From positions 1,674,001-1,738,000 of the forward strand of contig NZ_VFOP01000001.1 in assembly GCF_006716185.1 (NCBI RefSeq): a DNA stretch of 64,000 bases, written 5' to 3'. The stretch is from Ornithinicoccus hortensis. Lineage in GTDB: Bacteria; Actinomycetota; Actinomycetes; Actinomycetales; Dermatophilaceae. Positions 1 to 64,000 of the stretch are shown piece by piece (position 1 is the first letter of the stretch; each line of letters begins with the position of its first letter). The notes under the pieces are model-generated. The model did not search any database and was not told the origin of the DNA. It saw nothing but the letters and a program-made list of their open reading frames with translations. The translations under genes and the position numbers were made by a program.

Positions 1-449
1 TCGGACCCGCTGAAGATGCCGTCGGCGATGCCGGTGGGTTGTCCGACGTATGCCGTGGGCTCGCCGATCCCCACCGCCCAGTCCAGGGTGGCCAGGTCCA
101 GGTGGCTGAGGTCGTAACCCTCCTGCTGGAGGTCGCCGGCCACCTGGCCGACCGCGGCCCGCTCGGTGGTGGCATCGGCCTCGACGCAGTGGCTGGCGGT
201 GACGATCTCGCCATCGTCGCTGACGAAGAACCCGGTGCACAGGGCCAGCACGTCCGTGCTGTAGAGCGTCGACGTGCCGTCCTCCCACGGGACCTCGACG
301 GTCGCGGGGAACTCGACGTCGACCCAGACGATCGAGGCGTTCGCGTCGGAGCGGGCCCCGGTCTCGGACGCCGAGGCGGCAGCCGGGACGACGAGGGCTC
401 CGGCGAGGAGCGCGGTGGTGGTCAGGGCCTGGAGCTGGGTGGTGCGCAT
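1..449 (-). CDS. Secreted trypsin-like serine protease, 3' end cut by window edge
   Basis: The reading frame runs from an ATG at 449 (minus strand) off the left edge, so only the first ~149 residues are visible. An AGGAGG ribosome site lies about 8 nt upstream. Residues 1-27 look like a Sec signal peptide (hydrophobic core, PAAASA cleavage region). The motif TASHCVE with His87 matches the catalytic histidine block of S1/trypsin-like peptidases, preceded by CTGFFVSDDGEIV as in that fold. The Asp and Ser of the triad are expected beyond the edge, so activity cannot be confirmed. A pair of CGCTTAA repeats lies 73-90 nt upstream of the start and may control it. Confidence 0.85.
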   Translation of the reverse strand, partial: MRTTQLQALTTTALLAGALVVPAAASASETGARSDANASIVWVDVEFPATVEVPWEDGTSTLYSTDVLALCTGFFVSDDGEIVTASHCVEADATTERAAVGQVAGDLQQEGYDLSHLDLATLDWAVGIGEPTAYVGQPTGIADGIFSGS

Positions 450-521
450 GTCATCCTCCTGGGATCTGGTCCGTCCGACCTCTCCGGCGGGCGGTGGTGC
501 TGGCTCCACCGTCGCGGCGGG

Positions 522-539
522 CGCTTAACCGCCGCTTAA
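522..539 (-). promoter_or_regulatory. Direct repeat box, likely OmpR/PhoB-family response regulator site
   Basis: Two perfect CGCTTAA heptamers start at 522 and 533, exactly 11 bp apart. Read on the minus strand this is TTAAGCG-N4-TTAAGCG. Heptamer direct repeats with one helical turn spacing are the usual target of winged-helix OmpR/PhoB-family regulators. It lies 73-90 nt upstream of the protease start at 449. A matching box is at 853-870. Regulator identity is unknown. Confidence 0.6.
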
Positions 540-576
540 GGCCGAGTTGGGGCTGTCGTGGCAGCACGGGGACGCA

Positions 577-609
577 GCGACGCCGGGACCACGGGGGTCC
601 CGGCGTCGC
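577..609 (-). terminator. Strong hairpin terminator after the 51-aa peptide gene
   Basis: A perfect 14-bp stem (577-590 with 596-609) encloses a 5-nt loop, 24 nt beyond the stop codon of the minus-strand peptide gene. It lacks a U-tract, which is common for actinobacterial terminators. It would separate this transcript from the protease gene further along the same strand. Confidence 0.6.
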
Positions 610-632
610 CGGTCTGGTTCGGGCCCTGCGGG

Positions 633-788
633 TCACGGGCTCCTGCGGCCGGCGACGACCTCGCCGTAGGTCTGGCCGTCCGCCTGGTCGGCGAGGTCGG
701 TCGTGACACCGAAGAGGGCGGTCAGGGACAGGGTGAGCGCGGCGGTGAGGAGGGCGATGGTGCCGCGGGTGCTGGTCGTGGTGGTCAT
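633..788 (-). CDS. 51-aa membrane or exported peptide, unknown function
   Basis: A short gene starting with ATG at 788 and ending with TGA at 633-635. An AGGAG site sits 6-7 nt before the start. The product has a short Thr-rich head, one hydrophobic stretch (about residues 10-29, many Ala/Leu/Thr) and a polar tail with several Asp/Gln and a basic end. This could be an uncleaved signal anchor or a small secreted peptide. Support for a real gene is the good ribosome site, the strong hairpin just after the stop, and the response-regulator-like box 65-82 nt upstream, at nearly the same distance as for the protease gene. No family recognised. Confidence 0.6.
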   Translation of the reverse strand: MTTTTSTRGTIALLTAALTLSLTALFGVTTDLADQADGQTYGEVVAGRRSP

Positions 789-852
789 GGCGGGCTCCTG
801 GGTCTCGGGGAACTGTGGGTGCTGCTCCGTTGACTCCCATGCTGCGCAGCGG

Positions 853-870
853 CGCTTAAGGCCCGCTTAA
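853..870. promoter_or_regulatory. Second CGCTTAA direct repeat box in a divergent promoter region
   Basis: CGCTTAA heptamers start at 853 and 864, again 11 bp apart, the same unit and spacing as at 522-539. The box lies between the 51-aa peptide gene (start 788, minus) and the secreted protein gene (start 927, plus), so it could serve either or both. The flanks are also similar: each box reads GGCGCTTAA or GGGCGCTTAA into its first unit. Confidence 0.6.
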
Positions 871-926
871 GCGCCGCCGAGGACGGTGCTACGTGTCGGA
901 CACCCACCACATCGGAAGGCAGTGCC

Positions 927-1457
927 ATGAACACCACACCCATCTCCAGGATCCACCGCAGCGGGGCCCGTGCCCTGGCGGTCCTGCTGCTCGCCGTCGG
1001 CGTGTGCCTGCCGCTGGGCGGGCAGCCGGCCTCGGCATACGGCAACAGCGGGTGGGGCAACCCCGGGGGCGCCATCCCCGTGGCTGCCGCCTACAACGGT
1101 CTCTACGGGCTCGTCGTGCCCGGCGTCTACGTCGGTCGATCACCCGGCAGCCGGGACACCCAGTTCGTGACCGCGCGGATGCACGTGAACGAGTGGCGTC
1201 CGGCCGAGCAGCGCTGGGTCCGGATCAGGACCGGATCCCAGTCGATCAGCATGCTCCCCGGTCAGGCGTTCGGAATCGTCCCCGCCGTGACCGTCCCCGT
1301 CGACTACCGCCGCTACTACAACGTCGAGGTCGAGGTGATCTGGGAGAACGGGTACGGCGGGACCTTCGGCAGCAACACGATCCACCTCGTGCACGCCGGC
1401 GACTACCGGTGCGGCTACAGCGCGTGCACCGTCGGTCAGGGATGGATCTACTTCTGA
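927..1457 (+). CDS. Secreted protein of unknown function, 176 aa
   Basis: ATG at 927 is preceded by GGAAGG. Residues 1-37 form a clear signal peptide: basic n-region, ALAVLLLAVGVCLPL core and a cleavage site near PASAYG. The mature part is rich in Gly, Tyr, Val and Asn and has no charged repeats. Two cysteines near the C-terminus (CGYSAC) may form a disulfide. No family recognised. It may share the CGCTTAA box at 853-870 with the divergent 51-aa peptide gene, which would tie it to an envelope or extracellular stress response (inference). Confidence 0.75.
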   Translation: MNTTPISRIHRSGARALAVLLLAVGVCLPLGGQPASAYGNSGWGNPGGAIPVAAAYNGLYGLVVPGVYVGRSPGSRDTQFVTARMHVNEWRPAEQRWVRIRTGSQSISMLPGQAFGIVPAVTVPVDYRRYYNVEVEVIWENGYGGTFGSNTIHLVHAGDYRCGYSACTVGQGWIYF

Positions 1458-1488
1458 CCGGCGGCCGGTGGGCCGGGTCGGCGCCGGC

Positions 1489-2343
1489 TCACCCGAACAG
1501 CTCGCGCAGTTCCTCCGCCCGGGCCAGGGCGGCCTCCTCGCCGGCCGAGATGGCCGACTTGGCCCGGTGGAAGTCGGCGATCTCCACGCCGTCGATGTGC
1601 GGGTCCAGCACCAGGTCCGGCTTGTAGAAGGAGAGCCGGGCCATGGTCAGCTGGGCCTGCATGATGTCGGCCGCCCGCAACAGCTCCCGCAGGGCGCCCA
1701 GGCGGTACTTGCGCCGCGGGGCACCGGCGTCCTGCTCCGGGTGGTCCAGCTCGGCCAGCGGGGTGGCGTTGACCGCCAGGACGCGGTCGGCACCCAGCAG
1801 GAGCGCGCCGTCGACCGGGATCTGGTTGAGCAGCCCGCCGTCGACCAGCCGGGCCCGGCCGATCGCCACCGGCTCGATCGCGCCGGGGTAGGCGGTCGTG
1901 GCGCGCAGCGCCTGGATCAGGTCGCCCTGCTGGCTGTAGTGGATCCGACCGTCGGTGATGTCGGTCGCGGTGAGCACCAGCCGGAGGTCCAGCTCCTCGA
2001 AGGTGGCCGGGAGCAGGTCCTGCAGCCACCGCTGGAAGCTCTCGGTGTTGATCACCCGCCCGGACAGCGGGTTCCAGTCGATCAGCTTGCGCCACCGCAG
2101 GTCGGTGGCGATCACCGCCATCTGCTCCGCCGTGTATCCGGCCGCGATGAAGGCGCCGATCAGGCCGCCCATGCTCGTGCCAGACACCACGCCGGGTCGG
2201 ATCCCGAGGTCCTCCAGCACCCGCACGACGCCGATGTGGCACAACCCGCGGGCGCCGCCGCCACCCAGCGCCAGCCCCACCACCGGCTCCGGGCGCGGGG
2301 TGGCCTCGGGCGTGCGGGAACCCCGTCTCGTCGTCTCGGCCAT
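1489..2343 (-). CDS. Patatin-like phospholipase (RssA/YjjU type)
   Basis: 284-aa cytosolic lipid acyl hydrolase. The family oxyanion loop GGGGARG is at residues 27-33. The nucleophile elbow GTSMGG gives Ser57, and the second dyad residue is Asp168 in VDGG. Length matches small bacterial patatins. There is no signal peptide. It lies 24 bp downstream of the LuxR-type regulator gene on the same strand and may be co-transcribed with it. Bacterial patatins of this size hydrolyse phospholipid or neutral lipid acyl esters; the true substrate cannot be read from sequence. Confidence 0.9.
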   Translation of the reverse strand: MAETTRRGSRTPEATPRPEPVVGLALGGGGARGLCHIGVVRVLEDLGIRPGVVSGTSMGGLIGAFIAAGYTAEQMAVIATDLRWRKLIDWNPLSGRVINTESFQRWLQDLLPATFEELDLRLVLTATDITDGRIHYSQQGDLIQALRATTAYPGAIEPVAIGRARLVDGGLLNQIPVDGALLLGADRVLAVNATPLAELDHPEQDAGAPRRKYRLGALRELLRAADIMQAQLTMARLSFYKPDLVLDPHIDGVEIADFHRAKSAISAGEEAALARAEELRELFG

Positions 2344-2367
2344 GCGGTCAGTCTCGCACTGGGATTG

Positions 2368-4893
2368 CTACCGGCGTGCCGTCGGTGGGGGTGTCGGGGG
2401 TGCGGTGTCACCGGCGCCCTCGTGCTGGGCGGCACGCAGCTGCCAGGCGACCGCCTGGGCGCGGCCACGGACCTCCAGCTTGCGGTAGATGTTCGACGTG
2501 TGGTGCATCACGGTCTTGGGGCTGATGCCGAGCGCCGCCGAGATCTCCTTGTTCGTGCCTCCCGCGGTCAGCAGCGCGAGCACCTCCTGCTCGCGGGAGG
2601 TGAGCAGGGACGAGGTGCGCGGGGTGGGCCGGCGGGCCGGGGCCCCGTCGACCGGCTGCTCCGCAGGGGCCGGGGGTTCGTGGCCGGTCGAGGACCGGGC
2701 CACGGTGGCGGCATACGCCAGGGCTTCCTCGGCGGCCGACCGGTGGGTCAGGCTCGCGCCGGCCAGGAAGGCCGCGTCGAAGGTGGCTCCGCCGCGCTCG
2801 CGGCAGACCTCGAGCGCCTGCTCGTAGGCGCGCTGCGTCCACGGCGGGACGCTGGGGCGCAGCACCGGAAGGTGCACGGCGAGCATGCCGTGGAAGCGGG
2901 CCTCCTGCTCGGTCTCCCTCCGCAGCGCGGCGATCCGGGCCAGGCAGACGATCGGGATGCCGCACCAGCCCCAGGCCTCCGCGGACCGACCCATCCGGAT
3001 CACCTCGGCGGCCAGGTCGGCGGCCGCGGGCAGGTCGCCCGCCCCGATCGCGTCGAGCGCGGCCAGCGGTTGGATCCAGGCCTGGGCGTGCCGGTTGCCG
3101 GTCCGGCGGGCCAGCGAGAGCAACTCCTCGTATGCCGGCAGGTCGGGCACCAGGTCGGCGCCACCGGGGAGCGAGCGCAGGAAGCCGCAGGCCACGAGGA
3201 AGACCGAGGGGTCGTCCAGCCGCTGGGCCAGCCGATAGGCCGAGACACCCCACCGGTGCGCCTCGTCCAGGTCCGCGCCCTGGTGGGCGAGCATGCCGCT
3301 CCACACCTCGAACCGGGCCAGGGTGACCTCCCAGCCCAGGGTGCGGGCCAGCTCGCGTCCTTCGGCGCACAGCGGTGCGACCGCCTCACGGTCCTCGGCG
3401 AACCGGGCGGCGCGCAGCGTCAGGCCCAGCACCCGCAGCAACGTCTCTGGGCCCGTGGCGCGGGCCAGGTCCACGGCCCCGAGCAGGTCGGTCAGGGTGT
3501 GCTGCACCGCGTCCGCGGTCTCGGCGGTCTCCGCCAGGAGCAGCCCGTGCCAGCCGGCCAGGAGGGCGCGCAGCCCGGCCGGGATCGCGGGGAAGCCGGG
3601 CAGCTCCCGGACCCGGGCCAGCAGGTGGGTGTGGCCGGGCGGGGCTCCCCGGCTGAACCAGTAGGGCGCCAGGCCGAGGGCCAGCCGGACGGCTGACGGT
3701 GCGTCCTCGCGGTCCAGCGCCCGGTGCAGCGCCAGGCGCAGGTCGGGTCCGACCGGGCGCAGGTGGTCGGTCGATCTGAGGAACTGGCTGCCGGTGCGTG
3801 CCCCGCTCAACGGGAGGGTGAATCCCAGGGCCCACCGGATGTGTGCCGAGTGCAGCTCCTCGATCTCCTCCGGCGCCACCTGCTTCAGTTGCTCCACGGC
3901 GTGCTCGCGGACCAGGGGGTGCAGGGAGAACCGGGTCGCCCCGTCCGTGTGGTCCGCCTGCACCAGGTGCATGTCGACCAGGGCGGACAGTCCCTCGACG
4001 ACGTTGCTGACCCCGGTGACCTGGGTCACCGCGTCCACCGGGACCGGGCTGCGGAAGGCGGTCAGCCGGTGCAACAGGGTGCGCTGTTGCGGGCTGAGCA
4101 GGGACTCGGTCCAGGCGATGGCGTCGAACAGGTCGTGGTCGGGGGCCCCGCCGGGGACCCGGCCGAGCACGCTCTTGTGCGGGTGGTCGCGCAGCAGGTG
4201 GAGCAGGCTGGTGGGGGAGAACGCCGCGGAGCGGGCGGCGGCGAGCTCGATGGCCAACGGCAGCCCGCCGACGAGCGCGCAGATCTCGGCCACGGCAGTG
4301 AGGGCGCCGTCCCCGGTGCCGATGGAGATGCCGGTGGCGTCGGCCACGTCGAGGAACATCTGGACCGCGGGCTGGGCGGCCAGGTCCTCGACCGCCGTCC
4401 CGGTGCCCGCGGCGGGGTGCGGAGCGGTGAACGGGGCGACCCGGAAGACCGTCTCCCGCGGGATGTACAGGGGGGCTCGGGCGGTGACCACGACCCGCAG
4501 GTCGGGCCGGGCCCTGGTCAGCGTGCGCAGGGTGTCCCCGGTCTCGGGGGCCCGGTGGGCGTCGTCGACCAGCAGGATCGTCTCGACCGGGGGTGGGTCT
4601 GTGCCGGTGCCCCTGCCGGCACGCGCGGAGGGAGCGGGTGGGGTCGCGCCGGGGATGCCCACGGCCGCGCGGATCCGCCGCTCCAGCAGGCCGGCCTCGT
4701 AGACCTGGTCCGTCTCCACCACGACCACCCGCGAGGGGCCCTCGCGGCGCTGCGTGACCAGCTCCCTGGCCAGGCGGGACTTGCCCACCCCGGGGAGTCC
4801 GGTGAGCGTCAGCACCCGGCGTCCGGGGAGGTCGAGCAGTCGGTTCAGATCGGCGAGTGCCTGGGAGCGCCCACGGAGGGGGAGATCCGGCAT
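2368..4893 (-). CDS. Large ATP-binding LuxR-family transcriptional regulator (LAL/AfsR-like)
   Basis: 841 aa from the ATG at 4893; an upstream in-frame ATG at 4974 would add a poorly conserved head. The P-loop GLPGVGKSR at residues 32-40 begins an NB-ARC/STAND ATPase domain with ILLVDDAH as the Walker B region. A long helical repeat-type middle (about 330-740, TPR-like in character) follows. A LuxR DNA-binding domain sits at about 763-820 (LTSREQEVLALL, NKEISAALGISPKTV). Such proteins are one-component ATPase switches. Target genes are not apparent; the adjacent patatin gene is the nearest candidate. No clear ribosome site precedes 4893, so the start is the best guess. Confidence 0.85.
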   Translation of the reverse strand: MPDLPLRGRSQALADLNRLLDLPGRRVLTLTGLPGVGKSRLARELVTQRREGPSRVVVVETDQVYEAGLLERRIRAAVGIPGATPPAPSARAGRGTGTDPPPVETILLVDDAHRAPETGDTLRTLTRARPDLRVVVTARAPLYIPRETVFRVAPFTAPHPAAGTGTAVEDLAAQPAVQMFLDVADATGISIGTGDGALTAVAEICALVGGLPLAIELAAARSAAFSPTSLLHLLRDHPHKSVLGRVPGGAPDHDLFDAIAWTESLLSPQQRTLLHRLTAFRSPVPVDAVTQVTGVSNVVEGLSALVDMHLVQADHTDGATRFSLHPLVREHAVEQLKQVAPEEIEELHSAHIRWALGFTLPLSGARTGSQFLRSTDHLRPVGPDLRLALHRALDREDAPSAVRLALGLAPYWFSRGAPPGHTHLLARVRELPGFPAIPAGLRALLAGWHGLLLAETAETADAVQHTLTDLLGAVDLARATGPETLLRVLGLTLRAARFAEDREAVAPLCAEGRELARTLGWEVTLARFEVWSGMLAHQGADLDEAHRWGVSAYRLAQRLDDPSVFLVACGFLRSLPGGADLVPDLPAYEELLSLARRTGNRHAQAWIQPLAALDAIGAGDLPAAADLAAEVIRMGRSAEAWGWCGIPIVCLARIAALRRETEQEARFHGMLAVHLPVLRPSVPPWTQRAYEQALEVCRERGGATFDAAFLAGASLTHRSAAEEALAYAATVARSSTGHEPPAPAEQPVDGAPARRPTPRTSSLLTSREQEVLALLTAGGTNKEISAALGISPKTVMHHTSNIYRKLEVRGRAQAVAWQLRAAQHEGAGDTAPPTPPPTARR

Positions 4894-5332
4894 GTCACTA
4901 GTGTCCCAGAGAAAGTCACAAGAATAGGGCAACTGCCCGATGTGCGGCAGTGGTGGACGTGATGGACTGTGCATCGCCTCGCAGCGAGGGTGCCAGTCAG
5001 CACTGGCAGGTCGTCGGCGGTGGCGGTCGGCGCCGGGTCATGGCCTTCGGCCATACATGGGAACCGGGGAGACTGCCGTCCGCCACTGCCGACGAAGACC
5101 GCGCGGGCGCCCCCGGGAGTCCCTGACCGGAATTCGGCGTGGGCCTGGCTCGGACGACGGTCACCTTCTGCTCCTCTCCGGGGGATGGCCACGGATCCGG
5201 TGGTGCCCCTCCAGTGTCCTCCCGCCCGCCCGGTCTTGACCAGAGCGACCGAACGCTCCCTCCCAGGTATCGGTCGGGAACGGCTCTGCAGGGTGATGCC
5301 CACGGGTGCAGCCGGTTCCTACGGTCGGGCCC
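4894..5332. other. 439-bp non-coding stretch between divergent genes
   Basis: No convincing gene was found. Short hairpins occur at 4991-5008 (7-bp stem TGCCAGT) and 5041-5053 (TGGCC stem). The LuxR-type gene is transcribed leftward from here. A leaderless-type -10 (TACGGT, 5320-5325) lies 7 nt before the ATG at 5333. Long regulatory regions are common upstream of LAL regulators. Confidence 0.5.
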
Positions 5333-5680
5333 ATGACCAGACCCGCGACCAGGTGGCCCAGGATGCTCGTGCTGGTGGGCGCGCTGGCCCTGTTCGCCGT
5401 GAACCTGTCGGTGCTCACCCTCGTGTATGGCGTGTTCGCGCCGGTGGCGTTCGCGGTCGCCGCGGCCCAGGCCGGGGCCCTCCTGCTGTCCGTCGACCGG
5501 CCGCGCGAGGCCACCGGGTGGGCGGTGTCGGCGGGGTTCGCCACCGCCCTGCTCACTGTCGGGGACGCGCCGCTGCCCTGGCCGGTGCCCGCCGTCGGAG
5601 TGGTCACGCAGGTGGTGCTCGTCGTGGTCATCGGCGGGCTTCGTAGAGTGGGGGCACCCGTCGGAAGAGGAGCCCACACG
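5333..5680 (+). other. Open in-frame membrane segment upstream of the hydratase (possible fusion)
   Basis: From the ATG at 5333 the frame stays open through the hydratase stop at 6466. The first ~116 codons encode three or four hydrophobic helices (for example MLVLVGALALFAVNLSVLTL), read like a genuine small membrane protein and contain no stop. The hydratase nevertheless has its own ribosome site and family-length start at 5681. Either the product is a membrane-anchored hydratase, or a separate membrane protein lost its stop through a small indel, or the assembly has an indel here. The leaderless -10 TACGGT at 5320-5325 supports initiation at 5333. Confidence 0.5.
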
Positions 5681-6466
5681 ATGCTGGACGAGCAGGCGAC
5701 GAAGCAGGCCTTCAAGACGCTGTGGGCCGCCCACGAGGGCGGCTACACGGTCGACGGCATCCCGGAGGAGGTGCGCCCCCGCACCCGCGCCGAGGGGTAT
5801 GCCGTGCAGGCCCACTTCGCCGGGGAGACCGCCGCGGTGGCCGGGTGGAAGATCGCGGCCACCTCCCAGGCCGGCCAGGACCACCTGCAGGTCGACGGGC
5901 CGCTGGCCGGACGGGTCCTGTCCGAGCGGCTGCTGGAGCCGGGGCAGCCGGTGCCGCTGGACGGCAACTTCATGAACCTGGCCGAGCTCGAGTACGCCTT
6001 CCGGATGGTGACCGACCTCCCGCCGCGGGACACGGCATACAGCGAGCAGGAGGTGCTCGACGCGGCCGGGGAGCTGCTGCTGTCCTGGGAGATCCCGAGC
6101 ACCCGCTTCGACGCGGTCGAGACGGTGGGGGAGGCCCAGCTCATCGCGGACAACGCGTGCGGTTTCCACCTCGTGGTGCAGCCGGCGGCCGACCAGGACT
6201 GGAAGGGTGTCGACCTGGCCGCGGAGACCCCGAGCGCCACGCACAGCTCCGGCCTGGTGCATGACGGTGCCGGCCACCGGGTGCTCGGGGGCCCGGTCCC
6301 GGCCCTGACCTGGCTGGTGAACGAGCTGTCCGGTCACGGCATCACCCTGGAGGCCGGGCAGCTGGTCACGACCGGCACCTGCGCCGTCCCGATGCCGATC
6401 GCGCCCGGCGACTCGGTCACCGGCGACTACGGACGGTTCGGCTCGCTGACGGTGACCTTCTGCTGA
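5681..6466 (+). CDS. 2-keto-4-pentenoate hydratase / FAH-superfamily enzyme
   Basis: 261 aa from the ATG at 5681, preceded by AGAGGAG about 9 nt upstream and a TAGAGT -10-like element. The length equals that of MhpD/TodG-type hydratases, which add water to 2-hydroxypenta-2,4-dienoate in meta-cleavage pathways. Family landmarks are AGWKIAATS in the N-terminal third and the metal-binding Glu-x-Glu motif in LAELEYAF. The C-terminal PMPIAPGDSVTGDYGRFG matches the closing barrel segment. No other meta-cleavage genes are nearby, so the substrate is open. An upstream membrane segment is in frame (5333-5680). Confidence 0.8.
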   Translation: MLDEQATKQAFKTLWAAHEGGYTVDGIPEEVRPRTRAEGYAVQAHFAGETAAVAGWKIAATSQAGQDHLQVDGPLAGRVLSERLLEPGQPVPLDGNFMNLAELEYAFRMVTDLPPRDTAYSEQEVLDAAGELLLSWEIPSTRFDAVETVGEAQLIADNACGFHLVVQPAADQDWKGVDLAAETPSATHSSGLVHDGAGHRVLGGPVPALTWLVNELSGHGITLEAGQLVTTGTCAVPMPIAPGDSVTGDYGRFGSLTVTFC

Positions 6467-6491
6467 GCGGGTGATCGCCGCGCCGGCACCG

Positions 6492-7025
6492 TCAGGCGAA
6501 GTCGTGCGTGGTCTGCCCGTGCGGGTCCTTGGTGAAGGCGATGACCTTCTCCGGTGGCACCCGGAAGACCAGCGCGAGCGGCTCGGTCTCGTCCTCCTCG
6601 ATCCCCTCCCGGCCGCCGCCGACGAAGCCGCCCTCGTCGTGCACCTCGAACCGCCAGTCCTCGCCGTACTTGGCCAGGTAGGCGGCCGACACCTCGGCCA
6701 GCTCGTACTGGTCGGTGACCTGCGCCGCGCTGCCCTCCAGGACGACGTCGGTGCCGGACGACCAGGTGTTGCTGCCGGTGGTGACCGAGACCCCGGGGTC
6801 GTCGAGCAGGTTGCGGCACTTCTGCTCCTCCTGGCCGGTGCAGAAGTAGAAGGAACGGTCGTGCCACACGCCGATCAGCGGCGTGACGTGCGGCCGGCCG
6901 TCACGGCGGACGGTGCTCAACCAGTAGAGCTCCGCGGTCGCGAACAGCTGCTGCGTCCGCGCCCAGGGAAGGGGTGCGGTGGCGTCCCCGTAGCGGGCGT
7001 CCAGGTGCGTGGTGGGCTCGCTCAT
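6492..7025 (-). CDS. Pyridoxamine 5'-phosphate oxidase-fold protein (FMN or F420 binding)
   Basis: 177 aa. The split-barrel signature is visible in LYWLSTVRRDGRPHVTPL followed by FYFCTGQEEQKCRNL, typical of PPOX-family flavin or F420 reductases. It starts at 7025 inside the stop codon of the lipoprotein gene upstream (ATGA overlap), so the two are translationally coupled. Family members reduce small substrates or bind haem; the exact role is not predictable. Convergent with the hydratase gene, 25 bp between stops. Confidence 0.8.
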   Translation of the reverse strand: MSEPTTHLDARYGDATAPLPWARTQQLFATAELYWLSTVRRDGRPHVTPLIGVWHDRSFYFCTGQEEQKCRNLLDDPGVSVTTGSNTWSSGTDVVLEGSAAQVTDQYELAEVSAAYLAKYGEDWRFEVHDEGGFVGGGREGIEEDETEPLALVFRVPPEKVIAFTKDPHGQTTHDFA

Positions 7026-8404
7026 CCGACCATCGTGCCGTGCGTCCGCCCGGGAGACCAGCCCCCGGCGTCGGCCGCTGCGGGGGCGTCGTTCCAGGCC
7101 TTCCTGATGGCCGCGACGTCGGGGTCGGTGAACATCGTGGAGACGTGGTCCTCGGTGAGGGTGCGGGCCACCGTCAGCTCGACCCGCTGCAGGCTGTCCG
7201 GGGCGTGCACGGTCACCGCCGTCCCGTCGAGGAGGACGGGCTTGAGGCTGGCGATGCCCTCGGGGAAGGCTCCGGTGAGGGTGACGTGCATCGCCGCCGG
7301 CTGTCCGGGGACCGGCTCGAGCAGCCGCGCGTCCTGCACCGTGTCCAGGGCGACCAGGCCGGCGAACATGTCCAGGTGCGCGTCCCCGACGGAGGTGCTG
7401 TAGGAACTCCCCTCGACCGGCGAGGTCTCCCCGGCGTCGACGACCCGCAGCCGCAGGCTCCCGCCCTCGGGGAAGTCCGGGTGGTCGAGGACGGCGTCGT
7501 AGATCGGGCGCAGGGCGCCCGGGTCCTGGGTGGTGACCTCGAGGGTGCCCCGGGCGGCGCTCGCGGTGTCGACCCCGGGCATCTCCCGCAGGCTCTGCAC
7601 GACCGGGAGCAGCGCCTCGTTGGCGGCGGCCTCGTCGGCATCCAGGCTGCCCCGGAGGACCTGCACCTCCAGGTCCGGTCCGGCCGCCTGCCCGGCGACG
7701 GTCCTCGCCTCCGTGAGGTCGGCGTCCTCCCCGACGTTGACCGCCAGGACGTCCCCCTCGAGGCGGAACCCGGCGACCGGGTGCAACTGCGCCACGGCCT
7801 CGAGGGTGTCGTCGAGGGTGTCGGGCAGGCCCGTCCACCGGGTCGTCACCGTCCCCCACGGGTCGCTCACCTCGGCCGTCAGCACGAGGTCGTGGTCGGC
7901 CGCCAGCACGCTGCCCACCCGCTCGGTGTCCGCCACCAGGTCGGTGAGCGAGCCGCGGTACACCGGCTCGGTCGAGGTCCGCCACGGGGCGCAGGCCCAT
8001 TCGCCGTCGAGGACCAGGCCCTCGGCATACAGCGCGGTCCGCAGCTCCCGCTTCGCCTCCCGCTGGGGGTCGTCCAGACAGATGCCGAGCCCACCGGCCT
8101 GGACCCCCATCGGGGTGTAGGCGGCGCCGGTGTGCGGGCGCCACTCCTCGACCTCGGTGAGCAGGGCGTCCAGCACCTCCGGCGGGGTGTCGTCGGCGAG
8201 CACCAGGGTGCCGCTCACCTTGCCGGTGAACGGGAGCTCGTCGGTGGCGTTGGTGATCGTGTCGATGACGTGTTCGGGGTGGGTGGAGGTGAAGTGCTCG
8301 GTGAACTCCTCCGCGGCGTCGGCTCCCTGGCTCAACGCCCCGCAGCCGGAGGTGACCAGGACGGCGGCGACCACCGCCAGGGCGGTGCTGACTCGGACGC
8401 TCAT
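7022..8404 (-). CDS. Lipoprotein of unknown function, 460 aa
   Basis: ATG at 8404. The N-terminus has a lipoprotein signal: hydrophobic core ALAVVAAVLV and lipobox VTSGC. The mature part is acidic and appears to contain repeated alpha/beta modules: three or four stretches of similar length with EVxxxL and VRVxxPGG-like strands, suggestive of a multi-domain extracytoplasmic protein. No enzymatic motif was recognised. Co-transcribed and overlapping with the PPOX gene. The region between 8404 and the divergent gene at 8518 contains TACGCT/TAGGCT -10-like boxes for both directions. Confidence 0.8.
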   Translation of the reverse strand: MSVRVSTALAVVAAVLVTSGCGALSQGADAAEEFTEHFTSTHPEHVIDTITNATDELPFTGKVSGTLVLADDTPPEVLDALLTEVEEWRPHTGAAYTPMGVQAGGLGICLDDPQREAKRELRTALYAEGLVLDGEWACAPWRTSTEPVYRGSLTDLVADTERVGSVLAADHDLVLTAEVSDPWGTVTTRWTGLPDTLDDTLEAVAQLHPVAGFRLEGDVLAVNVGEDADLTEARTVAGQAAGPDLEVQVLRGSLDADEAAANEALLPVVQSLREMPGVDTASAARGTLEVTTQDPGALRPIYDAVLDHPDFPEGGSLRLRVVDAGETSPVEGSSYSTSVGDAHLDMFAGLVALDTVQDARLLEPVPGQPAAMHVTLTGAFPEGIASLKPVLLDGTAVTVHAPDSLQRVELTVARTLTEDHVSTMFTDPDVAAIRKAWNDAPAAADAGGWSPGRTHGTMVG

Positions 8405-8482
8405 GGTGAAGACCTCCGGTGCGGGGGACAGGGCTGCCGGTGAGACGCAGCGTAGGACAGGCCCGTTCCGTAGGCTGGCCCC

Positions 8483-8521
8483 GTGACCGTGCAGCCCGCC
8501 GGCACGAGGAGGAGCGCATGA
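8483..8521 (+). CDS. Possible 12-codon leaderless upstream ORF
   Basis: GTG at 8483 follows a TAGGCT -10-like box (8471-8476) by 6 nt, the geometry of actinobacterial leaderless starts. The frame ends in TGA at 8519-8521, overlapping the ATG of the GNAT gene at 8518. If translated it would couple ribosomes directly to the GNAT start, which also has its own strong GAGGAGG site. No conservation evidence available. Confidence 0.25.
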   Translation: MTVQPAGTRRSA

Positions 8522-9411
8522 CGGAACCGGACGTGGACGCCCTGGGTGCTGCTGCGCGGGCGCAGGCGAGGGATGCGGCCGAGGCGTTGGGGCTGGCGGT
8601 GTCGCCCGCCCACGACGTCGGGGACGCCCGTGAGCTCCTGGCCACGTTCAACCGGATCTGGGACGTCGCCCACGAGTCGGACGTGATGGACCTGGGCAGC
8701 GTCGTGGCGCTGACCCACTCGGGCAACTACGTGGGCCTGGCCCACCTGGCCGGTCGGCTGATCGGTGGGGGTGTCGGCTTCTGCGGGCCACCGGGTGCGG
8801 GCTTCCACTCCCACGTGGTGGGCGTCGATCCCGCCGCCGGGGGCAAGGGTGTGGGCCGGGCCATCAAGCTGGACCAGCGGGCCTGGTGCCTGGAGCGCGG
8901 CATCACCGCGATGCGCTGGACCTACGACCCGCTCGTGTCCCGCAACGCCGCCTTCAACATCCGCAAGCTCGGGGCGGTGCCGGAGTCCTACCACGAGGAC
9001 TTCTACGGGCCGATGAACGACGCCATCAACTCCGGGCAGCCCTCGGACCGGATGGTGCTGCGCTGGGACCTCACCCGGGACCTGCCCGCCGGGACCGGCG
9101 ACCGGGCGCCGCTCCCGGGGGAGCCGGCTGACGGCATACCTGCAGTCGTCGCGGTCGCCAGCGGTGACGGCGAGCCCGGAGACTTCACCGCGCCCCCCGC
9201 GGACCACACCGGCGAGGTACTGATCGGGGTGCCGCCGGACATCGAGGGACTGCGCCGCCGGGACCGCGACCTGGCCGCCCGGTGGCGGATGGTGACCCGC
9301 GAGGCCTTCGGCGCCCTGATCGGTCACGGCTGGCAGGTCACGGACTTCCGGCCCGGCCACTACGTCCTGCGCCGGGACGGAACCCCCATGAGTCGGGAAG
9401 GAACCCCATGA
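8518..9411 (+). CDS. GNAT-superfamily acyltransferase (COG3375-like)
   Basis: 297 aa. ATG at 8518 with a strong GAGGAGG site 5 nt upstream; an earlier in-frame start is not needed. The acyl-CoA binding loop is seen as GVDPAAGGKGVGRAIK, where R/QxxGxG/A is replaced by the KGVGRA form usual for this subfamily. It is followed by YDPLVSRNAAFNIRKLGAV. The stop overlaps the racemase start (ATGA). In Geobacillus a related GNAT-racemase pair N-succinylates D-amino acids and epimerises them toward L-amino acids. The same pairing here suggests that role (inference from context). Confidence 0.8.
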   Translation: MTEPDVDALGAAARAQARDAAEALGLAVSPAHDVGDARELLATFNRIWDVAHESDVMDLGSVVALTHSGNYVGLAHLAGRLIGGGVGFCGPPGAGFHSHVVGVDPAAGGKGVGRAIKLDQRAWCLERGITAMRWTYDPLVSRNAAFNIRKLGAVPESYHEDFYGPMNDAINSGQPSDRMVLRWDLTRDLPAGTGDRAPLPGEPADGIPAVVAVASGDGEPGDFTAPPADHTGEVLIGVPPDIEGLRRRDRDLAARWRMVTREAFGALIGHGWQVTDFRPGHYVLRRDGTPMSREGTP

Positions 9412-10529
9412 GACTTCGTCGGCTGACCCTGCACACCGTGCGGCTGCCCCTGGTGAGCCCGTTCACCACCTCGTTCGCGACCGAGACCGAGAAGGAGACC
9501 TACCTGGTCGAGGCGGTGCTGGACACCCCCGCGGGGGAGTTCACCGGGTGGGGTGAGTGCGTGGCGATGGCCGAGCCGCTCTACTCCTCGGAGTTCCTGA
9601 CCGGGGCCGTCGAGGTCACCCGCCGCTGGCTCGCGCCCACCCTGTTCGCGGTGGAGGACCTCACGGCCGAGACGGTCGGCCACCACCTACGGCCCGTCGT
9701 CGGGCACCCGATGGCCAAGGCGGCTGTGGAGATGGCGGTGCTCGACGCGCAGCTGCGCTCGCAGGACCGCTCGTTCGGCTCCTACCTGGGCGTGGTGCGG
9801 GCCAGCGTGCCCTCCGGGGTGTCGGTGGGCATCCAGGACGACGAGGCGACCCTGCTCCGGGTGGTCGCCGACTACCTGGAGCAGGGGTATGCCCGGATCA
9901 AACTCAAGATCAGGCCCGGGACCGACCTGGGCCCGGTCGCCGCGGTGCGGCGCGAGTTCGGTCCCGACCTGCCGTTCCAGGTGGACGCCAACTCCGCCTA
10001 CACGCTGGCCGACGCGGGGCACCTGCGGCGGCTCGACGAGTTCGGCCTGATCCTGATCGAGCAGCCGCTGGGGGAGTCCGACCTCCGGCAGCACGCGGAG
10101 CTTGCCAGGGTGCTGGACACCCCGGTCTGCCTGGACGAGTCGATCGACTCGGCGGAGGCCGCCGCGGACGCCATCTCGATGGGGGCCGCCTCGATCATCA
10201 ACATCAAGCCCGGCCGGGTCGGGGGATACCTGGAGGCACGCCGGATCCACGACCTGGCGCGGGCGCACGGGATCGCGGTGTGGTGCGGCGGGATGCTCGA
10301 GACGGGCGTCGGCCGCGCGGCGAACGCCGCACTGGCCGCGCTGCCCGGGTTCAACCTCGTCGGCGACATCTCCGGGTCGAACCGGTTCTACGAGGAGGAC
10401 CTCACCGAGGAGATCGTGATGCACGACGGGGTGGTCGACGTGCCGACCGGCCCGGGGTTCGGGGTGACCGTCGACCCGGCGAAGCTCGCCCGGTTCACCG
10501 AGTCGGTCGAGGAGCTCCGCGCGCCCTGA
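9408..10529 (+). CDS. N-acylamino acid racemase / o-succinylbenzoate synthase family enzyme
   Basis: 373 aa, enolase superfamily, muconate-lactonizing subgroup. All catalytic positions are in place: Lys165 and Lys167 (IKLKI), Asp193 (VDANS), Glu218 (IEQPL), Asp243 (LDES) and Lys267 (INIKPG), spaced as in Amycolatopsis NAAAR. These bind Mg2+ and abstract the alpha proton from either face. No menaquinone gene is near. The preceding overlapping gene is a GNAT acyltransferase, so N-acylamino acid racemisation is more likely than a MenC role, although the family can do both. Upstream start candidates were dismissed because 9408 gives the family-length N-terminus MRLRRLTLHTV. Confidence 0.88.
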   Translation: MRLRRLTLHTVRLPLVSPFTTSFATETEKETYLVEAVLDTPAGEFTGWGECVAMAEPLYSSEFLTGAVEVTRRWLAPTLFAVEDLTAETVGHHLRPVVGHPMAKAAVEMAVLDAQLRSQDRSFGSYLGVVRASVPSGVSVGIQDDEATLLRVVADYLEQGYARIKLKIRPGTDLGPVAAVRREFGPDLPFQVDANSAYTLADAGHLRRLDEFGLILIEQPLGESDLRQHAELARVLDTPVCLDESIDSAEAAADAISMGAASIINIKPGRVGGYLEARRIHDLARAHGIAVWCGGMLETGVGRAANAALAALPGFNLVGDISGSNRFYEEDLTEEIVMHDGVVDVPTGPGFGVTVDPAKLARFTESVEELRAP

Positions 10530-10542
10530 CGCGGGTCACGTC

Positions 10543-12087
10543 ATGGGGTCGCAGGCAGAGGGGAGGGGCACCGCGGGAGTTCCCCGCGGGGTCTGGCTGA
10601 CGGCCGTCCTGGTCGTGGCCGGCCTCGTGGTGGTCGCCGGTCGCTACGGCTTCCACCGCGACGAGCTCTACTTCATCGAGGGCGGTCGGCACCCGGGGTG
10701 GGCCCAGCCGGACAACCCGATGCTCATCCCGCTCCTGGCCGCGTCCTGGCACGACCTGGTCGGTGGTCACCTGTGGGCGTTCCGCGTGCTCCCGGCCGTG
10801 GCGACCGGGGTCACGGTGGTGCTGGCGGCCCTGACCTGCCGACAGCTCGGGGGAGCGCCACGCGCGCAGGTCGTGGCCGCCGCCGGGACGGCGCTCACCG
10901 GGGTGATCCTGGGCACCGGCCACCTGTTCTCGATCACCACCTTCGACGTGATGATGACCGCACTCGTGGTCCTGCTGCTGGTCCGGGCGGTCGGGGCGGT
11001 GCCCCAGCGGATCGGACCCTGGCTCTGGACCGGACTGGCGGCCGGGGTGGCGCTGGAGGTCAAGGTGCTGCCGGGATTGGTCCTGCTCAGCTGCCTGGTC
11101 GGCATGCTGCTCGCCGGGCCGCGTCGCCCGCTGCGCGGGCCCGGACCCTGGCTCGCCGGGGCGCTCGCCCTGGTGCTGGCCGCGCCGAACCTGCTCTGGC
11201 AGGCGGCGCACGGCTGGCCGATGCTGGAGGTGGCCGCCAACATCGCCGCCGGGGGTTCGGCGTCCTCGGCCGACCGCTGGCTCGTGGCGCCGATGCACCT
11301 GCTCATGGCCGGACCCGTGGCGGGGTTCCTCATCGTGGTGGGCGTCGTGGCCCTCCTCGGCACGGCGCGCCTGCGTGCGTGGCGCTGGCTCGGGATCGCC
11401 TACCTCGTCCTGCTGCTCATCGTCGTCGTGACGGGAGGCAAGCCCTACTATGTCGCCGGCCTGTTCCCGGCGCTCGTGGCGGTCGGTGCGATGCAGCTGC
11501 CCGCCTGGGTCGAGCGCCTGCTGGACCGGCCCGCACGGGCCGTGGCGGTCGCCCTGGTCGTCTCCGTCCCCACCGCCTGCTTCGCGTTGCCGTTGGCGCC
11601 GGTGGGGTCGCCGGTGTTCCGGATCGCCCAGGCCGTGAACCCGGACGGCGCGGAGACGGTGGGCTGGCCCGGCTACGTCGGGCTGGTCACCGACGTCGCC
11701 GCGCAGGTCCCCGAGGACGAGCGGCCCCACACGGTCGTCCTGACCCGCAACTACGGCGAGGCGGGGGCGCTGGACCGCGCCCGACGGCTGGCGCCCGGAG
11801 GGACCGGCGGCGACGGTGCGCCCGGCTGGCTTCCCCCGGTCTACTCCGGTCACAACGCCTATGGCAGCTGGGGCCCGCCGCCGGAGGATGCCCGCACCGT
11901 GATCGTGGTGGGCCGGCTCGACCCCGACGAGGAGGCGCGCTGGTTCGCCGGCACGTGCCAGCAGGTCACCACGGTGCGGAGCCCGGCGGGAGTGGACAAC
12001 GAGGAGGACGGTGCACCGATCCGCCGGTGCCAGCTGGGTGACCAGGGGTGGGTCGCGATCTGGGACGAGGTCGCCCGGTTCGGCTGA
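10543..12087 (+). CDS. GT39/ArnT-like membrane glycosyltransferase
   Basis: 514 aa with about 10-11 hydrophobic helices. The first loop carries RYGFHRDELYF, matching the Asp-Glu catalytic/metal motif of dolichyl- or polyprenyl-phosphate-mannose:protein mannosyltransferases and ArnT relatives (PMT_2 domain). The soluble C-terminal part (~370-514) includes LTRNYGEAGAL and a Cys-containing tail, as in actinobacterial members. It probably uses a polyprenyl-phosphate sugar at the outer face of the membrane. It starts 13 bp after the racemase stop, but no functional link is evident. Confidence 0.85.
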   Translation: MGSQAEGRGTAGVPRGVWLTAVLVVAGLVVVAGRYGFHRDELYFIEGGRHPGWAQPDNPMLIPLLAASWHDLVGGHLWAFRVLPAVATGVTVVLAALTCRQLGGAPRAQVVAAAGTALTGVILGTGHLFSITTFDVMMTALVVLLLVRAVGAVPQRIGPWLWTGLAAGVALEVKVLPGLVLLSCLVGMLLAGPRRPLRGPGPWLAGALALVLAAPNLLWQAAHGWPMLEVAANIAAGGSASSADRWLVAPMHLLMAGPVAGFLIVVGVVALLGTARLRAWRWLGIAYLVLLLIVVVTGGKPYYVAGLFPALVAVGAMQLPAWVERLLDRPARAVAVALVVSVPTACFALPLAPVGSPVFRIAQAVNPDGAETVGWPGYVGLVTDVAAQVPEDERPHTVVLTRNYGEAGALDRARRLAPGGTGGDGAPGWLPPVYSGHNAYGSWGPPPEDARTVIVVGRLDPDEEARWFAGTCQQVTTVRSPAGVDNEEDGAPIRRCQLGDQGWVAIWDEVARFG

Positions 12088-12205
12088 GTCCATGGTCCGG
12101 CAGCCGTCTCGCCGAGTATTCATCGGTTAGATCGGTGTTGGATGAAGAATCTGCAGATTAGTGGGCCTTGACGTCGGATGTGGCGTGGATCATGCAGTCG
12201 AAAAC

Positions 12206-12235
12206 TTGGAAGTTCAACCGTCTCCCGTCTATCAT
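12206..12235 (+). promoter_or_regulatory. Promoter of the methionine transport operon
   Basis: TTGGAA at 12206-12211 and TATCAT at 12230-12235 are separated by 18 bp. The predicted transcription start near 12242 coincides with the 5' edge of the riboswitch. The surrounding 12120-12240 segment is notably AT-richer than the genome average. Confidence 0.6.
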
Positions 12236-12246
12236 CGATGGCAGGA

Positions 12247-12334
12247 ACGCATCCAGAGCGGTTCAGGGACCTGGCCCTCAGACCGCAGCAACCCCGGCTC
12301 GCCGGAAGGTGCTCCCGCCAGGAGCGATGGAGGA
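12247..12334 (+). promoter_or_regulatory. SAM-I (S-box) riboswitch
   Basis: The conserved S-box core is present in order: CCAGAGCGGTTCAGGGACCT, GGCCC, a pairing partner for the GGTT arm, GCAGCAACC, then GGAAGGTGCTCCC, with CATC/GATG closing the P1 stem (ends near 12251 and 12329). S-box RNAs bind S-adenosylmethionine and switch off methionine genes. Position directly before a Met ABC operon fits. The ribosome site AGGAAAG (12331-12337) of a small ORF overlaps the 3' edge, so control may act on that site or by termination. Confidence 0.85.
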
Positions 12335-12340
12335 AAGCGC

Positions 12341-12418
12341 ATGTTCGGTCACCGTGAGGTCGGGACCTTCGACGGCTGTCAGGGCCGCCGAATGTGTCTG
12401 ACGCCGCGTCGACGCTGA
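12341..12418 (+). CDS. 25-codon leader ORF after the riboswitch
   Basis: ATG at 12341 follows GGAGGAAAGCGC, an excellent ribosome site that directly abuts the S-box 3' strand. The frame ends with TGA at 12416. The peptide is basic, has two Cys residues (FDGCQGRR and RMCLTPRRR) and resembles in style the Arg/Cys-rich leader peptides found before sulfur metabolism genes in actinobacteria. It ends 130 nt before metN. Its translation could add a second control layer sensing Cys-tRNA or ribosome stalling (inference). Confidence 0.55.
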   Translation: MFGHREVGTFDGCQGRRMCLTPRRR

Positions 12419-12548
12419 ACCTGCACCACCCCGTTCCCCCCGCCCCACGCCCCACCGGGGCCACCGCCCAACGCTGCGCGGGCAGCCGGCACCTCCGTGA
12501 TCCGTGCTGCACCCCACGCCCCCCGCACGCCAGACCCCGAGGACACCT

Positions 12549-13544
12549 GTGATCACCGTCAGCCACGTCTCCAAGACGTTCCCCGCCACGCGCCGGAACG
12601 AGGCCGTGCACGCCGTCGACGACGTCAGCCTCCATGTCGAGCGGGGCCAGGTGATGGGCATCGTCGGCCCGTCCGGGTCCGGCAAGTCCACCCTGGCCCG
12701 CTGCCTCAACCTGCTGGAGCGCCCCGACCAGGGATCGGTCGTCATCGACAACCAGGAACTCACCACGCTGGAGGGTGCTCAGCTCAACCGGGCCCGGCGC
12801 CGGATCGGGATGATCTTCCAACAGTTCAACCTGCTCGACTCGCGCACCGCCCTCGGCAACGTCGAGCTCCCGCTGGAGCTCGCCGGGACCGGCCGGGCGG
12901 AGCGGCGGGCCCGGGCCACCGCCCTGCTGGAGCGGGTGGGCCTGGGCGACAAGCTCCACCACCACCCCGCCCAGCTGTCCGGTGGGCAGCGGCAGCGGGT
13001 GGCCATCGCCCGGGCACTGGCCCCCTCGCCATCCGTCCTGCTCTGCGACGAGGCCACGAGCGCGCTGGACTCGGTCTCCACCGATTCGGTGCTGGCGCTC
13101 ATCCGCGAGCTGACCGAGGAGCTCGGTCTCACGACCGTCCTGATCACCCACGAGATGGACGTGGTGAAGAAGGTCTGCGACGCGGTGATCCTGCTCGAGG
13201 GCGGACGGGTCGTCGACCGGGGCCTGATCTCCGAGGTGCTGAGCCGACCGGACTCGCCGCTGGCCACCCGGTTGCTGCCGCCGCTGTCCCCGGTCGACGA
13301 CCCGGACCTGGTCGACCTCACCGTCGGCGGCCCGGGCAGCGACGCCATCGTCGCCGACCTGGTGCGCGAGTTCGGGGTCGGGGTGGCCGTCGTCGGCGGT
13401 TCGGTCGAGGACCTCGGAGGCGTCCGGTTCGGTCGCCTCCGGCTCCGGCTGGACGGCGATCCCGCCCTCGTGGCCGCCGCCCGGGCCTGGGTGGCGGAGG
13501 AACGGACCCGAGAAGACCTGACCACCGAAGGAGTCGCCCGATGA
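12549..13544 (+). CDS. metN: Methionine ABC transporter ATP-binding protein MetN
   Basis: 331 aa from the GTG at 12549, with GAGGA 8 nt upstream and the family N-terminus ITVSHVSKTF; a GTG at 12504 would add an unconserved head. Walker A GPSGSGKST at residues 40-48, signature LSGGQRQR, Walker B LLCDEATSALD and switch ITHEMD are all intact. The C-terminal ~100 residues form the NIL/ACT-like domain that binds methionine and inhibits transport in E. coli MetN. Its stop overlaps the metI start. Controlled by the upstream S-box riboswitch. Confidence 0.93.
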   Translation: MITVSHVSKTFPATRRNEAVHAVDDVSLHVERGQVMGIVGPSGSGKSTLARCLNLLERPDQGSVVIDNQELTTLEGAQLNRARRRIGMIFQQFNLLDSRTALGNVELPLELAGTGRAERRARATALLERVGLGDKLHHHPAQLSGGQRQRVAIARALAPSPSVLLCDEATSALDSVSTDSVLALIRELTEELGLTTVLITHEMDVVKKVCDAVILLEGGRVVDRGLISEVLSRPDSPLATRLLPPLSPVDDPDLVDLTVGGPGSDAIVADLVREFGVGVAVVGGSVEDLGGVRFGRLRLRLDGDPALVAAARAWVAEERTREDLTTEGVAR

Positions 13545-14200
13545 CCAACTGGGACCGGATCGCGCCCGCCCTCGTCGACGCGACCTGGGAGACCGTCTAC
13601 ATGGTCGGCGTCTCGATGGGGCTCTCCCTGCTCCTCGGCATACCGCTCGGGGTGCTGCTGGTGATCACCGCCCCCGACGGCCTCGACCCCCGCCGCACGC
13701 TGAACAGCGTGCTCGGCACGATCGTGAACATCGGCCGCTCGGTGCCGTTCATCGTGTTGCTCGTGCTCGTCGCCCCCATCACCCGGGCCGCGACGGGGAC
13801 CACCATCGGGTCGACCGCCACCATCGTGCCGCTCACGATCGCCGCCGTGCCGTTCATCGCCCGGCTCGTCGAGGCGGCCCTGCGCGAGGTGGCGCCCGGC
13901 AAGGTCGAGGCCGCCCGGGCCATGGGCGCCCGGCGCCGTGACGTCGTCCGGACGGTGCTCCTGCCCGAGGCCCGCCCGGGCGTGGTCGCCGCGGCGACCG
14001 TCACCCTGGTGGCGCTCATCTCCTACTCGGCGATGGCCGGCGCCATCGGCGGCGGGGGACTGGGTGACTTCGCCATCCGCTACGGCTACCAGCGGTTCAA
14101 CACCGAGGTCACGCTCGCCTGCGTCGCGGTCCTGCTGCTCATGGTGCAGCTGATCCAGGTGTTCGGGGACAGCCTGGCCCGCCGGCTCTCCCACCGCTGA
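13541..14200 (+). CDS. metI: Methionine ABC transporter permease MetI
   Basis: 219 aa, about five membrane helices. The EAA loop that contacts the ATPase is visible as EAARAMGARRRDVVRTVLLP. TWETVYMVGVSMGLSLLLG is the typical first helix of the family. Starts inside the metN stop (ATGA), indicating coupled translation. Confidence 0.93.
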   Translation: MTNWDRIAPALVDATWETVYMVGVSMGLSLLLGIPLGVLLVITAPDGLDPRRTLNSVLGTIVNIGRSVPFIVLLVLVAPITRAATGTTIGSTATIVPLTIAAVPFIARLVEAALREVAPGKVEAARAMGARRRDVVRTVLLPEARPGVVAAATVTLVALISYSAMAGAIGGGGLGDFAIRYGYQRFNTEVTLACVAVLLLMVQLIQVFGDSLARRLSHR

Positions 14201-14241
14201 CCACCCACCACGCCCGCTCGACCGACGAAACGAGAACTGTC

Positions 14242-15075
14242 ATGCGCCTCACCCCCACCGGAACCACCGCCCTGGCCCTCGCCGCCGCGTTGACCCTGTC
14301 CGCCTGCGGCGGCACGGCCGACGCCGAGGACGGGACCGCCTCCGGGTCCGACGGACCACTGCGGGTGGCTGCCACCCCGGTCCCGCACGCCGAGATCCTG
14401 CAGTTCGTCGCCGACGAGCTCGCGCCGGACGCCGGCCTGGACCTGGAGGTCGTCGAGTTCACCGACTACGTGCAGCCGAACGTGGCGCTGGACGACGGGT
14501 CGGTCGACGCGAACTACTACCAGCACTCGGTCTACCTGGCCGACCAGGAGGCCACCGCGGGCTACGACTTCACCGAGCTGCTGGGGGTCAACTTCCAGCC
14601 GCAGGGCCTCTACTCCTCGAGCATCACCGACCTCGGGCAGCTGCCCGAGGGGTCGACCGTGGCCATCCCGAACGACCCGGTGAACGGCGCCCGGGGGTTG
14701 CTGCTCCTGCAGCAGGAGGGCCTGCTCACCCTGGCCGACGACGCCGGTGACGTGCCGACCAGCCTGGACATCACCGACAACCCGCTGGACCTGGAGTTCA
14801 GCGAGGTCGAGGCCGCCCAGCTGCCGCGCAGCCTGGAGGACGTCGAGCTGGCCGCCATCCCGGGCAACTACGCCATCGAGGCCGACCTGAACCCCGCCGA
14901 GGACGCCCTCTCGGTGGAGTCCGCCGAGGGCAGCCCCTACGTCATCCAGCTGGTCACCCGCACCGGCAACGAGGACGACGAGCGGTTGCAGCTGCTCCAG
15001 GAGCTGCTGTCCTCCGATGAGACCCGCCAGTTCATCGAGGAGACCTACCAGGGCGCCGTCGTCCCCGCCTTCTGA
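14242..15075 (+). CDS. metQ: Methionine-binding lipoprotein MetQ (copy 1)
   Basis: 277 aa, ATG at 14242, 41 bp after metI. Lipoprotein signal with lipobox LSAC. NlpA/MetQ family landmarks: VAATPVPHAEILQFV, FTDYVQPNVALDDGSVDANYYQH and NDPVNGARGL. It delivers methionine (D- or L-) to MetNI at the outer membrane face. A second, clearly homologous copy follows at 15196. A 19-bp tandem duplication covers its stop codon. Confidence 0.92.
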   Translation: MRLTPTGTTALALAAALTLSACGGTADAEDGTASGSDGPLRVAATPVPHAEILQFVADELAPDAGLDLEVVEFTDYVQPNVALDDGSVDANYYQHSVYLADQEATAGYDFTELLGVNFQPQGLYSSSITDLGQLPEGSTVAIPNDPVNGARGLLLLQQEGLLTLADDAGDVPTSLDITDNPLDLEFSEVEAAQLPRSLEDVELAAIPGNYAIEADLNPAEDALSVESAEGSPYVIQLVTRTGNEDDERLQLLQELLSSDETRQFIEETYQGAVVPAF

Positions 15076-15104
15076 CCCATCCCGCGCCTTCTGACCGATC
15101 CCGC
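15067..15104 (+). repeat. 19-bp tandem duplication across the metQ copy 1 stop codon
   Basis: GCCTTCTGACCCATCCCGC (15067-15085) is followed at once by the same sequence with one change (15086-15104, 18 of 19 identical). Each unit contains the Ala-Phe-stop end of the gene. See the related cases at 44771, 55979 and 63305. Confidence 0.85.
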
Positions 15105-15195
15105 GAGCCGCGGGACCACCCGCCGACCGCACCCCTACCGCACCACCCGGCTCACGGCATACCGGAGCCGACCGACCCCAAGGAGAACCCGCACC

Positions 15196-16017
15196 ATGCG
15201 CACCCCCCTCGCCCTGACCACCCTCGCCGCCGCCGTGCTGCTGGCCGGCTGCGGCGCCGACTCGGAGGCCTCGGACGGCGCCGCGGTCGCCGACGGCAAG
15301 GTGACCGTCGGGGCCTCGACCGTGCCCCACGCCGAGATCCTGCAGTTCGTGCAGGACGAGCTCGCCGCCGACGCCGGCCTCGAGCTGGAGATCGTGGAGT
15401 TCACCGACTACGTCCAGCCGAACGTGGCGCTGGACGACGGCTCGCTCGACGCCAACTACTTCCAGCACGAGCCGTACCTGGTCGAGCAGGAGGCCGACGC
15501 CGGCTACGACTTCGAGATCGTCACCCCCGTGCACCTGGAGCCGCTGGCGCTCTACTCGGACTCGCTGAACAGCCTCGAGGAACTCCCCGACGGGGCCCAG
15601 GTCGCCATCCCCAACGACCCCACCAACGGGGCGCGGGCGCTGGAGCTGCTGGCCGGTGAGGGGCTGATCACCCTGGCCGACACCGGGGAGTCCTCGGCCA
15701 CCGTGCTCGACATCGACGAGAACCCGAAGAACCTGGAGTTCACCGAGGTCGAGGCCGCCCAGCTGCCGCGCAGCCTGGCCGACGTCGACGCCGCGGTGAT
15801 CAACGGGAACTACGCGGTCGAGTCCGGCCTGTCCCCGGCCGAGGACTCCATCGCGGTCGAGTCCGCGGACGACAACCCCTACGCCAACCTGCTGGTCACC
15901 GTCGCCGGGCACGAGGACGACGAGGACCTGCAGAAGCTCGCCGAGCTGCTCACCTCGCAGGAGGTGGCCTCGTTCATCGAGGACACCTACGACGGCGCCG
16001 TCATCGCCGCCTTCTGA
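15196..16017 (+). CDS. Methionine-binding lipoprotein MetQ paralog (copy 2)
   Basis: 273 aa, ATG at 15196 with AAGGAGA upstream. Lipobox LLAGC. It is alignable along its length with copy 1, sharing blocks such as PHAEILQFV, FTDYVQPNVALDDGS and EVEAAQLPRSL, so the pair arose by tandem duplication. Differences cluster in the ligand-lobe segments (for example VTPVHLEPLALYSDS versus LLGVNFQPQGLYSSS), which may give the two proteins different preferences (L-Met, D-Met or Met-sulfoxide). A strong hairpin terminator follows. Confidence 0.9.
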   Translation: MRTPLALTTLAAAVLLAGCGADSEASDGAAVADGKVTVGASTVPHAEILQFVQDELAADAGLELEIVEFTDYVQPNVALDDGSLDANYFQHEPYLVEQEADAGYDFEIVTPVHLEPLALYSDSLNSLEELPDGAQVAIPNDPTNGARALELLAGEGLITLADTGESSATVLDIDENPKNLEFTEVEAAQLPRSLADVDAAVINGNYAVESGLSPAEDSIAVESADDNPYANLLVTVAGHEDDEDLQKLAELLTSQEVASFIEDTYDGAVIAAF

Positions 16018-16058
16018 CGGGAGGCCTTCGGACCACCCCCGTGGGACCCCACCCGGGG

Positions 16059-16095
16059 GAGGGGCCGCGCCGACCCGGTAGAGGCGCGGCCCCTC
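16059..16095 (+). terminator. Terminator of the met operon
   Basis: A perfect 13-bp GC-rich stem (16059-16071 with 16083-16095) and an 11-nt loop, 41 nt after the second metQ stop, followed by CTCCAG without a U-tract. Confidence 0.65.
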
Positions 16096-16185
16096 TCCAG
16101 TAGCCACGATGGCGGACTGCGACATAATCCCTCAAGACAGGAATCAACGATCCTGCATTGTGGGATCTCACAGTGGGGTGAGGCG

Positions 16186-17634
16186 ATGGGGCGACGCACC
16201 GGGCTGCAGAAGGACGGTGAGGTCTGGGCGGTCTTCCGCGCCGAACTGACCCGGTGGCTGCGGGTCCGCGGGGAGAGCCGGGCGGCCCTGGCGGACTACC
16301 TCAACGCGGTGCTCGCGCCGCCGGTGGGCAAGGCGTTCACCGAGGACAAGATCAGCGCCTGGGGCCGCACGACCACGCCGTCCCTGACCGTGCTGGGTCC
16401 GGTCGGCCGGTTCCTGCGGATGAACGACGAGGGGGACGAGGAGTACGACCCCACCTACCTGCTGCGCCGGATGGGGATGCTCGAGGACCTGCCCGACCAG
16501 TCCCAGGCGGTCGAGCTCGCCTACCGCATCCAGAAGCTGATGACCCGGTTGGAACGGCTGACCGACCGGGAGCGCGGCCGGGGCCGCAGCGAGGGGACCA
16601 CCCAGGTCGTCCGGGCCGCCCTGGCCCGGGGCATCGGCGCGGCGGTGCACCCCGCGGTGGAGGGGCCCGGGATGGAGCAGGGAGACGAGGACTACCTGAT
16701 GCACGTGGGGGACCGGATCGACCTGCGCCGGGTGAGCGTGCGCACCGGCGAGCTCGAGGAGCTGACCCGCGAGGAGGTCTGGGCGCACGGGCAGGAACTG
16801 CGTGAGGCGCTGCGCTCCGCCGGGGCGGTGCAGACCCGGTCGGTGAACCCCAACGTGCGGCGCTGGTTCAACGTGGTCCCGGGCAACCAGCTCTCGCAGT
16901 GGACCATCGCCCACGTCGGTGCGCCCAGCCGCGCGCTGACCCCGCACCAGCACCCCGGGATCGCGGCGGTCGCGGTGAGTGCGCTCACCCCCGACTCGTG
17001 GGCCAGCAACGTGGCCTTCCTGGCCGGTCTGGCCCTCGGCTACGGGCACACGTCCGTCTGGAACATCGCCCGGGAGATCTCCGGGGACCCCGTCCCGCCC
17101 ATCGCGGTGCGCAACATGGTCCACGACCAGTTCCTCAGCGCCCAGACCCCGCGGCGCAGGGTGTGGTCCTTCGTCTCACCGGAGCCGCCGGCGCTGGGCC
17201 GGCACCGGTACTTCCCGTTCCGGGACGTCTCGGGTGCGCTCGAGCGCAGCGTCTGGCACTTCCGGCTGGTCGAGGACGACGAGGTGCTCCGGTTCCAGGC
17301 CCAGCGCCGACCGGGCCGGCTGAGCGACCTCCAGCGGGCCCGGGAGGAGTTCCGGGCCCGGTGCGCGGCCGAGCAGGACCGGTCCGCCGGTCACCGGGTC
17401 GTGGAGCTGCCGATCACCCGGCCGCCCGGGTCGGACGAGGGGCGGGGGCCGATGTGGACCCAGACCTTCGAGTGCGTGCGCGCCATCCTGGTGCACCTGC
17501 AGGAACACGCGGGACCGTTGGACCTCCGGGCCGTCCACCTGGCCGCGCTGGACCAGGAACCGACGATCGCACCCAGCCTGTTGCGCTGGCTCGCCGACCA
17601 CGGGACCCCCGGGGTGGCGCGCCCTCCGGACTGA
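16186..17634 (+). CDS. Unknown 482-aa protein with an N-terminal HTH-like region
   Basis: ATG at 16186 with GGGGTGAGG upstream. Residues 10-70 (TRWLRVRGESRAALADYLN, then FTEDKISAWGRTTTP) resemble an XRE-type helix-turn-helix in layout. The rest is soluble and basic, with no domain I recognise. No membrane segments. A near-palindrome TGTGGGATCTCACA lies at 16159-16172, overlapping the likely promoter/leader and possibly an autoregulatory site. Stand-alone gene, convergent with the DUF1304 gene. Confidence 0.7.
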   Translation: MGRRTGLQKDGEVWAVFRAELTRWLRVRGESRAALADYLNAVLAPPVGKAFTEDKISAWGRTTTPSLTVLGPVGRFLRMNDEGDEEYDPTYLLRRMGMLEDLPDQSQAVELAYRIQKLMTRLERLTDRERGRGRSEGTTQVVRAALARGIGAAVHPAVEGPGMEQGDEDYLMHVGDRIDLRRVSVRTGELEELTREEVWAHGQELREALRSAGAVQTRSVNPNVRRWFNVVPGNQLSQWTIAHVGAPSRALTPHQHPGIAAVAVSALTPDSWASNVAFLAGLALGYGHTSVWNIAREISGDPVPPIAVRNMVHDQFLSAQTPRRRVWSFVSPEPPALGRHRYFPFRDVSGALERSVWHFRLVEDDEVLRFQAQRRPGRLSDLQRAREEFRARCAAEQDRSAGHRVVELPITRPPGSDEGRGPMWTQTFECVRAILVHLQEHAGPLDLRAVHLAALDQEPTIAPSLLRWLADHGTPGVARPPD

Positions 17635-17664
17635 CGGTCGGCACGGCATACGGGCGGGTCCGGG

Positions 17665-18045
17665 TCAGACGAACAGGAACAGCAGGAACCCGAGGAGGGG
17701 CAGCGTGCCCTGGGTCGCCGCGGCCCGCGCATACCGGACGCCCGTGGTGAGCAGCACCGTCGCGGCCAGCGCCATCGATCCGGTGGCGAACAGCACCAGG
17801 GTGCGGCCCGCGGTCTCGTGACCGGTCAGGAAGAGGAGCAGGCCCAGGGCCGCCCCGACCCCCAGGAACAGGTTGTAGAACCCCTGGTTGTAGGCCATCG
17901 ACGCGGTCGTCTCGGCATCCTGCTGGGACCGCAGACCGAACCTGCGCCAGATCTGCGGCCGGCGCCACCACAGGCTCTCCATCACGAAGATGTAGCCGTG
18001 CAGGAGGGCGGCCAGGGCCACGAGGACGGCGGCGACGACGGTCAT
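17665..18045 (-). CDS. DUF1304 family membrane protein
   Basis: 126 aa, four predicted membrane helices. Family pattern: first helix HGYIFVMESLWW, then AYNQGFYNLFLGVGA, and last helix TQGTLPLLGFLLF. DUF1304 proteins are small membrane proteins of unknown biochemical role, often single genes. Divergent from the AI-2E transporter gene, with 82 bp between starts. Confidence 0.85.
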   Translation of the reverse strand: MTVVAAVLVALAALLHGYIFVMESLWWRRPQIWRRFGLRSQQDAETTASMAYNQGFYNLFLGVGAALGLLLFLTGHETAGRTLVLFATGSMALAATVLLTTGVRYARAAATQGTLPLLGFLLFLFV

Positions 18046-18127
18046 CTGCGGAGCATAGGCCCGCCGGTCCCGATCCTCCCACCGCTCCCGGCAGGCTCCG
18101 GGTGCCGCCGCCCGTCATGATGAGGGG

Positions 18128-19261
18128 GTGAGCAGTCCTCCCGCACAGACCACCCCGGACCCGACCCCGTCTCTCGGCCCTGGCCTCCTGCCCACCGGCG
18201 CGGCCTTCCTGGCGGTCGCCGCCGTGCTGGTGCTGGCCTTCGACGGGTTGCGTCAGGTGTCCGCGTTCGCCGCGCCGATCTTCCTCGCGCTGACACTGGT
18301 GCTGACGGTCGACCCGCTCCGGCGGTGGGCGGTGGGCCGGGGTGTGCCGCGGTGGGTGGCCACGGTGGGGATGCTGCTGCTGATGTATGCCGTGCTGCTG
18401 GCGGTGATCCTGGGGATCGGCATCGCGCTGACCCAGCTGGTGACCGTGCTGCCGCAGTACCAGGACGAGTTCGGCGACCTCTACGGCCAGGCGGTCGACC
18501 TGCTCGCGCGGTTCGGGATCGAGCTGGGCAACCTGCAGGATGTGCTGCGCGGGGTGGAGCCGGTGAGTGCGCTGCCCTTCCTCGGCCAGGTCCTCGGCGG
18601 GGTGGGGTCGGTGAGCACGGCGATCCTGTTCCTGGCCCTCGGCGTGGCCTTCCTGACCCTGGACCTGGGCGACGCCGGGCGCCGGCTGGCGTTCATCGGG
18701 CAGCGCCGCCCGGAGCTCGCCGAGGCGCTGCGCGGGTTCGCCGACCGGATCGGGCGCTACTGGGCGGTGAGCACCGTCTTCGGGCTGGCGCAGGCGGCGC
18801 TGGACGTCGTGCTGCTCTACGTCCTCGGCGTCCCGCTGCCGTTCGTGTGGGGGGTGCTGGCCTTCCTGACCGCCTACATCCCGAACATCGGGTTCGTCAT
18901 CGGGCTGGTCCCGGCGGCGCTCCTCGGCCTGTTGTCCGGCGGCGTCGGGACGATGATCGGGGTGGTCGTGGGCTACATGCTGATCAGCTTCGTCACCCAG
19001 ACCCTGATCATGCCGAAGTTCGCCGGGGACGCGGTCGGGCTGAACGTCACGACCACCTTCGTGTCACTCATCTTCTGGTCCGCGGTGATCGGACCGCTCG
19101 GCGCGCTGCTGGCGATCCCGCTGACCCTGTTCGCCAAGGCCGTGCTGATCGACTCCGACCCCCGTGCCCAGTGGCTGGGATCCTTCCTGGCGTCGAGCGA
19201 CCTGATCGAGGACCCCACGGGTCGGCAGGCCCGCCGGGAGGCGAGCGCGGCGCGGAGCTGA
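18128..19261 (+). CDS. AI-2E family (TqsA/PerM-like) membrane transporter
   Basis: 377 aa from the GTG at 18128, with a CATGAT -10-like box 7 nt upstream (leaderless pattern). Eight or so hydrophobic segments in the order of the AI-2E family. PF01594 landmarks are FLTAYIPNIGFVIGLVPAAL and the C-terminal FWSAVIGPLGALLAIPLTLF. Members export autoinducer-2, ions or other small molecules; substrate not predictable. Convergent with the CFA-type methyltransferase gene through a shared hairpin. Confidence 0.88.
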   Translation: MSSPPAQTTPDPTPSLGPGLLPTGAAFLAVAAVLVLAFDGLRQVSAFAAPIFLALTLVLTVDPLRRWAVGRGVPRWVATVGMLLLMYAVLLAVILGIGIALTQLVTVLPQYQDEFGDLYGQAVDLLARFGIELGNLQDVLRGVEPVSALPFLGQVLGGVGSVSTAILFLALGVAFLTLDLGDAGRRLAFIGQRRPELAEALRGFADRIGRYWAVSTVFGLAQAALDVVLLYVLGVPLPFVWGVLAFLTAYIPNIGFVIGLVPAALLGLLSGGVGTMIGVVVGYMLISFVTQTLIMPKFAGDAVGLNVTTTFVSLIFWSAVIGPLGALLAIPLTLFAKAVLIDSDPRAQWLGSFLASSDLIEDPTGRQARREASAARS

Positions 19262-19336
19262 CCCACGGCATACGGGCTGTGCGCCTGCTTCACCCCGGAA
19301 CCTGGCGCTTCGTCCCGGGAAGGTTCTGCTACGAAG

Positions 19337-19369
19337 TACAGGATTCTCGGGTAACCCGATAATCCTGTA
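19337..19369. terminator. Bidirectional hairpin between convergent genes
   Basis: TACAGGATT (19337-19345) pairs with AATCCTGTA (19361-19369). A further TCGGG/CCCGA pair inside closes on a TAA loop, with one C/T mismatch between the blocks. It lies between the AI-2E gene stop (19261) and the methyltransferase stop (19382), so it can serve both strands. Confidence 0.65.
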
Positions 19370-19381
19370 GCGGGGCACCGA

Positions 19382-20677
19382 CTACTCGCGGGGCTGGGCC
19401 TGCTCCTCCCAGGCGGGGCGGAGGGGGAAGCCGGAGGCGCCCTCGGCGCTGGTGCGGGAGGCGAGGACCTGGTGCAGCTGGATGTGGTTGCGCTCGAAGT
19501 TGAGCCGGGAGCCGGCCAGGTAGAGGCCCCAGAGGCGGGCGGTGCCCAGGCCGGCCTCGGCGACGGAGGCGTCCCAGTGGGCCGAGAGGTTCTCGCACCA
19601 GGCGCCGGTGGTGCGGGCGTAGTGCTCGCGCAGGTTCTCGTGGTGGCGCACCTCCAGGCCCTCGTCCTCCATCACCTGGACGATGGTGGCGGAGCCGGCC
19701 AGCTCCCCGTCGGGGAAGACGAAGCGGTTGATGAAGCCCTTGGACACCCCGGGCTTGCGGTTGGTGGGGCGGGTGATGCAGTGGTTCAGCAGCCGCCCGC
19801 CGTCGCGCAGGTGCTCGCGCAGGAAGGCGAAGTAGGCCGGGTAGTTGCCCACCCCGATGTGCTCGGTGAGGCCGATCGAGGAGATCGCGTCGAAGCCGCG
19901 CTCGGTGACGTCGCGGTAGTCGCTGTGTCGGATCTCGGCACGGTCGGCCAGGCCCTCGGCCGCGACCCGGGCGCTGCCCCAGTCGGCCTGCTCCTTGGAC
20001 AGGGTGACGCCCAGGGCGGTGACGCCGTAGTGCCGGACCGCGTGGCGCACCATGCCACCCCAGCCGCAGCCGACGTCGAGCAGCCGCATGCCCTGCTCCA
20101 GCCCGAGCTTGCGGCACACCAGGTCGTACTTGTAGGACTGCGCCTGCTCGAGGGTGGCGTCCTCCGTGGGGTAGACCGCGCAGGTGTAGGTCATCGACGG
20201 GCCGAGCAGCAGCTCGTAGAAGGCGTTGGAGACGTCGTAGTGGTGGTGGATGGCCTCGGCGTCGCGGGCCCTGCCGTGCCGGAGCCCGTGGGTCAGCCGC
20301 CGGAACGGGGACGGCGTCTCCTCGGCAGGCAGCTCCGGCAGGTGCAGCCCGGCGCTGCGGGCCAGGGCGAGCAGGTCCGGAACCTCCCGGAGGGTCGGCC
20401 GGGTCGCCGACCGGCTGCCCAACAGGAGCTTGAGCTCGGGGTAGGGGTAGCCCTCATCCATCCCGTCGATGCTGAGTTGGTCGGTCAGGTATGCCCGGGT
20501 GAGCCCGACCTCGCCGGGAGCCGAGAGCAGGTAGTTCAGCGCCCGCGGGCTCTTCAGCCGGAGCACCCGCGCGTCGGGGGAGCGGTCGCCGCCGCTCGAT
20601 CCGTCGTATGCCTCGACCCGCAGCCCGGGGACGGTGCCCAGGAAGCGGTCGAAGGCCTCACCGACCGTCATGGCCAT
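19382..20677 (-). CDS. CFA-synthase-like fatty acid methyltransferase (TmsB/BfaB type)
   Basis: 431 aa from the ATG at 20677, which has GGAGG 10 nt upstream; an ATG at 20701 is less likely. The C-terminal SAM domain has LLDVGCGWGGM, and the downstream SIGLTEHIG and FPDGEL blocks match cyclopropane-fatty-acid synthases. Mycobacterial relatives methylate C10 of oleoyl phospholipids, a first step toward 10-methylstearic (tuberculostearic) acid. The matching FAD reductase is encoded at 21785-23212 on the same strand, one gene away. Inference: the pair makes 10-methyl branched membrane lipids. Confidence 0.82.
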   Translation of the reverse strand: MAMTVGEAFDRFLGTVPGLRVEAYDGSSGGDRSPDARVLRLKSPRALNYLLSAPGEVGLTRAYLTDQLSIDGMDEGYPYPELKLLLGSRSATRPTLREVPDLLALARSAGLHLPELPAEETPSPFRRLTHGLRHGRARDAEAIHHHYDVSNAFYELLLGPSMTYTCAVYPTEDATLEQAQSYKYDLVCRKLGLEQGMRLLDVGCGWGGMVRHAVRHYGVTALGVTLSKEQADWGSARVAAEGLADRAEIRHSDYRDVTERGFDAISSIGLTEHIGVGNYPAYFAFLREHLRDGGRLLNHCITRPTNRKPGVSKGFINRFVFPDGELAGSATIVQVMEDEGLEVRHHENLREHYARTTGAWCENLSAHWDASVAEAGLGTARLWGLYLAGSRLNFERNHIQLHQVLASRTSAEGASGFPLRPAWEEQAQPRE

Positions 20678-20757
20678 CGCAGATGCACCTCCACCCCCCA
20701 TCTTGCACCCCCGCCCGTGCCGGGGTGAATCGCCCTAGCGCACCGTAGGATCCGGGG

Positions 20758-21771
20758 GTGGCCCCGCTCGACTTCTCCCCGCTCGAACGCGAGTTGACCC
20801 GCGAGGAGGGGCAGCGGTTCCGTCGTGAGGCGTCCGAGGGGGTCTACGGCGAGCGGGCCCGGGCCGAGGAGGACTCCCAGCGCGCCGGGTGCTCGTGTGC
20901 GGCCGCCGGACTCGGCCTGTTCCTGGTCGGCCTCGCCCTGGTGGGCCTGGTGGTCGTGGTGGCCCAGGGGGAGGCGGACGCGGGGTGGTTCTCGCTCTTC
21001 CTCATCGTCCCGGGTCTGGGGCTGCTCGTGGCCGCCCGGTTCCTCGGCGGGGGTCAGGACACCGGCCCCTGGGCGCGGCGGAAGCAGCTGGTGGATTTCG
21101 CCCGCGTCAACGGTCTGGGCCTGGCGCTCTTCGCGCCGCCGGCTGACCGCGAGGGGATGGTCTTCCACCAGGGACCGGAGGCCCGCGGCCGGAGGGACGT
21201 GGTGACCTGGGAGCGGGACGGTCAGGTGGTCGAGATCGGCACCGTGGAGGGGACCGGGGGACAGGGACTGGTCGACGGCTGCGGCTACCTCGAGATGGAC
21301 CTGGGAGGGCCGGTGCCGCACCTGGTGCTGGACACCGCGGCACGTCCGGCGCTCTCCCTGATGCCCCAGCAGTGGGAGGCGGAAACCCAGATCATCGAGC
21401 GCACGGGGGAGCGGCCGTTCCGGATCTACGGACCGCCCGGCGCCGAGGCCGCGGCGGCCCGGGTCTTCACCCCCGAGCTGATCGACCTGCTGAGCGACCC
21501 CGGGAGTCCCCGCTGCGCCGAGACCCGGGGCTCGACGTTGCTGGTCTACCAGTTCGTCCGCCACGACGTGCTGTCCGCCGATCAGTGGCGCCGGCACGCG
21601 CAGATCGTGGACACGGTGCTCCGCAACGAGATCCCGCCACCAGCAGCCGTGGTCGGCGCGACCATGACGCCGCGGCGGTGGGGACGGTCCCCGTGGTGGA
21701 ACTGGCTGCTGGTCCTCGTCCTGGCCGCGGGCGTGCTGGCGCTGACGGTGTCCCTGCTGCTCGCATCGTGA
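20758..21771 (+). CDS. Unknown membrane protein, 337 aa
   Basis: GTG at 20758 preceded by TAGGAT (20746-20751), a leaderless arrangement. The N-terminus is soluble and charged (about 1-45), followed by two adjacent helices (LGLFLVGLALVGLVVVV and FSLFLIVPGLGLLVAA). A cytosolic alpha/beta domain (100-300) and a single C-terminal helix near 315-335 complete it. No motif recognised. It sits between, and on the opposite strand to, the two genes of the proposed methyl-branched lipid pathway. Confidence 0.75.
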   Translation: MAPLDFSPLERELTREEGQRFRREASEGVYGERARAEEDSQRAGCSCAAAGLGLFLVGLALVGLVVVVAQGEADAGWFSLFLIVPGLGLLVAARFLGGGQDTGPWARRKQLVDFARVNGLGLALFAPPADREGMVFHQGPEARGRRDVVTWERDGQVVEIGTVEGTGGQGLVDGCGYLEMDLGGPVPHLVLDTAARPALSLMPQQWEAETQIIERTGERPFRIYGPPGAEAAAARVFTPELIDLLSDPGSPRCAETRGSTLLVYQFVRHDVLSADQWRRHAQIVDTVLRNEIPPPAAVVGATMTPRRWGRSPWWNWLLVLVLAAGVLALTVSLLLAS

Positions 21772-21784
21772 GGCCCGACAGGAG

Positions 21785-23212
21785 TCAGTGCGCGCCGACG
21801 GCCTTGTCGTAGAGGGTGGGGAAGCGACCGTCGGGGTCGTAGCGCTGCTTGACCGGCCGGTAGGCCGCGCCGCCGTAGAGCGCGTCGAAGGTCTCCTCGT
21901 CGTAGAACGCCTCGGAGTAGAGCCCCTTGTGGCCGTCCAGCTCGGTGACCTTGGCCTCGATCGCCCGGTTCACGTCGCCGTGCTCGCGGCCCGGCAGGAT
22001 CGGCACGGCCGACCAGAAGCCCACGTTGACGTAGGGCTCCCCGGGACGCATCGGGTACAGCGGCCAGGGCGAGCCGCCGTCCGCGCCGCCCCCGCCCGGC
22101 TCGCGGAGTTGCACCGGGCACAGCCAGACCGGCTCGATCGGCACCTCCGCCAGGAACCACTCCAGGAACTCCGTGGTGCGGGCCAGCGGGATCTCCACGT
22201 CCTGGATCACCCGCTCCTGCGCCGGGCGGCCCCGGCGCCGGTCGATCGCGGCCATCACCCCGTGCTGCTGCTCGAAGGCCACGATCTTCCAGTAGACGTC
22301 GCTGCGCAGGTACTTCTTGGGCCACAGCCGCCGGACCCGCGGCCGCTGCGCGCCGAACGCGCGCGAGCACCAGAACCAGTCGGTGTCCCACCGCCACAGG
22401 TAGTCGGCTACGGTGAGCACGTCCCGCCGCCGGTGCTGGATCGAGCGGTAGTAGATCTGCTGCCCGGTGTAGTCGTTCGGCCCGGGTTGCCCCTCGACCC
22501 GGTCGGCCCACCGGCCGAGCGTCAGGTAGGACTCGGTGCCCGAGAAGACCACGCCGTCCAGGAAGTCCACGGCCTGCCCGTCCCACTGCCGGGTCGCCAT
22601 CACCTCCCCGATCGCGGCGGTCACCTCGGCCAGGTGGGTGAACCGCACGTGCCGCAGCTCGACATACGGCCGGACCGGCTCGAGCTCGATGACCAGCCCC
22701 ACGGCATACCCGAGGGAGCCGTAGGAGTTGGGGAAGGCCCGGAACAGGTCGGCGTGCGGCCCGGCCGGCGTGGCGGTGACCACCTCGCCGCTGCCGGTGA
22801 GGATCTGCAGCTCACGCACCGACTCGTGCGGCAGGCCGTTGCGGAAGGAGGTGGACTCGATACCCAGGCCGGTGACCGCGCCACCGAGCGTGATGGTCTT
22901 GAGCTGCGGGACGACGAGCGGCATGTAGCCGTGGGGGAGGAGCTCGTCGACGAGCTGTTCGTATGTCGTCATGCCGGCGACGCGTGCCGTGGCCGTGCCG
23001 GTGTGGTCGGGCGGGTCGAGGGAGATGACGCCGGTGAAGGCCGAGACGTCCAGCCGGTGGGTAGCCTCGGTGCGCGGCCGGAACAGGTTGGACGTGGCCT
23101 TGGCCAGGCGCACCGGCTGGTCCGCCGGCAGCCGGGCGTAGTCCTGGGTCAGGGCCCTGACGGCGGCCTCGTGCTCGCTCGTGCGGGGGCCCGGCATCTG
23201 CGGGGTCACCAT
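21785..23212 (-). CDS. FAD-binding oxidoreductase, DHCR24-like (TmsA/BfaA type)
   Basis: 475 aa, ATG at 23212 with GGAGGT about 10 nt upstream. The FAD_binding_4 pattern is seen in VSAFTGVISLDP, VVPQLKTITLGGAVTGLGIES and NSYGSLGYAVGLVIELEP. The C-terminal half resembles 24-dehydrocholesterol reductase. In actinobacteria such enzymes reduce the 10-methylene fatty acyl intermediate made by a CFA-like methyltransferase, which is encoded 1.1 kb downstream here. Another FAD or flavin oxidase role is possible. Confidence 0.82.
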   Translation of the reverse strand: MVTPQMPGPRTSEHEAAVRALTQDYARLPADQPVRLAKATSNLFRPRTEATHRLDVSAFTGVISLDPPDHTGTATARVAGMTTYEQLVDELLPHGYMPLVVPQLKTITLGGAVTGLGIESTSFRNGLPHESVRELQILTGSGEVVTATPAGPHADLFRAFPNSYGSLGYAVGLVIELEPVRPYVELRHVRFTHLAEVTAAIGEVMATRQWDGQAVDFLDGVVFSGTESYLTLGRWADRVEGQPGPNDYTGQQIYYRSIQHRRRDVLTVADYLWRWDTDWFWCSRAFGAQRPRVRRLWPKKYLRSDVYWKIVAFEQQHGVMAAIDRRRGRPAQERVIQDVEIPLARTTEFLEWFLAEVPIEPVWLCPVQLREPGGGGADGGSPWPLYPMRPGEPYVNVGFWSAVPILPGREHGDVNRAIEAKVTELDGHKGLYSEAFYDEETFDALYGGAAYRPVKQRYDPDGRFPTLYDKAVGAH

Positions 23213-23389
23213 CCCGGAACCACCTCCGGTCCCCATCCTGCCCTCCTGCACCGGCCGGGCCAAGGGATCAGGCAGCCACCATCCGGCGAGTCGGGGTGGA
23301 ACCGGACGCCGCCCGACGCGCGCGGTTAAACCCGTGGCGGGTCCGTGCCGTCGCCGTCTACCGTCACGGACCTGAGGAGAGGAGTCCGC

Positions 23390-24135
23390 GTGGACCTGCC
23401 CCGCATCTTCGGCATCCGGGAGTCCAGCCACCGGATCCTGGACCCGTTCACCCCCGCGAAGCTGGCCGCGCTCGGGGAGGCCCTGCACCTCTCGCCGGGC
23501 AGCCGCGTGCTGGACCTGGCCTGCGGGAAGGGGGAGTTGCTCTGCACCTGGGCGCGGGACCACGACATCGTCGGGACCGGGGTGGACATCAGCACCGACT
23601 TCGTCGCCGCAGCACGGGAGCGTGCCGCGGACCTTGGGGTGAATGGGCAGGTGGCCTTCGTGCACGGCGACGCGGCGGGCTACGTCGCGCCGGAGCCGGT
23701 GGACGTGGCCGCGTGCTGCGGTGCCACCTGGATCGGAGGTGGCGTGCCGGGCACCCTCGAACTCTTGGCCGCAGCCTGCGCCCCGGGGGTGTGGCGCTGG
23801 TGGGCGAGCCCTACTGGCGGCGGGAGCCGGAGGACGAGGCGACCTTGGCGGGGTGTCACGCCACGTCGGTCGAGGACTTCCGGACCCTGCCGGGGCTCGT
23901 CGGCCTGTTCGGTGAACTCGGGTGGGACCTGGTCGAGATGGTGTTGGCCGACCAGGACAGCTGGGACCGCTACGTCGCCGCCCAGTGGTGGAACCTGCGT
24001 GCCTGGCTGGACGCCAACCCCGGCGACGAACTGGCTGCTGAGGTGCGCGACGAACTGGACCGGGCTCCCCTACAGCACGTGACCTATCAGCGGGAGTTCC
24101 TCGGCTGGGGGGCCTTCGCGCTGATCCGTCGCTGA
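23390..24135 (+). pseudogene. Class I SAM-dependent methyltransferase, frameshifted
   Basis: GTG at 23390 has GAGAGGAG upstream. The frame encodes a methyltransferase start with VLDLACGKGELL and GTGVDIS, to about residue 135. At the homopolymer CCCCGGGGG (23781-23789) the reading frame switches: the remaining product (VALVGEPYW to FLGWGAFALIRR) continues in another frame to a stop at 24133-24135. One base appears to be missing. Whether this is a true mutation or a sequencing error in the GC run cannot be decided here. The 3' end overlaps the convergent EamA gene by 49 bp. Confidence 0.8.
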
Positions 24136-25088
24136 CCAGCCCGCCCCGCCGGGCCGCGCCGCCCGCCACGCAGCCGGCTGACCGCGACCCCGACCAGGCA
24201 CAGCGACCCGCCGACCATGCCGTGGACGGTGGGTACCTCGGCCAGCAGGGCCCAGGACAGGAGCACGGCGATCGCCGGGACCAGGTAGCTGCTCAGGCTC
24301 AGCCGTGCCGCGTCGACCCGGCGCAGCGCGTAGGCCCAGAGGCTGAACGCCACGGCCGTGGAGAAGACCCCCATGTAGACCGCGGCCAGGACCGCCCCCG
24401 TGGGCGCCGCGGCGACCTCGACGACGGTCGAGGGGACGTAGAACACCAGGGCGACGGAGCCGAGCGCGGTGCCCCACCAGGTCGCGGACAGGGGGTCGAT
24501 GGTGCGCAGCGCGCCCTTCTGCAGGAGCACGCCGGCGGCGTAGAGGGTCGCGGCGAGCAGGCCGAGCAGCACCCCGGTCAGGTCGCGCTGCGTGTCCTCC
24601 GCGCCCAGCGCGATGATCCCCACGCCGGAGAAGGCGACGACCAGCCCGGCGACCAGGGGCACGGTGAAGCCGGCGCGCTGCACGAAGCCGACCCAGAGCG
24701 TCACCAGGATGGGCGCCACGTTGACCAGCATGGCCGCGGTGCCGGCGTCCAGGTGGTGCTCGGCGGCGTTGAGCACCACCGAGTAGAGGGCCATCCACAG
24801 CGCGGCATAGCTGCCGACCAGCAGCCACCCCCGGCCCCGCGGCACCGCCAGACCGCGACGGAGCACGAACGGGGCCAGCACCGCGGTCGCGACGACGACG
24901 CGGATGAGGGCGAGCGGTCCGGGGGAGAGGTGCGGGCCGACATACCGGATGGCGACGAAGGAAGATGCCCAGAAGGTCATCGTCACCAGCACCGCCAGGA
25001 CCGCCAGGAGACCGGCGCGGGAGCCCGACGACGCGCCGGGCCGGGTGTCGGCGGCAGGTGGTGGCTGCGGGAGGGCAGTGCTGGCCAT
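24087..25088 (-). CDS. EamA/DMT-family transporter
   Basis: 333 aa with ten predicted helices in two five-helix EamA repeats (FWASSFVAIRYVGPHLSPG in the first; FSTAVAFSLWAYALRRVDAA in the second). DMT proteins of this kind export amino acids or metabolites. Divergent from a LysR gene with 81 bp between starts, so it is the likely target of that regulator. A Lys/Arg-rich tail ends inside the convergent methyltransferase gene. Confidence 0.87.
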   Translation of the reverse strand: MASTALPQPPPAADTRPGASSGSRAGLLAVLAVLVTMTFWASSFVAIRYVGPHLSPGPLALIRVVVATAVLAPFVLRRGLAVPRGRGWLLVGSYAALWMALYSVVLNAAEHHLDAGTAAMLVNVAPILVTLWVGFVQRAGFTVPLVAGLVVAFSGVGIIALGAEDTQRDLTGVLLGLLAATLYAAGVLLQKGALRTIDPLSATWWGTALGSVALVFYVPSTVVEVAAAPTGAVLAAVYMGVFSTAVAFSLWAYALRRVDAARLSLSSYLVPAIAVLLSWALLAEVPTVHGMVGGSLCLVGVAVSRLRGGRRGPAGRAGQRRISAKAPQPRNSR

Positions 25089-25108
25089 GGGTCAAGCCTG
25101 CGGGGCAG

Positions 25109-25153
25109 AACGCGTAAGCACAAGCGAATCTTTCTTCACGAAACTTAAGCGTT
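25109..25153. promoter_or_regulatory. Inverted repeat, candidate LysR operator between divergent genes
   Basis: AACGCGTAAGC (25109-25119) and ACTTAAGCGTT (25143-25153) are inverted copies, 9 of 11 positions matching, 23 bp apart, in an AT-rich island. LysR regulators commonly bind such dyads. TAGTAT (25158-25163) lies 6 nt before the LysR ATG, giving a leaderless promoter next to the right arm, which suits autorepression. Confidence 0.5.
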
Positions 25154-25169
25154 ACTGTAGTATCGGGGG

Positions 25170-26057
25170 ATGCTCGACGTCCACCGGCTCCGGGTGCTGC
25201 GTTCCGTCGTCTCGACCGGCTCGGTCCAGGGGGCGGCCGCACTGCTGGGCTACACCCCGTCCGCCGTCAGCCAGCACCTGGCGACGCTGTCCCGCGAGAC
25301 GGGGCTGACCCTCGTGGAACGGGCCGGGCGGGGGATCGAGCCGACCGCCGCCGGGCGCAGTCTCGCCTCGGCCAGCGACGACGTGCTCGGTGCGCTCGCC
25401 GGGGTGCAGGACGTGGTGGACAACCTGCGGGCGGGACGCAGCGGCACCCTGGTGCTGCGCTACTTCGCCTCGGTCGGCGCCGCCTGGATGCCCCGGGTCG
25501 TGGCCGCCCTGGACGGGGAGTTCCCCGACCTGCGGCTGGTGCTGCAGCACGCCGAGCTGGCCCCGACGCCCCACGCGGCGGCGCCGGACCTGGAGCTCTC
25601 GGTCGCCCGCCTCCACCCGGCGCCGCCGGTGGGCTACCGGTCCCACGACCTGCTCGAGGACCCCTACCTGGTCGTGGTGCCCGCGGGGCACCGGTTCGCC
25701 CGGCGGGAGCGGGTCGAGATGGCCGAGCTGGAGGACGAGCCCTGGGTCGACAACGACATCCCGGGCGCGCCGTGCCGCTCGTTGGCCATCGACGCCGCGG
25801 CCGCCTGCGGCTTCCACCCGAGGTTTACGGTCGACACCCACGACTTCGCCACGGCCCTGGCCTTCGTGGCCCACGACCTCGGGATCACCGTGATGCCCGA
25901 GCTCGCCTGCCGGGTGCTGCCGGCGGGGGTCGTGCCGGTGCCGCTGGTGGACCCGACCCCGGTCCGGACGATCCGGGTGCTGGTGCGCGACGGCGTGGCC
26001 GCGACCCCGCCCGCGCGGCGGACCGTGGAGCTGCTCCGGGAGCTGGCCGGCCGCTGA
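25170..26057 (+). CDS. LysR-family transcriptional regulator
   Basis: 295 aa. N-terminal winged HTH (residues 3-62) with SVQGAAALLGYTPSAVSQHL, then a periplasmic-binding-like effector domain. ArgP-type N-terminus (LDVHRLRVLRSVV). Leaderless start with TAGTAT just upstream. It probably controls the divergent EamA exporter gene in response to that exporter's substrate, a common arrangement for amino acid exporters (inference). Confidence 0.9.
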   Translation: MLDVHRLRVLRSVVSTGSVQGAAALLGYTPSAVSQHLATLSRETGLTLVERAGRGIEPTAAGRSLASASDDVLGALAGVQDVVDNLRAGRSGTLVLRYFASVGAAWMPRVVAALDGEFPDLRLVLQHAELAPTPHAAAPDLELSVARLHPAPPVGYRSHDLLEDPYLVVVPAGHRFARRERVEMAELEDEPWVDNDIPGAPCRSLAIDAAAACGFHPRFTVDTHDFATALAFVAHDLGITVMPELACRVLPAGVVPVPLVDPTPVRTIRVLVRDGVAATPPARRTVELLRELAGR

Positions 26058-26152
26058 CCGGCAACCGCTGGCCAGCACCTGACCGGCGCCGCGGGACGCG
26101 AAGGGCTCCCCGGGGTGGAGCACTCGCACCCCGGTGCGGTTCACTGTGTGCC

Positions 26153-26746
26153 GTGACCGCACCCACCGCCGCGCTGCGTGACAGCGCCGTCCGCGACTCC
26201 GCCCGCGTGGCCGTCTTCGCCGCCCTGATCGTCGCCCTGGCGATCGTGCCGGGCCTCTACCTGCTCGGGGGCTCGGTGCCGGTGACGCTGCAGACCCTCG
26301 GGGTCGCGCTGGCCGCCGCTATCCTCGGGCCGTGGCGCGGGGCGGCGGCCGTGCTCGTCTACCTCGCGCTGATCGCGATCGGGCTGCCCGTGGCCAGCGG
26401 GCTGAAGGGGGGCCTCGGACTCTTCGCCGGGCCCACCGGTGGCTTCCTGGTCGGGTTCGTGCCGATGGCGATCGTGGTCGGCCTGCTCGCCCGCTGGGCG
26501 CTGCGACGCGTGCACGGGGCCCGGCTGCCGCTGGCCCTCTTCGGGGCCGCCGCGGTCGGCATCCCGGTGCTGTATGCCGTGGGGGTGCCCTGGTTCGCCC
26601 AGGTCGCCGGGATGTCGGTGGGCCAGGCGATGAGCACGGTGATGTGGGCCTTCATCCCCGGGGACCTGGTGAAGGCCGCCGTCGCGGGGGCGGTCACCGC
26701 GGCCGTGGTGCGGGCGCTGCCCGACGTGGTCGGCCACCGGGGCTGA
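26153..26746 (+). CDS. bioY: Biotin ECF transporter substrate-binding protein BioY
   Basis: 197 aa from the GTG at 26153, six helices. BioY family landmarks: VPVTLQTLGVALAAAILGPWRGA, GLPVASGLKGGLGLFAGPTGGFL and the final FIPGDLVKA. BioY binds biotin and normally works with the ATPase BioM and coupling protein BioN. Those two are encoded at 40779-42099, not here, so the usual bioYMN cluster is split. Its last 53 bp overlap the antisense 3' end of an IclR gene. Confidence 0.92.
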   Translation: MTAPTAALRDSAVRDSARVAVFAALIVALAIVPGLYLLGGSVPVTLQTLGVALAAAILGPWRGAAAVLVYLALIAIGLPVASGLKGGLGLFAGPTGGFLVGFVPMAIVVGLLARWALRRVHGARLPLALFGAAAVGIPVLYAVGVPWFAQVAGMSVGQAMSTVMWAFIPGDLVKAAVAGAVTAAVVRALPDVVGHRG

Positions 26747-27554
26747 CGCTCCCGGAGCTGGCCGTCCGGCGTCGGGGCGTCGCCGCCCCCGCGCCGTCCG
26801 TGTCGCGCAGCTGCTCCTCGATCCACCCGGCGGTCCCGGTGACCTCGGCGATAAACCGGGGCACCGAGTCGGCGGTGAACCGCTGCTCCGGTCCCGTCAC
26901 GTTGATCGCGCCCAGCACCCGGCCGTGGCGGTCCCGGACGGGGGCGGCCACGGAGGAGACGTTCGGCGCGCGGGCGCCCTCGGTCGTGGCATACCCCTGG
27001 GCGCGCACCCCGGCCAGCCTCCGGAGCACCTCGTCGCGCCCCTCCGGCGCAAGGTCGGCGTGGGAGTCCAGGTAGGAGGCCTGCTCCTGCTCGCTCAGGT
27101 TCGCCAGGATGGCCAGCGAGGGTGACCCGACCAGCAGTGAGACCGGCTCGCCCAGGTCGCGGTAGGTCCGGTGCAACTCGTGTTGGGACTCGACCTGGCG
27201 GATCGGGACGCGCGTCCAGCCCTCCCGGATGTGCAGCGCCGCCGTCTCGCCCGTGGCGTCCCGCAACCGGACCAGGGCCACGCCACCGGCCGAGCCGAAC
27301 CTGCCCCACTGGTGGGTGTAGGACTCGGCCAGCGCGACCGTGCGACCCCCGAGCGCGAAGCGCCCCCCGGGCAGTTCCCGGACCAGCCCCGAGGCAGCCA
27401 GCGTCACCAGGTAGCGCCAGGCCGTGGTGCGGTTCAGGCCGAGTCGGCTCGCAACCTGGGCGGGGGTCTGCACGGGTTCGGCGGCCTCGAAGGCGACCAG
27501 GACATCGAGGGCGCGCTTGACCGATTGCAGGACCGGTGGTGGAGTGCTGTTCAC
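26694..27554 (-). CDS. IclR-family transcriptional regulator (1)
   Basis: 286 aa from the GTG at 27554. The HTH is at about residues 10-65 (RALDVLVAFEA, TPAQVASRLGLNRTTAWRYL), followed by the GAF-like effector domain ending in INVTGPEQRF. The last ~30 residues (Arg/Pro/Ser-rich) are unlike the family and run into the opposite strand of bioY, as if the native stop was lost at a junction. Divergent from an MFS exporter gene; the shared 48-bp gap contains TGTTCAC/GTGAACA repeats, one of which covers the start codon, fitting autoregulation. Confidence 0.88.
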   Translation of the reverse strand: MNSTPPPVLQSVKRALDVLVAFEAAEPVQTPAQVASRLGLNRTTAWRYLVTLAASGLVRELPGGRFALGGRTVALAESYTHQWGRFGSAGGVALVRLRDATGETAALHIREGWTRVPIRQVESQHELHRTYRDLGEPVSLLVGSPSLAILANLSEQEQASYLDSHADLAPEGRDEVLRRLAGVRAQGYATTEGARAPNVSSVAAPVRDRHGRVLGAINVTGPEQRFTADSVPRFIAEVTGTAGWIEEQLRDTDGAGAATPRRRTASSGSVSPGGRPRRAAPAPRPR

Positions 27555-27568
27555 AAGTTGAGTGGTCC

Positions 27569-27585
27569 TGTTCGCATAGTGAACA
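27569..27585. promoter_or_regulatory. Candidate IclR operator
   Basis: TGTTCGC-ATA-GTGAACA is a 7-3-7 inverted repeat with one mismatch. A third half site TGTTCAC is at 27548-27554, on the IclR start codon. Located between the divergent IclR and MFS genes. Confidence 0.6.
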
Positions 27586-27602
27586 CCGTAGGGAGTGGTC
27601 GT

Positions 27603-28853
27603 ATGGGCGTCAAGGGGCCGGCCGGGCAGTCGCGCGAGCCCATGTTCCCGATGCGGACAGTGGTGCTGGGCACCTTCACCCCCTCGTTGCTCTTCGGCAT
27701 CGCGATCGGCGTGATCATCCCGCTCCTGCCGCTCAGCGCGGTCCGGCTCGGCGGGGACCTGGCGGTCGCCGGGCTGGTGGCCTCCCTGATGCCGTTGGGC
27801 AAGGTGCTCACCGACATCCCGGCCGGGGCGCTGGCCGCCCGGTTTGGTGACCAGCTGGCGATGCTCGTGGCGGCGCTGGTCGGGGTGGTCGCCTTCGGCG
27901 CGATGGCCCTGGCGCCGCACCTGTTCGTGCTCGGTGCGGGTGCCCTGGTCCTGGGGGCCTCCACCGCGGTGTTCAACCTCGCGCGGCACGCCTACCTGAC
28001 CGAGATCACGCCGCCGGACCGGCGTGCCCGGGTGCTGTCCACGCTGGGCGGGATGCACCGGATCGGCTACTTCATCGGGCCGTTCCTCGGCGCGGCGGTG
28101 GTCTTCGGGACCTCGATCCGACCCGCCTACTGGCTCGCGGCCGGATGCTCCGGGCTGGCGGCCGTCGTGCTCGTGGCTGTCCGGGAACCCGCCCGCCGGG
28201 CTCCGGCGGACGGCCCCGCACCCGAGCGCAGCTCGATCCCGCAGTTGCTGGTCCGCTACCGCCGGCTCTTCCTCACCCTGGGGGTGACGACCTTCCTGGT
28301 CGGCTCGGTCCGTGGGGCCCGCCAGACCGTGCTGCCCCTGTGGGGCGAGCACCTCGGCCTGGACCCCGAGGTCATCTCCATCATCTTCGGGCTGTCCGGC
28401 GCCCTGGACATGCTGCTGTTCTACCCGGCGGGCAAGGTGATGGACAGCTTCGGGCGGTTGTGGATCGGGATCCCCTCGATGCTGCTGATGGCGCTGGCGA
28501 TGGCGGTGCTGCCGCTGGCGGGATCCGTGCCCGCGCTGGCCGTCGTGGCCGCCGTCCTCGGGGTGGGCAACGGCATCGGCTCCGGCATCATCATGACGAT
28601 CGGGGCCGACGTCGCGCCGCCCGGCGAGCGCTCGGCCTTCCTCGGGGTATGGCGGCTCTTCCAGGACTGCGGCGACGCCGCGGGGCCGATGGTCATCTCC
28701 GCAGGGGCGGCGTTGGGTTCGCTCGCCGGGGGGATCTGGGTCACCAGTGCCCTGGGCGGCGCGGCCGCCGCTGCCCTGGGGCGCTGGGTGCCCCGCTATT
28801 CCGAGCACGCGAACCGGACCACCCGGAGGCGGGCCGGCATCCCGGTCGGCTGA
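27603..28853 (+). CDS. MFS transporter
   Basis: 416 aa from the ATG at 27603 (GGGAG upstream; ATG 27642 is an alternative). Twelve helices. MFS motif A-like loops: DIPAGALAARFGDQ after helix 2, and PAGKVMDSFGRLWIG in the second half. It resembles drug/metabolite exporters more than sugar importers. Divergently transcribed from IclR regulator 1 with shared operator repeats, so it is probably induced by the compound that regulator senses. Confidence 0.87.
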   Translation: MGVKGPAGQSREPMFPMRTVVLGTFTPSLLFGIAIGVIIPLLPLSAVRLGGDLAVAGLVASLMPLGKVLTDIPAGALAARFGDQLAMLVAALVGVVAFGAMALAPHLFVLGAGALVLGASTAVFNLARHAYLTEITPPDRRARVLSTLGGMHRIGYFIGPFLGAAVVFGTSIRPAYWLAAGCSGLAAVVLVAVREPARRAPADGPAPERSSIPQLLVRYRRLFLTLGVTTFLVGSVRGARQTVLPLWGEHLGLDPEVISIIFGLSGALDMLLFYPAGKVMDSFGRLWIGIPSMLLMALAMAVLPLAGSVPALAVVAAVLGVGNGIGSGIIMTIGADVAPPGERSAFLGVWRLFQDCGDAAGPMVISAGAALGSLAGGIWVTSALGGAAAAALGRWVPRYSEHANRTTRRRAGIPVG

Positions 28854-28874
28854 TCCCCCCCCCGCGGGATCCGC

Positions 28875-29972
28875 TCAACCGGACAGTGCGGTGTCCTCCA
28901 GGTAGTCCGGGTCCACCGTCATGCCCAGGCCCGGCCCGTCCGGCAGCCGGAGGCTGCCACCGGAGGGTTGGGGCGCGTCGGGGAAGATCCGGTCGCCGAT
29001 GTCCTGCAGCCCGGGGTGGATCTCCACCGTCGCACCGTTGCGCAGACCACCGATCAGGTGCATGTTGACCTGCGACCAGCCGCCGGCGCTCGCCAGCGGC
29101 AGGTGGTGCGCCGAGGCCAGGTCGGCGACCCTGCGGCCCTCGGTGAAGCCGGAGGTGTAGACCGCGTTGGCCTGCAGGATGTCCACGGCGCCGGCGTCGA
29201 CGAACTGGCGCAACCGGTGCACGTCCGCCTCCATCTGACCGGTGGCGATCGGGACCGGGATCCGGCGGCGCAGGTCGGCCAGCAGCCGCGGGTCGTTGTC
29301 GGTGAGCGGCTCCTCGAACCAGGCGAGGTCGGCGCCGTCGACGGCACGGGCCAGGCGGTACGCCTCGAGCGGGGTGAACTCGCAGTTCGCGTCGATGGCC
29401 AGCGCGATGTCCGGGCCGATCGCCTCGCGGACCGCCAGGATCCGTTCGGCGTCCTCGCGCCAACCACCCGGCCGTCCCCCGACGACCATCTTCAGGCAGT
29501 CCGTGCCGGCCGCGACCTGCTGGCGAGCGGCCTCGACGAGCTCGTCCACGGCATACCGGGAGGCGCCGAAGGTCACGTAGGCGGGCACCTCCGTCCGGTG
29601 CCCACCCAGCAGCGCGTGGACCGGACGGTCGACGCCCCTGCCGTACGCGTCCCACAGTGCCACGTCCAGGGCGGCGAGCGCGCTGGCGATCACCCCGGTG
29701 AACCGGCGCTGGTTGAGCCGCCGGGCGACGAGGTCGTGGATCGCCTCGACCCGGCGCACGTCCTGCCCCCGGAGCAGCGGGAAGAGCTCGTCCACCAGCA
29801 CCGCGCGGATCGCGGTGGGCAACAGCTGACCGGTGACCCCGAAGCCGGTGATCCCACCGTCGGTGACGATCTGGCAGGAGACGAACCGGCGGTTTCCGGC
29901 CGGCTCGGCCAGCAGCGGGAGCCGGACGGGTGCCCGGTGCACCCGGGCGGTCAGGGCGTGCAGTCGGAACAT
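28875..29972 (-). CDS. Enolase-superfamily enzyme (mandelate racemase / muconate lactonizing type)
   Basis: 365 aa. N-terminal capping domain and barrel with Lys161 (CLKMVVGG), Asp194 (IDANCEF) and Glu220/221 (FEEPL). The usual third metal ligand Glu in IAGGE/IAxGE is Gln246 (IATGQME), and the His of mandelate-racemase members is not evident in LASAGG near 295. It therefore deviates from the standard dehydratase set. Upstream neighbour on the same strand is IclR regulator 2. It may act on a sugar acid or hydroxy acid together with the operon starting at 30944. Confidence 0.82.
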   Translation of the reverse strand: MFRLHALTARVHRAPVRLPLLAEPAGNRRFVSCQIVTDGGITGFGVTGQLLPTAIRAVLVDELFPLLRGQDVRRVEAIHDLVARRLNQRRFTGVIASALAALDVALWDAYGRGVDRPVHALLGGHRTEVPAYVTFGASRYAVDELVEAARQQVAAGTDCLKMVVGGRPGGWREDAERILAVREAIGPDIALAIDANCEFTPLEAYRLARAVDGADLAWFEEPLTDNDPRLLADLRRRIPVPIATGQMEADVHRLRQFVDAGAVDILQANAVYTSGFTEGRRVADLASAHHLPLASAGGWSQVNMHLIGGLRNGATVEIHPGLQDIGDRIFPDAPQPSGGSLRLPDGPGLGMTVDPDYLEDTALSG

Positions 29973-29997
29973 CGGGCCTCCTGTGCGTGGTGTCGGG

Positions 29998-30816
29998 TCA
30001 GCCGGCGGGGGGAGTGGCGCGCTCGACCGCGGCGCGGAGCGACTCCTCCGAGGCGCCCAGCTCGCGCGAGACCGCGAAGGCGACGGCCCGGATGCGCTCG
30101 CCGAACTCGGCCTTGCGCGTCTCGGTCACCCGGAGCGCGGGGACGGACAGGCCGATCGCGCCCAGGATGGTGCCGCCGAAGTCCAGGACCGGGGCGGCGA
30201 AGGAGCGGATGCCCGGGGTGCGTTCGGCGTCGGAGTAGGCCCACCCCCGCTCCCGGATGAGGGCCAGGTCGACGCGGAGCCGGTCGGGGTCGGTGATGGT
30301 CCGGTCGGTCGCCGGGGCGATCGGCTCGGTCAGCACCCGCTCCTGCTCCGCGACGGGAAGGTAGGCCAACATCGCCTTCCCGGGGGCGCCGTGCGCGATC
30401 GGGATCGGGATGCCGAACTCGGTGTAGGTCCGTCGCAGTTCCTGCCGGCTCTCGACCTGGTCGACGACGGCGCGCCGCCCTCCGGGGAGGTGCTCGTGGA
30501 TCCCGACCGTCTCGTTCACCTCGTCCCGCAGCTGCTTGGCCAGCGGGAGGGCCGCGGTGCGCCAGGTGCTGGCCAGCGCGCCCCCGTGCGCGAGACGCAC
30601 CACGAGCGGCCCGAGGGCGTAGCGCCGGTCCGTGGTCTGCCGGACGAGCTCGTTGTCGGCCATCGAGCCCAGCAGCCGGTGGACCGTGCTGGTGGACAGG
30701 CCGGTCCGTCCGGCCAGCTCGGTGATGCCGAGCTCGGGGTGGGTCGCATCGAAGCAGCGCAGGATGCTCACCGCCCGATCGATCGACTGCACCCGGGGGC
30801 GTGGTGGCTCCGTCAT
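29998..30816 (-). CDS. IclR-family transcriptional regulator (2)
   Basis: 272 aa from the ATG at 30816, which has GAGGAGG about 8 nt upstream; an upstream ATG at 30879 is less likely. HTH about residues 10-65 (SIDRAVSILRCFD, TGLSTSTVHRLL), effector domain with GSMADNE, HLPGGRRAVVDQVES and PGIRSFAAPVLD. Divergent from the CoA-transferase operon. The dyad at 30908-30926 lies downstream of that operon's predicted start and is the probable binding site. Confidence 0.9.
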   Translation of the reverse strand: MTEPPRPRVQSIDRAVSILRCFDATHPELGITELAGRTGLSTSTVHRLLGSMADNELVRQTTDRRYALGPLVVRLAHGGALASTWRTAALPLAKQLRDEVNETVGIHEHLPGGRRAVVDQVESRQELRRTYTEFGIPIPIAHGAPGKAMLAYLPVAEQERVLTEPIAPATDRTITDPDRLRVDLALIRERGWAYSDAERTPGIRSFAAPVLDFGGTILGAIGLSVPALRVTETRKAEFGERIRAVAFAVSRELGASEESLRAAVERATPPAG

Positions 30817-30857
30817 CGCTGCGTCCTCCTCGTCGAGTCGCGTCCGGGAAAAGGCTC

Positions 30858-30886
30858 TTGACCCGTCCTCAGCAGCCACCTAGTGT
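30858..30886 (+). promoter_or_regulatory. Promoter of the catabolic operon
   Basis: TTGACC (30858-30863) and TAGTGT (30881-30886) with an ideal 17-bp spacer. The predicted start is near 30893, about 50 nt before the first gene. Confidence 0.7.
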
Positions 30887-30907
30887 ATGGCTCCAGTTAT
30901 CCCAATA

Positions 30908-30926
30908 TGTGAGATTGCATCCCACA
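30908..30926. promoter_or_regulatory. Operator-like inverted repeat downstream of the operon promoter
   Basis: TGTGAGAT-TGC-ATCCCACA, an 8-3-8 dyad with one mismatch, in an AT-rich block between the predicted transcription start and the ribosome site AGGAAAGG. A bound IclR protein would block transcription; the dyad lies next to the divergent IclR gene. Confidence 0.6.
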
Positions 30927-30943
30927 ATACAGGAAAGGCGGCG

Positions 30944-32215
30944 ATGATGCTCCCTCTCGACGGATTCCGCGTCCTCGACCTCACGAGATTCCTCTCCGGC
31001 CCCTACTGCACCCTCGTGCTGGCCGAGCTGGGCGCCGATGTCATCAAGGTGGAGCAGCCGCACACCGGCGACGACTCGCGCCGGCTGGCTCCCAAGGTGA
31101 ACGGCGAGAGCTACCCCTCGGCGATGCCGAACCGGAGCAAGCGCAGCGTCTCCCTCGACCTGAAGACCGAGGAGGGCCTGGCCGGGTTCCGCGAGCTGGT
31201 CAAGACCGCCGACGTGGTCATCGAGAACTTCCGGCCGGGCGTGGCGACCAAGCTCGGCATCGACTACGAGCAGGTCAAGGCGCTGCGCGAGGACATCATC
31301 TACTGCTCCATCTCCGGCTTCGGGCAGACCGGCCCCTACCGGCACCGCCCGGGCTTCGACATCATGGCGCAGGGGCTCAGCGGGCTGATGCGGATGACCG
31401 GTGACGGCCAGCGCCCCGCCAAGGTCGGGATCGCGATCAACGACATCGCCGCCGGCGCCACCGCCGCATACTCCATCCTCGGGGCGCACATCCACCGGAT
31501 GCGCACCGGTGAGGGCCAGTCGATGGACATCTCCCTGGTGGAGGCCGGGCTGGCCTGGACCGTGTGGGAGTCCGGCGCCTACTTCGGCTCCGGCGAGGTC
31601 CCGCAGGCGACCGGCACCCGGCACCGCCGCTCCACCCCCTACCAGGCGTTCCGCACCTCCGACGGATTCGTCACGATCGGGGCCGCGAACGACCGCCTCT
31701 GGGAGCGGCTGGCCACCACCGCGCTCGAGCGGCCGGAGTGGCTGGAGGACCCGCGCTTCGCCACCCTGCCGGACCGGATGGCCAACATCGAGGAGCTCGA
31801 GGCCGAGATCGAGGCGATCACCGTCACCCGCACCACCGACGAGTGGATCGAGGCGGTCGACCGCGCCGGCGTCCCCTGCGGCCCCGTGCTCACCTACGAC
31901 GACGCCCTCGCAGACCCGCAGATCGTGGACCGCGGGGTGGTCACCGAGGTCGAGCACCCGATCATCGGCCCGATGAAGACGATCGGACCCCCGACGAAGT
32001 TCTCCAACCTGCCCGAGTACGGGGTCCGCGGCCCCGCCCCCTGGCTCGGCCAGCACACCACCGAGCTGCTGCGCGAGGTCGGCGTGGACGAGGAGGCCAT
32101 CGAGGCGATGTATGCCTCGGGCGCCGCCTTCGACGCCCACCCCGACCTGCAGCAGGACCGACCCGAGGACCGGGGCGCCGTCGCGCAGCCGGCCTCCGCG
32201 ACGAGAGGGAACTGA
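30944..32215 (+). CDS. Family III (CaiB/BaiF) CoA-transferase
   Basis: 423 aa; ATG codons at 30944 and 30947, with AGGAAAGG upstream. The N-terminus GFRVLDLTRFLSGPYCT and ADVIKVEQP are class-typical. The catalytic Asp is in GFDIMAQG, and ENFRPG is present. These enzymes move CoA between carboxylic acids through a covalent Asp-anhydride. First gene of a ten-gene operon, so it likely activates the imported acid. The C-terminal ~25 residues are acidic and unconserved. Confidence 0.92.
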   Translation: MMLPLDGFRVLDLTRFLSGPYCTLVLAELGADVIKVEQPHTGDDSRRLAPKVNGESYPSAMPNRSKRSVSLDLKTEEGLAGFRELVKTADVVIENFRPGVATKLGIDYEQVKALREDIIYCSISGFGQTGPYRHRPGFDIMAQGLSGLMRMTGDGQRPAKVGIAINDIAAGATAAYSILGAHIHRMRTGEGQSMDISLVEAGLAWTVWESGAYFGSGEVPQATGTRHRRSTPYQAFRTSDGFVTIGAANDRLWERLATTALERPEWLEDPRFATLPDRMANIEELEAEIEAITVTRTTDEWIEAVDRAGVPCGPVLTYDDALADPQIVDRGVVTEVEHPIIGPMKTIGPPTKFSNLPEYGVRGPAPWLGQHTTELLREVGVDEEAIEAMYASGAAFDAHPDLQQDRPEDRGAVAQPASATRGN

Positions 32216-32218
32216 CCG

Positions 32219-33058
32219 ATGACCGAGCACGCCACCGCGACCCAGGCTGCCGAGCCGGCCGACCGCACCGAGGACCTCCTGGTCACCCAGGAGGGCGGGG
32301 TCGCCACGCTGACCCTGAACCGGGAGCGCAGCCGCAACGCGATCAACATCGGAATGTACCGGGCCCTCCCGGACCTGCTGCGGACGCTGGACGCCGACCC
32401 GGACGTGAAGGTCGTCATCATCCGTGGGGCCGGCGACAAGTCGTTCGCCTCCGGCGCGGACATCAAGGAGTTCGAGCAGGAGCGCAGCGACGCCACGAAG
32501 GCCAAGAACTACAACGAGAAGGTCGCCGCGGCCGAGCACGCCATCGAGGAGATGAGCAAGCCCACGATTGCGATGATCCACGGCTTCTGCATCGGCGGCG
32601 GGGCCGGCCTCGCGCTGTCCTGCGACATCAGGTTCGCCGACACCAACGCCAAGTTCGCGATCACCCCGGCCAAGCTCGGGCTGGTCTACAGCCTGGAGTC
32701 CACCAAGCGCGTGGTCGACCTGGCGGGACCCTCCCGGGCCAAGTGGATCCTCATGTCGGGGCTGCAGATCCAGGCCCAGCGGGCCCTGGAGCTCGGGCTG
32801 TTCGACGAGCTGTTGGCGCCGGAGGAGCTGGAGACCTACACCTACGAGTTCGCCGCCACCGTGGCCAGCCGCGCCCAGTTCAGCGTCCGGGCGGGCAAGG
32901 TCATGGTCGGCAAGGTGACCACCGGCCAGGTGGCCGACGACCAGGCCACCCTGGACCTGCGCAACTCCTCCTTCGACACGGTCGACTTCGCCGAGGGGGT
33001 GCGGTCCTTCATGGAGAAGCGTCCGCCGGTCTTCACCTGGACCGGGGCCGATGGCTGA
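32219..33058 (+). CDS. Crotonase-family (enoyl-CoA hydratase/isomerase-like) protein
   Basis: 279 aa. Crotonase fold with the oxyanion loops SGADIKEF and GFCIGGGAGLALSCDIRFAD. The two glutamates that act in classical hydratases (in GGGCEL and QPE) are replaced here (GGGAGL and TPAKLG), so simple hydration is doubtful; other crotonase chemistries such as isomerisation, hydrolysis or decarboxylation are possible. Follows the CoA-transferase by 3 bp and overlaps the thioesterase gene by 8 bp. Confidence 0.85.
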   Translation: MTEHATATQAAEPADRTEDLLVTQEGGVATLTLNRERSRNAINIGMYRALPDLLRTLDADPDVKVVIIRGAGDKSFASGADIKEFEQERSDATKAKNYNEKVAAAEHAIEEMSKPTIAMIHGFCIGGGAGLALSCDIRFADTNAKFAITPAKLGLVYSLESTKRVVDLAGPSRAKWILMSGLQIQAQRALELGLFDELLAPEELETYTYEFAATVASRAQFSVRAGKVMVGKVTTGQVADDQATLDLRNSSFDTVDFAEGVRSFMEKRPPVFTWTGADG

Positions 33059-33590
33059 GCTGGCCCGTTCCGAGGGTGCCGCCGAGCCGGCCTTCGCCGG
33101 CGCGGTCCGCGCCGCCAGCGACGCGGCCGCCTCGGATGCCCAGGAGTTCGGCGACTTCTTCCTGTCCCGGTTCCTGGGCCTGCAGATCGGCTACGACGAG
33201 GCGGCCCGTTCCTGCACCGTCGTCCTGCCCTACGCCACGCACCTGACCAACCCGCAGGGCAGCGTCCACGGCGGCATCATCACCACCGCCATGGACATCT
33301 CGATGGGGCACCTGTCCCGGCACTTCCTGAGCGCCGCGATGACCATCGAGATGCAACTCCGGTTCTTCCGCCCGCTGACCACGACGGGGACGTGCACCGC
33401 CACGTTCCTGCGGGAGGGCCGCCGGATCGTCCACATCGAGTCCCGGATGACCGACCCGGATGGGCGGGAGATCGCCCACGGGGTTGGTTCCTGGCACCGG
33501 CTCGATGCATCCACCAACCACCCCGCCCACCCGGTCCACGACGGAGCGACTGGGCACCAGACCGGCAAGGAAGCCGGTAGGAGGAAGTAA
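33051..33590 (+). CDS. PaaI-type hot-dog thioesterase
   Basis: 179 aa, ATG at 33051 within the crotonase gene end. The hot-dog motif NPQGSVHGGIITTAMDISMG gives the GG and catalytic Asp region of PaaI-like thioesterases. These release free acids from CoA esters. In this operon it may recycle CoA or relieve dead-end thioesters. The C-terminal ~25 residues are polar and variable. Confidence 0.87.
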   Translation: MAELARSEGAAEPAFAGAVRAASDAAASDAQEFGDFFLSRFLGLQIGYDEAARSCTVVLPYATHLTNPQGSVHGGIITTAMDISMGHLSRHFLSAAMTIEMQLRFFRPLTTTGTCTATFLREGRRIVHIESRMTDPDGREIAHGVGSWHRLDASTNHPAHPVHDGATGHQTGKEAGRRK

Positions 33591-33592
33591 CC

Positions 33593-34573
33593 ATGCGCAC
33601 ACGATTGATTGCTGGAGTGGGAACCATCGCCCTCGCCGTCTCGCTGTCGGCCTGCGGTGACGACGGAGGCAGCAGTGACGGCGGTGACTACCCGTCCGAG
33701 GACCTGGACTGGACGATCGCCTTCGGCCCCGGCGGCGGCAACGACATCATGGCCCGCACGATGGTCGACATCATCGACCAGTACGACCTCTACCCGGGCA
33801 ACATCCGACTGGAGAACCGGGAGGGCGGCAGCGGCGCGACCGGCTGGGGCTACCTGCTGAACCAGAAGGGCAGCGGCTACGGGATCTCGACCACCTCCGG
33901 CTCCTTCATCACCACCCCGCTGCAGGCCGACACCGGCTGGACCTACGAGGACTTCACCCCCGTCGGGTTGTTCGCCACGGACGACGCCCTGTTCATCGTG
34001 CCCGGGGACAGCGAGTACGAGACCTGGGAGGACTGGGTGGACTACGCGACCGGCCAGGACAGCGTCGTGGTCGGCGGCATCGGCACGGTGAACGTCGACT
34101 TCATCCTGCACGAGCTGCTCGCCGACCAGGCCGGCTACGAGATCGAGTACGTGCCGTTCAACGAGGAGGGCCAGTTGCAGACCGCCCTGCTGTCCGGGTC
34201 GCTGGACGCCACGGTCTCCAACACCGGCTCCATCCTGGGTCAGGTCGAGGCCGGCGAGGTCAGGCCCCTGATGTTCACCGGTCCCGAGCGGCTGGACGTG
34301 CTGGCCGACGTCCCCACCGGGGAGGAGCTCGGCTACCCCGACCTGCCCGCGATGCCGCGCGGCATGATCCTGCCGCCCGACGCGCCCGCCGAGGCGCAGG
34401 AGTTCTGGGTCAACACCATGAAGGAGGTCGTGGAGACCCCGGAGTGGCAGGAGTACATCGACTCCAACTACCTGGCCGAGAACATCCTGTGGGAGGACGA
34501 CTTCTACGCCTTCCTGGGTGACACGGTGGCCGACTTCGAGACCATCCTGACCGATGCCGGGGTGCTGGAGTGA
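33593..34573 (+). CDS. tctC: Tripartite tricarboxylate transporter substrate-binding lipoprotein TctC
   Basis: 326 aa. ATG at 33593 with a strong AGGAGG site. Lipobox LSAC. The Bug/TctC family pattern is evident: WTIAFGPGGGNDIMARTM (carboxylate-binding beta strand-helix) and NREGGSGATGWGYL. It captures a carboxylic acid outside the cell and hands it to TctAB. Its stop overlaps the tctB start (GTGA). Family members bind citrate, aromatic acids or dicarboxylates, so the name does not fix the ligand. Confidence 0.9.
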   Translation: MRTRLIAGVGTIALAVSLSACGDDGGSSDGGDYPSEDLDWTIAFGPGGGNDIMARTMVDIIDQYDLYPGNIRLENREGGSGATGWGYLLNQKGSGYGISTTSGSFITTPLQADTGWTYEDFTPVGLFATDDALFIVPGDSEYETWEDWVDYATGQDSVVVGGIGTVNVDFILHELLADQAGYEIEYVPFNEEGQLQTALLSGSLDATVSNTGSILGQVEAGEVRPLMFTGPERLDVLADVPTGEELGYPDLPAMPRGMILPPDAPAEAQEFWVNTMKEVVETPEWQEYIDSNYLAENILWEDDFYAFLGDTVADFETILTDAGVLE

Positions 34574-35127
34574 GTAGCGCACTCCGGACCCGAGATCCTC
34601 ACGAGACGGGAGACGCCGAGGTGTCCGGCACCGCCGGCGGGCGTCCGTTCCCGGTCAAGCTCGTCTTCTTCGTCGCGCTCCTGCTGATCATGCTGGGGTA
34701 CACCCAGATGGCCTTCGACCTGGAGTGGACGACCAAAGCGGGGCGGATCGGGCCGGGCTTCTTCCCCCGGATCATCGGGGTGCTCGGCACGCTGCTCACC
34801 CTGCTGGCCGTCTACCAGGCCTGGAAGGACCCGGAGGACGAGGCCGAGGGCTTCGAGGAGGAGGACCAGGGGGAGGCCGACCTCGGCCGCCACCCGATGG
34901 TGCTCCTCGGGGTCGTGCTCGCCTCGATCGTCTTCCTGGTCACCTTCAACACCCTCGGCGCGATCGTGTCCGGCGCCATCTTCTGCTTCCTGGTGCTGGC
35001 CTACCTGAACCGGGGAAAGTGGGTGGCGAACGTCATCCTGGCGGTCGCCGTGCCGCTCGCGATGTACCTGCTGTTCCAGACCGCGCTCAACGCCGGACTC
35101 CCCTCCGGGATCCTGCCCCGCTTCTAG
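34570..35127 (+). CDS. tctB: Tripartite tricarboxylate transporter small membrane subunit TctB
   Basis: 185 aa from the GTG at 34570. Four helices. TctB pattern: RIGPGFFPRIIGVLGTLLTLL after the first helix. A short acidic linker (EDEAEGFEEEDQ) splits the protein in two helix pairs. Partner of TctA. Confidence 0.88.
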   Translation: MSSALRTRDPHETGDAEVSGTAGGRPFPVKLVFFVALLLIMLGYTQMAFDLEWTTKAGRIGPGFFPRIIGVLGTLLTLLAVYQAWKDPEDEAEGFEEEDQGEADLGRHPMVLLGVVLASIVFLVTFNTLGAIVSGAIFCFLVLAYLNRGKWVANVILAVAVPLAMYLLFQTALNAGLPSGILPRF

Positions 35128-35148
35128 CGGCACCCGGGAAAGGTACTC

Positions 35149-36813
35149 ATGGACGTCTTCAACAACCTCGCGGGCGGGATCGCCACGATCCTGACCCTGC
35201 AGAACCTGTTCCTGCTGGCAGCCGGCGTCACGGTCGGCATGATCGTCGGGGTGATGCCCGGTCTGGGCCCGTCCGCCGGGCTGGCGATCCTGCTCCCGCT
35301 GACCTTCGGGCTCGACCCGGCCGGGGCCATCGTGATGCTCGCGGCGGTCTACTACGGGTCGATGTATGGCGGCACGATCACCTCGGTGCTGATCAACACC
35401 CCTGGTGAGTCGGCCACGGTGGCCAGTACCTTCGACGGCTATCCGCTCGCCAAGAAGGGGCGCGCCGGTCCCGCCCTGGTGATGGCCGCGGTGGCCTCGT
35501 TCATCGCCGGCACGGTCGGTGCCATCCTGATCAGCTTCTTCGCACCGGCCACGGCCTCGGTCGCCCGGACCTTCGGGCCGCCCGAACTGTTCCTCGTCGT
35601 GGTCGCCGGTCTGCTCACGCTGATCGTCATCATCGGTAAGAACAAGATGCTCGGGGTGCTCTCGGCCCTGCTCGGCTTCGGCATCGCCACCGTCGGGATC
35701 GACCCGGGCGGCGGCCAGCAGCGCTACACCTTCGGGTCCACCGAGCTGATCAACGGGATCGACTTCGTGCCGGTCGCGATCGGCCTGTTCGGCGTCGGCG
35801 AGATCCTGCATACGCTCTGGCGTGGCGGGCACCTGGAGAAGATGGGCTACGCCAAGGTCTCGGTGCGCGACCGTGCCTTCTGGCCGACCAAGCAGGACTT
35901 CAAGGAGTCCAACGGCTCGATGTGGCGCGGCTCCTTCCTCGGCTTCCTGGTCGGGACCGCTCCCGGCGCCGGGGCCACCGTGGCGTCGCTGATGAGCTAC
36001 AACCTGGAGAAGTCGGTCTCCAAGACGCCGGAGAAGTTCGGCAAGGGCGCGATGCCGGGCCTGACCGGTCCCGAGGCCGCGAACAACGGTGCATCGGCCG
36101 GTGCCATGGTGCCGCTGCTCACCCTGGGCATCCCAGGGTCCGGCGCGACCGCGGTGCTGCTCGCCGGCTTCCTGATGTGGGGCCTGCAGCCCGGCCCGCT
36201 GCTGATGGAGCAGAACCCCGACTTCGCCTGGGGCCTGATCGCCAGCATGTACCTCGGCAACGTGATGCTGCTGCTGATCAACATCTTCATGATCCCCAGC
36301 TTCGCCAGCATCGCCCGGGTGCCGTTCCGGCTGTTGGCCCCGGTGATCATCGTGCTGTGCGTACTGGGCACCTACACCGTCAACGGCAGCATCATCGAGG
36401 TCGGCATCATGTTGGCCTGTGGTGTGCTGGGCTTCTTCATGCGGCGCTTCGGGATGTCCCCGGCCGCGCTGGTGATCGCCCTGGTCCTCGGCCCGCTGGC
36501 CGAGGAGACGCTGCGGCAGACGATGGTGATCTCCGGCGGTGACCCCACGATCTTCCTGCAGCGCACCACCTCGGTGTACCTGCTTATCGCGATGGCCCTG
36601 CTCCTGCTGATCCCGCTGGTCGCGCCGCTGCTCAAGCGCGCGGTCACCGCACAGGTCCGGGACATCGGGCGGGCCCGGCGCTACAAGGAGCGTCAGGAGG
36701 CCAAGGCGGCCAGGTCCTCCGGCGGGTCGGATGCTGAGAAGGTAGGGACCGCGGTCGGCAGCCAAGACGGACCGCCCCGTGAGGACCCACCCGCAGGTGA
36801 AGGGAAGTCATGA
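35149..36813 (+). CDS. tctA: Tripartite tricarboxylate transporter large permease TctA
   Basis: 554 aa with about 12 helices. Family signatures: VGMIVGVMPGLGPSAGLAIL, GGTITSVLINTPGESATVA, and the second-half copy VGTAPGAGATVASLMSY with TLGIPGSGATAVLL. This is the ion-coupled permease. A hydrophilic tail of ~45 residues ends the protein. Its stop overlaps the start of the oxidase gene (ATGA). Confidence 0.92.
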   Translation: MDVFNNLAGGIATILTLQNLFLLAAGVTVGMIVGVMPGLGPSAGLAILLPLTFGLDPAGAIVMLAAVYYGSMYGGTITSVLINTPGESATVASTFDGYPLAKKGRAGPALVMAAVASFIAGTVGAILISFFAPATASVARTFGPPELFLVVVAGLLTLIVIIGKNKMLGVLSALLGFGIATVGIDPGGGQQRYTFGSTELINGIDFVPVAIGLFGVGEILHTLWRGGHLEKMGYAKVSVRDRAFWPTKQDFKESNGSMWRGSFLGFLVGTAPGAGATVASLMSYNLEKSVSKTPEKFGKGAMPGLTGPEAANNGASAGAMVPLLTLGIPGSGATAVLLAGFLMWGLQPGPLLMEQNPDFAWGLIASMYLGNVMLLLINIFMIPSFASIARVPFRLLAPVIIVLCVLGTYTVNGSIIEVGIMLACGVLGFFMRRFGMSPAALVIALVLGPLAEETLRQTMVISGGDPTIFLQRTTSVYLLIAMALLLLIPLVAPLLKRAVTAQVRDIGRARRYKERQEAKAARSSGGSDAEKVGTAVGSQDGPPREDPPAGEGKS

Positions 36814-38036
36814 CGCAGACCAGGTATGCCGTGGTCGGCGGCGGCATCGTCGGTGCCGCCGTCGCCAGCCGGCTGCTCGACGTCCACCCGGACGCCTCCG
36901 TCACCGTGCTGGAGAAGGAGGACTCCCTGGCGGGGCACCAGACCGGCCGCAACAGCGGCGTGGTGCACGCGGGGCTGTACTACACGCCCGGCTCGCTCAA
37001 GGCGCGGCTGTGCCGCCAGGGCGTCGGGATGCTGAAGGACTTCTGCTCCGAGCACCGGCTGCCCTACCAGGAGATCGGCAAGGTCCTCGTCGCGCTGGAC
37101 GACGTCGAGGCCGGGCGGCTGGCCTCGATCCAGGAGCGGGCCGAGGCCAACGGCGTGCCCGGCGTGCGCCGGATCGGACCTGAGGAGCTGCGCGAGCTGG
37201 AGCCCCACGTGCGCGGGGTAGCCGGCCTGCACTCACCCACGACGGCGATCGTGGACTACCCGGCCGTGACCCGGACCCTGGCCGGTCAGGTGTTGGACCG
37301 CGGCGGTGACGTCCGCACCGGCACCGAGGTGGTGGCGTTGCGCAACACCGCCAACGGGGTGGAGCTGAGCACCACGGCGCAGGGTGAGACGCAGGTCGAG
37401 ACGTTCGACAGCGTCATCCTGTGCGCCGGCCTGCACGCAGACCGGCTGGCCCGCCAGGTGGGGGCCAGTCCCGAGCCGCGGATCATGCCGTTCCGCGGGG
37501 AGTACCTGCTGCTGCGCCCGGACCGCCGCGACCTGGTGCGCGGGCTGGTCTACCCGGTGCCCGACCCGCGGTACCCCTTCCTCGGGGTGCACCTGACGCC
37601 CCGCACCGACGGCGAGGTGCTGATCGGCCCGAACGCCGTCCTGGCGCTCGCCCGGGAGGGCTACTCCTGGCGGAAGGTGTCCCTCAAGGACCTGTCCGAG
37701 ACGGTGCTCTGGCGCGGCTTCGCCCCGTTCGCCGCGAAGAACTGGCGCACCGGGATCGCCGAGATGGCGGGATCGCTCAGCACGAAGCGGTTCGTGTCTG
37801 CAGCCCGCCGCTACGTCCCGGAGCTCGAGGTGGGCGACGTGCTGCCCGGCCCGAGCGGCATCCGGGCCCAGGCCATGGACCGGGACGGCAGCCTGGTCGA
37901 CGACTTCCGGATCGACCGGCAGGGACGGGTCGTCGCGCTGCGCAACGCGCCGTCCCCGGCGGCCACCTCGAGCCTGGCGATCGCCGAGTACCTGGTCACC
38001 GAGATCGACCGAGCCCACGAGGAGCTGACGAGATGA
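36810..38036 (+). CDS. lhgO: L-2-hydroxyglutarate oxidase-like FAD enzyme
   Basis: 408 aa. The N-terminal FAD Rossmann motif VVGGGIVGAAVASRLL (8-23) and the LhgO landmarks TGRNSGVVHAGLYYTPGSLKA, MPFRGEYLLL and GPNAVLALAREGY are clear. LhgO oxidises L-2-hydroxyglutarate to 2-oxoglutarate and feeds electrons to the membrane. In this operon the true substrate may be another L-2-hydroxy acid made during degradation of the imported compound. Confidence 0.88.
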   Translation: MTQTRYAVVGGGIVGAAVASRLLDVHPDASVTVLEKEDSLAGHQTGRNSGVVHAGLYYTPGSLKARLCRQGVGMLKDFCSEHRLPYQEIGKVLVALDDVEAGRLASIQERAEANGVPGVRRIGPEELRELEPHVRGVAGLHSPTTAIVDYPAVTRTLAGQVLDRGGDVRTGTEVVALRNTANGVELSTTAQGETQVETFDSVILCAGLHADRLARQVGASPEPRIMPFRGEYLLLRPDRRDLVRGLVYPVPDPRYPFLGVHLTPRTDGEVLIGPNAVLALAREGYSWRKVSLKDLSETVLWRGFAPFAAKNWRTGIAEMAGSLSTKRFVSAARRYVPELEVGDVLPGPSGIRAQAMDRDGSLVDDFRIDRQGRVVALRNAPSPAATSSLAIAEYLVTEIDRAHEELTR

Positions 38037-38986
38037 CCGAGCCCGCTGCACTAACCCCGGAGCACCAGGGACCCGCGGGGCACCCGCACCTGCCGGGGGA
38101 CCTGTGGATCATCCTGGCCACCCCCTTCGACGGGCAGGGCCGTCTGGACCACGAGTCGATGGTCCGGCAGGTGGGCTTCGCCCGCGACGCCGGCGCCGAC
38201 GGGGTGGTGGCGCTCGGGGTCTTCGGCGAGGCCGCCTCGCTGAGCCTGGCCGAGCAGCGCGAGGTCGCCCGGACGGTCGCCTCGGCGGCCGACGGTCTGC
38301 CGCTGGTCCTCGGGGTCGCCGGTCGCAGCACCGCGGTGGCGCTGGAGCAGGCGGAGAACGCCCTCGCCGGCGCGGACCGCGAGGCGGCCCTCATGGTGCT
38401 CATCACCAGCGGTCGGCCGGACGTGCTCCAGGCCCACCTCGACGCGTTGTATGCGGGCACCGGCGCACCCGTGGTGCTGCAGGACTACCCGGCGACCTCC
38501 GGCGTGCAACTGGCGGCGGCGGCGCTCGGCGACCTCGTCGCCGCCAATCCCCAGATCGTGGCGATCAAGGCCGAGGCGGCGCCTACGCCACCGGGCATCG
38601 CCGCCATGGTCGAGCGCACCGGCGTGCCGGTCTTCGGCGGTCTGGGCGGAGTGGGTCTGCTGGACGAGCTCGCGGCCGGCAGCGCCGGGGCCATGACCGG
38701 CTTCAGCCACCCGGAAGGACTCCGCGCGACGCTGGACGCCCACCGGGCCGGCGGCTTCGAGGCCGCCCGGGCGGCCTACGCACCATGGCTGCCGCTGGTC
38801 AACTTCGAGGCGCAGCAGGGGATCAGCCTGGCGCTGCGCAAGATGCTGTTGCACCGGCGGGGAGTCCTGGCGGATCCCTTCGTGCGACCGCCCGCCCCCT
38901 CCGTCCCACCGGCCCTGCTGCCCGTCCTCGAGCAGCACCTGGCCGCCGCACCCACCCGCCCGGACCACGAAAGGACCCCCGTATGA
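38033..38986 (+). CDS. Dihydrodipicolinate synthase-family lyase/aldolase
   Basis: 317 aa, ATG at 38033 overlapping the oxidase stop. DapA-type barrel: LATPFDGQGRLDHESMVRQV at the start, Schiff-base Lys179 in IVAIKAEA, and Tyr in VVLQDYPATSG. The GEAASLSLAEQREV block corresponds to the GE/TGE substrate loop, but the Thr-Thr pair of true DapA is not present. Such proteins cleave or form 2-keto acids (KDG aldolase, keto-deoxy sugar acid dehydratase, hydroxy-oxoglutarate aldolase). Catabolic role by context. Confidence 0.85.
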   Translation: MTEPAALTPEHQGPAGHPHLPGDLWIILATPFDGQGRLDHESMVRQVGFARDAGADGVVALGVFGEAASLSLAEQREVARTVASAADGLPLVLGVAGRSTAVALEQAENALAGADREAALMVLITSGRPDVLQAHLDALYAGTGAPVVLQDYPATSGVQLAAAALGDLVAANPQIVAIKAEAAPTPPGIAAMVERTGVPVFGGLGGVGLLDELAAGSAGAMTGFSHPEGLRATLDAHRAGGFEAARAAYAPWLPLVNFEAQQGISLALRKMLLHRRGVLADPFVRPPAPSVPPALLPVLEQHLAAAPTRPDHERTPV

Positions 38987-39756
38987 AGCTCGGCATCGAA
39001 GGCAGGACCGCCATCGTCCTGGGCGCCACCTCCGGCATCGGCTCGGCCATCGCCGACGCGCTCGCGGCCGAGGGCGTCAACATCGTCGTCGTCGGACGGG
39101 ATGCCGACCGGACCACGGCCCGCGCGGCCCAGCTCGCCTCCGCCACGCCGGTCACCGCCGACCTCACCGAACCCGACGCGCCGGCGACGATCGTGGCGGC
39201 CGCGGAGTCGGCATACGGGCAGGTCGACATCGTCGTGCTCAACGGAGGCGGCCCGCCGCCCGGCACCGCGGACGCCACGACCCCCGAGGCCGCCGGCGAC
39301 GCCTTCGACCTGCTGGTCCGGCCGCACGTCGACCTGGTGCAGCGCGTGCTGCCCGGGATGCGGGAGCGTGGCTGGGGTCGCTTCATCGCCGTCGGCTCCA
39401 GCGGCGTGCACCAGCCGCTGCCCAACCTCGCCCTGTCGAACCTCGGCCGGGCGGCGCTGGCCGGCTACCTGAAGACGCTGGCCAACGAGGTCGCCGGGGA
39501 CGGCGTCACCGTCAACATGGTGCTGCCCGGCCGGATCCAGACCGAGCGGGTCGACAAGCTCGACCGGGCCAACGCCGAGAAGGCCGGCAAGGCGGTCGAG
39601 GACGTCCGCGCGGCGTCCATGGCGACCATCCCGGTCGGCCGCTACGGACGTCCCGAGGAGTTCGGGGCGGTCGCCGCCTTCCTGGCCGGCGAACCCGCCT
39701 CCTACGTCACCGGCCAGGAGATCCGGGTGGACGGAGGTCTGGTCCGCGCCCGCTGA
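38983..39756 (+). CDS. Atypical short-chain dehydrogenase/reductase (FabG-like)
   Basis: 257 aa. Cofactor loop ATSGIGSAIA and NGGGPPPG in place of NNAG. The catalytic Tyr-x-x-x-Lys is absent: the region reads LALSNLGRAALAG, with Ser and Arg at the Tyr and Lys positions. The same LSN-R pattern is, from memory, typical of one FabG-like subfamily (also with VNMVLPGRIQTERV), so it is likely a family trait and not decay. Substrate unknown; may oxidise a keto-deoxy acid. Starts in the stop codon of the aldolase gene. Confidence 0.83.
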   Translation: MKLGIEGRTAIVLGATSGIGSAIADALAAEGVNIVVVGRDADRTTARAAQLASATPVTADLTEPDAPATIVAAAESAYGQVDIVVLNGGGPPPGTADATTPEAAGDAFDLLVRPHVDLVQRVLPGMRERGWGRFIAVGSSGVHQPLPNLALSNLGRAALAGYLKTLANEVAGDGVTVNMVLPGRIQTERVDKLDRANAEKAGKAVEDVRAASMATIPVGRYGRPEEFGAVAAFLAGEPASYVTGQEIRVDGGLVRAR

Positions 39757-39834
39757 CCGACCCGCCCCCACGCCATACCGGCTGTTCCCGCCCCACCACG
39801 ACGCCCCGTCCCACCCACGCCACCGAGGAGACCC

Positions 39835-40701
39835 GTGTCCGCCCACTTCGCCACCATCACCGAGTCCGGCACCGAGTCCGACACCGAGCAACCGGTCCTG
39901 GTCCTGCCCGAGCGCGGCGTGATCCCCTTCGCGGCGCTCGGGGACGACGTGCCCGCCACCCTGCTCGAGGCGATCCGGTCCGAGCGGACCGGTGAACTCG
40001 CCGACCGCGCGGCGACCGCCCCCGACACGGCCTTCCGCCCGGTCGACGGGGTGACCTTCACGGCCCCCTACCGGCACCCCCGGATGATCTGGGGGATCGG
40101 GCTCAATTACGTCGACCACGCCGCCGACCTGTCGGAGTCGGTCCCCGAGGAGCCGGCGTCCTTCATCAAGCTGGACCACACGGTGATCGGGCCGGGCGAG
40201 CCGATCCCGGTGCCGCAGCAGAGCGAGCGGACCACCAGCGAGGCGGAGATGGGCCTGGTGATCGGGCGACACTGCCGCAACGTCGAGCCCGAGGAGGCCC
40301 TGGACTACGTGCTCGGCGCGGTCAACGTGCTGGACCAGACGGCCGAGGACATCCTGGCGCGCAACCCGCGGTTCCTGACCCGGTCCAAGAACTTCCCCGG
40401 GTTCTTCTCCTTCGGCCCGCAGATCGTCCCGCTGGAGGAGGTCGTCGCCCACGCCGGGAGCCTGGAGGACATCGAGGTCTCCACGGTCGTGAACGACGAG
40501 CAGACACGGACCAACACGGTCTCCCGGATGCGGTACTCGCCCGCCTACCTGATCAGCTTCCACAGCAAGGTGATGCCGTTGCAGCCCGGCGACATCCTGT
40601 CGCCGGGGACCCCCGGCGCCATCCACGTGCGCCCCGGCGACATCGCCGAGTGCCGCATCCCCGGGCTGGGGGTGCTGCGCAACCCGGTGGTCGCCGGCTG
40701 A
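39835..40701 (+). CDS. Fumarylacetoacetate hydrolase (FAH) family protein
   Basis: 288 aa from the GTG at 39835, with GAGGAG upstream. FAH fold: IWGIGLNYVDHAADL, the metal-binding SEAEMGLVIG, NVLDQTAEDI and SKNFPGFFSFGPQIV. Family members hydrolyse C-C bonds of 2,4-diketo acids (for example 2,4-diketo-3-deoxy sugar acids) or decarboxylate/hydrate related compounds. Last gene of the operon. Confidence 0.87.
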   Translation: MSAHFATITESGTESDTEQPVLVLPERGVIPFAALGDDVPATLLEAIRSERTGELADRAATAPDTAFRPVDGVTFTAPYRHPRMIWGIGLNYVDHAADLSESVPEEPASFIKLDHTVIGPGEPIPVPQQSERTTSEAEMGLVIGRHCRNVEPEEALDYVLGAVNVLDQTAEDILARNPRFLTRSKNFPGFFSFGPQIVPLEEVVAHAGSLEDIEVSTVVNDEQTRTNTVSRMRYSPAYLISFHSKVMPLQPGDILSPGTPGAIHVRPGDIAECRIPGLGVLRNPVVAG

Positions 40702-40778
40702 GACCGCGGGGCGCACGCCGCCCGGCCACCCGGCCACAGTGGTCGTGGGCACCCGTCCGGTGCTGGGAGACTGTGCGG

Positions 40779-41459
40779 GTGCCGGGTGTGCGTTTCGAAC
40801 AGGTCGACCTGCGCTATGAGCGACGCACCGTCCTGGAGAGCATCGACCTGGACCTCGTGGAGCACCGGGTCGGCATCGTCGGCGCCAACGGTTCGGGCAA
40901 GTCCAGCCTGGTCCGGATGATCAACGGCCTGGTCCGTCCCACGTCCGGCCGGGTCCTGGTGGGCGGGCTCGACGTGGCCCGGGAGACCCGGCGGGTGCGC
41001 CAGCGCGTCGGGTTCCTGTTCCCCGACGCCGACCACCAGATCGTGATGCCGACGGTGCGGGAGGACCTGGCCTTCTCGTTGCGCGGGTCGGGGCTGCCGG
41101 CCGCCCAGGTGCACGAGCGGGTGGAGGGTGCGCTCACGGCATACGGTCTGGCCGAGCATGCCGACCACCCGTGCTACCTGCTGTCCGGCGGGCAGAAACA
41201 GTTGCTCGCGCTGGCCGCGGTGCTGCTCACCGAACCCACCCTGATCGTCGCCGACGAGCCGACCACCCTGCTGGACCTGCGCAACGTGCGCGCGATCTCG
41301 GCGCGCCTGGCCGCGCTCGAGCAGCAGCTGATCCTGGTCACCCACCACCTGGAACTGCTCGACGGGTTCGACCGGGTCGTGGTGATCGACGAGGGGCGGG
41401 TGGTCGCCGACGACGCGCCCGGGCCCGCGCTGGAGCGGTATGTCGAGCTCCTGGGGTAG
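40779..41459 (+). CDS. bioM: ECF transporter ATPase BioM
   Basis: 226 aa from the GTG at 40779 (GGGAG upstream; GTG 40788 is possible). Walker A GANGSGKSS, the energy-coupling-factor Q-loop FPDADHQIVMPTV, signature LSGGQKQLL and Walker B LIVADEPTTLLD. The ADHQI form is common in BioM. Together with BioN (overlapping gene) and BioY it would import biotin; BioY lies 14 kb upstream. Confidence 0.88.
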   Translation: MPGVRFEQVDLRYERRTVLESIDLDLVEHRVGIVGANGSGKSSLVRMINGLVRPTSGRVLVGGLDVARETRRVRQRVGFLFPDADHQIVMPTVREDLAFSLRGSGLPAAQVHERVEGALTAYGLAEHADHPCYLLSGGQKQLLALAAVLLTEPTLIVADEPTTLLDLRNVRAISARLAALEQQLILVTHHLELLDGFDRVVVIDEGRVVADDAPGPALERYVELLG

Positions 41460-42099
41460 CGGCGCGGCGCGCCTCATCGGGGTGCACTGGCCGGGCGACT
41501 CGTGGCTGCACCGGTTGCCGGCCGGGGCCAAGGTGGGCGGCCTGGTGGTCGCGGTGGCCGTGTTGCTCTGGATGGACGAGCCGTATGCCGTGGGGGCCGC
41601 GCTCCTGCTCTCCCTCCTGGTGCTCGCCTCGGCCCGGGTGCCGTGGCGCTGGTTGGGGGCCCCCGCCCGTGCCGTCGGCCTGATGCTCCTGCTGGTCGGC
41701 GCGTTCCAGGTGTGGGTGCTCGGGTGGGAGGCCGCCGTGGTCGGGGTGTGCCGGATCGCGGCCATGCTCGTGCTCGCCTGGACCGTCTCGCTGACCACCC
41801 CGGTCACCGCCATGCTGGACCTGTTGCGGAGGTTGCTGGGCCCGCTGCGGCTGGTGCGGGTGGACCCCGACCGGGTGGCGATGACGATCGCCCTGGCGAT
41901 CCGGAGCATCCCCCTGGTGCTGGCGGCCGTGGAGCAGGCGGACCAGGCCCGCCTGGCCCGTGGGCAGCGCCGGTCCCTGACGGCACTGGTCGTCCCGACG
42001 GTCGTGCGGACCGTGCGCATCTCCGACGCGCTGGGGGACGCCCTGATCGCCCGCGGCTACGGCGCCGAGGAACCTGCCCCGCGGCGGGGAGCGGAGTAG
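41440..42099 (+). CDS. bioN: ECF transporter coupling protein BioN (EcfT family)
   Basis: 219 aa, ATG at 41440, overlapping bioM by 20 bp. Five or six helices and the two cytoplasmic A-R-G motifs that grip the ATPases (ARLARGQR and ALIARGYG). It begins with GVHWPGDSWLHRLPAGAKV, as in bacterial BioN. Confidence 0.87.
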   Translation: MSSSWGSGAARLIGVHWPGDSWLHRLPAGAKVGGLVVAVAVLLWMDEPYAVGAALLLSLLVLASARVPWRWLGAPARAVGLMLLLVGAFQVWVLGWEAAVVGVCRIAAMLVLAWTVSLTTPVTAMLDLLRRLLGPLRLVRVDPDRVAMTIALAIRSIPLVLAAVEQADQARLARGQRRSLTALVVPTVVRTVRISDALGDALIARGYGAEEPAPRRGAE

Positions 42100-42106
42100 C
42101 GGCCGG

Positions 42107-42565
42107 TCAGGTCGGGTCGGCGGCCTCGGCGAGCACCTGTCGGGCGCGGATCACCTGGGCCTCGACCTCGAGGATGCTGCAGGCCACCCGGCGCCGGTCG
42201 AGGATCCCGGCGGTCGGCAGGTAGCTGACGATTTCGCTGACCACCATGATCTGCACCCGTGCCAGGGCGGGGTGGCGCGGCAGCCACCGCTGGCCGAGGA
42301 ATCCGGGCAGTGCGTGCAGGAGGGTCTCCGGCCCGGCGACCCGCACGACGGCCCCGAGGGAGTGCAGCTGCCGTTCGGCATGGACCAGGACCTTCTCGCT
42401 GTCGGTGAGGAACCGCTCGCACTCCAGGTCGAGGTAGCGCTCGAGCTTGCGACGGACGCCGTGCGAGCGTGTCCACATGGCGGGGTGGCGCAGCATCCGG
42501 GACTGCGCGAAGAAGCCCTCGAGTGTTCGCTCGATAGAGAGCGGAACTGCGGCCGCCGTGTCCAT
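42107..42565 (-). CDS. Conserved-looking hypothetical, 152 aa
   Basis: ATG at 42565. Soluble, helical, rich in Arg/Leu; segments such as RKLERYLDLECERFL and ILEVEAQVIRARQVLAEA suggest coiled or bundled helices. No recognisable domain or ribosome site. TTGGCA and CTACAT upstream on the minus strand could form a promoter with a very short leader. Convergent with bioN, 7 bp between stops. Confidence 0.55.
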   Translation of the reverse strand: MDTAAAVPLSIERTLEGFFAQSRMLRHPAMWTRSHGVRRKLERYLDLECERFLTDSEKVLVHAERQLHSLGAVVRVAGPETLLHALPGFLGQRWLPRHPALARVQIMVVSEIVSYLPTAGILDRRRVACSILEVEAQVIRARQVLAEAADPT

Positions 42566-42661
42566 ATGTAGAGACTGCCAAACGCCACCGACAGGTCGTG
42601 CACCGGGGTGGCCCGGCGTGTCCCGGAGTCCCTGCCCGGCGCCGGTCATCGGGGTGCGATC

Positions 42662-43066
42662 ATGGCGGTGATGGAGAGACGAACGACCGGCATGGTGATC
42701 ATCGGGGGCCTGATCTTCGTCGTGCTCGCCGGATTCCTCGCCGTGGTCCAGCCCGATGCCCGGCCCCTCGCACTGTCGGCGGCGTTGTTCTTCGGCGCGG
42801 TCGCCGCCATCGCCGCGGTGGAGCGGGGCCGACACCGCATCTCGCCGACCACGAATGCCCGGTTGATGGGGGCCGCGAGCGTGCTGTTCGGGGTCGGTTT
42901 CGGCGCCATGGGAGTCGTGGCCTGGCGGGACCCCTATGCCTTCGATCGCGCACCGCAGGCAGTGATCGTCGCGGTCGCCGTGCTCGGGTTGGTCTTCTTC
43001 GGCGTCGGCGGTGTGCTGCTCATCGTGACCGGTGGGCGGCCCCTGAGGTGGGGCAGGCGCCGCTGA
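42662..43066 (+). CDS. Small membrane protein, 134 aa
   Basis: ATG at 42662 (a second at 42671). Four hydrophobic helices in two close pairs (GMVIIGGLIFVVLAGFLAVV, ALSAALFFGAVAAIAAV, then two after residue 75). No motif known to me. Divergent from the 152-aa gene, with no strong ribosome site. Confidence 0.6.
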   Translation: MAVMERRTTGMVIIGGLIFVVLAGFLAVVQPDARPLALSAALFFGAVAAIAAVERGRHRISPTTNARLMGAASVLFGVGFGAMGVVAWRDPYAFDRAPQAVIVAVAVLGLVFFGVGGVLLIVTGGRPLRWGRRR

Positions 43067-43162
43067 GGTCCGAGACAAGCCCCAGGCGCCGGTGGCAGTC
43101 TGGGTGCTAGCACTAGCCTGGCGGTGCCGGATGACTGGCGATGCCGGATGAGAGGAGTCGAG

Positions 43163-44773
43163 ATGGAGTCCTACGCCCAGGGCGAGACGGAGCCGCTGCT
43201 GGAGGAAACGATCGGCGCGAACTTCGAGCGGACAGTCGCCGCCCACGCAGACCGCGAGGCGCTGGTCGAGGTCGCGACCGGCCGGCGGTGGTCTTGGTCC
43301 GAGCTGAACCGCGACGTGGATGCCCTCGCCCGGGGACTGATGGCCGCCGGGGTGGAGAAGGGTGACCGCATCGGCATCTGGGCACCCAACTGTGCCGAGT
43401 GGACGCTGACCCAGTACGCCACCGCCAAGATCGGCGCGATCCTGGTCAACGTCAACCCGTCGTACCGCACGCACGAGTTCGCCTACGCGGTGAACCAGAG
43501 CGGTATGCGGATGCTGCTGGCGGCGAGCAGCTTCAAGACGAGCGACTACCGCGGCATGGTCGAGCAGACCGCCGCGGAGTGCCCGGCCCTGGAACGGGTG
43601 GTCTACGTGGACACCGACGACTGGGGCAACCTCCTCGCCGAGGGTGAGGGACTGCATACCGACGCCGTCGCCGAGCGGATGGCCACGCTGTCGCCCACGG
43701 ATCCGATCAACATCCAGTACACGTCCGGCACGACCGGCCGCCCGAAGGGTGCCACCCTCAGCCACCGCAACATCCTGAACAACGGGTTCTTCGTCACCGA
43801 GCTGATCAACTTCACCGAGCAGGACCGGCTCTGCATACCGGTGCCGTTCTACCACTGCTTCGGCATGGTGATGGCCAACATCGGCTGCACGACCCACGGC
43901 TCCACCATGATCATCCCCGGTCCGGGATTCGCGGCCGAGGACACGTTGCGCGCCGTGGCCGCGGAGCGGTGCACCGCCCTGTACGGCGTGCCGACGATGT
44001 TCATCGCGATGCAGAACCACCCGACCTTCGCCGAGCACGACCTGTCGACGCTGCGGACCGGCATCATGGCCGGCTCGCCGTGCCCGGTCGAGGTGATGAA
44101 GAAGTGCGTCGACCTGATGCACATGTCGGAGGTCTCGATCTGCTACGGGATGACCGAGACCTCCCCGGTGAGCACCCAGACCCGGTCCGACGACGACCTG
44201 GAACGGCGCACCGAGACGATCGGACGGGTTCATCCCAACCTGGAGATCAAGATCGTCGACCCGGTGAGCGGTGAGGTCGTGCCGCGCGGGGAGACCGGTG
44301 AACTCTGCACCCGCGGCTACTCGGTGATGGTGGGCTACTGGGAGGAGCCGGCGAAGACCGACGAGGTGCTGGACGCCGACGGCTGGATGCACACCGGCGA
44401 CCTGGCGGTGATGCGGGAGGACGGCTATTGCATCGTCGTCGGACGGAGCAAGGACATGGTGATCCGGGGCGGGGAGAACATCTATCCCCGCGAAATCGAG
44501 GAGTTCCTCTACGGTCACCCCGACATCCAGGACGTCCAGGTGGTCGGCGTCCCCGACGAGAAGTACGGCGAGGAGTTGTGCGCCTGGGTCCAGCTCAGGG
44601 AGGGTGCTGAGCCGTTGACCGCCGAGGCGGTCCGTGAGTACGCCACCGGCAAGCTGGCGCACTACAAGATCCCGCGCTACGTCATGGTGGTCGAGGAGTT
44701 CCCGATCACCGTCACCGGCAAGGTACGCAAGGTCGAGATGCGGAAGGTCTCCACGGAGAAACTCGGCCTGTGA
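43163..44773 (+). CDS. Fatty acyl-CoA synthetase (AMP-binding)
   Basis: 536 aa from the ATG at 43163, with AGAGGAG upstream. The adenylation P-loop YTSGTTGRPKG is at about 186-196, followed by the linker-region GYWEEP, DGWMHTGDLA and the C-terminal Lys in ITVTGKVRK. Close in pattern to FadD/AcsF-like medium- and long-chain acyl-CoA synthetases. Monocistronic. A 17-bp imperfect tandem repeat around GCCGGATGA lies at 43121-43154 in its leader, and its stop codon begins a 20-bp tandem repeat. Confidence 0.9.
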   Translation: MESYAQGETEPLLEETIGANFERTVAAHADREALVEVATGRRWSWSELNRDVDALARGLMAAGVEKGDRIGIWAPNCAEWTLTQYATAKIGAILVNVNPSYRTHEFAYAVNQSGMRMLLAASSFKTSDYRGMVEQTAAECPALERVVYVDTDDWGNLLAEGEGLHTDAVAERMATLSPTDPINIQYTSGTTGRPKGATLSHRNILNNGFFVTELINFTEQDRLCIPVPFYHCFGMVMANIGCTTHGSTMIIPGPGFAAEDTLRAVAAERCTALYGVPTMFIAMQNHPTFAEHDLSTLRTGIMAGSPCPVEVMKKCVDLMHMSEVSICYGMTETSPVSTQTRSDDDLERRTETIGRVHPNLEIKIVDPVSGEVVPRGETGELCTRGYSVMVGYWEEPAKTDEVLDADGWMHTGDLAVMREDGYCIVVGRSKDMVIRGGENIYPREIEEFLYGHPDIQDVQVVGVPDEKYGEELCAWVQLREGAEPLTAEAVREYATGKLAHYKIPRYVMVVEEFPITVTGKVRKVEMRKVSTEKLGL

Positions 44774-44810
44774 GGTGGCGCCTGCCTCGCTGAGGTTGCG
44801 CCTGTATCGC
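44771..44810 (+). repeat. 20-bp tandem duplication starting at the synthetase stop codon
   Basis: Unit 1 TGAGGTGGCGCCTGCCTCGC (44771-44790) and unit 2 TGAGGTTGCGCCTGTATCGC (44791-44810) share 17 of 20 bases. Unit 1 starts with the TGA of the acyl-CoA synthetase. The next bases (44811 on) again begin TGAGGTGCG and lead into a repeat shared with 47041-47059. Confidence 0.85.
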
Positions 44811-44828
44811 TGAGGTGCGGTGTCCTCG
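44810..44828 (+). repeat. Left copy of a 19-bp repeat flanking the HNH gene
   Basis: CTGAGGTGCGGTGTCCTCG matches CTGACCTGCGGTGTCCTCG at 47041-47059 in 17 of 19 positions, in the same orientation. It lies 30 bp from the 3' end of the DUF222-HNH gene. Confidence 0.7.
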
Positions 44829-44857
44829 GGACGTGGACGGCGCGACCGGTGACGCCG

Positions 44858-46936
44858 TCAGTCGCTGCCGCCCGGCCCTGGTCGGGCGGTGGGCGCCGCT
44901 TGCGTGTCCCCGCGGCTCAACTGGACCTCCATCTCGTGTGCCAGCGGCACCGTACTGATGGGCGGCACCGCCTCCCCGGGAGCCATCCCGCGACGGTTGG
45001 CGCCGCCCTCCGTGCGGTGCCAGAGCTCGAGGTTCTCCAGTGCTGCCTTGGTGTTGACCCACCAGTCGTCGAGGACGAGTGCCAGTTCCTCCTCGAGGAT
45101 GCTGGCGCCCTCCTCGACCCGTGCGCCCGGCGGTGTCGACTGATCAGCGTCCGGCCGTGCACCGTCGGGTCCAGCGCCGCCGGGCCGAGCGCCGCCCGCC
45201 CGAGCACTGCCCAGGTGGTCGAAGGAGGCGTGCTCGATGGCGATGTCGAGGTCCTCGAGCTCCAGGTCGTTGTCCTCGCCGCGGATGAGACGGGCCAACT
45301 GGTCCCGGAACCAGCGGTAGCCGGCATCGGAGGCATCGGTCGACGCGGCGGTGGCGTGGGCCCAGTTCTGGGGCCGGGTGGTGTACTCCCGACCGGTGGG
45401 GCTGGTCCACCTCACCTCGCCGTCCGGAGACATGAGCGCGACCCACAGGGCCCGGGTCTTGGCGTCGTGGTGGAACTCGCACAGGCTCTCGATGTTCCAT
45501 GTGCCGGTCAGCGGCTCCTGGCCGTCGGGCGTCCAGGGCATGACGTGGTCGCTCTGGGTCCGCATGGCCGGGCGCTGGCAGCCCGGGAAGCGACAAACTC
45601 CGTCCCGCGCCCGGGTGTGTTCCCGGACCGCGGCAGTGGGGCGGTAGGCGTGGCTGGACTTCTCGATGAGGTGTCCGTCGAGCGGGTCGGCGACGAGTCG
45701 TCGCCAGACGGACCCGGCGGTCAAGGCGGCCTGGCGTGCGCGTGCCGCGCTGATGCTGCTGAGGCCGGGAAGGTCGCCGATGCCGTTGCTCAGGCCCAGC
45801 AGCGTCTCCAGCGAGACCACGATGTCCACGTGGGCCGGAGGTAGCTCGCCGAGGTCTCGGTATCGCACCGACGGCCGTGCCTCCGCGCCCGTGACGTGCT
45901 CCGGCGGCTGGCCGACGTCATCCGTGGTGTGTGCGTCGTCGGTGACGTCGGCGTCTTCCTCGACGGTGGGTGGGATCGTGCCGAACTGGAGGAGATCCAG
46001 GGCGACGTCCGAACGCAGTTGCGCCAGGGTGCGCGGGTCGTCTCCGCAACGCTTGGCGGCCCTGGCTATCCCGTCGATGCGGGTATGCGCGGCGACGACC
46101 CGCTCCACGGCGCCGGTCGTGCGGACCTGCCCGGTGCCGTCGTCCTGGACCCGGGAGGTGGAGTCCCGCTTGTCGAGGGCCCGCTGGTCACGTTTGCGGG
46201 CCAACTGCGGCACCGCGCTGATCTGCTTCTGCACGGCCCGCTGCAAGGCCTTGTTGAACGACTGGAGGGACCGGCGCGTCCCGCCCGGGCGTCGTGCCAA
46301 CACCGTCCGGGCGATCTCAGCCCGGTCCGCGTCGGGCAGCAATTCCGTGGCGTCCAGCACCCGCCAGGCCCGGTAGGAATCTGCCCCGCCGTCCGCGAGC
46401 ACCTCGGCGATGGCCCCCTGGAGCAGCGGCGGTGCGGTGGCCAGGTCGATCAGCTGACCGGTCGCCCGGGCCCCCTTGCCAGTGGTGGTCTCGAGTTCGG
46501 TCTGCGTGGCCTTTCGCACGTCCCGGTGCCAGCGTTGCTGTTCGGCCTTGGTCAGTTCCTCGTGGGGAACCGTGGGTCTGAACCGTTCGGCCATGGCCCG
46601 GTGCAACTGGCGCGTTGCCCCGGCGGCCACACCGTCGAGCCAGCCGTGGAGGCACTGCACGGCTTCCACCGTGTCGCTGTGGGCGCGGCCATCGTCGGTG
46701 CGGAAGGGGCCCTGACCCAGGACGTGCAGCAGGAGGGACTGGAGCGCGTTCGTCACCTCGCCCGTGACACCGGCAGCAGTCAGCCCTTCTACGACGACCG
46801 CCGTGGCCTCCACGAGTTGCTCGTCGGCCGCAGAATCGGCCTCATGCTCGTTCGCAGTCTCCGTCGCGGTGGCCTCCGTGGCGGCGGTTGGGGACTGGTT
46901 CGCCTCTGGCCCCCGGTAGATCACATGTGACTCCAT
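44858..46936 (-). CDS. DUF222 / HNH endonuclease domain protein (13E12 type)
   Basis: 692 aa from the ATG at 46936, with AGGGGG about 8 nt upstream. The N-terminal ~55 residues are low complexity. A DUF222 helical domain covers about 60-400. The HNH nuclease is at ~448-500: CRFPGCQRPAMRTQSDHVMPW, then WNIESLCEFHHDAKT, with two CxxC-like zinc positions and the His residues in place. An Asp/Gly/Pro-rich tail follows. DUF222-HNH genes are multi-copy in actinobacteria; in M. tuberculosis they form the REP13E12 repeat family that hosts prophage attachment. The repeats at 44810, 47041 and 47244 support an element-like character. Confidence 0.87.
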   Translation of the reverse strand: MESHVIYRGPEANQSPTAATEATATETANEHEADSAADEQLVEATAVVVEGLTAAGVTGEVTNALQSLLLHVLGQGPFRTDDGRAHSDTVEAVQCLHGWLDGVAAGATRQLHRAMAERFRPTVPHEELTKAEQQRWHRDVRKATQTELETTTGKGARATGQLIDLATAPPLLQGAIAEVLADGGADSYRAWRVLDATELLPDADRAEIARTVLARRPGGTRRSLQSFNKALQRAVQKQISAVPQLARKRDQRALDKRDSTSRVQDDGTGQVRTTGAVERVVAAHTRIDGIARAAKRCGDDPRTLAQLRSDVALDLLQFGTIPPTVEEDADVTDDAHTTDDVGQPPEHVTGAEARPSVRYRDLGELPPAHVDIVVSLETLLGLSNGIGDLPGLSSISAARARQAALTAGSVWRRLVADPLDGHLIEKSSHAYRPTAAVREHTRARDGVCRFPGCQRPAMRTQSDHVMPWTPDGQEPLTGTWNIESLCEFHHDAKTRALWVALMSPDGEVRWTSPTGREYTTRPQNWAHATAASTDASDAGYRWFRDQLARLIRGEDNDLELEDLDIAIEHASFDHLGSARAGGARPGGAGPDGARPDADQSTPPGARVEEGASILEEELALVLDDWWVNTKAALENLELWHRTEGGANRRGMAPGEAVPPISTVPLAHEMEVQLSRGDTQAAPTARPGPGGSD

Positions 46937-47040
46937 GCTCCGACCCCCTCGATCTGATCTGGTTCCACCGTAGGAGGGAGGTCTGACAGAGCGGCTCGGC
47001 GTCCGTGCAGTGTCGGGAGCGAGCGACGTATTGGTGGGGC

Positions 47041-47059
47041 CTGACCTGCGGTGTCCTCG
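47041..47059 (+). repeat. Right copy of the HNH-flanking repeat; left arm of a perfect inverted pair
   Basis: CTGACCTGCGGTGTCCTCG. Directly repeated (17/19) at 44810-44828 and present as a perfect reverse complement at 47244-47262. Confidence 0.8.
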
Positions 47060-47243
47060 AAATGGGGACAGATCGCCCGACAGGGGGTTGCCCGAGTTGA
47101 GGACGGCGGTCGTCGCGCCGGCCGCCGCACGGCCAGTGGGCCCCGCGTCCACCAGCTGTGGTCCGTCGGCTCCGCGGGGATGTGCTTGGGTGCGGGAGAA
47201 GGCTCGGAGTCGTTCCGGTGGCCATCAGCCGGTGTCCTCGTCA

Positions 47244-47262
47244 CGAGGACACCGCAGGTCAG
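47244..47262 (-). repeat. Inverted copy of the 19-bp repeat, with local hairpin
   Basis: Exact reverse complement of 47041-47059 over 19 bp. Its GGTGTCCTCG core also forms a tight hairpin with 47231-47240 across a 3-nt loop. Confidence 0.8.
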
Positions 47263-47639
47263 CACGCCTGAAAACTCCGCACTCCAGCAGCAGCCGCCGG
47301 ATCGAGGTCTCGGGGACCCCGATGGCCGGCTAGGGCCTGGAAAGTGAGCGCGTGACCTCGACCGTCCGTCCCGGCCGATCGAGCCCCCGCCAGCTGGACT
47401 CCGCCTGCGCAACGCCGTCGACGAGTCCAACATCTGTCCCCGATCCGAGGACATCGCTGGTCAGCAGGCACAAGTTCACAGGGCCGAGCACCGTGTCGAC
47501 ACCCGGAACAGCAAGCGGCCCCGGACAGAGGAGATGATCGACCGATGCACTGCCTGTCCACCGTGACCGACGAGTCCACCGGCGAGGACCGACAGCAGGA
47601 CCTGGGACCGGCCCTCCAGCGGGACGGGAGCCTCGCGAC

Positions 47640-48578
47640 ATGGTGACTGCCGACCTCATCCCGGCCGGTCTGCGCGAACTCGTCGTGCGCCACGTCCCCG
47701 GCCCCGGGATGCCGGAAGGTGGGGTGTGGCTCGAGGGGCTGCCCCGGCTGGTGGACAACCTGTTGCAGGACTGGGACCTGCAGGTCGACGGTGCGGCGAT
47801 GCACGGCTACAGCGCCCTGGTGCTGCCGGTGCGACGCGAGGACGGGACGCCAGCGGTGCTGAAGGTGGTCTGGCCGCACGAGGAGGGGCGGGACGAACAT
47901 CTCGCGCTGCGTGCCTGGGACGGCCGGGGCGCGGTCCGGTTGCTGGCCGCGGCACCGGCACGGTGGGCGCTGCTCCTGGAACGGCTCGACCACACCCGGG
48001 ACCTGGGCAGGGAGCCGGCCATTGTCGCCTGCGAGGAGATCGGGACGCTCCTGACCCGGCTCGACCGGCCCGCTCCCGCCTGGGCACGGACCCTGTCGGA
48101 CCACCTGGGCCAACTCGTGGACGACGCGGACCGGGCCCTGGCGGCACACACCGCCTTTCCCCGTCGCCTGCTGGAGCAGGGCCGCGCCCTCGCGCGGGAC
48201 CTCGCGACCGAGCCCGACGTGGACGCACGACTGGTCCACGAGGACCTGCACCAGGAGAACGTCCTGTGGCGGCCGGACCCGGGGGAGTGGGTGGCGATCG
48301 ACCCGCACGTGGTCGCCGGCACCCCCGCGTATGCCGTGGCGCCGGTCCTGTGGAACCAGTGGGACCAGGTGCAGCGCGCCCACGACCCCCGCGTGCACCT
48401 GGGGCTCCGCGTGGACATCCTCTGCGAGGCCGCCGGCATCGATCCGGACCTGGGCCGCAGCTACGCCATCGTCCGGATGGTGCGCAACGCGCTGTGGACG
48501 CTCGCGGCGCCGCATCCCGGGACCGAGCACGAGGTCACCCAGGCCGTGACGATCATCAAGGCAATGCAGCCGGCGTGA
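47640..48578 (+). CDS. APH(6)/hydroxyurea-resistance-type kinase
   Basis: 312 aa, ATG at 47640 with GGGAG 10 nt upstream. Aminoglycoside phosphotransferase fold: Lys75 in AVLKVVWP, the Brenner motif HEDLHQENVLW with His200, Asp202 and Asn207, and metal Asp221 in IDPHVV. The N-terminal pattern follows streptomycin 6-kinase (APH_6_hur). Family members phosphorylate streptomycin or unknown small molecules; resistance cannot be assumed for a chromosomal actinobacterial copy. Confidence 0.87.
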   Translation: MVTADLIPAGLRELVVRHVPGPGMPEGGVWLEGLPRLVDNLLQDWDLQVDGAAMHGYSALVLPVRREDGTPAVLKVVWPHEEGRDEHLALRAWDGRGAVRLLAAAPARWALLLERLDHTRDLGREPAIVACEEIGTLLTRLDRPAPAWARTLSDHLGQLVDDADRALAAHTAFPRRLLEQGRALARDLATEPDVDARLVHEDLHQENVLWRPDPGEWVAIDPHVVAGTPAYAVAPVLWNQWDQVQRAHDPRVHLGLRVDILCEAAGIDPDLGRSYAIVRMVRNALWTLAAPHPGTEHEVTQAVTIIKAMQPA

Positions 48579-48649
48579 CGCGGCACCGCGGGCCGCAGCC
48601 TCGCCCTGCTGGAGGGGACGGTGTCGGTGGGCTGTGCCAGGGTGGCGAC

Positions 48650-49345
48650 ATGAGCACACCGACTGATCCGGTCACCCCCTACGACGCGACCCACGCGGAG
48701 GGCCTGCAGGACTGGCGCTACGGGTTGGGGGCCCTGCTCGCCCGGTTCGAGACCGGCGACTTCGCCACCGGGGCGGCGCTCGTGCAGTCCATCGCGGAGG
48801 TGGCCGACGAGTTGAACCACCACCCGGACGTCGACCTGCGCTACCCGTACGTCCTGGTGCGCACCACCAGCCACGACGTGGGGACAGTCACCTCCCGCGA
48901 CCTCGAGCTGGCCCGCCGGATCAGCGCGTTGGCCGCGGAGGTCGGTGCCCCGCCGAGCCCGCACGAGGTGTCTAGCCTGGAGGTGGGCATCGACACGGTC
49001 GACGAGGACGCCATCCGACCGTTCTGGGCAGCGGTCCTCGGGTACGAGACCACCGACGACGGGGACCTGGTCGATCCCACGGGCCAGCGGCCGGCGATCT
49101 GGTTCCAGGAGATGGACCCGCCGCGCACCGACCGCAACCGGATCCACTTCGACCTGACCGTCCCGCACGACGTCGCCGAGGAGCGGCTGGCCGCGGCCCT
49201 CGCCGCGGGTGGCCGGCTGGTGTCCGACGACCGTGCGCCGGCGTTCTGGGTGCTCGCGGACGCCGAGGGCAACGAGGTCTGCATCTGCACCTGGCAGAAC
49301 CGGCCGAGCAGCGGCGGACCGAGCGCGGGTTCCGGACAGGGGTGA
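48650..49345 (+). CDS. Pterin-4a-carbinolamine dehydratase-like / glyoxalase-like fusion
   Basis: 231 aa from the ATG at 48650. Residues 1-95 resemble 4a-hydroxytetrahydrobiopterin dehydratase: the DELNHHPDVDLRYPYVLVRTTSHDVG block with the His-His motif is diagnostic. Residues ~105-220 form a vicinal-oxygen-chelate (glyoxalase/dioxygenase) half: EVGIDTVDEDAIRPFWAAVLGYE and NRIHFDLTVP. Actinobacteria often carry this fusion; its reaction is not established to my knowledge. Six bp before the nuclease gene. Confidence 0.83.
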   Translation: MSTPTDPVTPYDATHAEGLQDWRYGLGALLARFETGDFATGAALVQSIAEVADELNHHPDVDLRYPYVLVRTTSHDVGTVTSRDLELARRISALAAEVGAPPSPHEVSSLEVGIDTVDEDAIRPFWAAVLGYETTDDGDLVDPTGQRPAIWFQEMDPPRTDRNRIHFDLTVPHDVAEERLAAALAAGGRLVSDDRAPAFWVLADAEGNEVCICTWQNRPSSGGPSAGSGQG

Positions 49346-49351
49346 GCCCGG

Positions 49352-52300
49352 ATGCAGCCCCGTGACGGTCAGATCGTCCTCAGCCCCACCGACGTCACAC
49401 GGCACGTGGCGTGCCCGCACACGACCACGCTCGACCTGCAGGTGGCGCAGGGACGGCTGCAGCCCCCTGCGGACGGGGTGGACGACCAACTCCAGCTGGT
49501 CTTCAGCCAGGGCATGGCGCACGAGCAGCGCTACCGCGAGGCCTTGGCCGACCGTGGCCTCCGGGTCGTGGACATCCCGGAGCGGGCCCCCGGGACGGCC
49601 GAGGGGTCGGGGCGTCCGCTCACGTTCGCCGAGCGGGAGGACCTCACGTTGACGGCGATGCGGGAGGGCGCCGACGTCATCTACCAGGGGGTGCTGTTCG
49701 ACCGGTCCTGGCTCGGGATCGCCGACTTCCTGCTAAAGGTCGATCGGCCCAGTGACCTGGGGGACTGGTCCTACGACATCGCCGACACCAAGCTGGCCCG
49801 CCGGCTGAAGGTCCCGGCGCTGCTGCAGATGGCGGGGTACGCCGCGCGGCTCGAACAGCTCCAGGGCGTGGCGCCGCAGCGGCTCGTGGTGGTCACCGGC
49901 GACGGTGCCGAGCACCCGTGGCGGCTGGAGGACGTCGACGCCTACGCCACCCGGGTCCGCGACGACCTCGAGACGACCATCACGGATGCCGCGGAGCTGC
50001 CTCCCACCGAGCCGGTGCCGTGTGCGTTCTGCGACCAGTGCCGCTGGAAGCCCCGCTGCAGCGCCGAGTGGGAGGCCGCCGACGACCTGTCCCTGGTGGC
50101 CGGGATGCGACCGGATCACCGTGCGGCACTGATCGCGGCCGGCACCACGACGGCAGCCGCGCTGGCGCGGGCCGCCGACGAAGATCTCGCGAGCCTGACT
50201 GCGGCGACGGGGCAGCGGTTGCGCGCCCAGGCCCGCCTCCAGGTGCAGGAACGGGAGACCGGCGAGCCGGCATACGAGCTGTTGCCCGCCCAGCCGGGCA
50301 AGGGGCTGCAACTGCTCCCGGTGCCCGACGAGGGCGATGTCTACCTCGACTTCGAGGGGGATCCGTTCGCTGCGGACGGGGCCGGTCGGGAGTACCTGGC
50401 CGGCGTGTGGACGCGCGACGAGCAGTTCCTGAGCTGGTGGGCCCACGACGCCGACCATGAACGGGAGATGGTCGGCGCACTGCTGACCTGGCTGAACGAG
50501 CGGTGGCAGCAGTTCCCGGACATGCACGTCTACCACTACGCCAACTACGAGCAGGCGGCGCTGAAACGGCTCACCGGACGGTATGCCGTGGCCGAGACCG
50601 AGCTCGACATGCTGTTGCGCGGAGAACGCTTCATCGACCTGTATGCCGTGGTGCGGCAGGGCCTGCGGATCAGCAAGGGGTCCTACTCGATCAAGAAGGT
50701 CGAGGCGTTCTACTGGGGGCACACCCGGGAGAAGGGAGAGGCCGAGGAGGTCTCGGACGCGCTGGACTCGGTGGTCAAGTACGAGCGGTGGCTGGCGGAC
50801 GGACGCACCGACGCCTCGATCCTGGAGGAGATCCGCAGGTACAACGAGGAGGACGTCCGGTCCACCTGGGCGCTGCACGAGTGGCTCGAGGAGCGGCGCA
50901 CGGAGCTGGCGCAGCAGGCGGAGGGCGACCTGGCCCGGCCGGTGGGCAAGGAGCAGACGGAGGCCAAGGACAGCGAGCTGACCCAGCAGGAGAACGACCT
51001 GGCTGGTCGGCTCGGCGATGCGGGACACGACCTGCTGGCGGGCTGTGTGGGCTGGCACCGGCGGGAGGACAAGGCGGAGTGGTGGGAGTACTACCGCACG
51101 CCCCTGTTGTCCGACCAGGAGGTGTTGGAGGACGCCTCGTTGATCGGTGGGTTGGGGGAGCCGGTGGAGGTCGGGGCGGAGAAACAGTCCCTGGTCTGGC
51201 GATACATCTTCCCGAAGCAGGAGGCGAAGATCTCCGTCGGCGACAAGGTCCACGACATCGACCTCGAGCCGGGCACGGGGAACCGCCCCATGGCCGGCAC
51301 CGTCCACGCGGTCGACACGGAGCAGGGCTGGCTGGAGGTGCGACTGCACAAAGGCAAGCCGCCCCGCAGGGCTCGCGGGTTCGGTCCCGGCGGTCCGATC
51401 GCAGCGGGCGTGCTGCGGGAGTCGCTGCTGCGCACCGGGGAGGGCGTGCTCGCAGGTGAGGAGTCGCTGGCCGCGGCCGTGCTGGAGCGACGCGTCCCCG
51501 CCGACCTGGCGGTGCGGGCGGGGGAGACGGCGACAGATGCACTGGTGCGGGTCGGCCGGTCACTCTCCGGCGAGGTGCTCGCGGTGCAGGGTCCGCCCGG
51601 TGCGGGCAAGACCTTCGGGGGTGCACGGCTCGTGCGGGAGCTCCTCGACGCCGGCCTGCGGGTCGGTGTCACTGCGCTGTCGCACGCGGTCATCGGCCAC
51701 TTCCTGGAGGGGGTGGACCGGCCCGCGGTCCGCAAGCTCAGCAAGGCCGCGGCCGCCTCCGAGGAGCCGGGTGGCCAGATCCGGCCAACGTCAGACAACG
51801 CCGTGCTCCTCGAGGCGCTCGGGCCCGGCGGCGAGCGGCTCGTGGGTGGGACCGCCTGGGTGTGGGCACACCCGGACATGGCCGACTCGGTCGACGTCCT
51901 CGTCATCGACGAGGCGGGACAGTTCTCCCTGCCGATGGCGCTGTCGGTGGCCCCAGCGGCACGGTCGATGGTGCTGCTGGGTGACCCGCAACAGCTCACC
52001 ATGCCGAGCAGTGCGCAGCACCCCGAGGGCGTCGGGGTGTCGGTCCTGGAGCACCTGCTCGCCGGGCACGAGACGATCACATCGGACCAGGGGATCTTCC
52101 TGGACCGGACCTACCGGATGCACCCGGAGATCACCGACTTCGTCTCCGGGATGTCCTACGACAACCGGCTCGATTCGGTGCCCGGACTGGAGCTCCAGGA
52201 GGTGCACGACGTCCCGGGGCTCTCCGGGTCGGGGATCCGCTGGGTCCCGGTCGAGCACGAGGGATTCGGCTCCGACAACGAGATCGAGGCCAGGATCGTC

Positions 52301-52747
52301 GCTGATCTCGCCGAGCGACTGCTCCGGGGCACCTGGACCGACAACACGGGGGGCCGGGCCCCGATCGGGCCGGAGGACATCCTGGTGGTGGCGCCGTACA
52401 ACGCCCAGGTGGACCTGTTGCGCAGCGTGCTGCCGGAGGGCGTCCGGGCCGGGACGGTCGACAGGTTCCAGGGCCGCCAGGGGGTGGTGGTGCTCTACTC
52501 GATGGCGTCCTCGAGCGCCGTCGACGCCCCCCGTGGGGTGAACTTCCTCTACGACACCCACCGGTTCAACGTGGCGGTGTCCCGGGCGAAGTCGCTCTCC
52601 GTCGTGGTGGGCAGCCCGGCGCTCCTGGACGCCGCGGTCAACCACCCGGAGCAGTTGCGGATGGTCAACGCCCTGTGCCGGTTCGTCGACCGTGCGACCT
52701 GGGTATCGCAGGACGAGGCGGGACTCGGTCAGCCGGCGCTTCGTTAG
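49352..52747 (+). CDS. TM0106-type RecB-like nuclease fused to a superfamily 1 helicase
   Basis: 1131 aa. The N-terminal ~300 residues form a RecB/Cas4-like nuclease domain with Cys21 and the cluster CAFCDQCRWKPRC near 226-238, resembling the Fe-S clamp of AddB and Cas4. A ribonuclease-H-like exonuclease block begins at about 330 (DVYLDFEGDPF, later RYNEEDVRST). An SF1 (Dna2/Upf1-like) helicase follows: Walker A GPPGAGKT near 748, Walker B VIDEAGQ near 851, GDPQQL, and C-terminal motifs DRFQGRQG and NVAVSRAK. Likely acts in DNA repair or end processing. Known TM0106 proteins are often annotated only as putative nucleases. Confidence 0.88.
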   Translation: MQPRDGQIVLSPTDVTRHVACPHTTTLDLQVAQGRLQPPADGVDDQLQLVFSQGMAHEQRYREALADRGLRVVDIPERAPGTAEGSGRPLTFAEREDLTLTAMREGADVIYQGVLFDRSWLGIADFLLKVDRPSDLGDWSYDIADTKLARRLKVPALLQMAGYAARLEQLQGVAPQRLVVVTGDGAEHPWRLEDVDAYATRVRDDLETTITDAAELPPTEPVPCAFCDQCRWKPRCSAEWEAADDLSLVAGMRPDHRAALIAAGTTTAAALARAADEDLASLTAATGQRLRAQARLQVQERETGEPAYELLPAQPGKGLQLLPVPDEGDVYLDFEGDPFAADGAGREYLAGVWTRDEQFLSWWAHDADHEREMVGALLTWLNERWQQFPDMHVYHYANYEQAALKRLTGRYAVAETELDMLLRGERFIDLYAVVRQGLRISKGSYSIKKVEAFYWGHTREKGEAEEVSDALDSVVKYERWLADGRTDASILEEIRRYNEEDVRSTWALHEWLEERRTELAQQAEGDLARPVGKEQTEAKDSELTQQENDLAGRLGDAGHDLLAGCVGWHRREDKAEWWEYYRTPLLSDQEVLEDASLIGGLGEPVEVGAEKQSLVWRYIFPKQEAKISVGDKVHDIDLEPGTGNRPMAGTVHAVDTEQGWLEVRLHKGKPPRRARGFGPGGPIAAGVLRESLLRTGEGVLAGEESLAAAVLERRVPADLAVRAGETATDALVRVGRSLSGEVLAVQGPPGAGKTFGGARLVRELLDAGLRVGVTALSHAVIGHFLEGVDRPAVRKLSKAAAASEEPGGQIRPTSDNAVLLEALGPGGERLVGGTAWVWAHPDMADSVDVLVIDEAGQFSLPMALSVAPAARSMVLLGDPQQLTMPSSAQHPEGVGVSVLEHLLAGHETITSDQGIFLDRTYRMHPEITDFVSGMSYDNRLDSVPGLELQEVHDVPGLSGSGIRWVPVEHEGFGSDNEIEARIVADLAERLLRGTWTDNTGGRAPIGPEDILVVAPYNAQVDLLRSVLPEGVRAGTVDRFQGRQGVVVLYSMASSSAVDAPRGVNFLYDTHRFNVAVSRAKSLSVVVGSPALLDAAVNHPEQLRMVNALCRFVDRATWVSQDEAGLGQPALR

Positions 52748-53241
52748 CCGCCGCGGGTCGCCTTCGAGTCCGTCGCGGGGGAGCAGGTGTCGATCCCACC
52801 GACGACGAACCGCCCCTCCGATGTCGTCTCGAGGTGGAGCACCGCCACGACTTCTCCGACGTCGTCGATCCGGTGCCAGACCTGTGCCACACCGTTGCCG
52901 TCACTGCCGGGCGGTGCCTCGACGTCACGCCCGTCCGGGACGGGGTCGCCGGGGCCGGTCTCCCCGGAGACGAAGGAGGCGATCGCCTCCTCGGGGGTGT
53001 CGTCTCCCATCCCGGGTTCGAAGGCGTAGTCGATCGAGGCGGACTGCACCAGGTCGCATCCCAGCACCGCCCGGGGCGGACCGGCTGTCGGCGGCGGCGT
53101 GGTCGTCCTCGTCGACGGGGTCGCCGTGCTGGCGTCGTGGGAGTGTGCGCCGGGCCCGGTGGCCGTGCCGCACCCGCCGAGGGCGACCGCCAGCGTCGCC
53201 AGCCCGAGGGCCAGGCGGGGCCTCGTGTGCCGCACGTTCAT
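52744..53241 (-). CDS. Lipoprotein of unknown function, 165 aa
   Basis: ATG at 53241. Signal with lipobox LGGC, then a Thr/Pro/Ser-rich linker (residues 27-58) typical of surface lipoproteins, and a folded part with two Cys. The stop overlaps that of the convergent helicase gene by 3 bp. No family recognised. Confidence 0.72.
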   Translation of the reverse strand: MNVRHTRPRLALGLATLAVALGGCGTATGPGAHSHDASTATPSTRTTTPPPTAGPPRAVLGCDLVQSASIDYAFEPGMGDDTPEEAIASFVSGETGPGDPVPDGRDVEAPPGSDGNGVAQVWHRIDDVGEVVAVLHLETTSEGRFVVGGIDTCSPATDSKATRGG

Positions 53242-53343
53242 GCCCGATGATCGGCCCCGGGCCGCGTGCGGGTCAACGCCTCTCCACAGGCCGACCCCGA
53301 TCCGTCGCGCGACGGGACACGCTGTCGGCATACCCTGACCCGG

Positions 53344-54588
53344 GTGATCGACCTGATGAGCGGGGCAGACGCGGCGCGTCGCCAGTCCCTGCGACGGATG
53401 CGTGTCGTGGCGACCGGCCTGCTGGTGCTGGCCGCGGTGGTCTTCCTGCTGACGCTGGGCCGGGACGGCGTCTGGGGCTACGTCCACGCCGCGGCCGAGG
53501 CGGGGATGGTCGGTGCGATCGCCGACTGGTTCGCGGTGACCGCGCTGTTCAAGCACCCGCTCGGGCTGCCGGTCCCGCACACGGCGATCATCCCGCGGCG
53601 CAAGGACAGCCTGGCGCTGAGCCTGGAGCAGTTCGTGACCGAGAACTTCCTCACCGGTGAGACGATCCGGGAGCGCTACCTGGGCGCCCAGGTGGCCGGC
53701 CGGCTGGGTAGTTGGCTGTCCCGGCGCGAGAATGCCGAGCGCATCGTGGCCGAGGCGGCCCCCCTGACCAGGCGGGCACTGGAGCGCATCCGCCCGGATG
53801 ACATGCAGGCCTTCATCGAGCAGACCCTGCTGCCCCGGGTGCGGACCGAACCGCTCAGCCCGCTGGCCGGCCACCTCCTGGAGGCCGTGGTGGAGGACAA
53901 GGCGCACCGGGGTCTGGTCGACATCGCGGCGCGCGAACTGCATACCTGGCTGGAGGGACACCCGGACGAGGTCGCCTCGATCCTGGCCTCGCGGGCCCCG
54001 TGGTGGTCACCCCAGTGGCTCGACGAGAAGGTGGTGGCCCGGGTGTATGCCGAGCTGGTCGCCTGGGCGGCCGAGGTGCGGGCCAACCCGGAGCACCGGG
54101 TGATCCTGGCGCTGGACTCCTACCTGGCCGACCTGGCCGGCGACCTCCAGCACGACGAGGTCACCATGGCCCGGGCCGAGGAGCTGAAGCTGCGGATCCT
54201 GGAGCACCCGTCCGTCGGTCCGGCCGCGGTCGCCCTGTGGGAAGCGGTGCGGGTGGCGCTGGTGGAGGCGCTGGAGTCGCCGGAGGGGCACCTGCGGGTC
54301 CGGTTGTGCCGGGAGCTGCAGGAGTTCGGCGCCCGGGTCGTCGACGACGGGCCCTTGCGGGCCCGGCTGGACGAGTGGGGTGCCGACGCGGCCGTCGTGC
54401 TGGTCGAGCGCTACGGCGCCGAGCTGACCACGGTGATCAGCTCCACCATCGAGCGGTGGGACGGGCAGGAGGCGGCCGCCAAGATCGAGCTCCACGTCGG
54501 ACGCGACCTGCAGTTCATCCGGATCAACGGCACGGTGGTCGGGGCGTTGGTCGGGCTGGTGCTGCACACCGTGTCGCAGCTCCTCTGA
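53344..54588 (+). CDS. DUF445 family membrane protein
   Basis: 414 aa from the GTG at 53344; ATG 53356 is a possible start. An N-terminal membrane pair is followed by the family signature AAEAGMVGAIADWFAVTALF and KHPLGLPVPHTAIIPRRKD. A long helical cytoplasmic part and a final helix complete it. Function of DUF445 is unsettled. The -10 region CATACCCT 7 nt upstream carries a copy of the GTATGCC motif (53327-53333), the only copy seen inside a promoter core. Confidence 0.87.
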   Translation: MIDLMSGADAARRQSLRRMRVVATGLLVLAAVVFLLTLGRDGVWGYVHAAAEAGMVGAIADWFAVTALFKHPLGLPVPHTAIIPRRKDSLALSLEQFVTENFLTGETIRERYLGAQVAGRLGSWLSRRENAERIVAEAAPLTRRALERIRPDDMQAFIEQTLLPRVRTEPLSPLAGHLLEAVVEDKAHRGLVDIAARELHTWLEGHPDEVASILASRAPWWSPQWLDEKVVARVYAELVAWAAEVRANPEHRVILALDSYLADLAGDLQHDEVTMARAEELKLRILEHPSVGPAAVALWEAVRVALVEALESPEGHLRVRLCRELQEFGARVVDDGPLRARLDEWGADAAVVLVERYGAELTTVISSTIERWDGQEAAAKIELHVGRDLQFIRINGTVVGALVGLVLHTVSQLL

Positions 54589-54656
54589 GCCGGCGGGTCG
54601 GACAGCCTGTGGACGACGGGCACGCGGGTCGGCGCGGATCGGCACGATGGGTTGGC

Positions 54657-55139
54657 ATGACCTTCGAAAACCTCCCCGAGGACTGGCCGACCCGGTCACT
54701 GTCCCACGCAGGCCTCGCCCGCGATGTGCTCGACCTCGTCGTCTCGAACAGGGACCGCGACGGCGGCGGCATCTCCATCCTGTTCTGCGGTGCGACGGGC
54801 CGGCTCATGCAGCCGGTCTTCATCACCGACGCGACGCCGGAGCAGGACCTGTCCGCCGGGATGCCGGTCGTCAGGGTGGCGACCTCCGCCCTGGGCCCGG
54901 ACCCGGAGGGACCGGTGGAACCCCAGCCGCTCCGCAGCGGCTCGGTCCTCTTTGCGCTCGTGCGCCGGCGGGGTGGCGTGACCGATACCGACCGGGCATG
55001 GCACCAGCGGGTGATCGAGGAGTGCCGCGACGCGGGCCTCCGGTTGCTCGGAGTCCATCTCGTCACGCTGGACGGCGTGGAGACGCTGCCCGCGTTGCCC
55101 TCGTCGGCCGGCGCGCTCCGGCCGGGAAACGTCGCCTGA
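54657..55139 (+). CDS. Hypothetical cytosolic protein, 160 aa
   Basis: ATG at 54657. Alpha/beta character: LARDVLDLVVSNRDRDGGGISILFCG, then PVFITDATP and VLFALVRRRGG, ending with ECRDAGLRLLGVHLVT. The pattern of strand-loop-strand with a conserved-looking final sheet resembles small JAB/RadC-type folds only vaguely, and no active-site motif is present. Unassigned. Confidence 0.6.
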   Translation: MTFENLPEDWPTRSLSHAGLARDVLDLVVSNRDRDGGGISILFCGATGRLMQPVFITDATPEQDLSAGMPVVRVATSALGPDPEGPVEPQPLRSGSVLFALVRRRGGVTDTDRAWHQRVIEECRDAGLRLLGVHLVTLDGVETLPALPSSAGALRPGNVA

Positions 55140-55181
55140 CCACCCCGGGAGGACCCCGCTGCCCGTGACAACCGGGCCGCC

Positions 55182-55922
55182 GTGCGCCACAGTGATCGGG
55201 TGGTGCACCGGCGAGGGAGCGTGTGGGGCGGCACGATCGCGTGTGTCGTGCTCCTGGCCGCCTGTGGACTGGCGACCGAGGATCCGCAGGTCCCGAGCAC
55301 CCCGCCGCAGGACGACCTGTCCAGCCCGAGCGTCACGTCCACCCCGACACCCTCCGGCACCGGACCGGACTCGACCTCCGGGCCCCCCGCTACCTCCGAG
55401 CCGAGCACCACCCAGCCCACCTCCACGACGACGGGCGGCACCGGGCCCACCACGTCGACGGGCGCCCCCGACCTGGAGGGTTTCCTGCCGCCGGGGGAGC
55501 AGTCGGTGCAGGACCCCACGGGTCAGGTGGACCTGGTGGTCTCTGACGTGCGGGTCGGCGCGCAGCCGGGGTTCGACCGGGTGGTCTTCGACCTCGCCGG
55601 GACGGGGACCGTGGGGTGGCGGGTGGAGTACACCGAGGAGCCGGCCCAGGACGGCAGCGGTGCGCCGGTCGACCTGGCCGGCGACTACGTGCTGGCGGTG
55701 CATATCCAGGGGACGGGCCTGCCCGGGGCGGAGGAGACGGTCTACGACCCGCCGCAGTTGCTGGTGCCGGGGACCGGCCTGACCGAGGTCACCGAGGTGC
55801 TGCGGCTGACGCCCTTCGAGGGGCAGCTCAACGCCTACATCGGCGTCGCCTCGGAGCAGCCGTTCCGGGTCAGCCGGCTGGACGGGCCCGAACGGCTCGT
55901 CGTGGACGTGGCCCACGGCTGA
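55182..55922 (+). CDS. AMIN-like domain lipoprotein
   Basis: 246 aa; GTG 55182 or GTG 55200 may start it. Lipobox LAAC at about residue 28, a Thr/Ser/Pro linker (30-100) and a C-terminal AMIN-like beta domain (about 115-245) with QPGFDRVVFDLAGTGTVGWRVEY and the closing FRVSRLDGPERLVVDVAH. AMIN domains target proteins to the cell wall; this one lacks an amidase. Possibly a cell-wall-associated lipoprotein. Confidence 0.8.
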   Translation: MRHSDRVVHRRGSVWGGTIACVVLLAACGLATEDPQVPSTPPQDDLSSPSVTSTPTPSGTGPDSTSGPPATSEPSTTQPTSTTTGGTGPTTSTGAPDLEGFLPPGEQSVQDPTGQVDLVVSDVRVGAQPGFDRVVFDLAGTGTVGWRVEYTEEPAQDGSGAPVDLAGDYVLAVHIQGTGLPGAEETVYDPPQLLVPGTGLTEVTEVLRLTPFEGQLNAYIGVASEQPFRVSRLDGPERLVVDVAHG

Positions 55923-55978
55923 TCGGGCCGGCCGCTCTGACGTCAGTGGTCGCCACTCGTCGGGGCCCACCCGCCCTT

Positions 55979-56012
55979 GGTCTCATACGTCGTCTGGTCT
56001 CATATGTCGTCG
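55979..56012. repeat. 17-bp tandem duplication across the TetR stop codon
   Basis: GGTCTCATACGTCGTCT (55979-55995) and GGTCTCATATGTCGTCG (55996-56012) share 15 of 17 bases. On the minus strand each contains GAC-GAC-Ile/Val-TGA, so the TetR gene end and stop are present twice. Confidence 0.8.
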
Positions 56013-56701
56013 GTGCCGGTGTCGAAGCCGGTGAGGATGGCATCGAGGGTGGCGTCGAAGGTGCTGGTCCGTGGCCCGGTCCCCTCCGCGGAGCGGACGG
56101 CGTCCGCCAGCTCGGGGAACTCGTCCAAATCCAGGCTGGCCAGCAACCGCAGCCGCGCGGTCGAGCCCTCGCCGGCGTCGCCACCCATCGCGACGTGACC
56201 GACCACGAACCCGATCACCGCGTAGACAAGGTCCAGCGCGCGGTGCGCCGGCATCCCGGACGTGCGGGCCACGGCGACGGAGCGCTCCAGCGCCGAGAGC
56301 GCGCTCGGCGTCACAGCCGGTCTGCTGAGCACCACCGGCACCAAGTTGGGGTGGGCCAGCAGCGTGTCCAGGATGCCCCGTGCGTGGCGGCGCACCACCT
56401 CCCGCCACGGTTCACCCTCGGTGGGCTCCGGCAGGGAGGCCAGGAAGAGCTGCTCGACCAGACCATCCAACAAGGCGTCCTTGCTGCCGACGTGGTGATA
56501 CAGCGCCATCGCCTCGACGCCGAGTTCCGCCCCGAGTCGGCGCATCGACAGTGCGGCCAACCCCTGCTCATCCACCAGCGTCACCGCAGCGGCGAGGACT
56601 GCGTCCCGGGTTAGCCCCGCATGTCGTCCACGCGCTCGTCCAGCTGGCGCGGCGGGGCCTCGTCGATCGGCGGTGGCGGGGGAGCCAAATCCCGTTGACA
56701 T
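56000..56701 (-). CDS. TetR-family transcriptional regulator
   Basis: 233 aa from the ATG at 56701. TetR HTH at about 30-75: TLVDEQGLAALSMRRLGAELGVEAMALYHHVGSKDALL. The C-terminal domain belongs to the TetR_C_1-like group. Divergent from a membrane protein gene; the TTTACGACGTAAA dyad at 56740-56752 is the probable operator. The tail is slightly altered by the stop-codon duplication. Confidence 0.88.
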   Translation of the reverse strand: MSTGFGSPATADRRGPAAPAGRARGRHAGLTRDAVLAAAVTLVDEQGLAALSMRRLGAELGVEAMALYHHVGSKDALLDGLVEQLFLASLPEPTEGEPWREVVRRHARGILDTLLAHPNLVPVVLSRPAVTPSALSALERSVAVARTSGMPAHRALDLVYAVIGFVVGHVAMGGDAGEGSTARLRLLASLDLDEFPELADAVRSAEGTGPRTSTFDATLDAILTGFDTGTDDI

Positions 56702-56739
56702 GTTCTACAGCGTATATCTAACGTTGCTCGACGTTGTGC

Positions 56740-56752
56740 TTTACGACGTAAA
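56740..56752. promoter_or_regulatory. Candidate TetR operator
   Basis: TTTACG-A-CGTAAA is a perfect inverted repeat in an AT-rich 56700-56755 block between the divergent TetR and membrane genes. An adjacent GCGTATATCTAACGTT segment may hold the promoters. Confidence 0.6.
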
Positions 56753-56796
56753 ACGTGCGTCGCGTGATGACCGGCATGACGGAGGGAAGAGGAAAC

Positions 56797-57279
56797 GTGG
56801 AGCGGAAAGAGATGACGGCACCCGGGCTGCGCGCACTGTGGATCGGGGCCGCCCTGACGATCCTGGCGGTGGTGTTACCCCTGCTCGATCTCGTGACCAG
56901 CGACATCGTGGGGGACCACGTGCGTTCGGCCTACCCCCAGTGGGCGGCGGACACCGTGGCGACCGAGCGGATGGCCATCGTCGGATGGCTCGCGGGCAGC
57001 AGCGGGCTGGGACTCGCCGGGTGGTGGATGTCGATCAGGGGTGTGCGCCGCGGCAAGCGGTGGGCGCGGCCGGTCGCCACGACCTGGTTCGTGCTGGGGG
57101 CCATCGTGGCCTGCATGGACGTGTCGATGGGTGGTGCGGCCTACGCCGTCATCGTCCCGACGGTGTTCGGCGTGATCAGCGCCCTGCCGGCGGTCGCCGG
57201 TGCGGTGGCGACCGTCCAGGTCTGGCGGTCCATCCCGGTCCGGTCCGGTGTGGCAGGGGTCACCACTCCGTCGGTTTGA
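56797..57279 (+). CDS. Four-helix membrane protein, likely TetR target
   Basis: 160 aa from the GTG at 56797, which has GAGGGAAGAGGAAAC just upstream; GTG 56755 and ATG 56812 are alternatives. Four helices: ALWIGAALTILAVVLPLLDL, a second near WLAGSSGLGLAG, then VATTWFVLGAIVACMDVSM and VFGVISALPAVAG. No motif known to me. Divergent pairing with TetR suggests inducible expression. Its 3' end overlaps the convergent peptidase gene by 20 bp. Confidence 0.75.
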   Translation: MERKEMTAPGLRALWIGAALTILAVVLPLLDLVTSDIVGDHVRSAYPQWAADTVATERMAIVGWLAGSSGLGLAGWWMSIRGVRRGKRWARPVATTWFVLGAIVACMDVSMGGAAYAVIVPTVFGVISALPAVAGAVATVQVWRSIPVRSGVAGVTTPSV

Positions 57280-58774
57280 CCGGCTGGTGCACCCAGACGT
57301 CGAAGAAGGTCGTCAGGTCCTGACCGGAGACCTCCTCGGCCAGCGCCTCGAAGTCGGCCGTCGTCGCGGTGCCTCCGCCGTAGGTCGCCACCCACTGCTG
57401 GGCCAGTTCGAAGAACGCGTCGTCGCCGATCTCGCCGCGCAACGCGTGGAGCGTGGCGGCGCCGCGGTCGTAGATGGCCCCACAGAAGAGGCAGAGCGAG
57501 CCCGGGTCGGCGACGACGACCGACCAGAACCCGTTGTCCGCCGGGATCGCCATGACCTGCTCGAACGACTCCTGCGCGGTGGCGTCGCCGTCGTGCTCGT
57601 TCCACATCCAGGTGGAGTAGCTCGCCCACCCCTCGTTGAGCCAGATATCGGCCCAACGGCCCGGGCTGACGTGGTTGCCCATCCACTGGTGCGCCAGCTC
57701 GTGCGCCACCGTGCCCTCGCGCGCCCGCACGCTGAAGAAAGAGCGGGTCTGCGTCTCCAGGGCATAGCCGACCGAGTCGTCGTCGACGATCGCCCCGTAG
57801 GACACGAATGGGTAGGGGCCGTAGCGCTCGGCGAAGAACTCCAGCATCTCCGGGGTCCGTGTCAGGTCGGCCGAGTTCGCCGGGGGCAGCGCCGGGTCGA
57901 TGGCGTCGATGATCGGTATGCCGTCCGGTCCGGTCGTGGTGGTCAGCTCGAAGTCGCCGACGGTCGCCGTGGCCAGGTAGGCGGCCATCGGGTCCGGGGC
58001 GTCCCAGGTCCAGGTGGTCCAGCCGTCCTCGGAGGACTCGTCCTCCAGCACGCCGTTGGCCACCGCGACCAGCCCGTCCGGCACGGTGATCTCGAAGTCG
58101 TAGGTGGCCTTGTCCGTGGGATGGTCGCTGACCGGGAACCAGGTCGCCGACCCGTCCGGTTCGCTCACCACCATGGCGCCGTCCCGGGTGGTGACCCACC
58201 CGTAGAGCGCCCCCTCGATGTCGGTCGGTCGGGTGGTGGTCGCCTCGTAGAAGACCTCCACCTCGACCTCCTCGCCCTGGTGCAGCAGGCCACGGGCCCA
58301 GACCTGCAACTCGTTCTCGACCTGGGCGAAGCGCGTGCGCTTGCCGTCGATCCGGACCTGGCTGACCTCCGGGCCGCGCAGGTCGAGGTTGAAGCGGCGC
58401 AGCTTCTCGGTGGTGGTCAGCCGGATCGTCGCCACGCCCTCCAGGTGGCCCTCCAGCGGTGCCGGGGCGGCCTCCGGTGGGGTATAGGTCAGGTCGAGGG
58501 AGTAGTGGTCGACGTCGATCCCGCCGTTGCCGGCGAGCGGGAAGTACGGGTCGCCGGCGCCGTCGTCGCCGAGGACGGGGCGTCCCTGCTCCGAAGGTTG
58601 GGCGCGCTCCGCGGGTTGGGCGCGGTCGGGCTGCTCGCCGGGGGCTGCGCCGGCCGCGGTGGTGGCCAGGCCCAGGCAGAGGACGAGGGCGGCCGCGGCG
58701 CTGGCGCGGCGACGGGAGGGGGAGACGCGGGGTGTGGAGCGGCGGGCGGGGGAGGTGCTGCCGAGAAGGTCCAT
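57260..58774 (-). CDS. Secreted M1-family zinc aminopeptidase
   Basis: 504 aa from the ATG at 58774. Basic head, then signal core AALVLCLGLATTAAG with cleavage near residue 43, and an acidic/Pro linker. The zinc site is HELAHQWMGNH (His358, Glu359, His362) with Glu381 in NEGWASY, the M1 HEXXH-18-E spacing. The exopeptidase GAMEN motif is altered to GYALE (336-340), common in bacterial secreted M1 enzymes. It lacks the C-terminal helical domain of full PepN, so it is a short extracellular type. Confidence 0.9.
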   Translation of the reverse strand: MDLLGSTSPARRSTPRVSPSRRRASAAAALVLCLGLATTAAGAAPGEQPDRAQPAERAQPSEQGRPVLGDDGAGDPYFPLAGNGGIDVDHYSLDLTYTPPEAAPAPLEGHLEGVATIRLTTTEKLRRFNLDLRGPEVSQVRIDGKRTRFAQVENELQVWARGLLHQGEEVEVEVFYEATTTRPTDIEGALYGWVTTRDGAMVVSEPDGSATWFPVSDHPTDKATYDFEITVPDGLVAVANGVLEDESSEDGWTTWTWDAPDPMAAYLATATVGDFELTTTTGPDGIPIIDAIDPALPPANSADLTRTPEMLEFFAERYGPYPFVSYGAIVDDDSVGYALETQTRSFFSVRAREGTVAHELAHQWMGNHVSPGRWADIWLNEGWASYSTWMWNEHDGDATAQESFEQVMAIPADNGFWSVVVADPGSLCLFCGAIYDRGAATLHALRGEIGDDAFFELAQQWVATYGGGTATTADFEALAEEVSGQDLTTFFDVWVHQPVKPTEW

Positions 58775-58784
58775 CCCAACGAAC

Positions 58785-59306
58785 CTAGTCCGGAATGGCC
58801 GATCCCGCACCGGATAACCGGAACCGCAGGCGGGGCAGGACCCGGCCGGGGATCGATCCGCTCGGCGAGTCCCCGACCTGTCGGGCCCCGTGGTGACGGT
58901 AGAAGGGAGCGGCCCCCGGATCGGCGTCGAGCTCCAGCGTCGTGAAGCCGGCCGTGGCCGCCTGCTCCAGGGCGGCCCGCAGCAGGAGACCACCCAGGCC
59001 GGTGCCGATGTGCGCCGGGTCGACGAACAGGGCGTCGAGCTCACCGACCGGGGGAGTGCCGGAGAAGCGGAAGAAGCCGGCCGGGGTGCCGCCCGCGGCA
59101 TCCACGACGCCGAATTCCACGACGCCGAACCCGCCACCCTGCTGCGGAGCCCCCGCACCCGCGATCTGCTCCGCGGTGTAGGTCAGTTCGGCCCGGCAGG
59201 CCTCCAGGAACTCGGCGTCGTAGCCCCAGTGGGCCTTGGACCGCAGTGCCAGCGCCGACAGCGCGGCGGCCTCCCGGGGTGCTGCTGGTCGGACCCGGAT
59301 CGACAT
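58785..59306 (-). CDS. GNAT-family N-acetyltransferase
   Basis: 173 aa from the ATG at 59306 (59315 is possible). Acetyl-CoA loop in VDPAHIGTGLGGLLL (Q/RxxGxG/A form IGTGLG) and the last strand APFYRHHGARQVGDSPSG are diagnostic of a small-molecule GNAT. Substrate unknown. Divergent from hrpA. Confidence 0.85.
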   Translation of the reverse strand: MSIRVRPAAPREAAALSALALRSKAHWGYDAEFLEACRAELTYTAEQIAGAGAPQQGGGFGVVEFGVVDAAGGTPAGFFRFSGTPPVGELDALFVDPAHIGTGLGGLLLRAALEQAATAGFTTLELDADPGAAPFYRHHGARQVGDSPSGSIPGRVLPRLRFRLSGAGSAIPD

Positions 59307-59368
59307 GCGCCCCATGCTTCCAGGTTTTCGGGTGTGCGAGCAGCCCGGGGATTTGTCAGGATGGGCCC

Positions 59369-62300
59369 ATGCCCGAGCACGCCCGCCCTCCTCGGCGTGC
59401 CCGTCGACCGGGACGTCGCCCGCCCAGGCAGGGCGGCGACCCCGCGGCCAGGGCGGAGCGCCTCGCCCGACGCCGGGCGCTGGTGCCGACCGGGATCGAC
59501 TACCCGGCCGACTTGCCGGTGGTCGAGCGCCGGGACGACATCGCGGGGGCCATCCGGGACCACCAGGTCGTCATCGTGGCGGGCGAGACAGGGTCGGGCA
59601 AGACCACCCAGCTGCCCAAGATCTGTCTGGAGCTCGGCCGCGGGGTGAACGGCACGATCGGGCACACCCAGCCGCGCCGGATCGCGGCCCGTTCGGTGGC
59701 CGAGCGGATCGCCGAGGAACTGGGCGTGGAGACCGGTGGCGTGGTCGGCTACCAGGTGCGGTTCACCGACCACTCGACCAGGGACACCCTGGTCAAGGTG
59801 ATGACCGACGGCATCCTGCTGGCCGAGCTGCAGCGCGACCGGGAGCTTCGCCGCTACGACACGCTGATCATCGACGAGGCGCACGAGCGCAGCCTCAACA
59901 TCGACTTCATCCTCGGCTACCTGCGCCAGCTGCTCCCGCGCCGTCCGGACCTCAAGGTGATCATCACCTCGGCCACCATCGACGTGGAGCGTTTTGCCGA
60001 ACACTTCGCCGACGGGGAGGGGTGCCCGGCACCGGTCGTCGAGGTGTCCGGGCGGACCTACCCGGTCGAGGTGCGTTACCGCCCCCTGGTGCGCCCCGGC
60101 CCGCCGGCGAAGGACGGCACCCCGACCACCGTGGACGTCGACCAGGTCACCGGGCTGTGCGAGGCCGTCGAGGAGCTGTGGACCGAGTCCCCGGACGACG
60201 GTGGGCCCCAGGACATCCTGGTGTTCTGTTCCGGCGAGCGGGAGATCCGGGACGCCGCCGACGCCCTCGCGGGTCTGAACCTGCCGGCCACCGAGGTGCT
60301 CCCGCTCTACGGCCGGCTCTCCGCGGCCGAACAGCACCGGGTGTTCTCCCGGCATGCCGGGCGCCGGATCGTGGTCTCCACCAACGTGGCCGAGACCTCG
60401 CTCACCGTGCCGGGGATCCGGTATGTCGTCGACACCGGCACCGCGCGGATCTCCCGCTACAGCCAGCGGCTGAAGGTGCAGCGCCTGCCGATCGAACCGA
60501 TCAGCCAGGCCAGTGCCAACCAGCGCTCCGGCCGGTGCGGGCGCCTCGCCGACGGCATCGCGGTCCGGCTCTACTCGGAGGAGGACTTCGCGTCGCGACC
60601 GGAGTTCACCGACCCCGAGATCCTGCGGACCAACCTGGCCAGCGTCATCCTGCAGATGACCAGCCTGGGACTGGGAGAGATCGCCGCCTTCCCCTTCGTC
60701 GAGCCGCCGGACTCCCGCCAGGTGGCCGACGGGGTGCGGTTGCTCACCGAGTTGCAGGCGATCGACCCGGACGCCCCGGTCCACCTCCCGCGCAAGCGGC
60801 TCACGGCATACGGCAGGGCGATCGCCCAGCTCCCGGTGGACCCGCGGCTGGCCCGGATGCTGATCGAGGCCGAGCGCAACGGTGCGCTGCGCGAGGTGCT
60901 GGTCATCGTGTCCGCCCTGTCGATCCAGGACCCCAGGGAACGGCCGACCGACAAGCAGGCGCAGGCAGACCAGTCGCACGCGCGCTTCCGGGAGGGGGCC
61001 GACGACTCCGACTTCCTGACCATCCTGAACCTCTGGCGCTACCTGAAGCGGCAGCAGAAGGAGCTCTCCGGCAGCGCGTTCCGGCGGATGTGCAAACGGG
61101 AGTACCTGCACTACCTGCGGGTCCGCGAGTGGCAGGACCTGCACACCCAGCTCAAGCAGGCGTGCAAGCAGGTCGGGCTGGGCCTCAACGACAACGACGC
61201 GGGACCGGACGCGATCCACCAGTCGCTGCTGGCGGGCCTGCTCTCGCTGGTCGGGCTCTACGACAGGGACAAGCGCGAGTACCTCGGGGCGCGCGGCGCC
61301 CGGTTCCACCTCCAGCCGGGTTCGGCGCTGTTCAAGAAGAACCCCGACTGGGTGATGACCGCCGAGCTGGTCGAGACCACCCGGCTGTGGGCGCGGGTCA
61401 ATGCGCGCACCGACCCGGCCTGGGTGGAGCGGGCGGCGGGCCACCTGGTGAAGCGCAGCTACTCCGAGCCCCGGTGGTCACGCAGCCGCGGCAGCGCGAT
61501 CGCCGACGAACGGGTGACCCTGTATGGCGTGCCGCTGGCCGCCGGTCGCGCCGTCCCGCTGGGCAGGGTGGACCCGGAGACGGCCCGCGACCTGTTCATC
61601 CGGCACGGACTTGTCGAGGGCGACTGGGACACCCGGCACGACTTCTTCCACGCCAACCGCAAGCTGATCCGGCAGCTGGGCGAGCTGGAGGCGCGGGCCC
61701 GCCGCCGCGACATCCTGGTCGACGACGAGACCCTGGTCGAGTTCTACGACCAGCGCATCCCGGCCGAGGTGGTGTCCGGGGCCCACTTCGACACCTGGTG
61801 GAAGCGGGCCCGGCGGGGGGATGCCGAGCTGCTCACCTTCACCGAGGACCTGCTGGTCAGCGACGGGGCCGGCCGGGTCAGCGACAGCGACTACCCGGGC
61901 ACCTGGCGACAAGGCGACCTGGAGCTCCCGCTCACCTACCAGTTCTCACCCGGATCCGACGCCGACGGCGTGACCGTGCACATCCCGATCGAGGTGCTCA
62001 ACCGGCTCACCCCCGACGGGTTCGACTGGCTGGTGCCCGGACTGCGCGAGGACCTGGTGACCGCGCTGGTCAAGGCGCTGCCGAAGGCCACCAGACGGCA
62101 CTTCGTGCCCGCCCCAGACCACGCCCGGCGGGCGCTGCGGGCGATGGGCCCGGAGGGCGGGTCGGGGCCGATCGACGAGGCGCTCGCCGACGCGCTGTCG
62201 GCCGACGGCCCGGTGCGGGTCGATCCGGACGAATTCGACTGGGCCAGGGTGCCGGACCATCTGCGGGTCACCTTCCGGGTCGAGCGGCGCGCCGACCCGG

Positions 62301-63307
62301 CCGGGCGTCGGGGTGGCCGGCCGCGGGGCCGCGTCGAGGTGCTCGGCGAGGGCAAGGACCTCGCGGCCCTGCAACAGCAGCTGGCCCCCCAGGTCCGCAC
62401 CACCATGGCCCGGGCGGCCGCCTCCGTGGAGAAGCAGGGGCTGACGACCTGGGACTTCGGGGTGCTGCCGGAGACCTTCGAGCAGCAGGTCGGGCCCCGG
62501 ACGGTGCAGGGCTACCCGGCCCTGGTCGACACCGGGTCCGCGGTCGACATCCGGGTGCTCGGCACCGCCTCGGAGCGGGACCGCGCCACCCGCCTGGGCA
62601 TCCGCCGGCTGTTGCTGCTCAACACCACGGCGCCCTGGAAGCGGCTGTTGGCGCTGCTGACCAACCAGCAGAAGCTGGCGCTGGGCAACAACCCGCACGG
62701 CTCGGTGCCCGCGCTGCTGGAGGACGCGCTGGCCTGCGCGGTGGACTCGGTCGTCGCGGAGATGCCGGGCGCCACGGTCCGCAGACCGGAGGACTTCGAC
62801 GCGGCCCTGTCGCAGGTGCGCCAGCAGGCGGTGCCCCGGGTGCTGCAGATCGTGGAGAACCTGGTGCCGGTCCTCGACACGGCCCGGGAGGTCGGGCTCG
62901 CCCTGACCCGGCTGACCAGCCCGGCGGCGGCGGACCTCGCCACCGACCTCAGGCGCCAACTGGACCAGCTGGTCCGGCCGGGCTTCGTGGCCGACACCGG
63001 GTACACGCGGCTGCCGCACCTGCGGCGCTACCTGGCGGGCATGGCCGAGCGCCTGGAGAAGGGGCCGCAGGACGTGCGGCGCGACGCCGATCGGATGGCG
63101 ACGGTCCACCAGGTCGAGCAGGAGTATGCCGACTTCCTGGCCCAGCTGCCCCCGCACCGGCGGACCGATCCGGACGTGGTCGACATCGGCTGGCAGCTGC
63201 AGGAGCTCCGGGTCAGCCTGTTCGCCCAGCGTCTCGGCACGCCGCAGCCGGTCTCGGCCAAGCGGATCTACGCCGCGATGGACCGCGCGGAGGACGCCAC
63301 GGCGTGA
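59369..63307 (+). CDS. hrpA: ATP-dependent RNA helicase HrpA
   Basis: 1312 aa from the ATG at 59369; a CAGGAT -10-like box 6 nt before it suggests a leaderless mRNA. DEAH-box motifs: GETGSGKTTQLPK (near 72), DEAHERSLN (near 169), SATID, TNVAETSLTVPGI and QRSGRCGR, then HA2/OB-fold regions and the long HrpA-specific C-terminus (DUF3418: DYPGTWRQGDLELPLTYQF onward). HrpA remodels structured or stalled mRNAs and ribosomes. A perfect 12-bp tandem duplication begins at its stop codon. Confidence 0.93.
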   Translation: MPEHARPPRRARRPGRRPPRQGGDPAARAERLARRRALVPTGIDYPADLPVVERRDDIAGAIRDHQVVIVAGETGSGKTTQLPKICLELGRGVNGTIGHTQPRRIAARSVAERIAEELGVETGGVVGYQVRFTDHSTRDTLVKVMTDGILLAELQRDRELRRYDTLIIDEAHERSLNIDFILGYLRQLLPRRPDLKVIITSATIDVERFAEHFADGEGCPAPVVEVSGRTYPVEVRYRPLVRPGPPAKDGTPTTVDVDQVTGLCEAVEELWTESPDDGGPQDILVFCSGEREIRDAADALAGLNLPATEVLPLYGRLSAAEQHRVFSRHAGRRIVVSTNVAETSLTVPGIRYVVDTGTARISRYSQRLKVQRLPIEPISQASANQRSGRCGRLADGIAVRLYSEEDFASRPEFTDPEILRTNLASVILQMTSLGLGEIAAFPFVEPPDSRQVADGVRLLTELQAIDPDAPVHLPRKRLTAYGRAIAQLPVDPRLARMLIEAERNGALREVLVIVSALSIQDPRERPTDKQAQADQSHARFREGADDSDFLTILNLWRYLKRQQKELSGSAFRRMCKREYLHYLRVREWQDLHTQLKQACKQVGLGLNDNDAGPDAIHQSLLAGLLSLVGLYDRDKREYLGARGARFHLQPGSALFKKNPDWVMTAELVETTRLWARVNARTDPAWVERAAGHLVKRSYSEPRWSRSRGSAIADERVTLYGVPLAAGRAVPLGRVDPETARDLFIRHGLVEGDWDTRHDFFHANRKLIRQLGELEARARRRDILVDDETLVEFYDQRIPAEVVSGAHFDTWWKRARRGDAELLTFTEDLLVSDGAGRVSDSDYPGTWRQGDLELPLTYQFSPGSDADGVTVHIPIEVLNRLTPDGFDWLVPGLREDLVTALVKALPKATRRHFVPAPDHARRALRAMGPEGGSGPIDEALADALSADGPVRVDPDEFDWARVPDHLRVTFRVERRADPAGRRGGRPRGRVEVLGEGKDLAALQQQLAPQVRTTMARAAASVEKQGLTTWDFGVLPETFEQQVGPRTVQGYPALVDTGSAVDIRVLGTASERDRATRLGIRRLLLLNTTAPWKRLLALLTNQQKLALGNNPHGSVPALLEDALACAVDSVVAEMPGATVRRPEDFDAALSQVRQQAVPRVLQIVENLVPVLDTAREVGLALTRLTSPAAADLATDLRRQLDQLVRPGFVADTGYTRLPHLRRYLAGMAERLEKGPQDVRRDADRMATVHQVEQEYADFLAQLPPHRRTDPDVVDIGWQLQELRVSLFAQRLGTPQPVSAKRIYAAMDRAEDATA

Positions 63308-63328
63308 GTCGTGCGGTGAGTCGTGCGG
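63305..63328 (+). repeat. Perfect 12-bp tandem duplication on the hrpA stop codon
   Basis: TGAGTCGTGCGG occurs at 63305-63316 and again at 63317-63328 with no difference. The first copy starts with the hrpA TGA. Confidence 0.9.
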
Positions 63329-63387
63329 CGGGCCGTGGGGGACGGGCGTCGTGGGAACGGACCCCGGGTCGGTAACGTCTGCGTGTC

Positions 63388-64000
63388 ATGAGACGAATCA
63401 CACGGATGCGGCGGGCGGTGACTGCGGTCGCGGCGGGTGCCGGGCTGGTCCTGGCGCTGGGGGCCTGCGGAGACGGCGAGGACACGGAGGGCGACGCGGG
63501 GGACGGCGGGGACCCGGTCTCGCAGACCGGTGGCTCCGACGGCGCCGCGGGGTCCGAGGGCACCGACACGGACGCGGCGACCGCCACGGAGGGGGCCGAC
63601 CCGGCGGCCGAGGAAGTGGCCGGTGCCCGGGCCGGTCTGGCGTCCTGGCTGGAGGAGAACAAGCCGGAGACCGCGCAGACCAGCACAGACATCCCGGACT
63701 GCCCCGCCATCACCGTCGAGCGGATGGAGGAGGCGTTGGGGGCTGCCGGGCACGAGGGGGTCTCGTTGGCCAGCTGGGGCACCGAGATCGAGTGGAGCGA
63801 GTACGAGGCGCTGCACCCCGACCTGATGGGGATCGTCTGCGGCGGGGACTCCGACGGGGACACCCACGACTCGGAGTTCGGGACGGCCAGTGGCGTCTTC
63901 GCGGTCGACCTGGCGGGCAAGTCCGACTTCGAGTCGCTGCTCAGCGCGCTGGACGTGGCCGACGCCGACAGCGTGCAGCCGCCGGAGGAGCTGGGCGGCG
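63388..64000 (+). CDS. Lipoprotein of unknown function, 3' end beyond window
   Basis: ATG at 63388, with TAACGT 10 nt upstream as a possible -10. Lipobox ALGAC, then a Gly/Asp/Thr-rich acidic linker (about 30-68) and a folded part beginning near EVAGARAGLASWLEE. Two Cys appear in CPAITVER and MGIVCGGD. About 204 residues are visible and the frame is open at the window end. No family recognised. Confidence 0.75.
   Translation, partial: MRRITRMRRAVTAVAAGAGLVLALGACGDGEDTEGDAGDGGDPVSQTGGSDGAAGSEGTDTDAATATEGADPAAEEVAGARAGLASWLEENKPETAQTSTDIPDCPAITVERMEEALGAAGHEGVSLASWGTEIEWSEYEALHPDLMGIVCGGDSDGDTHDSEFGTASGVFAVDLAGKSDFESLLSALDVADADSVQPPEELGG

Follow-up and report, generated by a model that had tools for sequence, protein, structure and literature searches.

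The window analysed here, a 64-kb stretch of DNA, raises the question of why one short word, GTATGCC, recurs through its genes and gaps on both strands. Recounting gave 34 copies, 17 on each strand, and the 10-mer GTATGCCGTG occurred 17 times (9 on the plus and 8 on the minus strand); independent bases predict 5.9 and 0.11 copies, respectively, matching the estimates of the initial annotation. By the ORF caller of this analysis, 30 copies of GTATGCC are genic and four lie outside genes (15156, 17645, 19267, and 53327), two of them (17645 and 19267) directly 3' of stop codons. The rare codon ATA is used at 9133 and 13637 as had been claimed, and a third case was added at 57916. The copies are located as follows.

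48..57, plus strand, GTATGCCGTG, Ala-Tyr in a minus-strand gene
1034..1040, minus strand, GTATGCC, Ala-Tyr (GCA TAC)
2710..2716, minus strand, GTATGCC, Tyr-Ala (TAT GCC)
3130..3136, plus strand, GTATGCC, Ala-Tyr
5797..5806, plus strand, GTATGCCGTG, Tyr-Ala
6031..6040, minus strand, GTATGCCGTG, Ala-Tyr
8024..8030, minus strand, GTATGCC, Tyr-Ala
9133..9139, minus strand, GTATGCC, rare ATA, Gly-Ile-Pro
9887..9893, plus strand, GTATGCC, Tyr-Ala
13637..13643, minus strand, GTATGCC, rare ATA, Gly-Ile-Pro
15153..15162, minus strand, GTATGCCGTG, intergenic
17642..17651, minus strand, GTATGCCGTG, intergenic, directly past a stop codon
18385..18394, plus strand, GTATGCCGTG, Tyr-Ala
19264..19273, minus strand, GTATGCCGTG, intergenic, directly past a stop codon
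20489..20495, plus strand, GTATGCC, Ala-Tyr
20606..20612, plus strand, GTATGCC, Ala-Tyr
22700..22709, minus strand, GTATGCCGTG, Tyr-Ala
26572..26581, plus strand, GTATGCCGTG, Tyr-Ala
26988..26994, minus strand, GTATGCC, Tyr-Ala
29547..29556, minus strand, GTATGCCGTG, Tyr-Ala
32110..32116, plus strand, GTATGCC, Tyr-Ala
36824..36833, plus strand, GTATGCCGTG, Tyr-Ala
39210..39216, minus strand, GTATGCC, Ala-Tyr
41135..41144, minus strand, GTATGCCGTG, Ala-Tyr
41583..41592, plus strand, GTATGCCGTG, Tyr-Ala
48329..48338, plus strand, GTATGCCGTG, Tyr-Ala
50269..50275, minus strand, GTATGCC, Ala-Tyr
50581..50590, plus strand, GTATGCCGTG, Tyr-Ala
50641..50650, plus strand, GTATGCCGTG, Tyr-Ala
53327..53333, minus strand, GTATGCC, intergenic
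54045..54051, plus strand, GTATGCC, Tyr-Ala
57916..57922, plus strand, GTATGCC, rare ATA, Gly-Ile-Pro
60802..60811, minus strand, GTATGCCGTG, Ala-Tyr
63124..63130, plus strand, GTATGCC, Tyr-Ala

Markov models of orders 1-3 predicted 2.5-4.5 copies of GTATGCC and 0.05-0.09 of GTATGCCGTG in the window, and the order-4 model 19.7 and 0.5. The order-5 model, trained on hexamers (GTATGC, TATGCC) that are the motif itself, reproduced the 7-mer (32.5 expected vs 34) but not the 10-mer (1.6 vs 17). By k-mer ranking over the window and genome stretches, the over-representation stood but a fixed 10-mer as its unit did not: the best unit was GTATGCCG, with 177 copies against 11.6 expected (Markov order 3; 400 kb). 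In the host, the base following GTATGCCG is T or A and the next is often G, the form often being GTATGCCG[T/A]G.

Enrichment held beyond the window, the host genome carrying 276 + 297 copies of GTATGCCGTG against 18 matches to the reversed control. In a 464-kb sample, 171 coding copies of GTATGCCG were found, and 100 synonymous-codon shuffles did not reproduce this number (mean 17.9, sd 4.1, maximum 29); 118 of the 295 TAT codons in the coding sample lie inside GTATGCC. Intergenic copies numbered 34 against 1.6 expected, an excess of about 20-fold, and their density exceeded that of coding DNA. Chance or composition as the cause was rejected with Markov models of orders 0-5 and the synonymous shuffles. 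The view of the initial annotation that a DNA-level signal is involved is thus strongly supported by the codon-shuffle control, the intergenic excess, and the presence on both strands and in many genera, and we regard such a signal behind the over-representation of GTATGCCG as close to certain. Deamination of GTACGCCG to GTATGCCG, or a codon-pair bias, is hardly credible as its source. The two words differ by C to T and GTACGCCG is depleted in host genes (19 vs 53 in shuffles), but this deficit of about 34 is far below the GTATGCCG excess of about 151 in the same genes; the intergenic excess and the result of the shuffles also stand against an artefact, and the related word GGATGCCG, described below, is no C-to-T product.

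The density of GTATGCCG was low in both extreme quintiles of codon adaptation (least 0.33/kb, most 0.29/kb, others 0.46-0.53/kb), an observation less favourable to DNA uptake. Convergent gaps seemed denser in the tag, with 9 sites in 9.2 kb, numbers too small to weigh.

Chi and KOPS are over-represented 7-8-mers oriented to replication. For GTATGCCG, strand polarity was not found between halves set, like the origin, from GC skew only (96 leading vs 106 lagging copies, p 0.53), nor was orientation from origin to terminus seen in this test or in counts over 20 stretches. The polar segregation mark of KOPS type, one of the options raised earlier, was therefore not supported. A recombination hotspot of Chi type, recognised by RecBCD or another helicase-nuclease of that sort, would fit an asymmetric 8-mer over-represented in genes of a host that has RecC. 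It is nevertheless very unlikely: leading-strand bias is absent, and RecC, surveyed in 39 of the 42 genomes of the Tad survey described below (G034, G006, and G125 left out), was found in 6 and absent in 13 of the 19 GTATGCCG-enriched genomes examined. RecC was not found in G007, G017, G022, G032, and G052, all word-rich, and is present in several untagged genomes. GTATGCCG is thus like Chi and KOPS in over-representation and differs in lacking orientation and, in these 13 genomes, RecC; both RecBCD-Chi and KOPS are disfavoured by the strand test and the RecC survey.

Of 149 genomes from the host's family, 82 passed the enrichment rule of this analysis for GTATGCCG, compared with none of 272 genomes from 18 other families of the same order. 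The latter set was restricted to genomes of >=90% completeness and the former had no such filter, 130 of the 149 being >=90% complete and <=5% contaminated. Ten family genomes carry the spelling GTACGNCG instead, none of them GTATGCCG-enriched, and seven carry GGATGCCG, four of these mixed with GTATGCCG; in genus g45, GGATGCCG and GTATGCCG occur together. None of the three words marks the remaining 54 of 149. Densities were computed for 17 and 10 chosen genomes, reading of the count tables gave no further row beyond the gap, and G105, intermediate by the density rule, was left out of the ten. Enrichment of the alternative spellings was observed against synonymous shuffles for coding and Markov models for intergenic DNA: GGATGCCG in G026 (coding 68 vs 14, intergenic 25 vs 0.7), and GTACGNCG in G069 (148 vs 59, 19 vs 3.8), G040 (141 vs 51, 17 vs 3.8), G048 (180 vs 55, 16 vs 3.2), and G023 (147 vs 39, 7 vs 1.5). 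The three dialects have G1, A3, G5, C7, and G8 in common. Enrichment tables, whole-genome counts, and a ComEC tree (built from 15 genomes together with 27 of the 80 named loci, a few of the proteins being partial) indicate that the dialect differs between close lineages. Janibacter bears another word, CGAAGGGG, without the core common to the other dialects, which sits awkwardly with an uptake code.

Along the sampled chromosome, copies were spaced a little more regularly than random placement would give (2-kb bins, index of dispersion 0.83). Together with the higher density in intergenic than in coding DNA, this spread would suit a site bound throughout the chromosome by a nucleoid protein or one that organises the chromosome. 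We consider such a site improbable, as an extrapolated 1,700 sites would need respelling in close lineages and absence in others, and polarity is lacking.

One island and one phage were almost free of the tag. The island, 34 kb long, noticed first and tested after, has 1 copy against 15.5 expected from bulk density, and a phage of a related host has 2 copies in 49 kb against 0.9 by the phage's own Markov value. GC-poor bins are also short of the tag. Such a shortage in acquired islands and phages is expected for a DNA uptake sequence (DUS); in the parts of PMC7371117 consulted, DUS are likewise strongly reduced in genomic islands. Two other integrase neighbourhoods are near normal, with 6-9 copies per 20 kb, an observation that speaks against uptake, and a shortage in island and phage equally fits any slowly accumulating tag.

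A site kept by a DNA methyltransferase or by mismatch or recombinational repair, its spelling following a change of enzyme as in HIP1, is unlikely, yet the least so of the alternatives. The occurrence of copies within genes as well as between them, and on either strand, fits it, and HIP1 of cyanobacteria, as far as the consulted parts of PMC4390886 go, is likewise highly iterated and can vary in spelling between strains, exceptional genomes with changed HIP being discussed alongside methyltransferases. However, HIP1 is a palindrome tied to known methyltransferases in that source, whereas GTATGCCG and GGATGCCG are non-palindromic. The island shortage is also less expected of an enzyme acting on all resident DNA, unless accumulation is slow.

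Of the options in the initial annotation, an uptake sequence fits best with the dialects, the non-polarity, and the shortage in island and phage. Genes for DNA uptake are present. ComEC was found in 39 of 40 genomes and a Tad-type ATPase in 42 of 42, 38 of them above the family's cut-off; weaker Tad-ATPase matches occurred in 13 of 14 control genomes, one above the cut-off. The host has ComEA and a TadE-like protein, both above cut-off. Of 15 comEC loci inspected by eye, 13 showed a ComEA helix-hairpin-helix end upstream of the gene, in tagged and untagged genomes (a separate short ORF in G014); the exceptions were G069 and G049. In the actinobacterium Micrococcus luteus, transformation through Flp/Tad pili has been published (parts consulted of PMC4322843 and PMC6370729). 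Gene content fails to separate tagged from untagged genomes, because family members without a detected tag also have ComEC, ComEA, and Tad genes, and the presence of ComEC, PilM, or Tad ATPase was accordingly rejected as the explanation. That untagged relatives retain competence genes counts against uptake, as does the finding of PilM, the type IVa pilus marker, in just 1 of 45 genomes, the receptor being a postulate; the known DUS receptor is a ComP-type minor pilin belonging to a type IVa pilus.

We propose, with a probability of roughly 55%, that GTATGCCG is a self tag resembling DNA uptake sequences, with dialects, read by a Tad-pilus/ComEA/ComEC route. A surface DNA receptor of this transformation route would prefer tagged duplex DNA in either orientation, so that fragments from kin would be imported and recombined more than foreign DNA. 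Copies would build up by molecular drive because each uptake would favour tagged alleles, and would settle where protein and regulatory constraint permits, for the most part in codon pairs for Tyr-Ala or Ala-Tyr and between genes. A shift in receptor preference may then respell the genome in a new dialect (GTACGNCG, GGATGCCG), and tags would fade where specificity is lost.

To our knowledge, Neisseriaceae and Pasteurellaceae are the only groups whose uptake sequences have been worked out. The uptake signal sequences (USS) of Pasteurellaceae have a similar copy number and are present in coding DNA; GTATGCCG differs in word, phylum, and pilus type. Neisserial DUS, in the parts of PMC3630211 consulted, are like GTATGCCG in being short, asymmetric, and very numerous, with clade dialects that have a common core, and these dialects were found as over-represented 10-mers; the present system differs in its host group (Actinomycetota), high GC, Tad-type loci, PilM in a single genome, and few hairpin pairs. 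The chances appear evenly balanced that this is the first code for sequence-specific DNA uptake in Gram-positives, with at least three related dialects, mid-switch lineages (g45), and a Tad/Flp-pilus receptor, its priority being judged from limited literature searches. Among the matches listed from open papers in PubMed Central, none reported an uptake sequence in Micrococcales or the genera of the family, and those for the motif itself were unrelated by title; GTATGCC does not occur in the main text of PMC2843746. If the proposal is true, an independent code in another phylum and with another pilus would mean that the self-tagging of DNA for transformation arose more than once in evolution; dialect switches would offer a natural series for locating the receptor, and the tag would point to natural transformation as part of the lifestyle of a large actinobacterial family and give a handle for genetic work. 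If GTATGCCG is no uptake tag, an abundant, respelled motif without known function would be a puzzle of HIP1 rank.

Tag turnover looks fast, because few host sites at the com locus are conserved: of 12, between 0 and 8 could be aligned to a given relative, and none of the 19 relatives conserved more than 3, in rough alignments at 68-75% identity. In Neisseria, close inverted DUS pairs are frequent and act as terminators. Inverted pairs of the tag within 30 bp numbered 7 outward and 11 inward against about 6 each expected from a density estimate. Hairpin terminators were not supported as the main role by these counts, and such a slight excess of close pairs does not favour uptake. With the pair total close to chance, four tag hairpins sit 15-32 bases past stop codons.

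GTATGCC occurred 34 times in the window (17 on each strand) and its 10-mer form GTATGCCGTG 17 times (9 plus, 8 minus). Both counts, and the positions of GTATGCC, agreed with the initial annotation, as did the independent-base expectations of 5.9 and 0.11 copies (about 6 and about 0.1 there). Markov models of orders 1 to 3 predicted 2.5-4.5 GTATGCC and 0.05-0.09 GTATGCCGTG in the window. The order-5 control proposed in that annotation reproduced GTATGCC (32.5 vs. 34), because its hexamers are the motif itself, but not GTATGCCGTG (1.6 vs. 17). By our own ORF caller, 30 copies were genic and 4 lay in gaps. Coding copies read TAT GCC (Tyr-Ala) or GCA TAC (Ala-Tyr) as described, and the Gly-Ile-Pro reading with an ATA codon, known from 9133 and 13637, was found additionally at 57916.

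The host genome, that of Ornithinicoccus hortensis, is one contig of 3,935,242 bases with the window at positions 1,674,001-1,738,000, and contained 276 and 297 copies of GTATGCCGTG on the two strands, against 12 and 6 of the backwards-read control word. In 400 kb of this genome (20 stretches of 20 kb), GTATGCC was found 102 and 100 times by strand, and the core 8-mer GTATGCCG, the proposed tag, 177 times against 11.6 expected from an order-3 model; extrapolation from this sample gives about 1,700 copies per genome. For the coding test, 396 predicted genes of the window and the 20 stretches (464 kb) were subjected to 100 synonymous shuffles, keeping the proteins and the codon use of each gene. 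The observed coding copies were 171 vs. 17.9 in shuffles (sd 4.1, maximum 29) for GTATGCCG and 57 vs. 2.5 for GTATGCCGTG, and 118 of the 295 TAT codons in this sample lay within GTATGCC. Intergenic DNA carried 34 copies of GTATGCCG vs. 1.6 expected, the density being 0.56/kb in gaps and 0.42/kb in genes. Of the outcomes named beforehand as speaking against a DNA-level signal, neither a codon-preserving shuffle matching the count nor a lack of enrichment elsewhere was observed, and GTATGCCG is almost certainly such a signal.

Among 205 copies, GTATGCCG was followed by T or A in 77%, and the second base after it was G in 61%. Of its 24 single-base variants, GTATGTCG stood out as a clear second form (32 vs. 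5.5), and GTACGCCG was depleted (19 vs. 53). The polar orientation raised for a segregation mark was not borne out: with the leading and lagging strands of the 20 stretches assigned from the sign of GC skew alone, they carried 96 and 106 copies, respectively (p 0.53). We favor, with a probability of about 0.55, a role of the tag in DNA uptake, a step that we infer: biased uptake of kin DNA would accumulate tag copies in the genome. Such uptake predicts the pattern of rare-codon cost, location in both genes and gaps, and use of both strands without polarity. The main rival is a methylation- or repair-linked site like HIP1, which is discussed in these terms in excerpts of PMC4390886. Two inverted tags formed perfect or near-perfect hairpins at four places (L208:2480-2540, L209:2310-2350, L210:2275-2320 and L010:7510-7565), located 15-32 bases past stop codons of our ORF calls; in L208 a third copy adjoins the hairpin.

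On the ComEC tree, the host grouped with Ornithinimicrobium cavernae and Ornithinimicrobium sp. F0845 (support 100/99). Its family in our genome set (f1), which we take to be Dermatophilaceae in GTDB, includes Janibacter melonis and Kytococcus aerolatus. With enrichment defined as at least 40 copies of GTATGCCGTG and at least three times the reversed control, 82 of the 149 family genomes (host included) were enriched, with a maximum of 874 copies; the others mostly had 10 or fewer. An order-wide survey covered 297 genomes with a completeness of 90% or more; the 272 from other families all stayed below 40 copies, with a maximum of 24. GTATGCCG was also counted in com loci of named relatives.

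Copies of GTATGCCG in com loci of 20-22 kb
O. cavernae: 16
Phycicoccus elongatus: 22
Humibacillus xanthopallidus (two): 15 and 13
Terracoccus: 14
Flexivirga: 12
Serinicoccus chungangensis: 5

No copy was found in the com loci of K. aerolatus, Intrasporangium flavum and three Janibacter (one locus of 12 kb).

Alternative spellings were sought in 80-100 kb from each of 20 other genomes (18 family, 2 outside), comparing coding DNA with synonymous shuffles and intergenic DNA with an order-2 model. GGATGCCG was in excess in G026 (coding 68 vs. 14, intergenic 25 vs. 0.7), GTACGNCG in G069, G040, G048 and G023 (141-180 vs. 39-59; 7-19 vs. 1.5-3.8), CGAAGGGG in J. melonis G037 (50 vs. 10; 18 vs. 0.9) and GTATGCCG in G099 (24 vs. 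3; 5 vs. 0.2), where gene prediction spans 0.65 of the sample. Weakly raised coding counts, with gaps showing no clear excess, were obtained for GTACGNCG in G024 (61 vs. 34) and GGATGCCG in G001 (33 vs. 13). The tested words showed no clear excess in G041, G002, G008, G009, G010, G013, G014 (gene prediction over only 0.43 of the sample), G045 and G049, nor in the non-family G256 and G285. Nostocoides sp. F2B08 had GTATGCGG 7 times vs. 0.2, from 15 kb only.

At the whole-genome level, 10 of the 149 genomes carried GTACGNCG at 936-1,960 per Mb (next highest 647), and 7 carried GGATGCCG at 686-1,248 per Mb (next highest 382). None of the 10 GTACGNCG genomes was enriched for GTATGCCGTG (Fisher p 2e-4, relatedness ignored); four of the seven GGATGCCG genomes, all of genus g45, carried both (82-290 GTATGCCGTG). 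Genus g26 was split between GTACGNCG (G069) and GTATGCCG (G096, G025). In the ComEC phylogeny, both GGATGCCG rows fell into one clade beside GTATGCCG rows, one clade held the Janibacter rows, and GTATGCCG required 8 changes vs. 12.9 in shuffles. The labels on this tree came from small samples, which is why G069, Serinicoccus and one Ornithinimicrobium carry the label 'none'. Respelling between close lineages and two spellings within one genus are likewise predicted by biased uptake of kin DNA, and the closest published pattern is the neisserial dialect series (PMC3630211). In Janibacter loci (L111, L113, L121, L076-L079, L204), GTATGCCG was almost missing and the genus's own word CGAAGGGG over-represented (58 in 80 kb; intergenic 18 vs. 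0.9), with G-G/A before and G after it. GTACGNCG-type words ranked near the top in some non-family com loci (L133, L134, L137, L138, L145, L153, L177; Kribbella, Enemella, nocardioid and others), including GTACGCC 32 vs. 3.0 in 22 kb of Enemella; judged from these words, a tag may exist more widely than the family.

In the host, a genomic island spanning about 1,785-1,819 kb (L191, L013), noticed before its tag content was tested, had one GTATGCCG in 34 kb vs. 15.5 expected, between normal flanks. It carries an integrase, lower GC and, by eye, putative IS-like and defence-like genes. Bins of 5 kb below 68% GC contained 0.129 copies/kb (11 copies, 17 bins), other bins 0.456/kb (262 copies, 115 bins). 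Two further integrase-like genes, at 2.87 and 3.53 Mb, had surroundings of near-normal density, 6-9 per 20 kb, which counts against a tag shortage in mobile DNA. Phage TJE1 of Tetrasphaera jenkinsii had 2 copies of GTATGCCG in 49 kb (close to its own Markov value, 0.9), a word from which the dialect of T. jenkinsii itself may differ. Near absence from one island and one phage is again predicted by biased kin-DNA uptake; the closest published pattern here is the detection of neisserial islands by dialect, as described in parts of PMC7371117. In L004:9243-15599, probably a mobile element, three ORFs around a triplet of integrase-like genes share nearly identical first 50 residues (VPDATTFACPDLTTF...).

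The host encodes ComEA (SLBB and HHH_3 domains) and ComEC, and its two Tad-type loci include T2SSE, T2SSF and TadE-like members. In excerpts of PMC4322843 and PMC6370729, Flp pili are required for transformation of Micrococcus luteus; none of six terms for uptake specificity occurs in the text of PMC4322843. ComEC was found in 39 of 40 genomes, a Tad-type ATPase in 42 of 42 (38 above cut-off) and PilM in 1 of 45; none separates tagged from untagged genomes. RecC was present in 6 of the 19 GTATGCCG-enriched genomes examined and, patchily, in 15 of 37 across the family, where RecBCD was probably gained or lost repeatedly. In G014, an untagged small-genome relative, the ComEA region (L040:7636-8827) reads as two ORFs, through either a disrupted gene or an error in the sequence.
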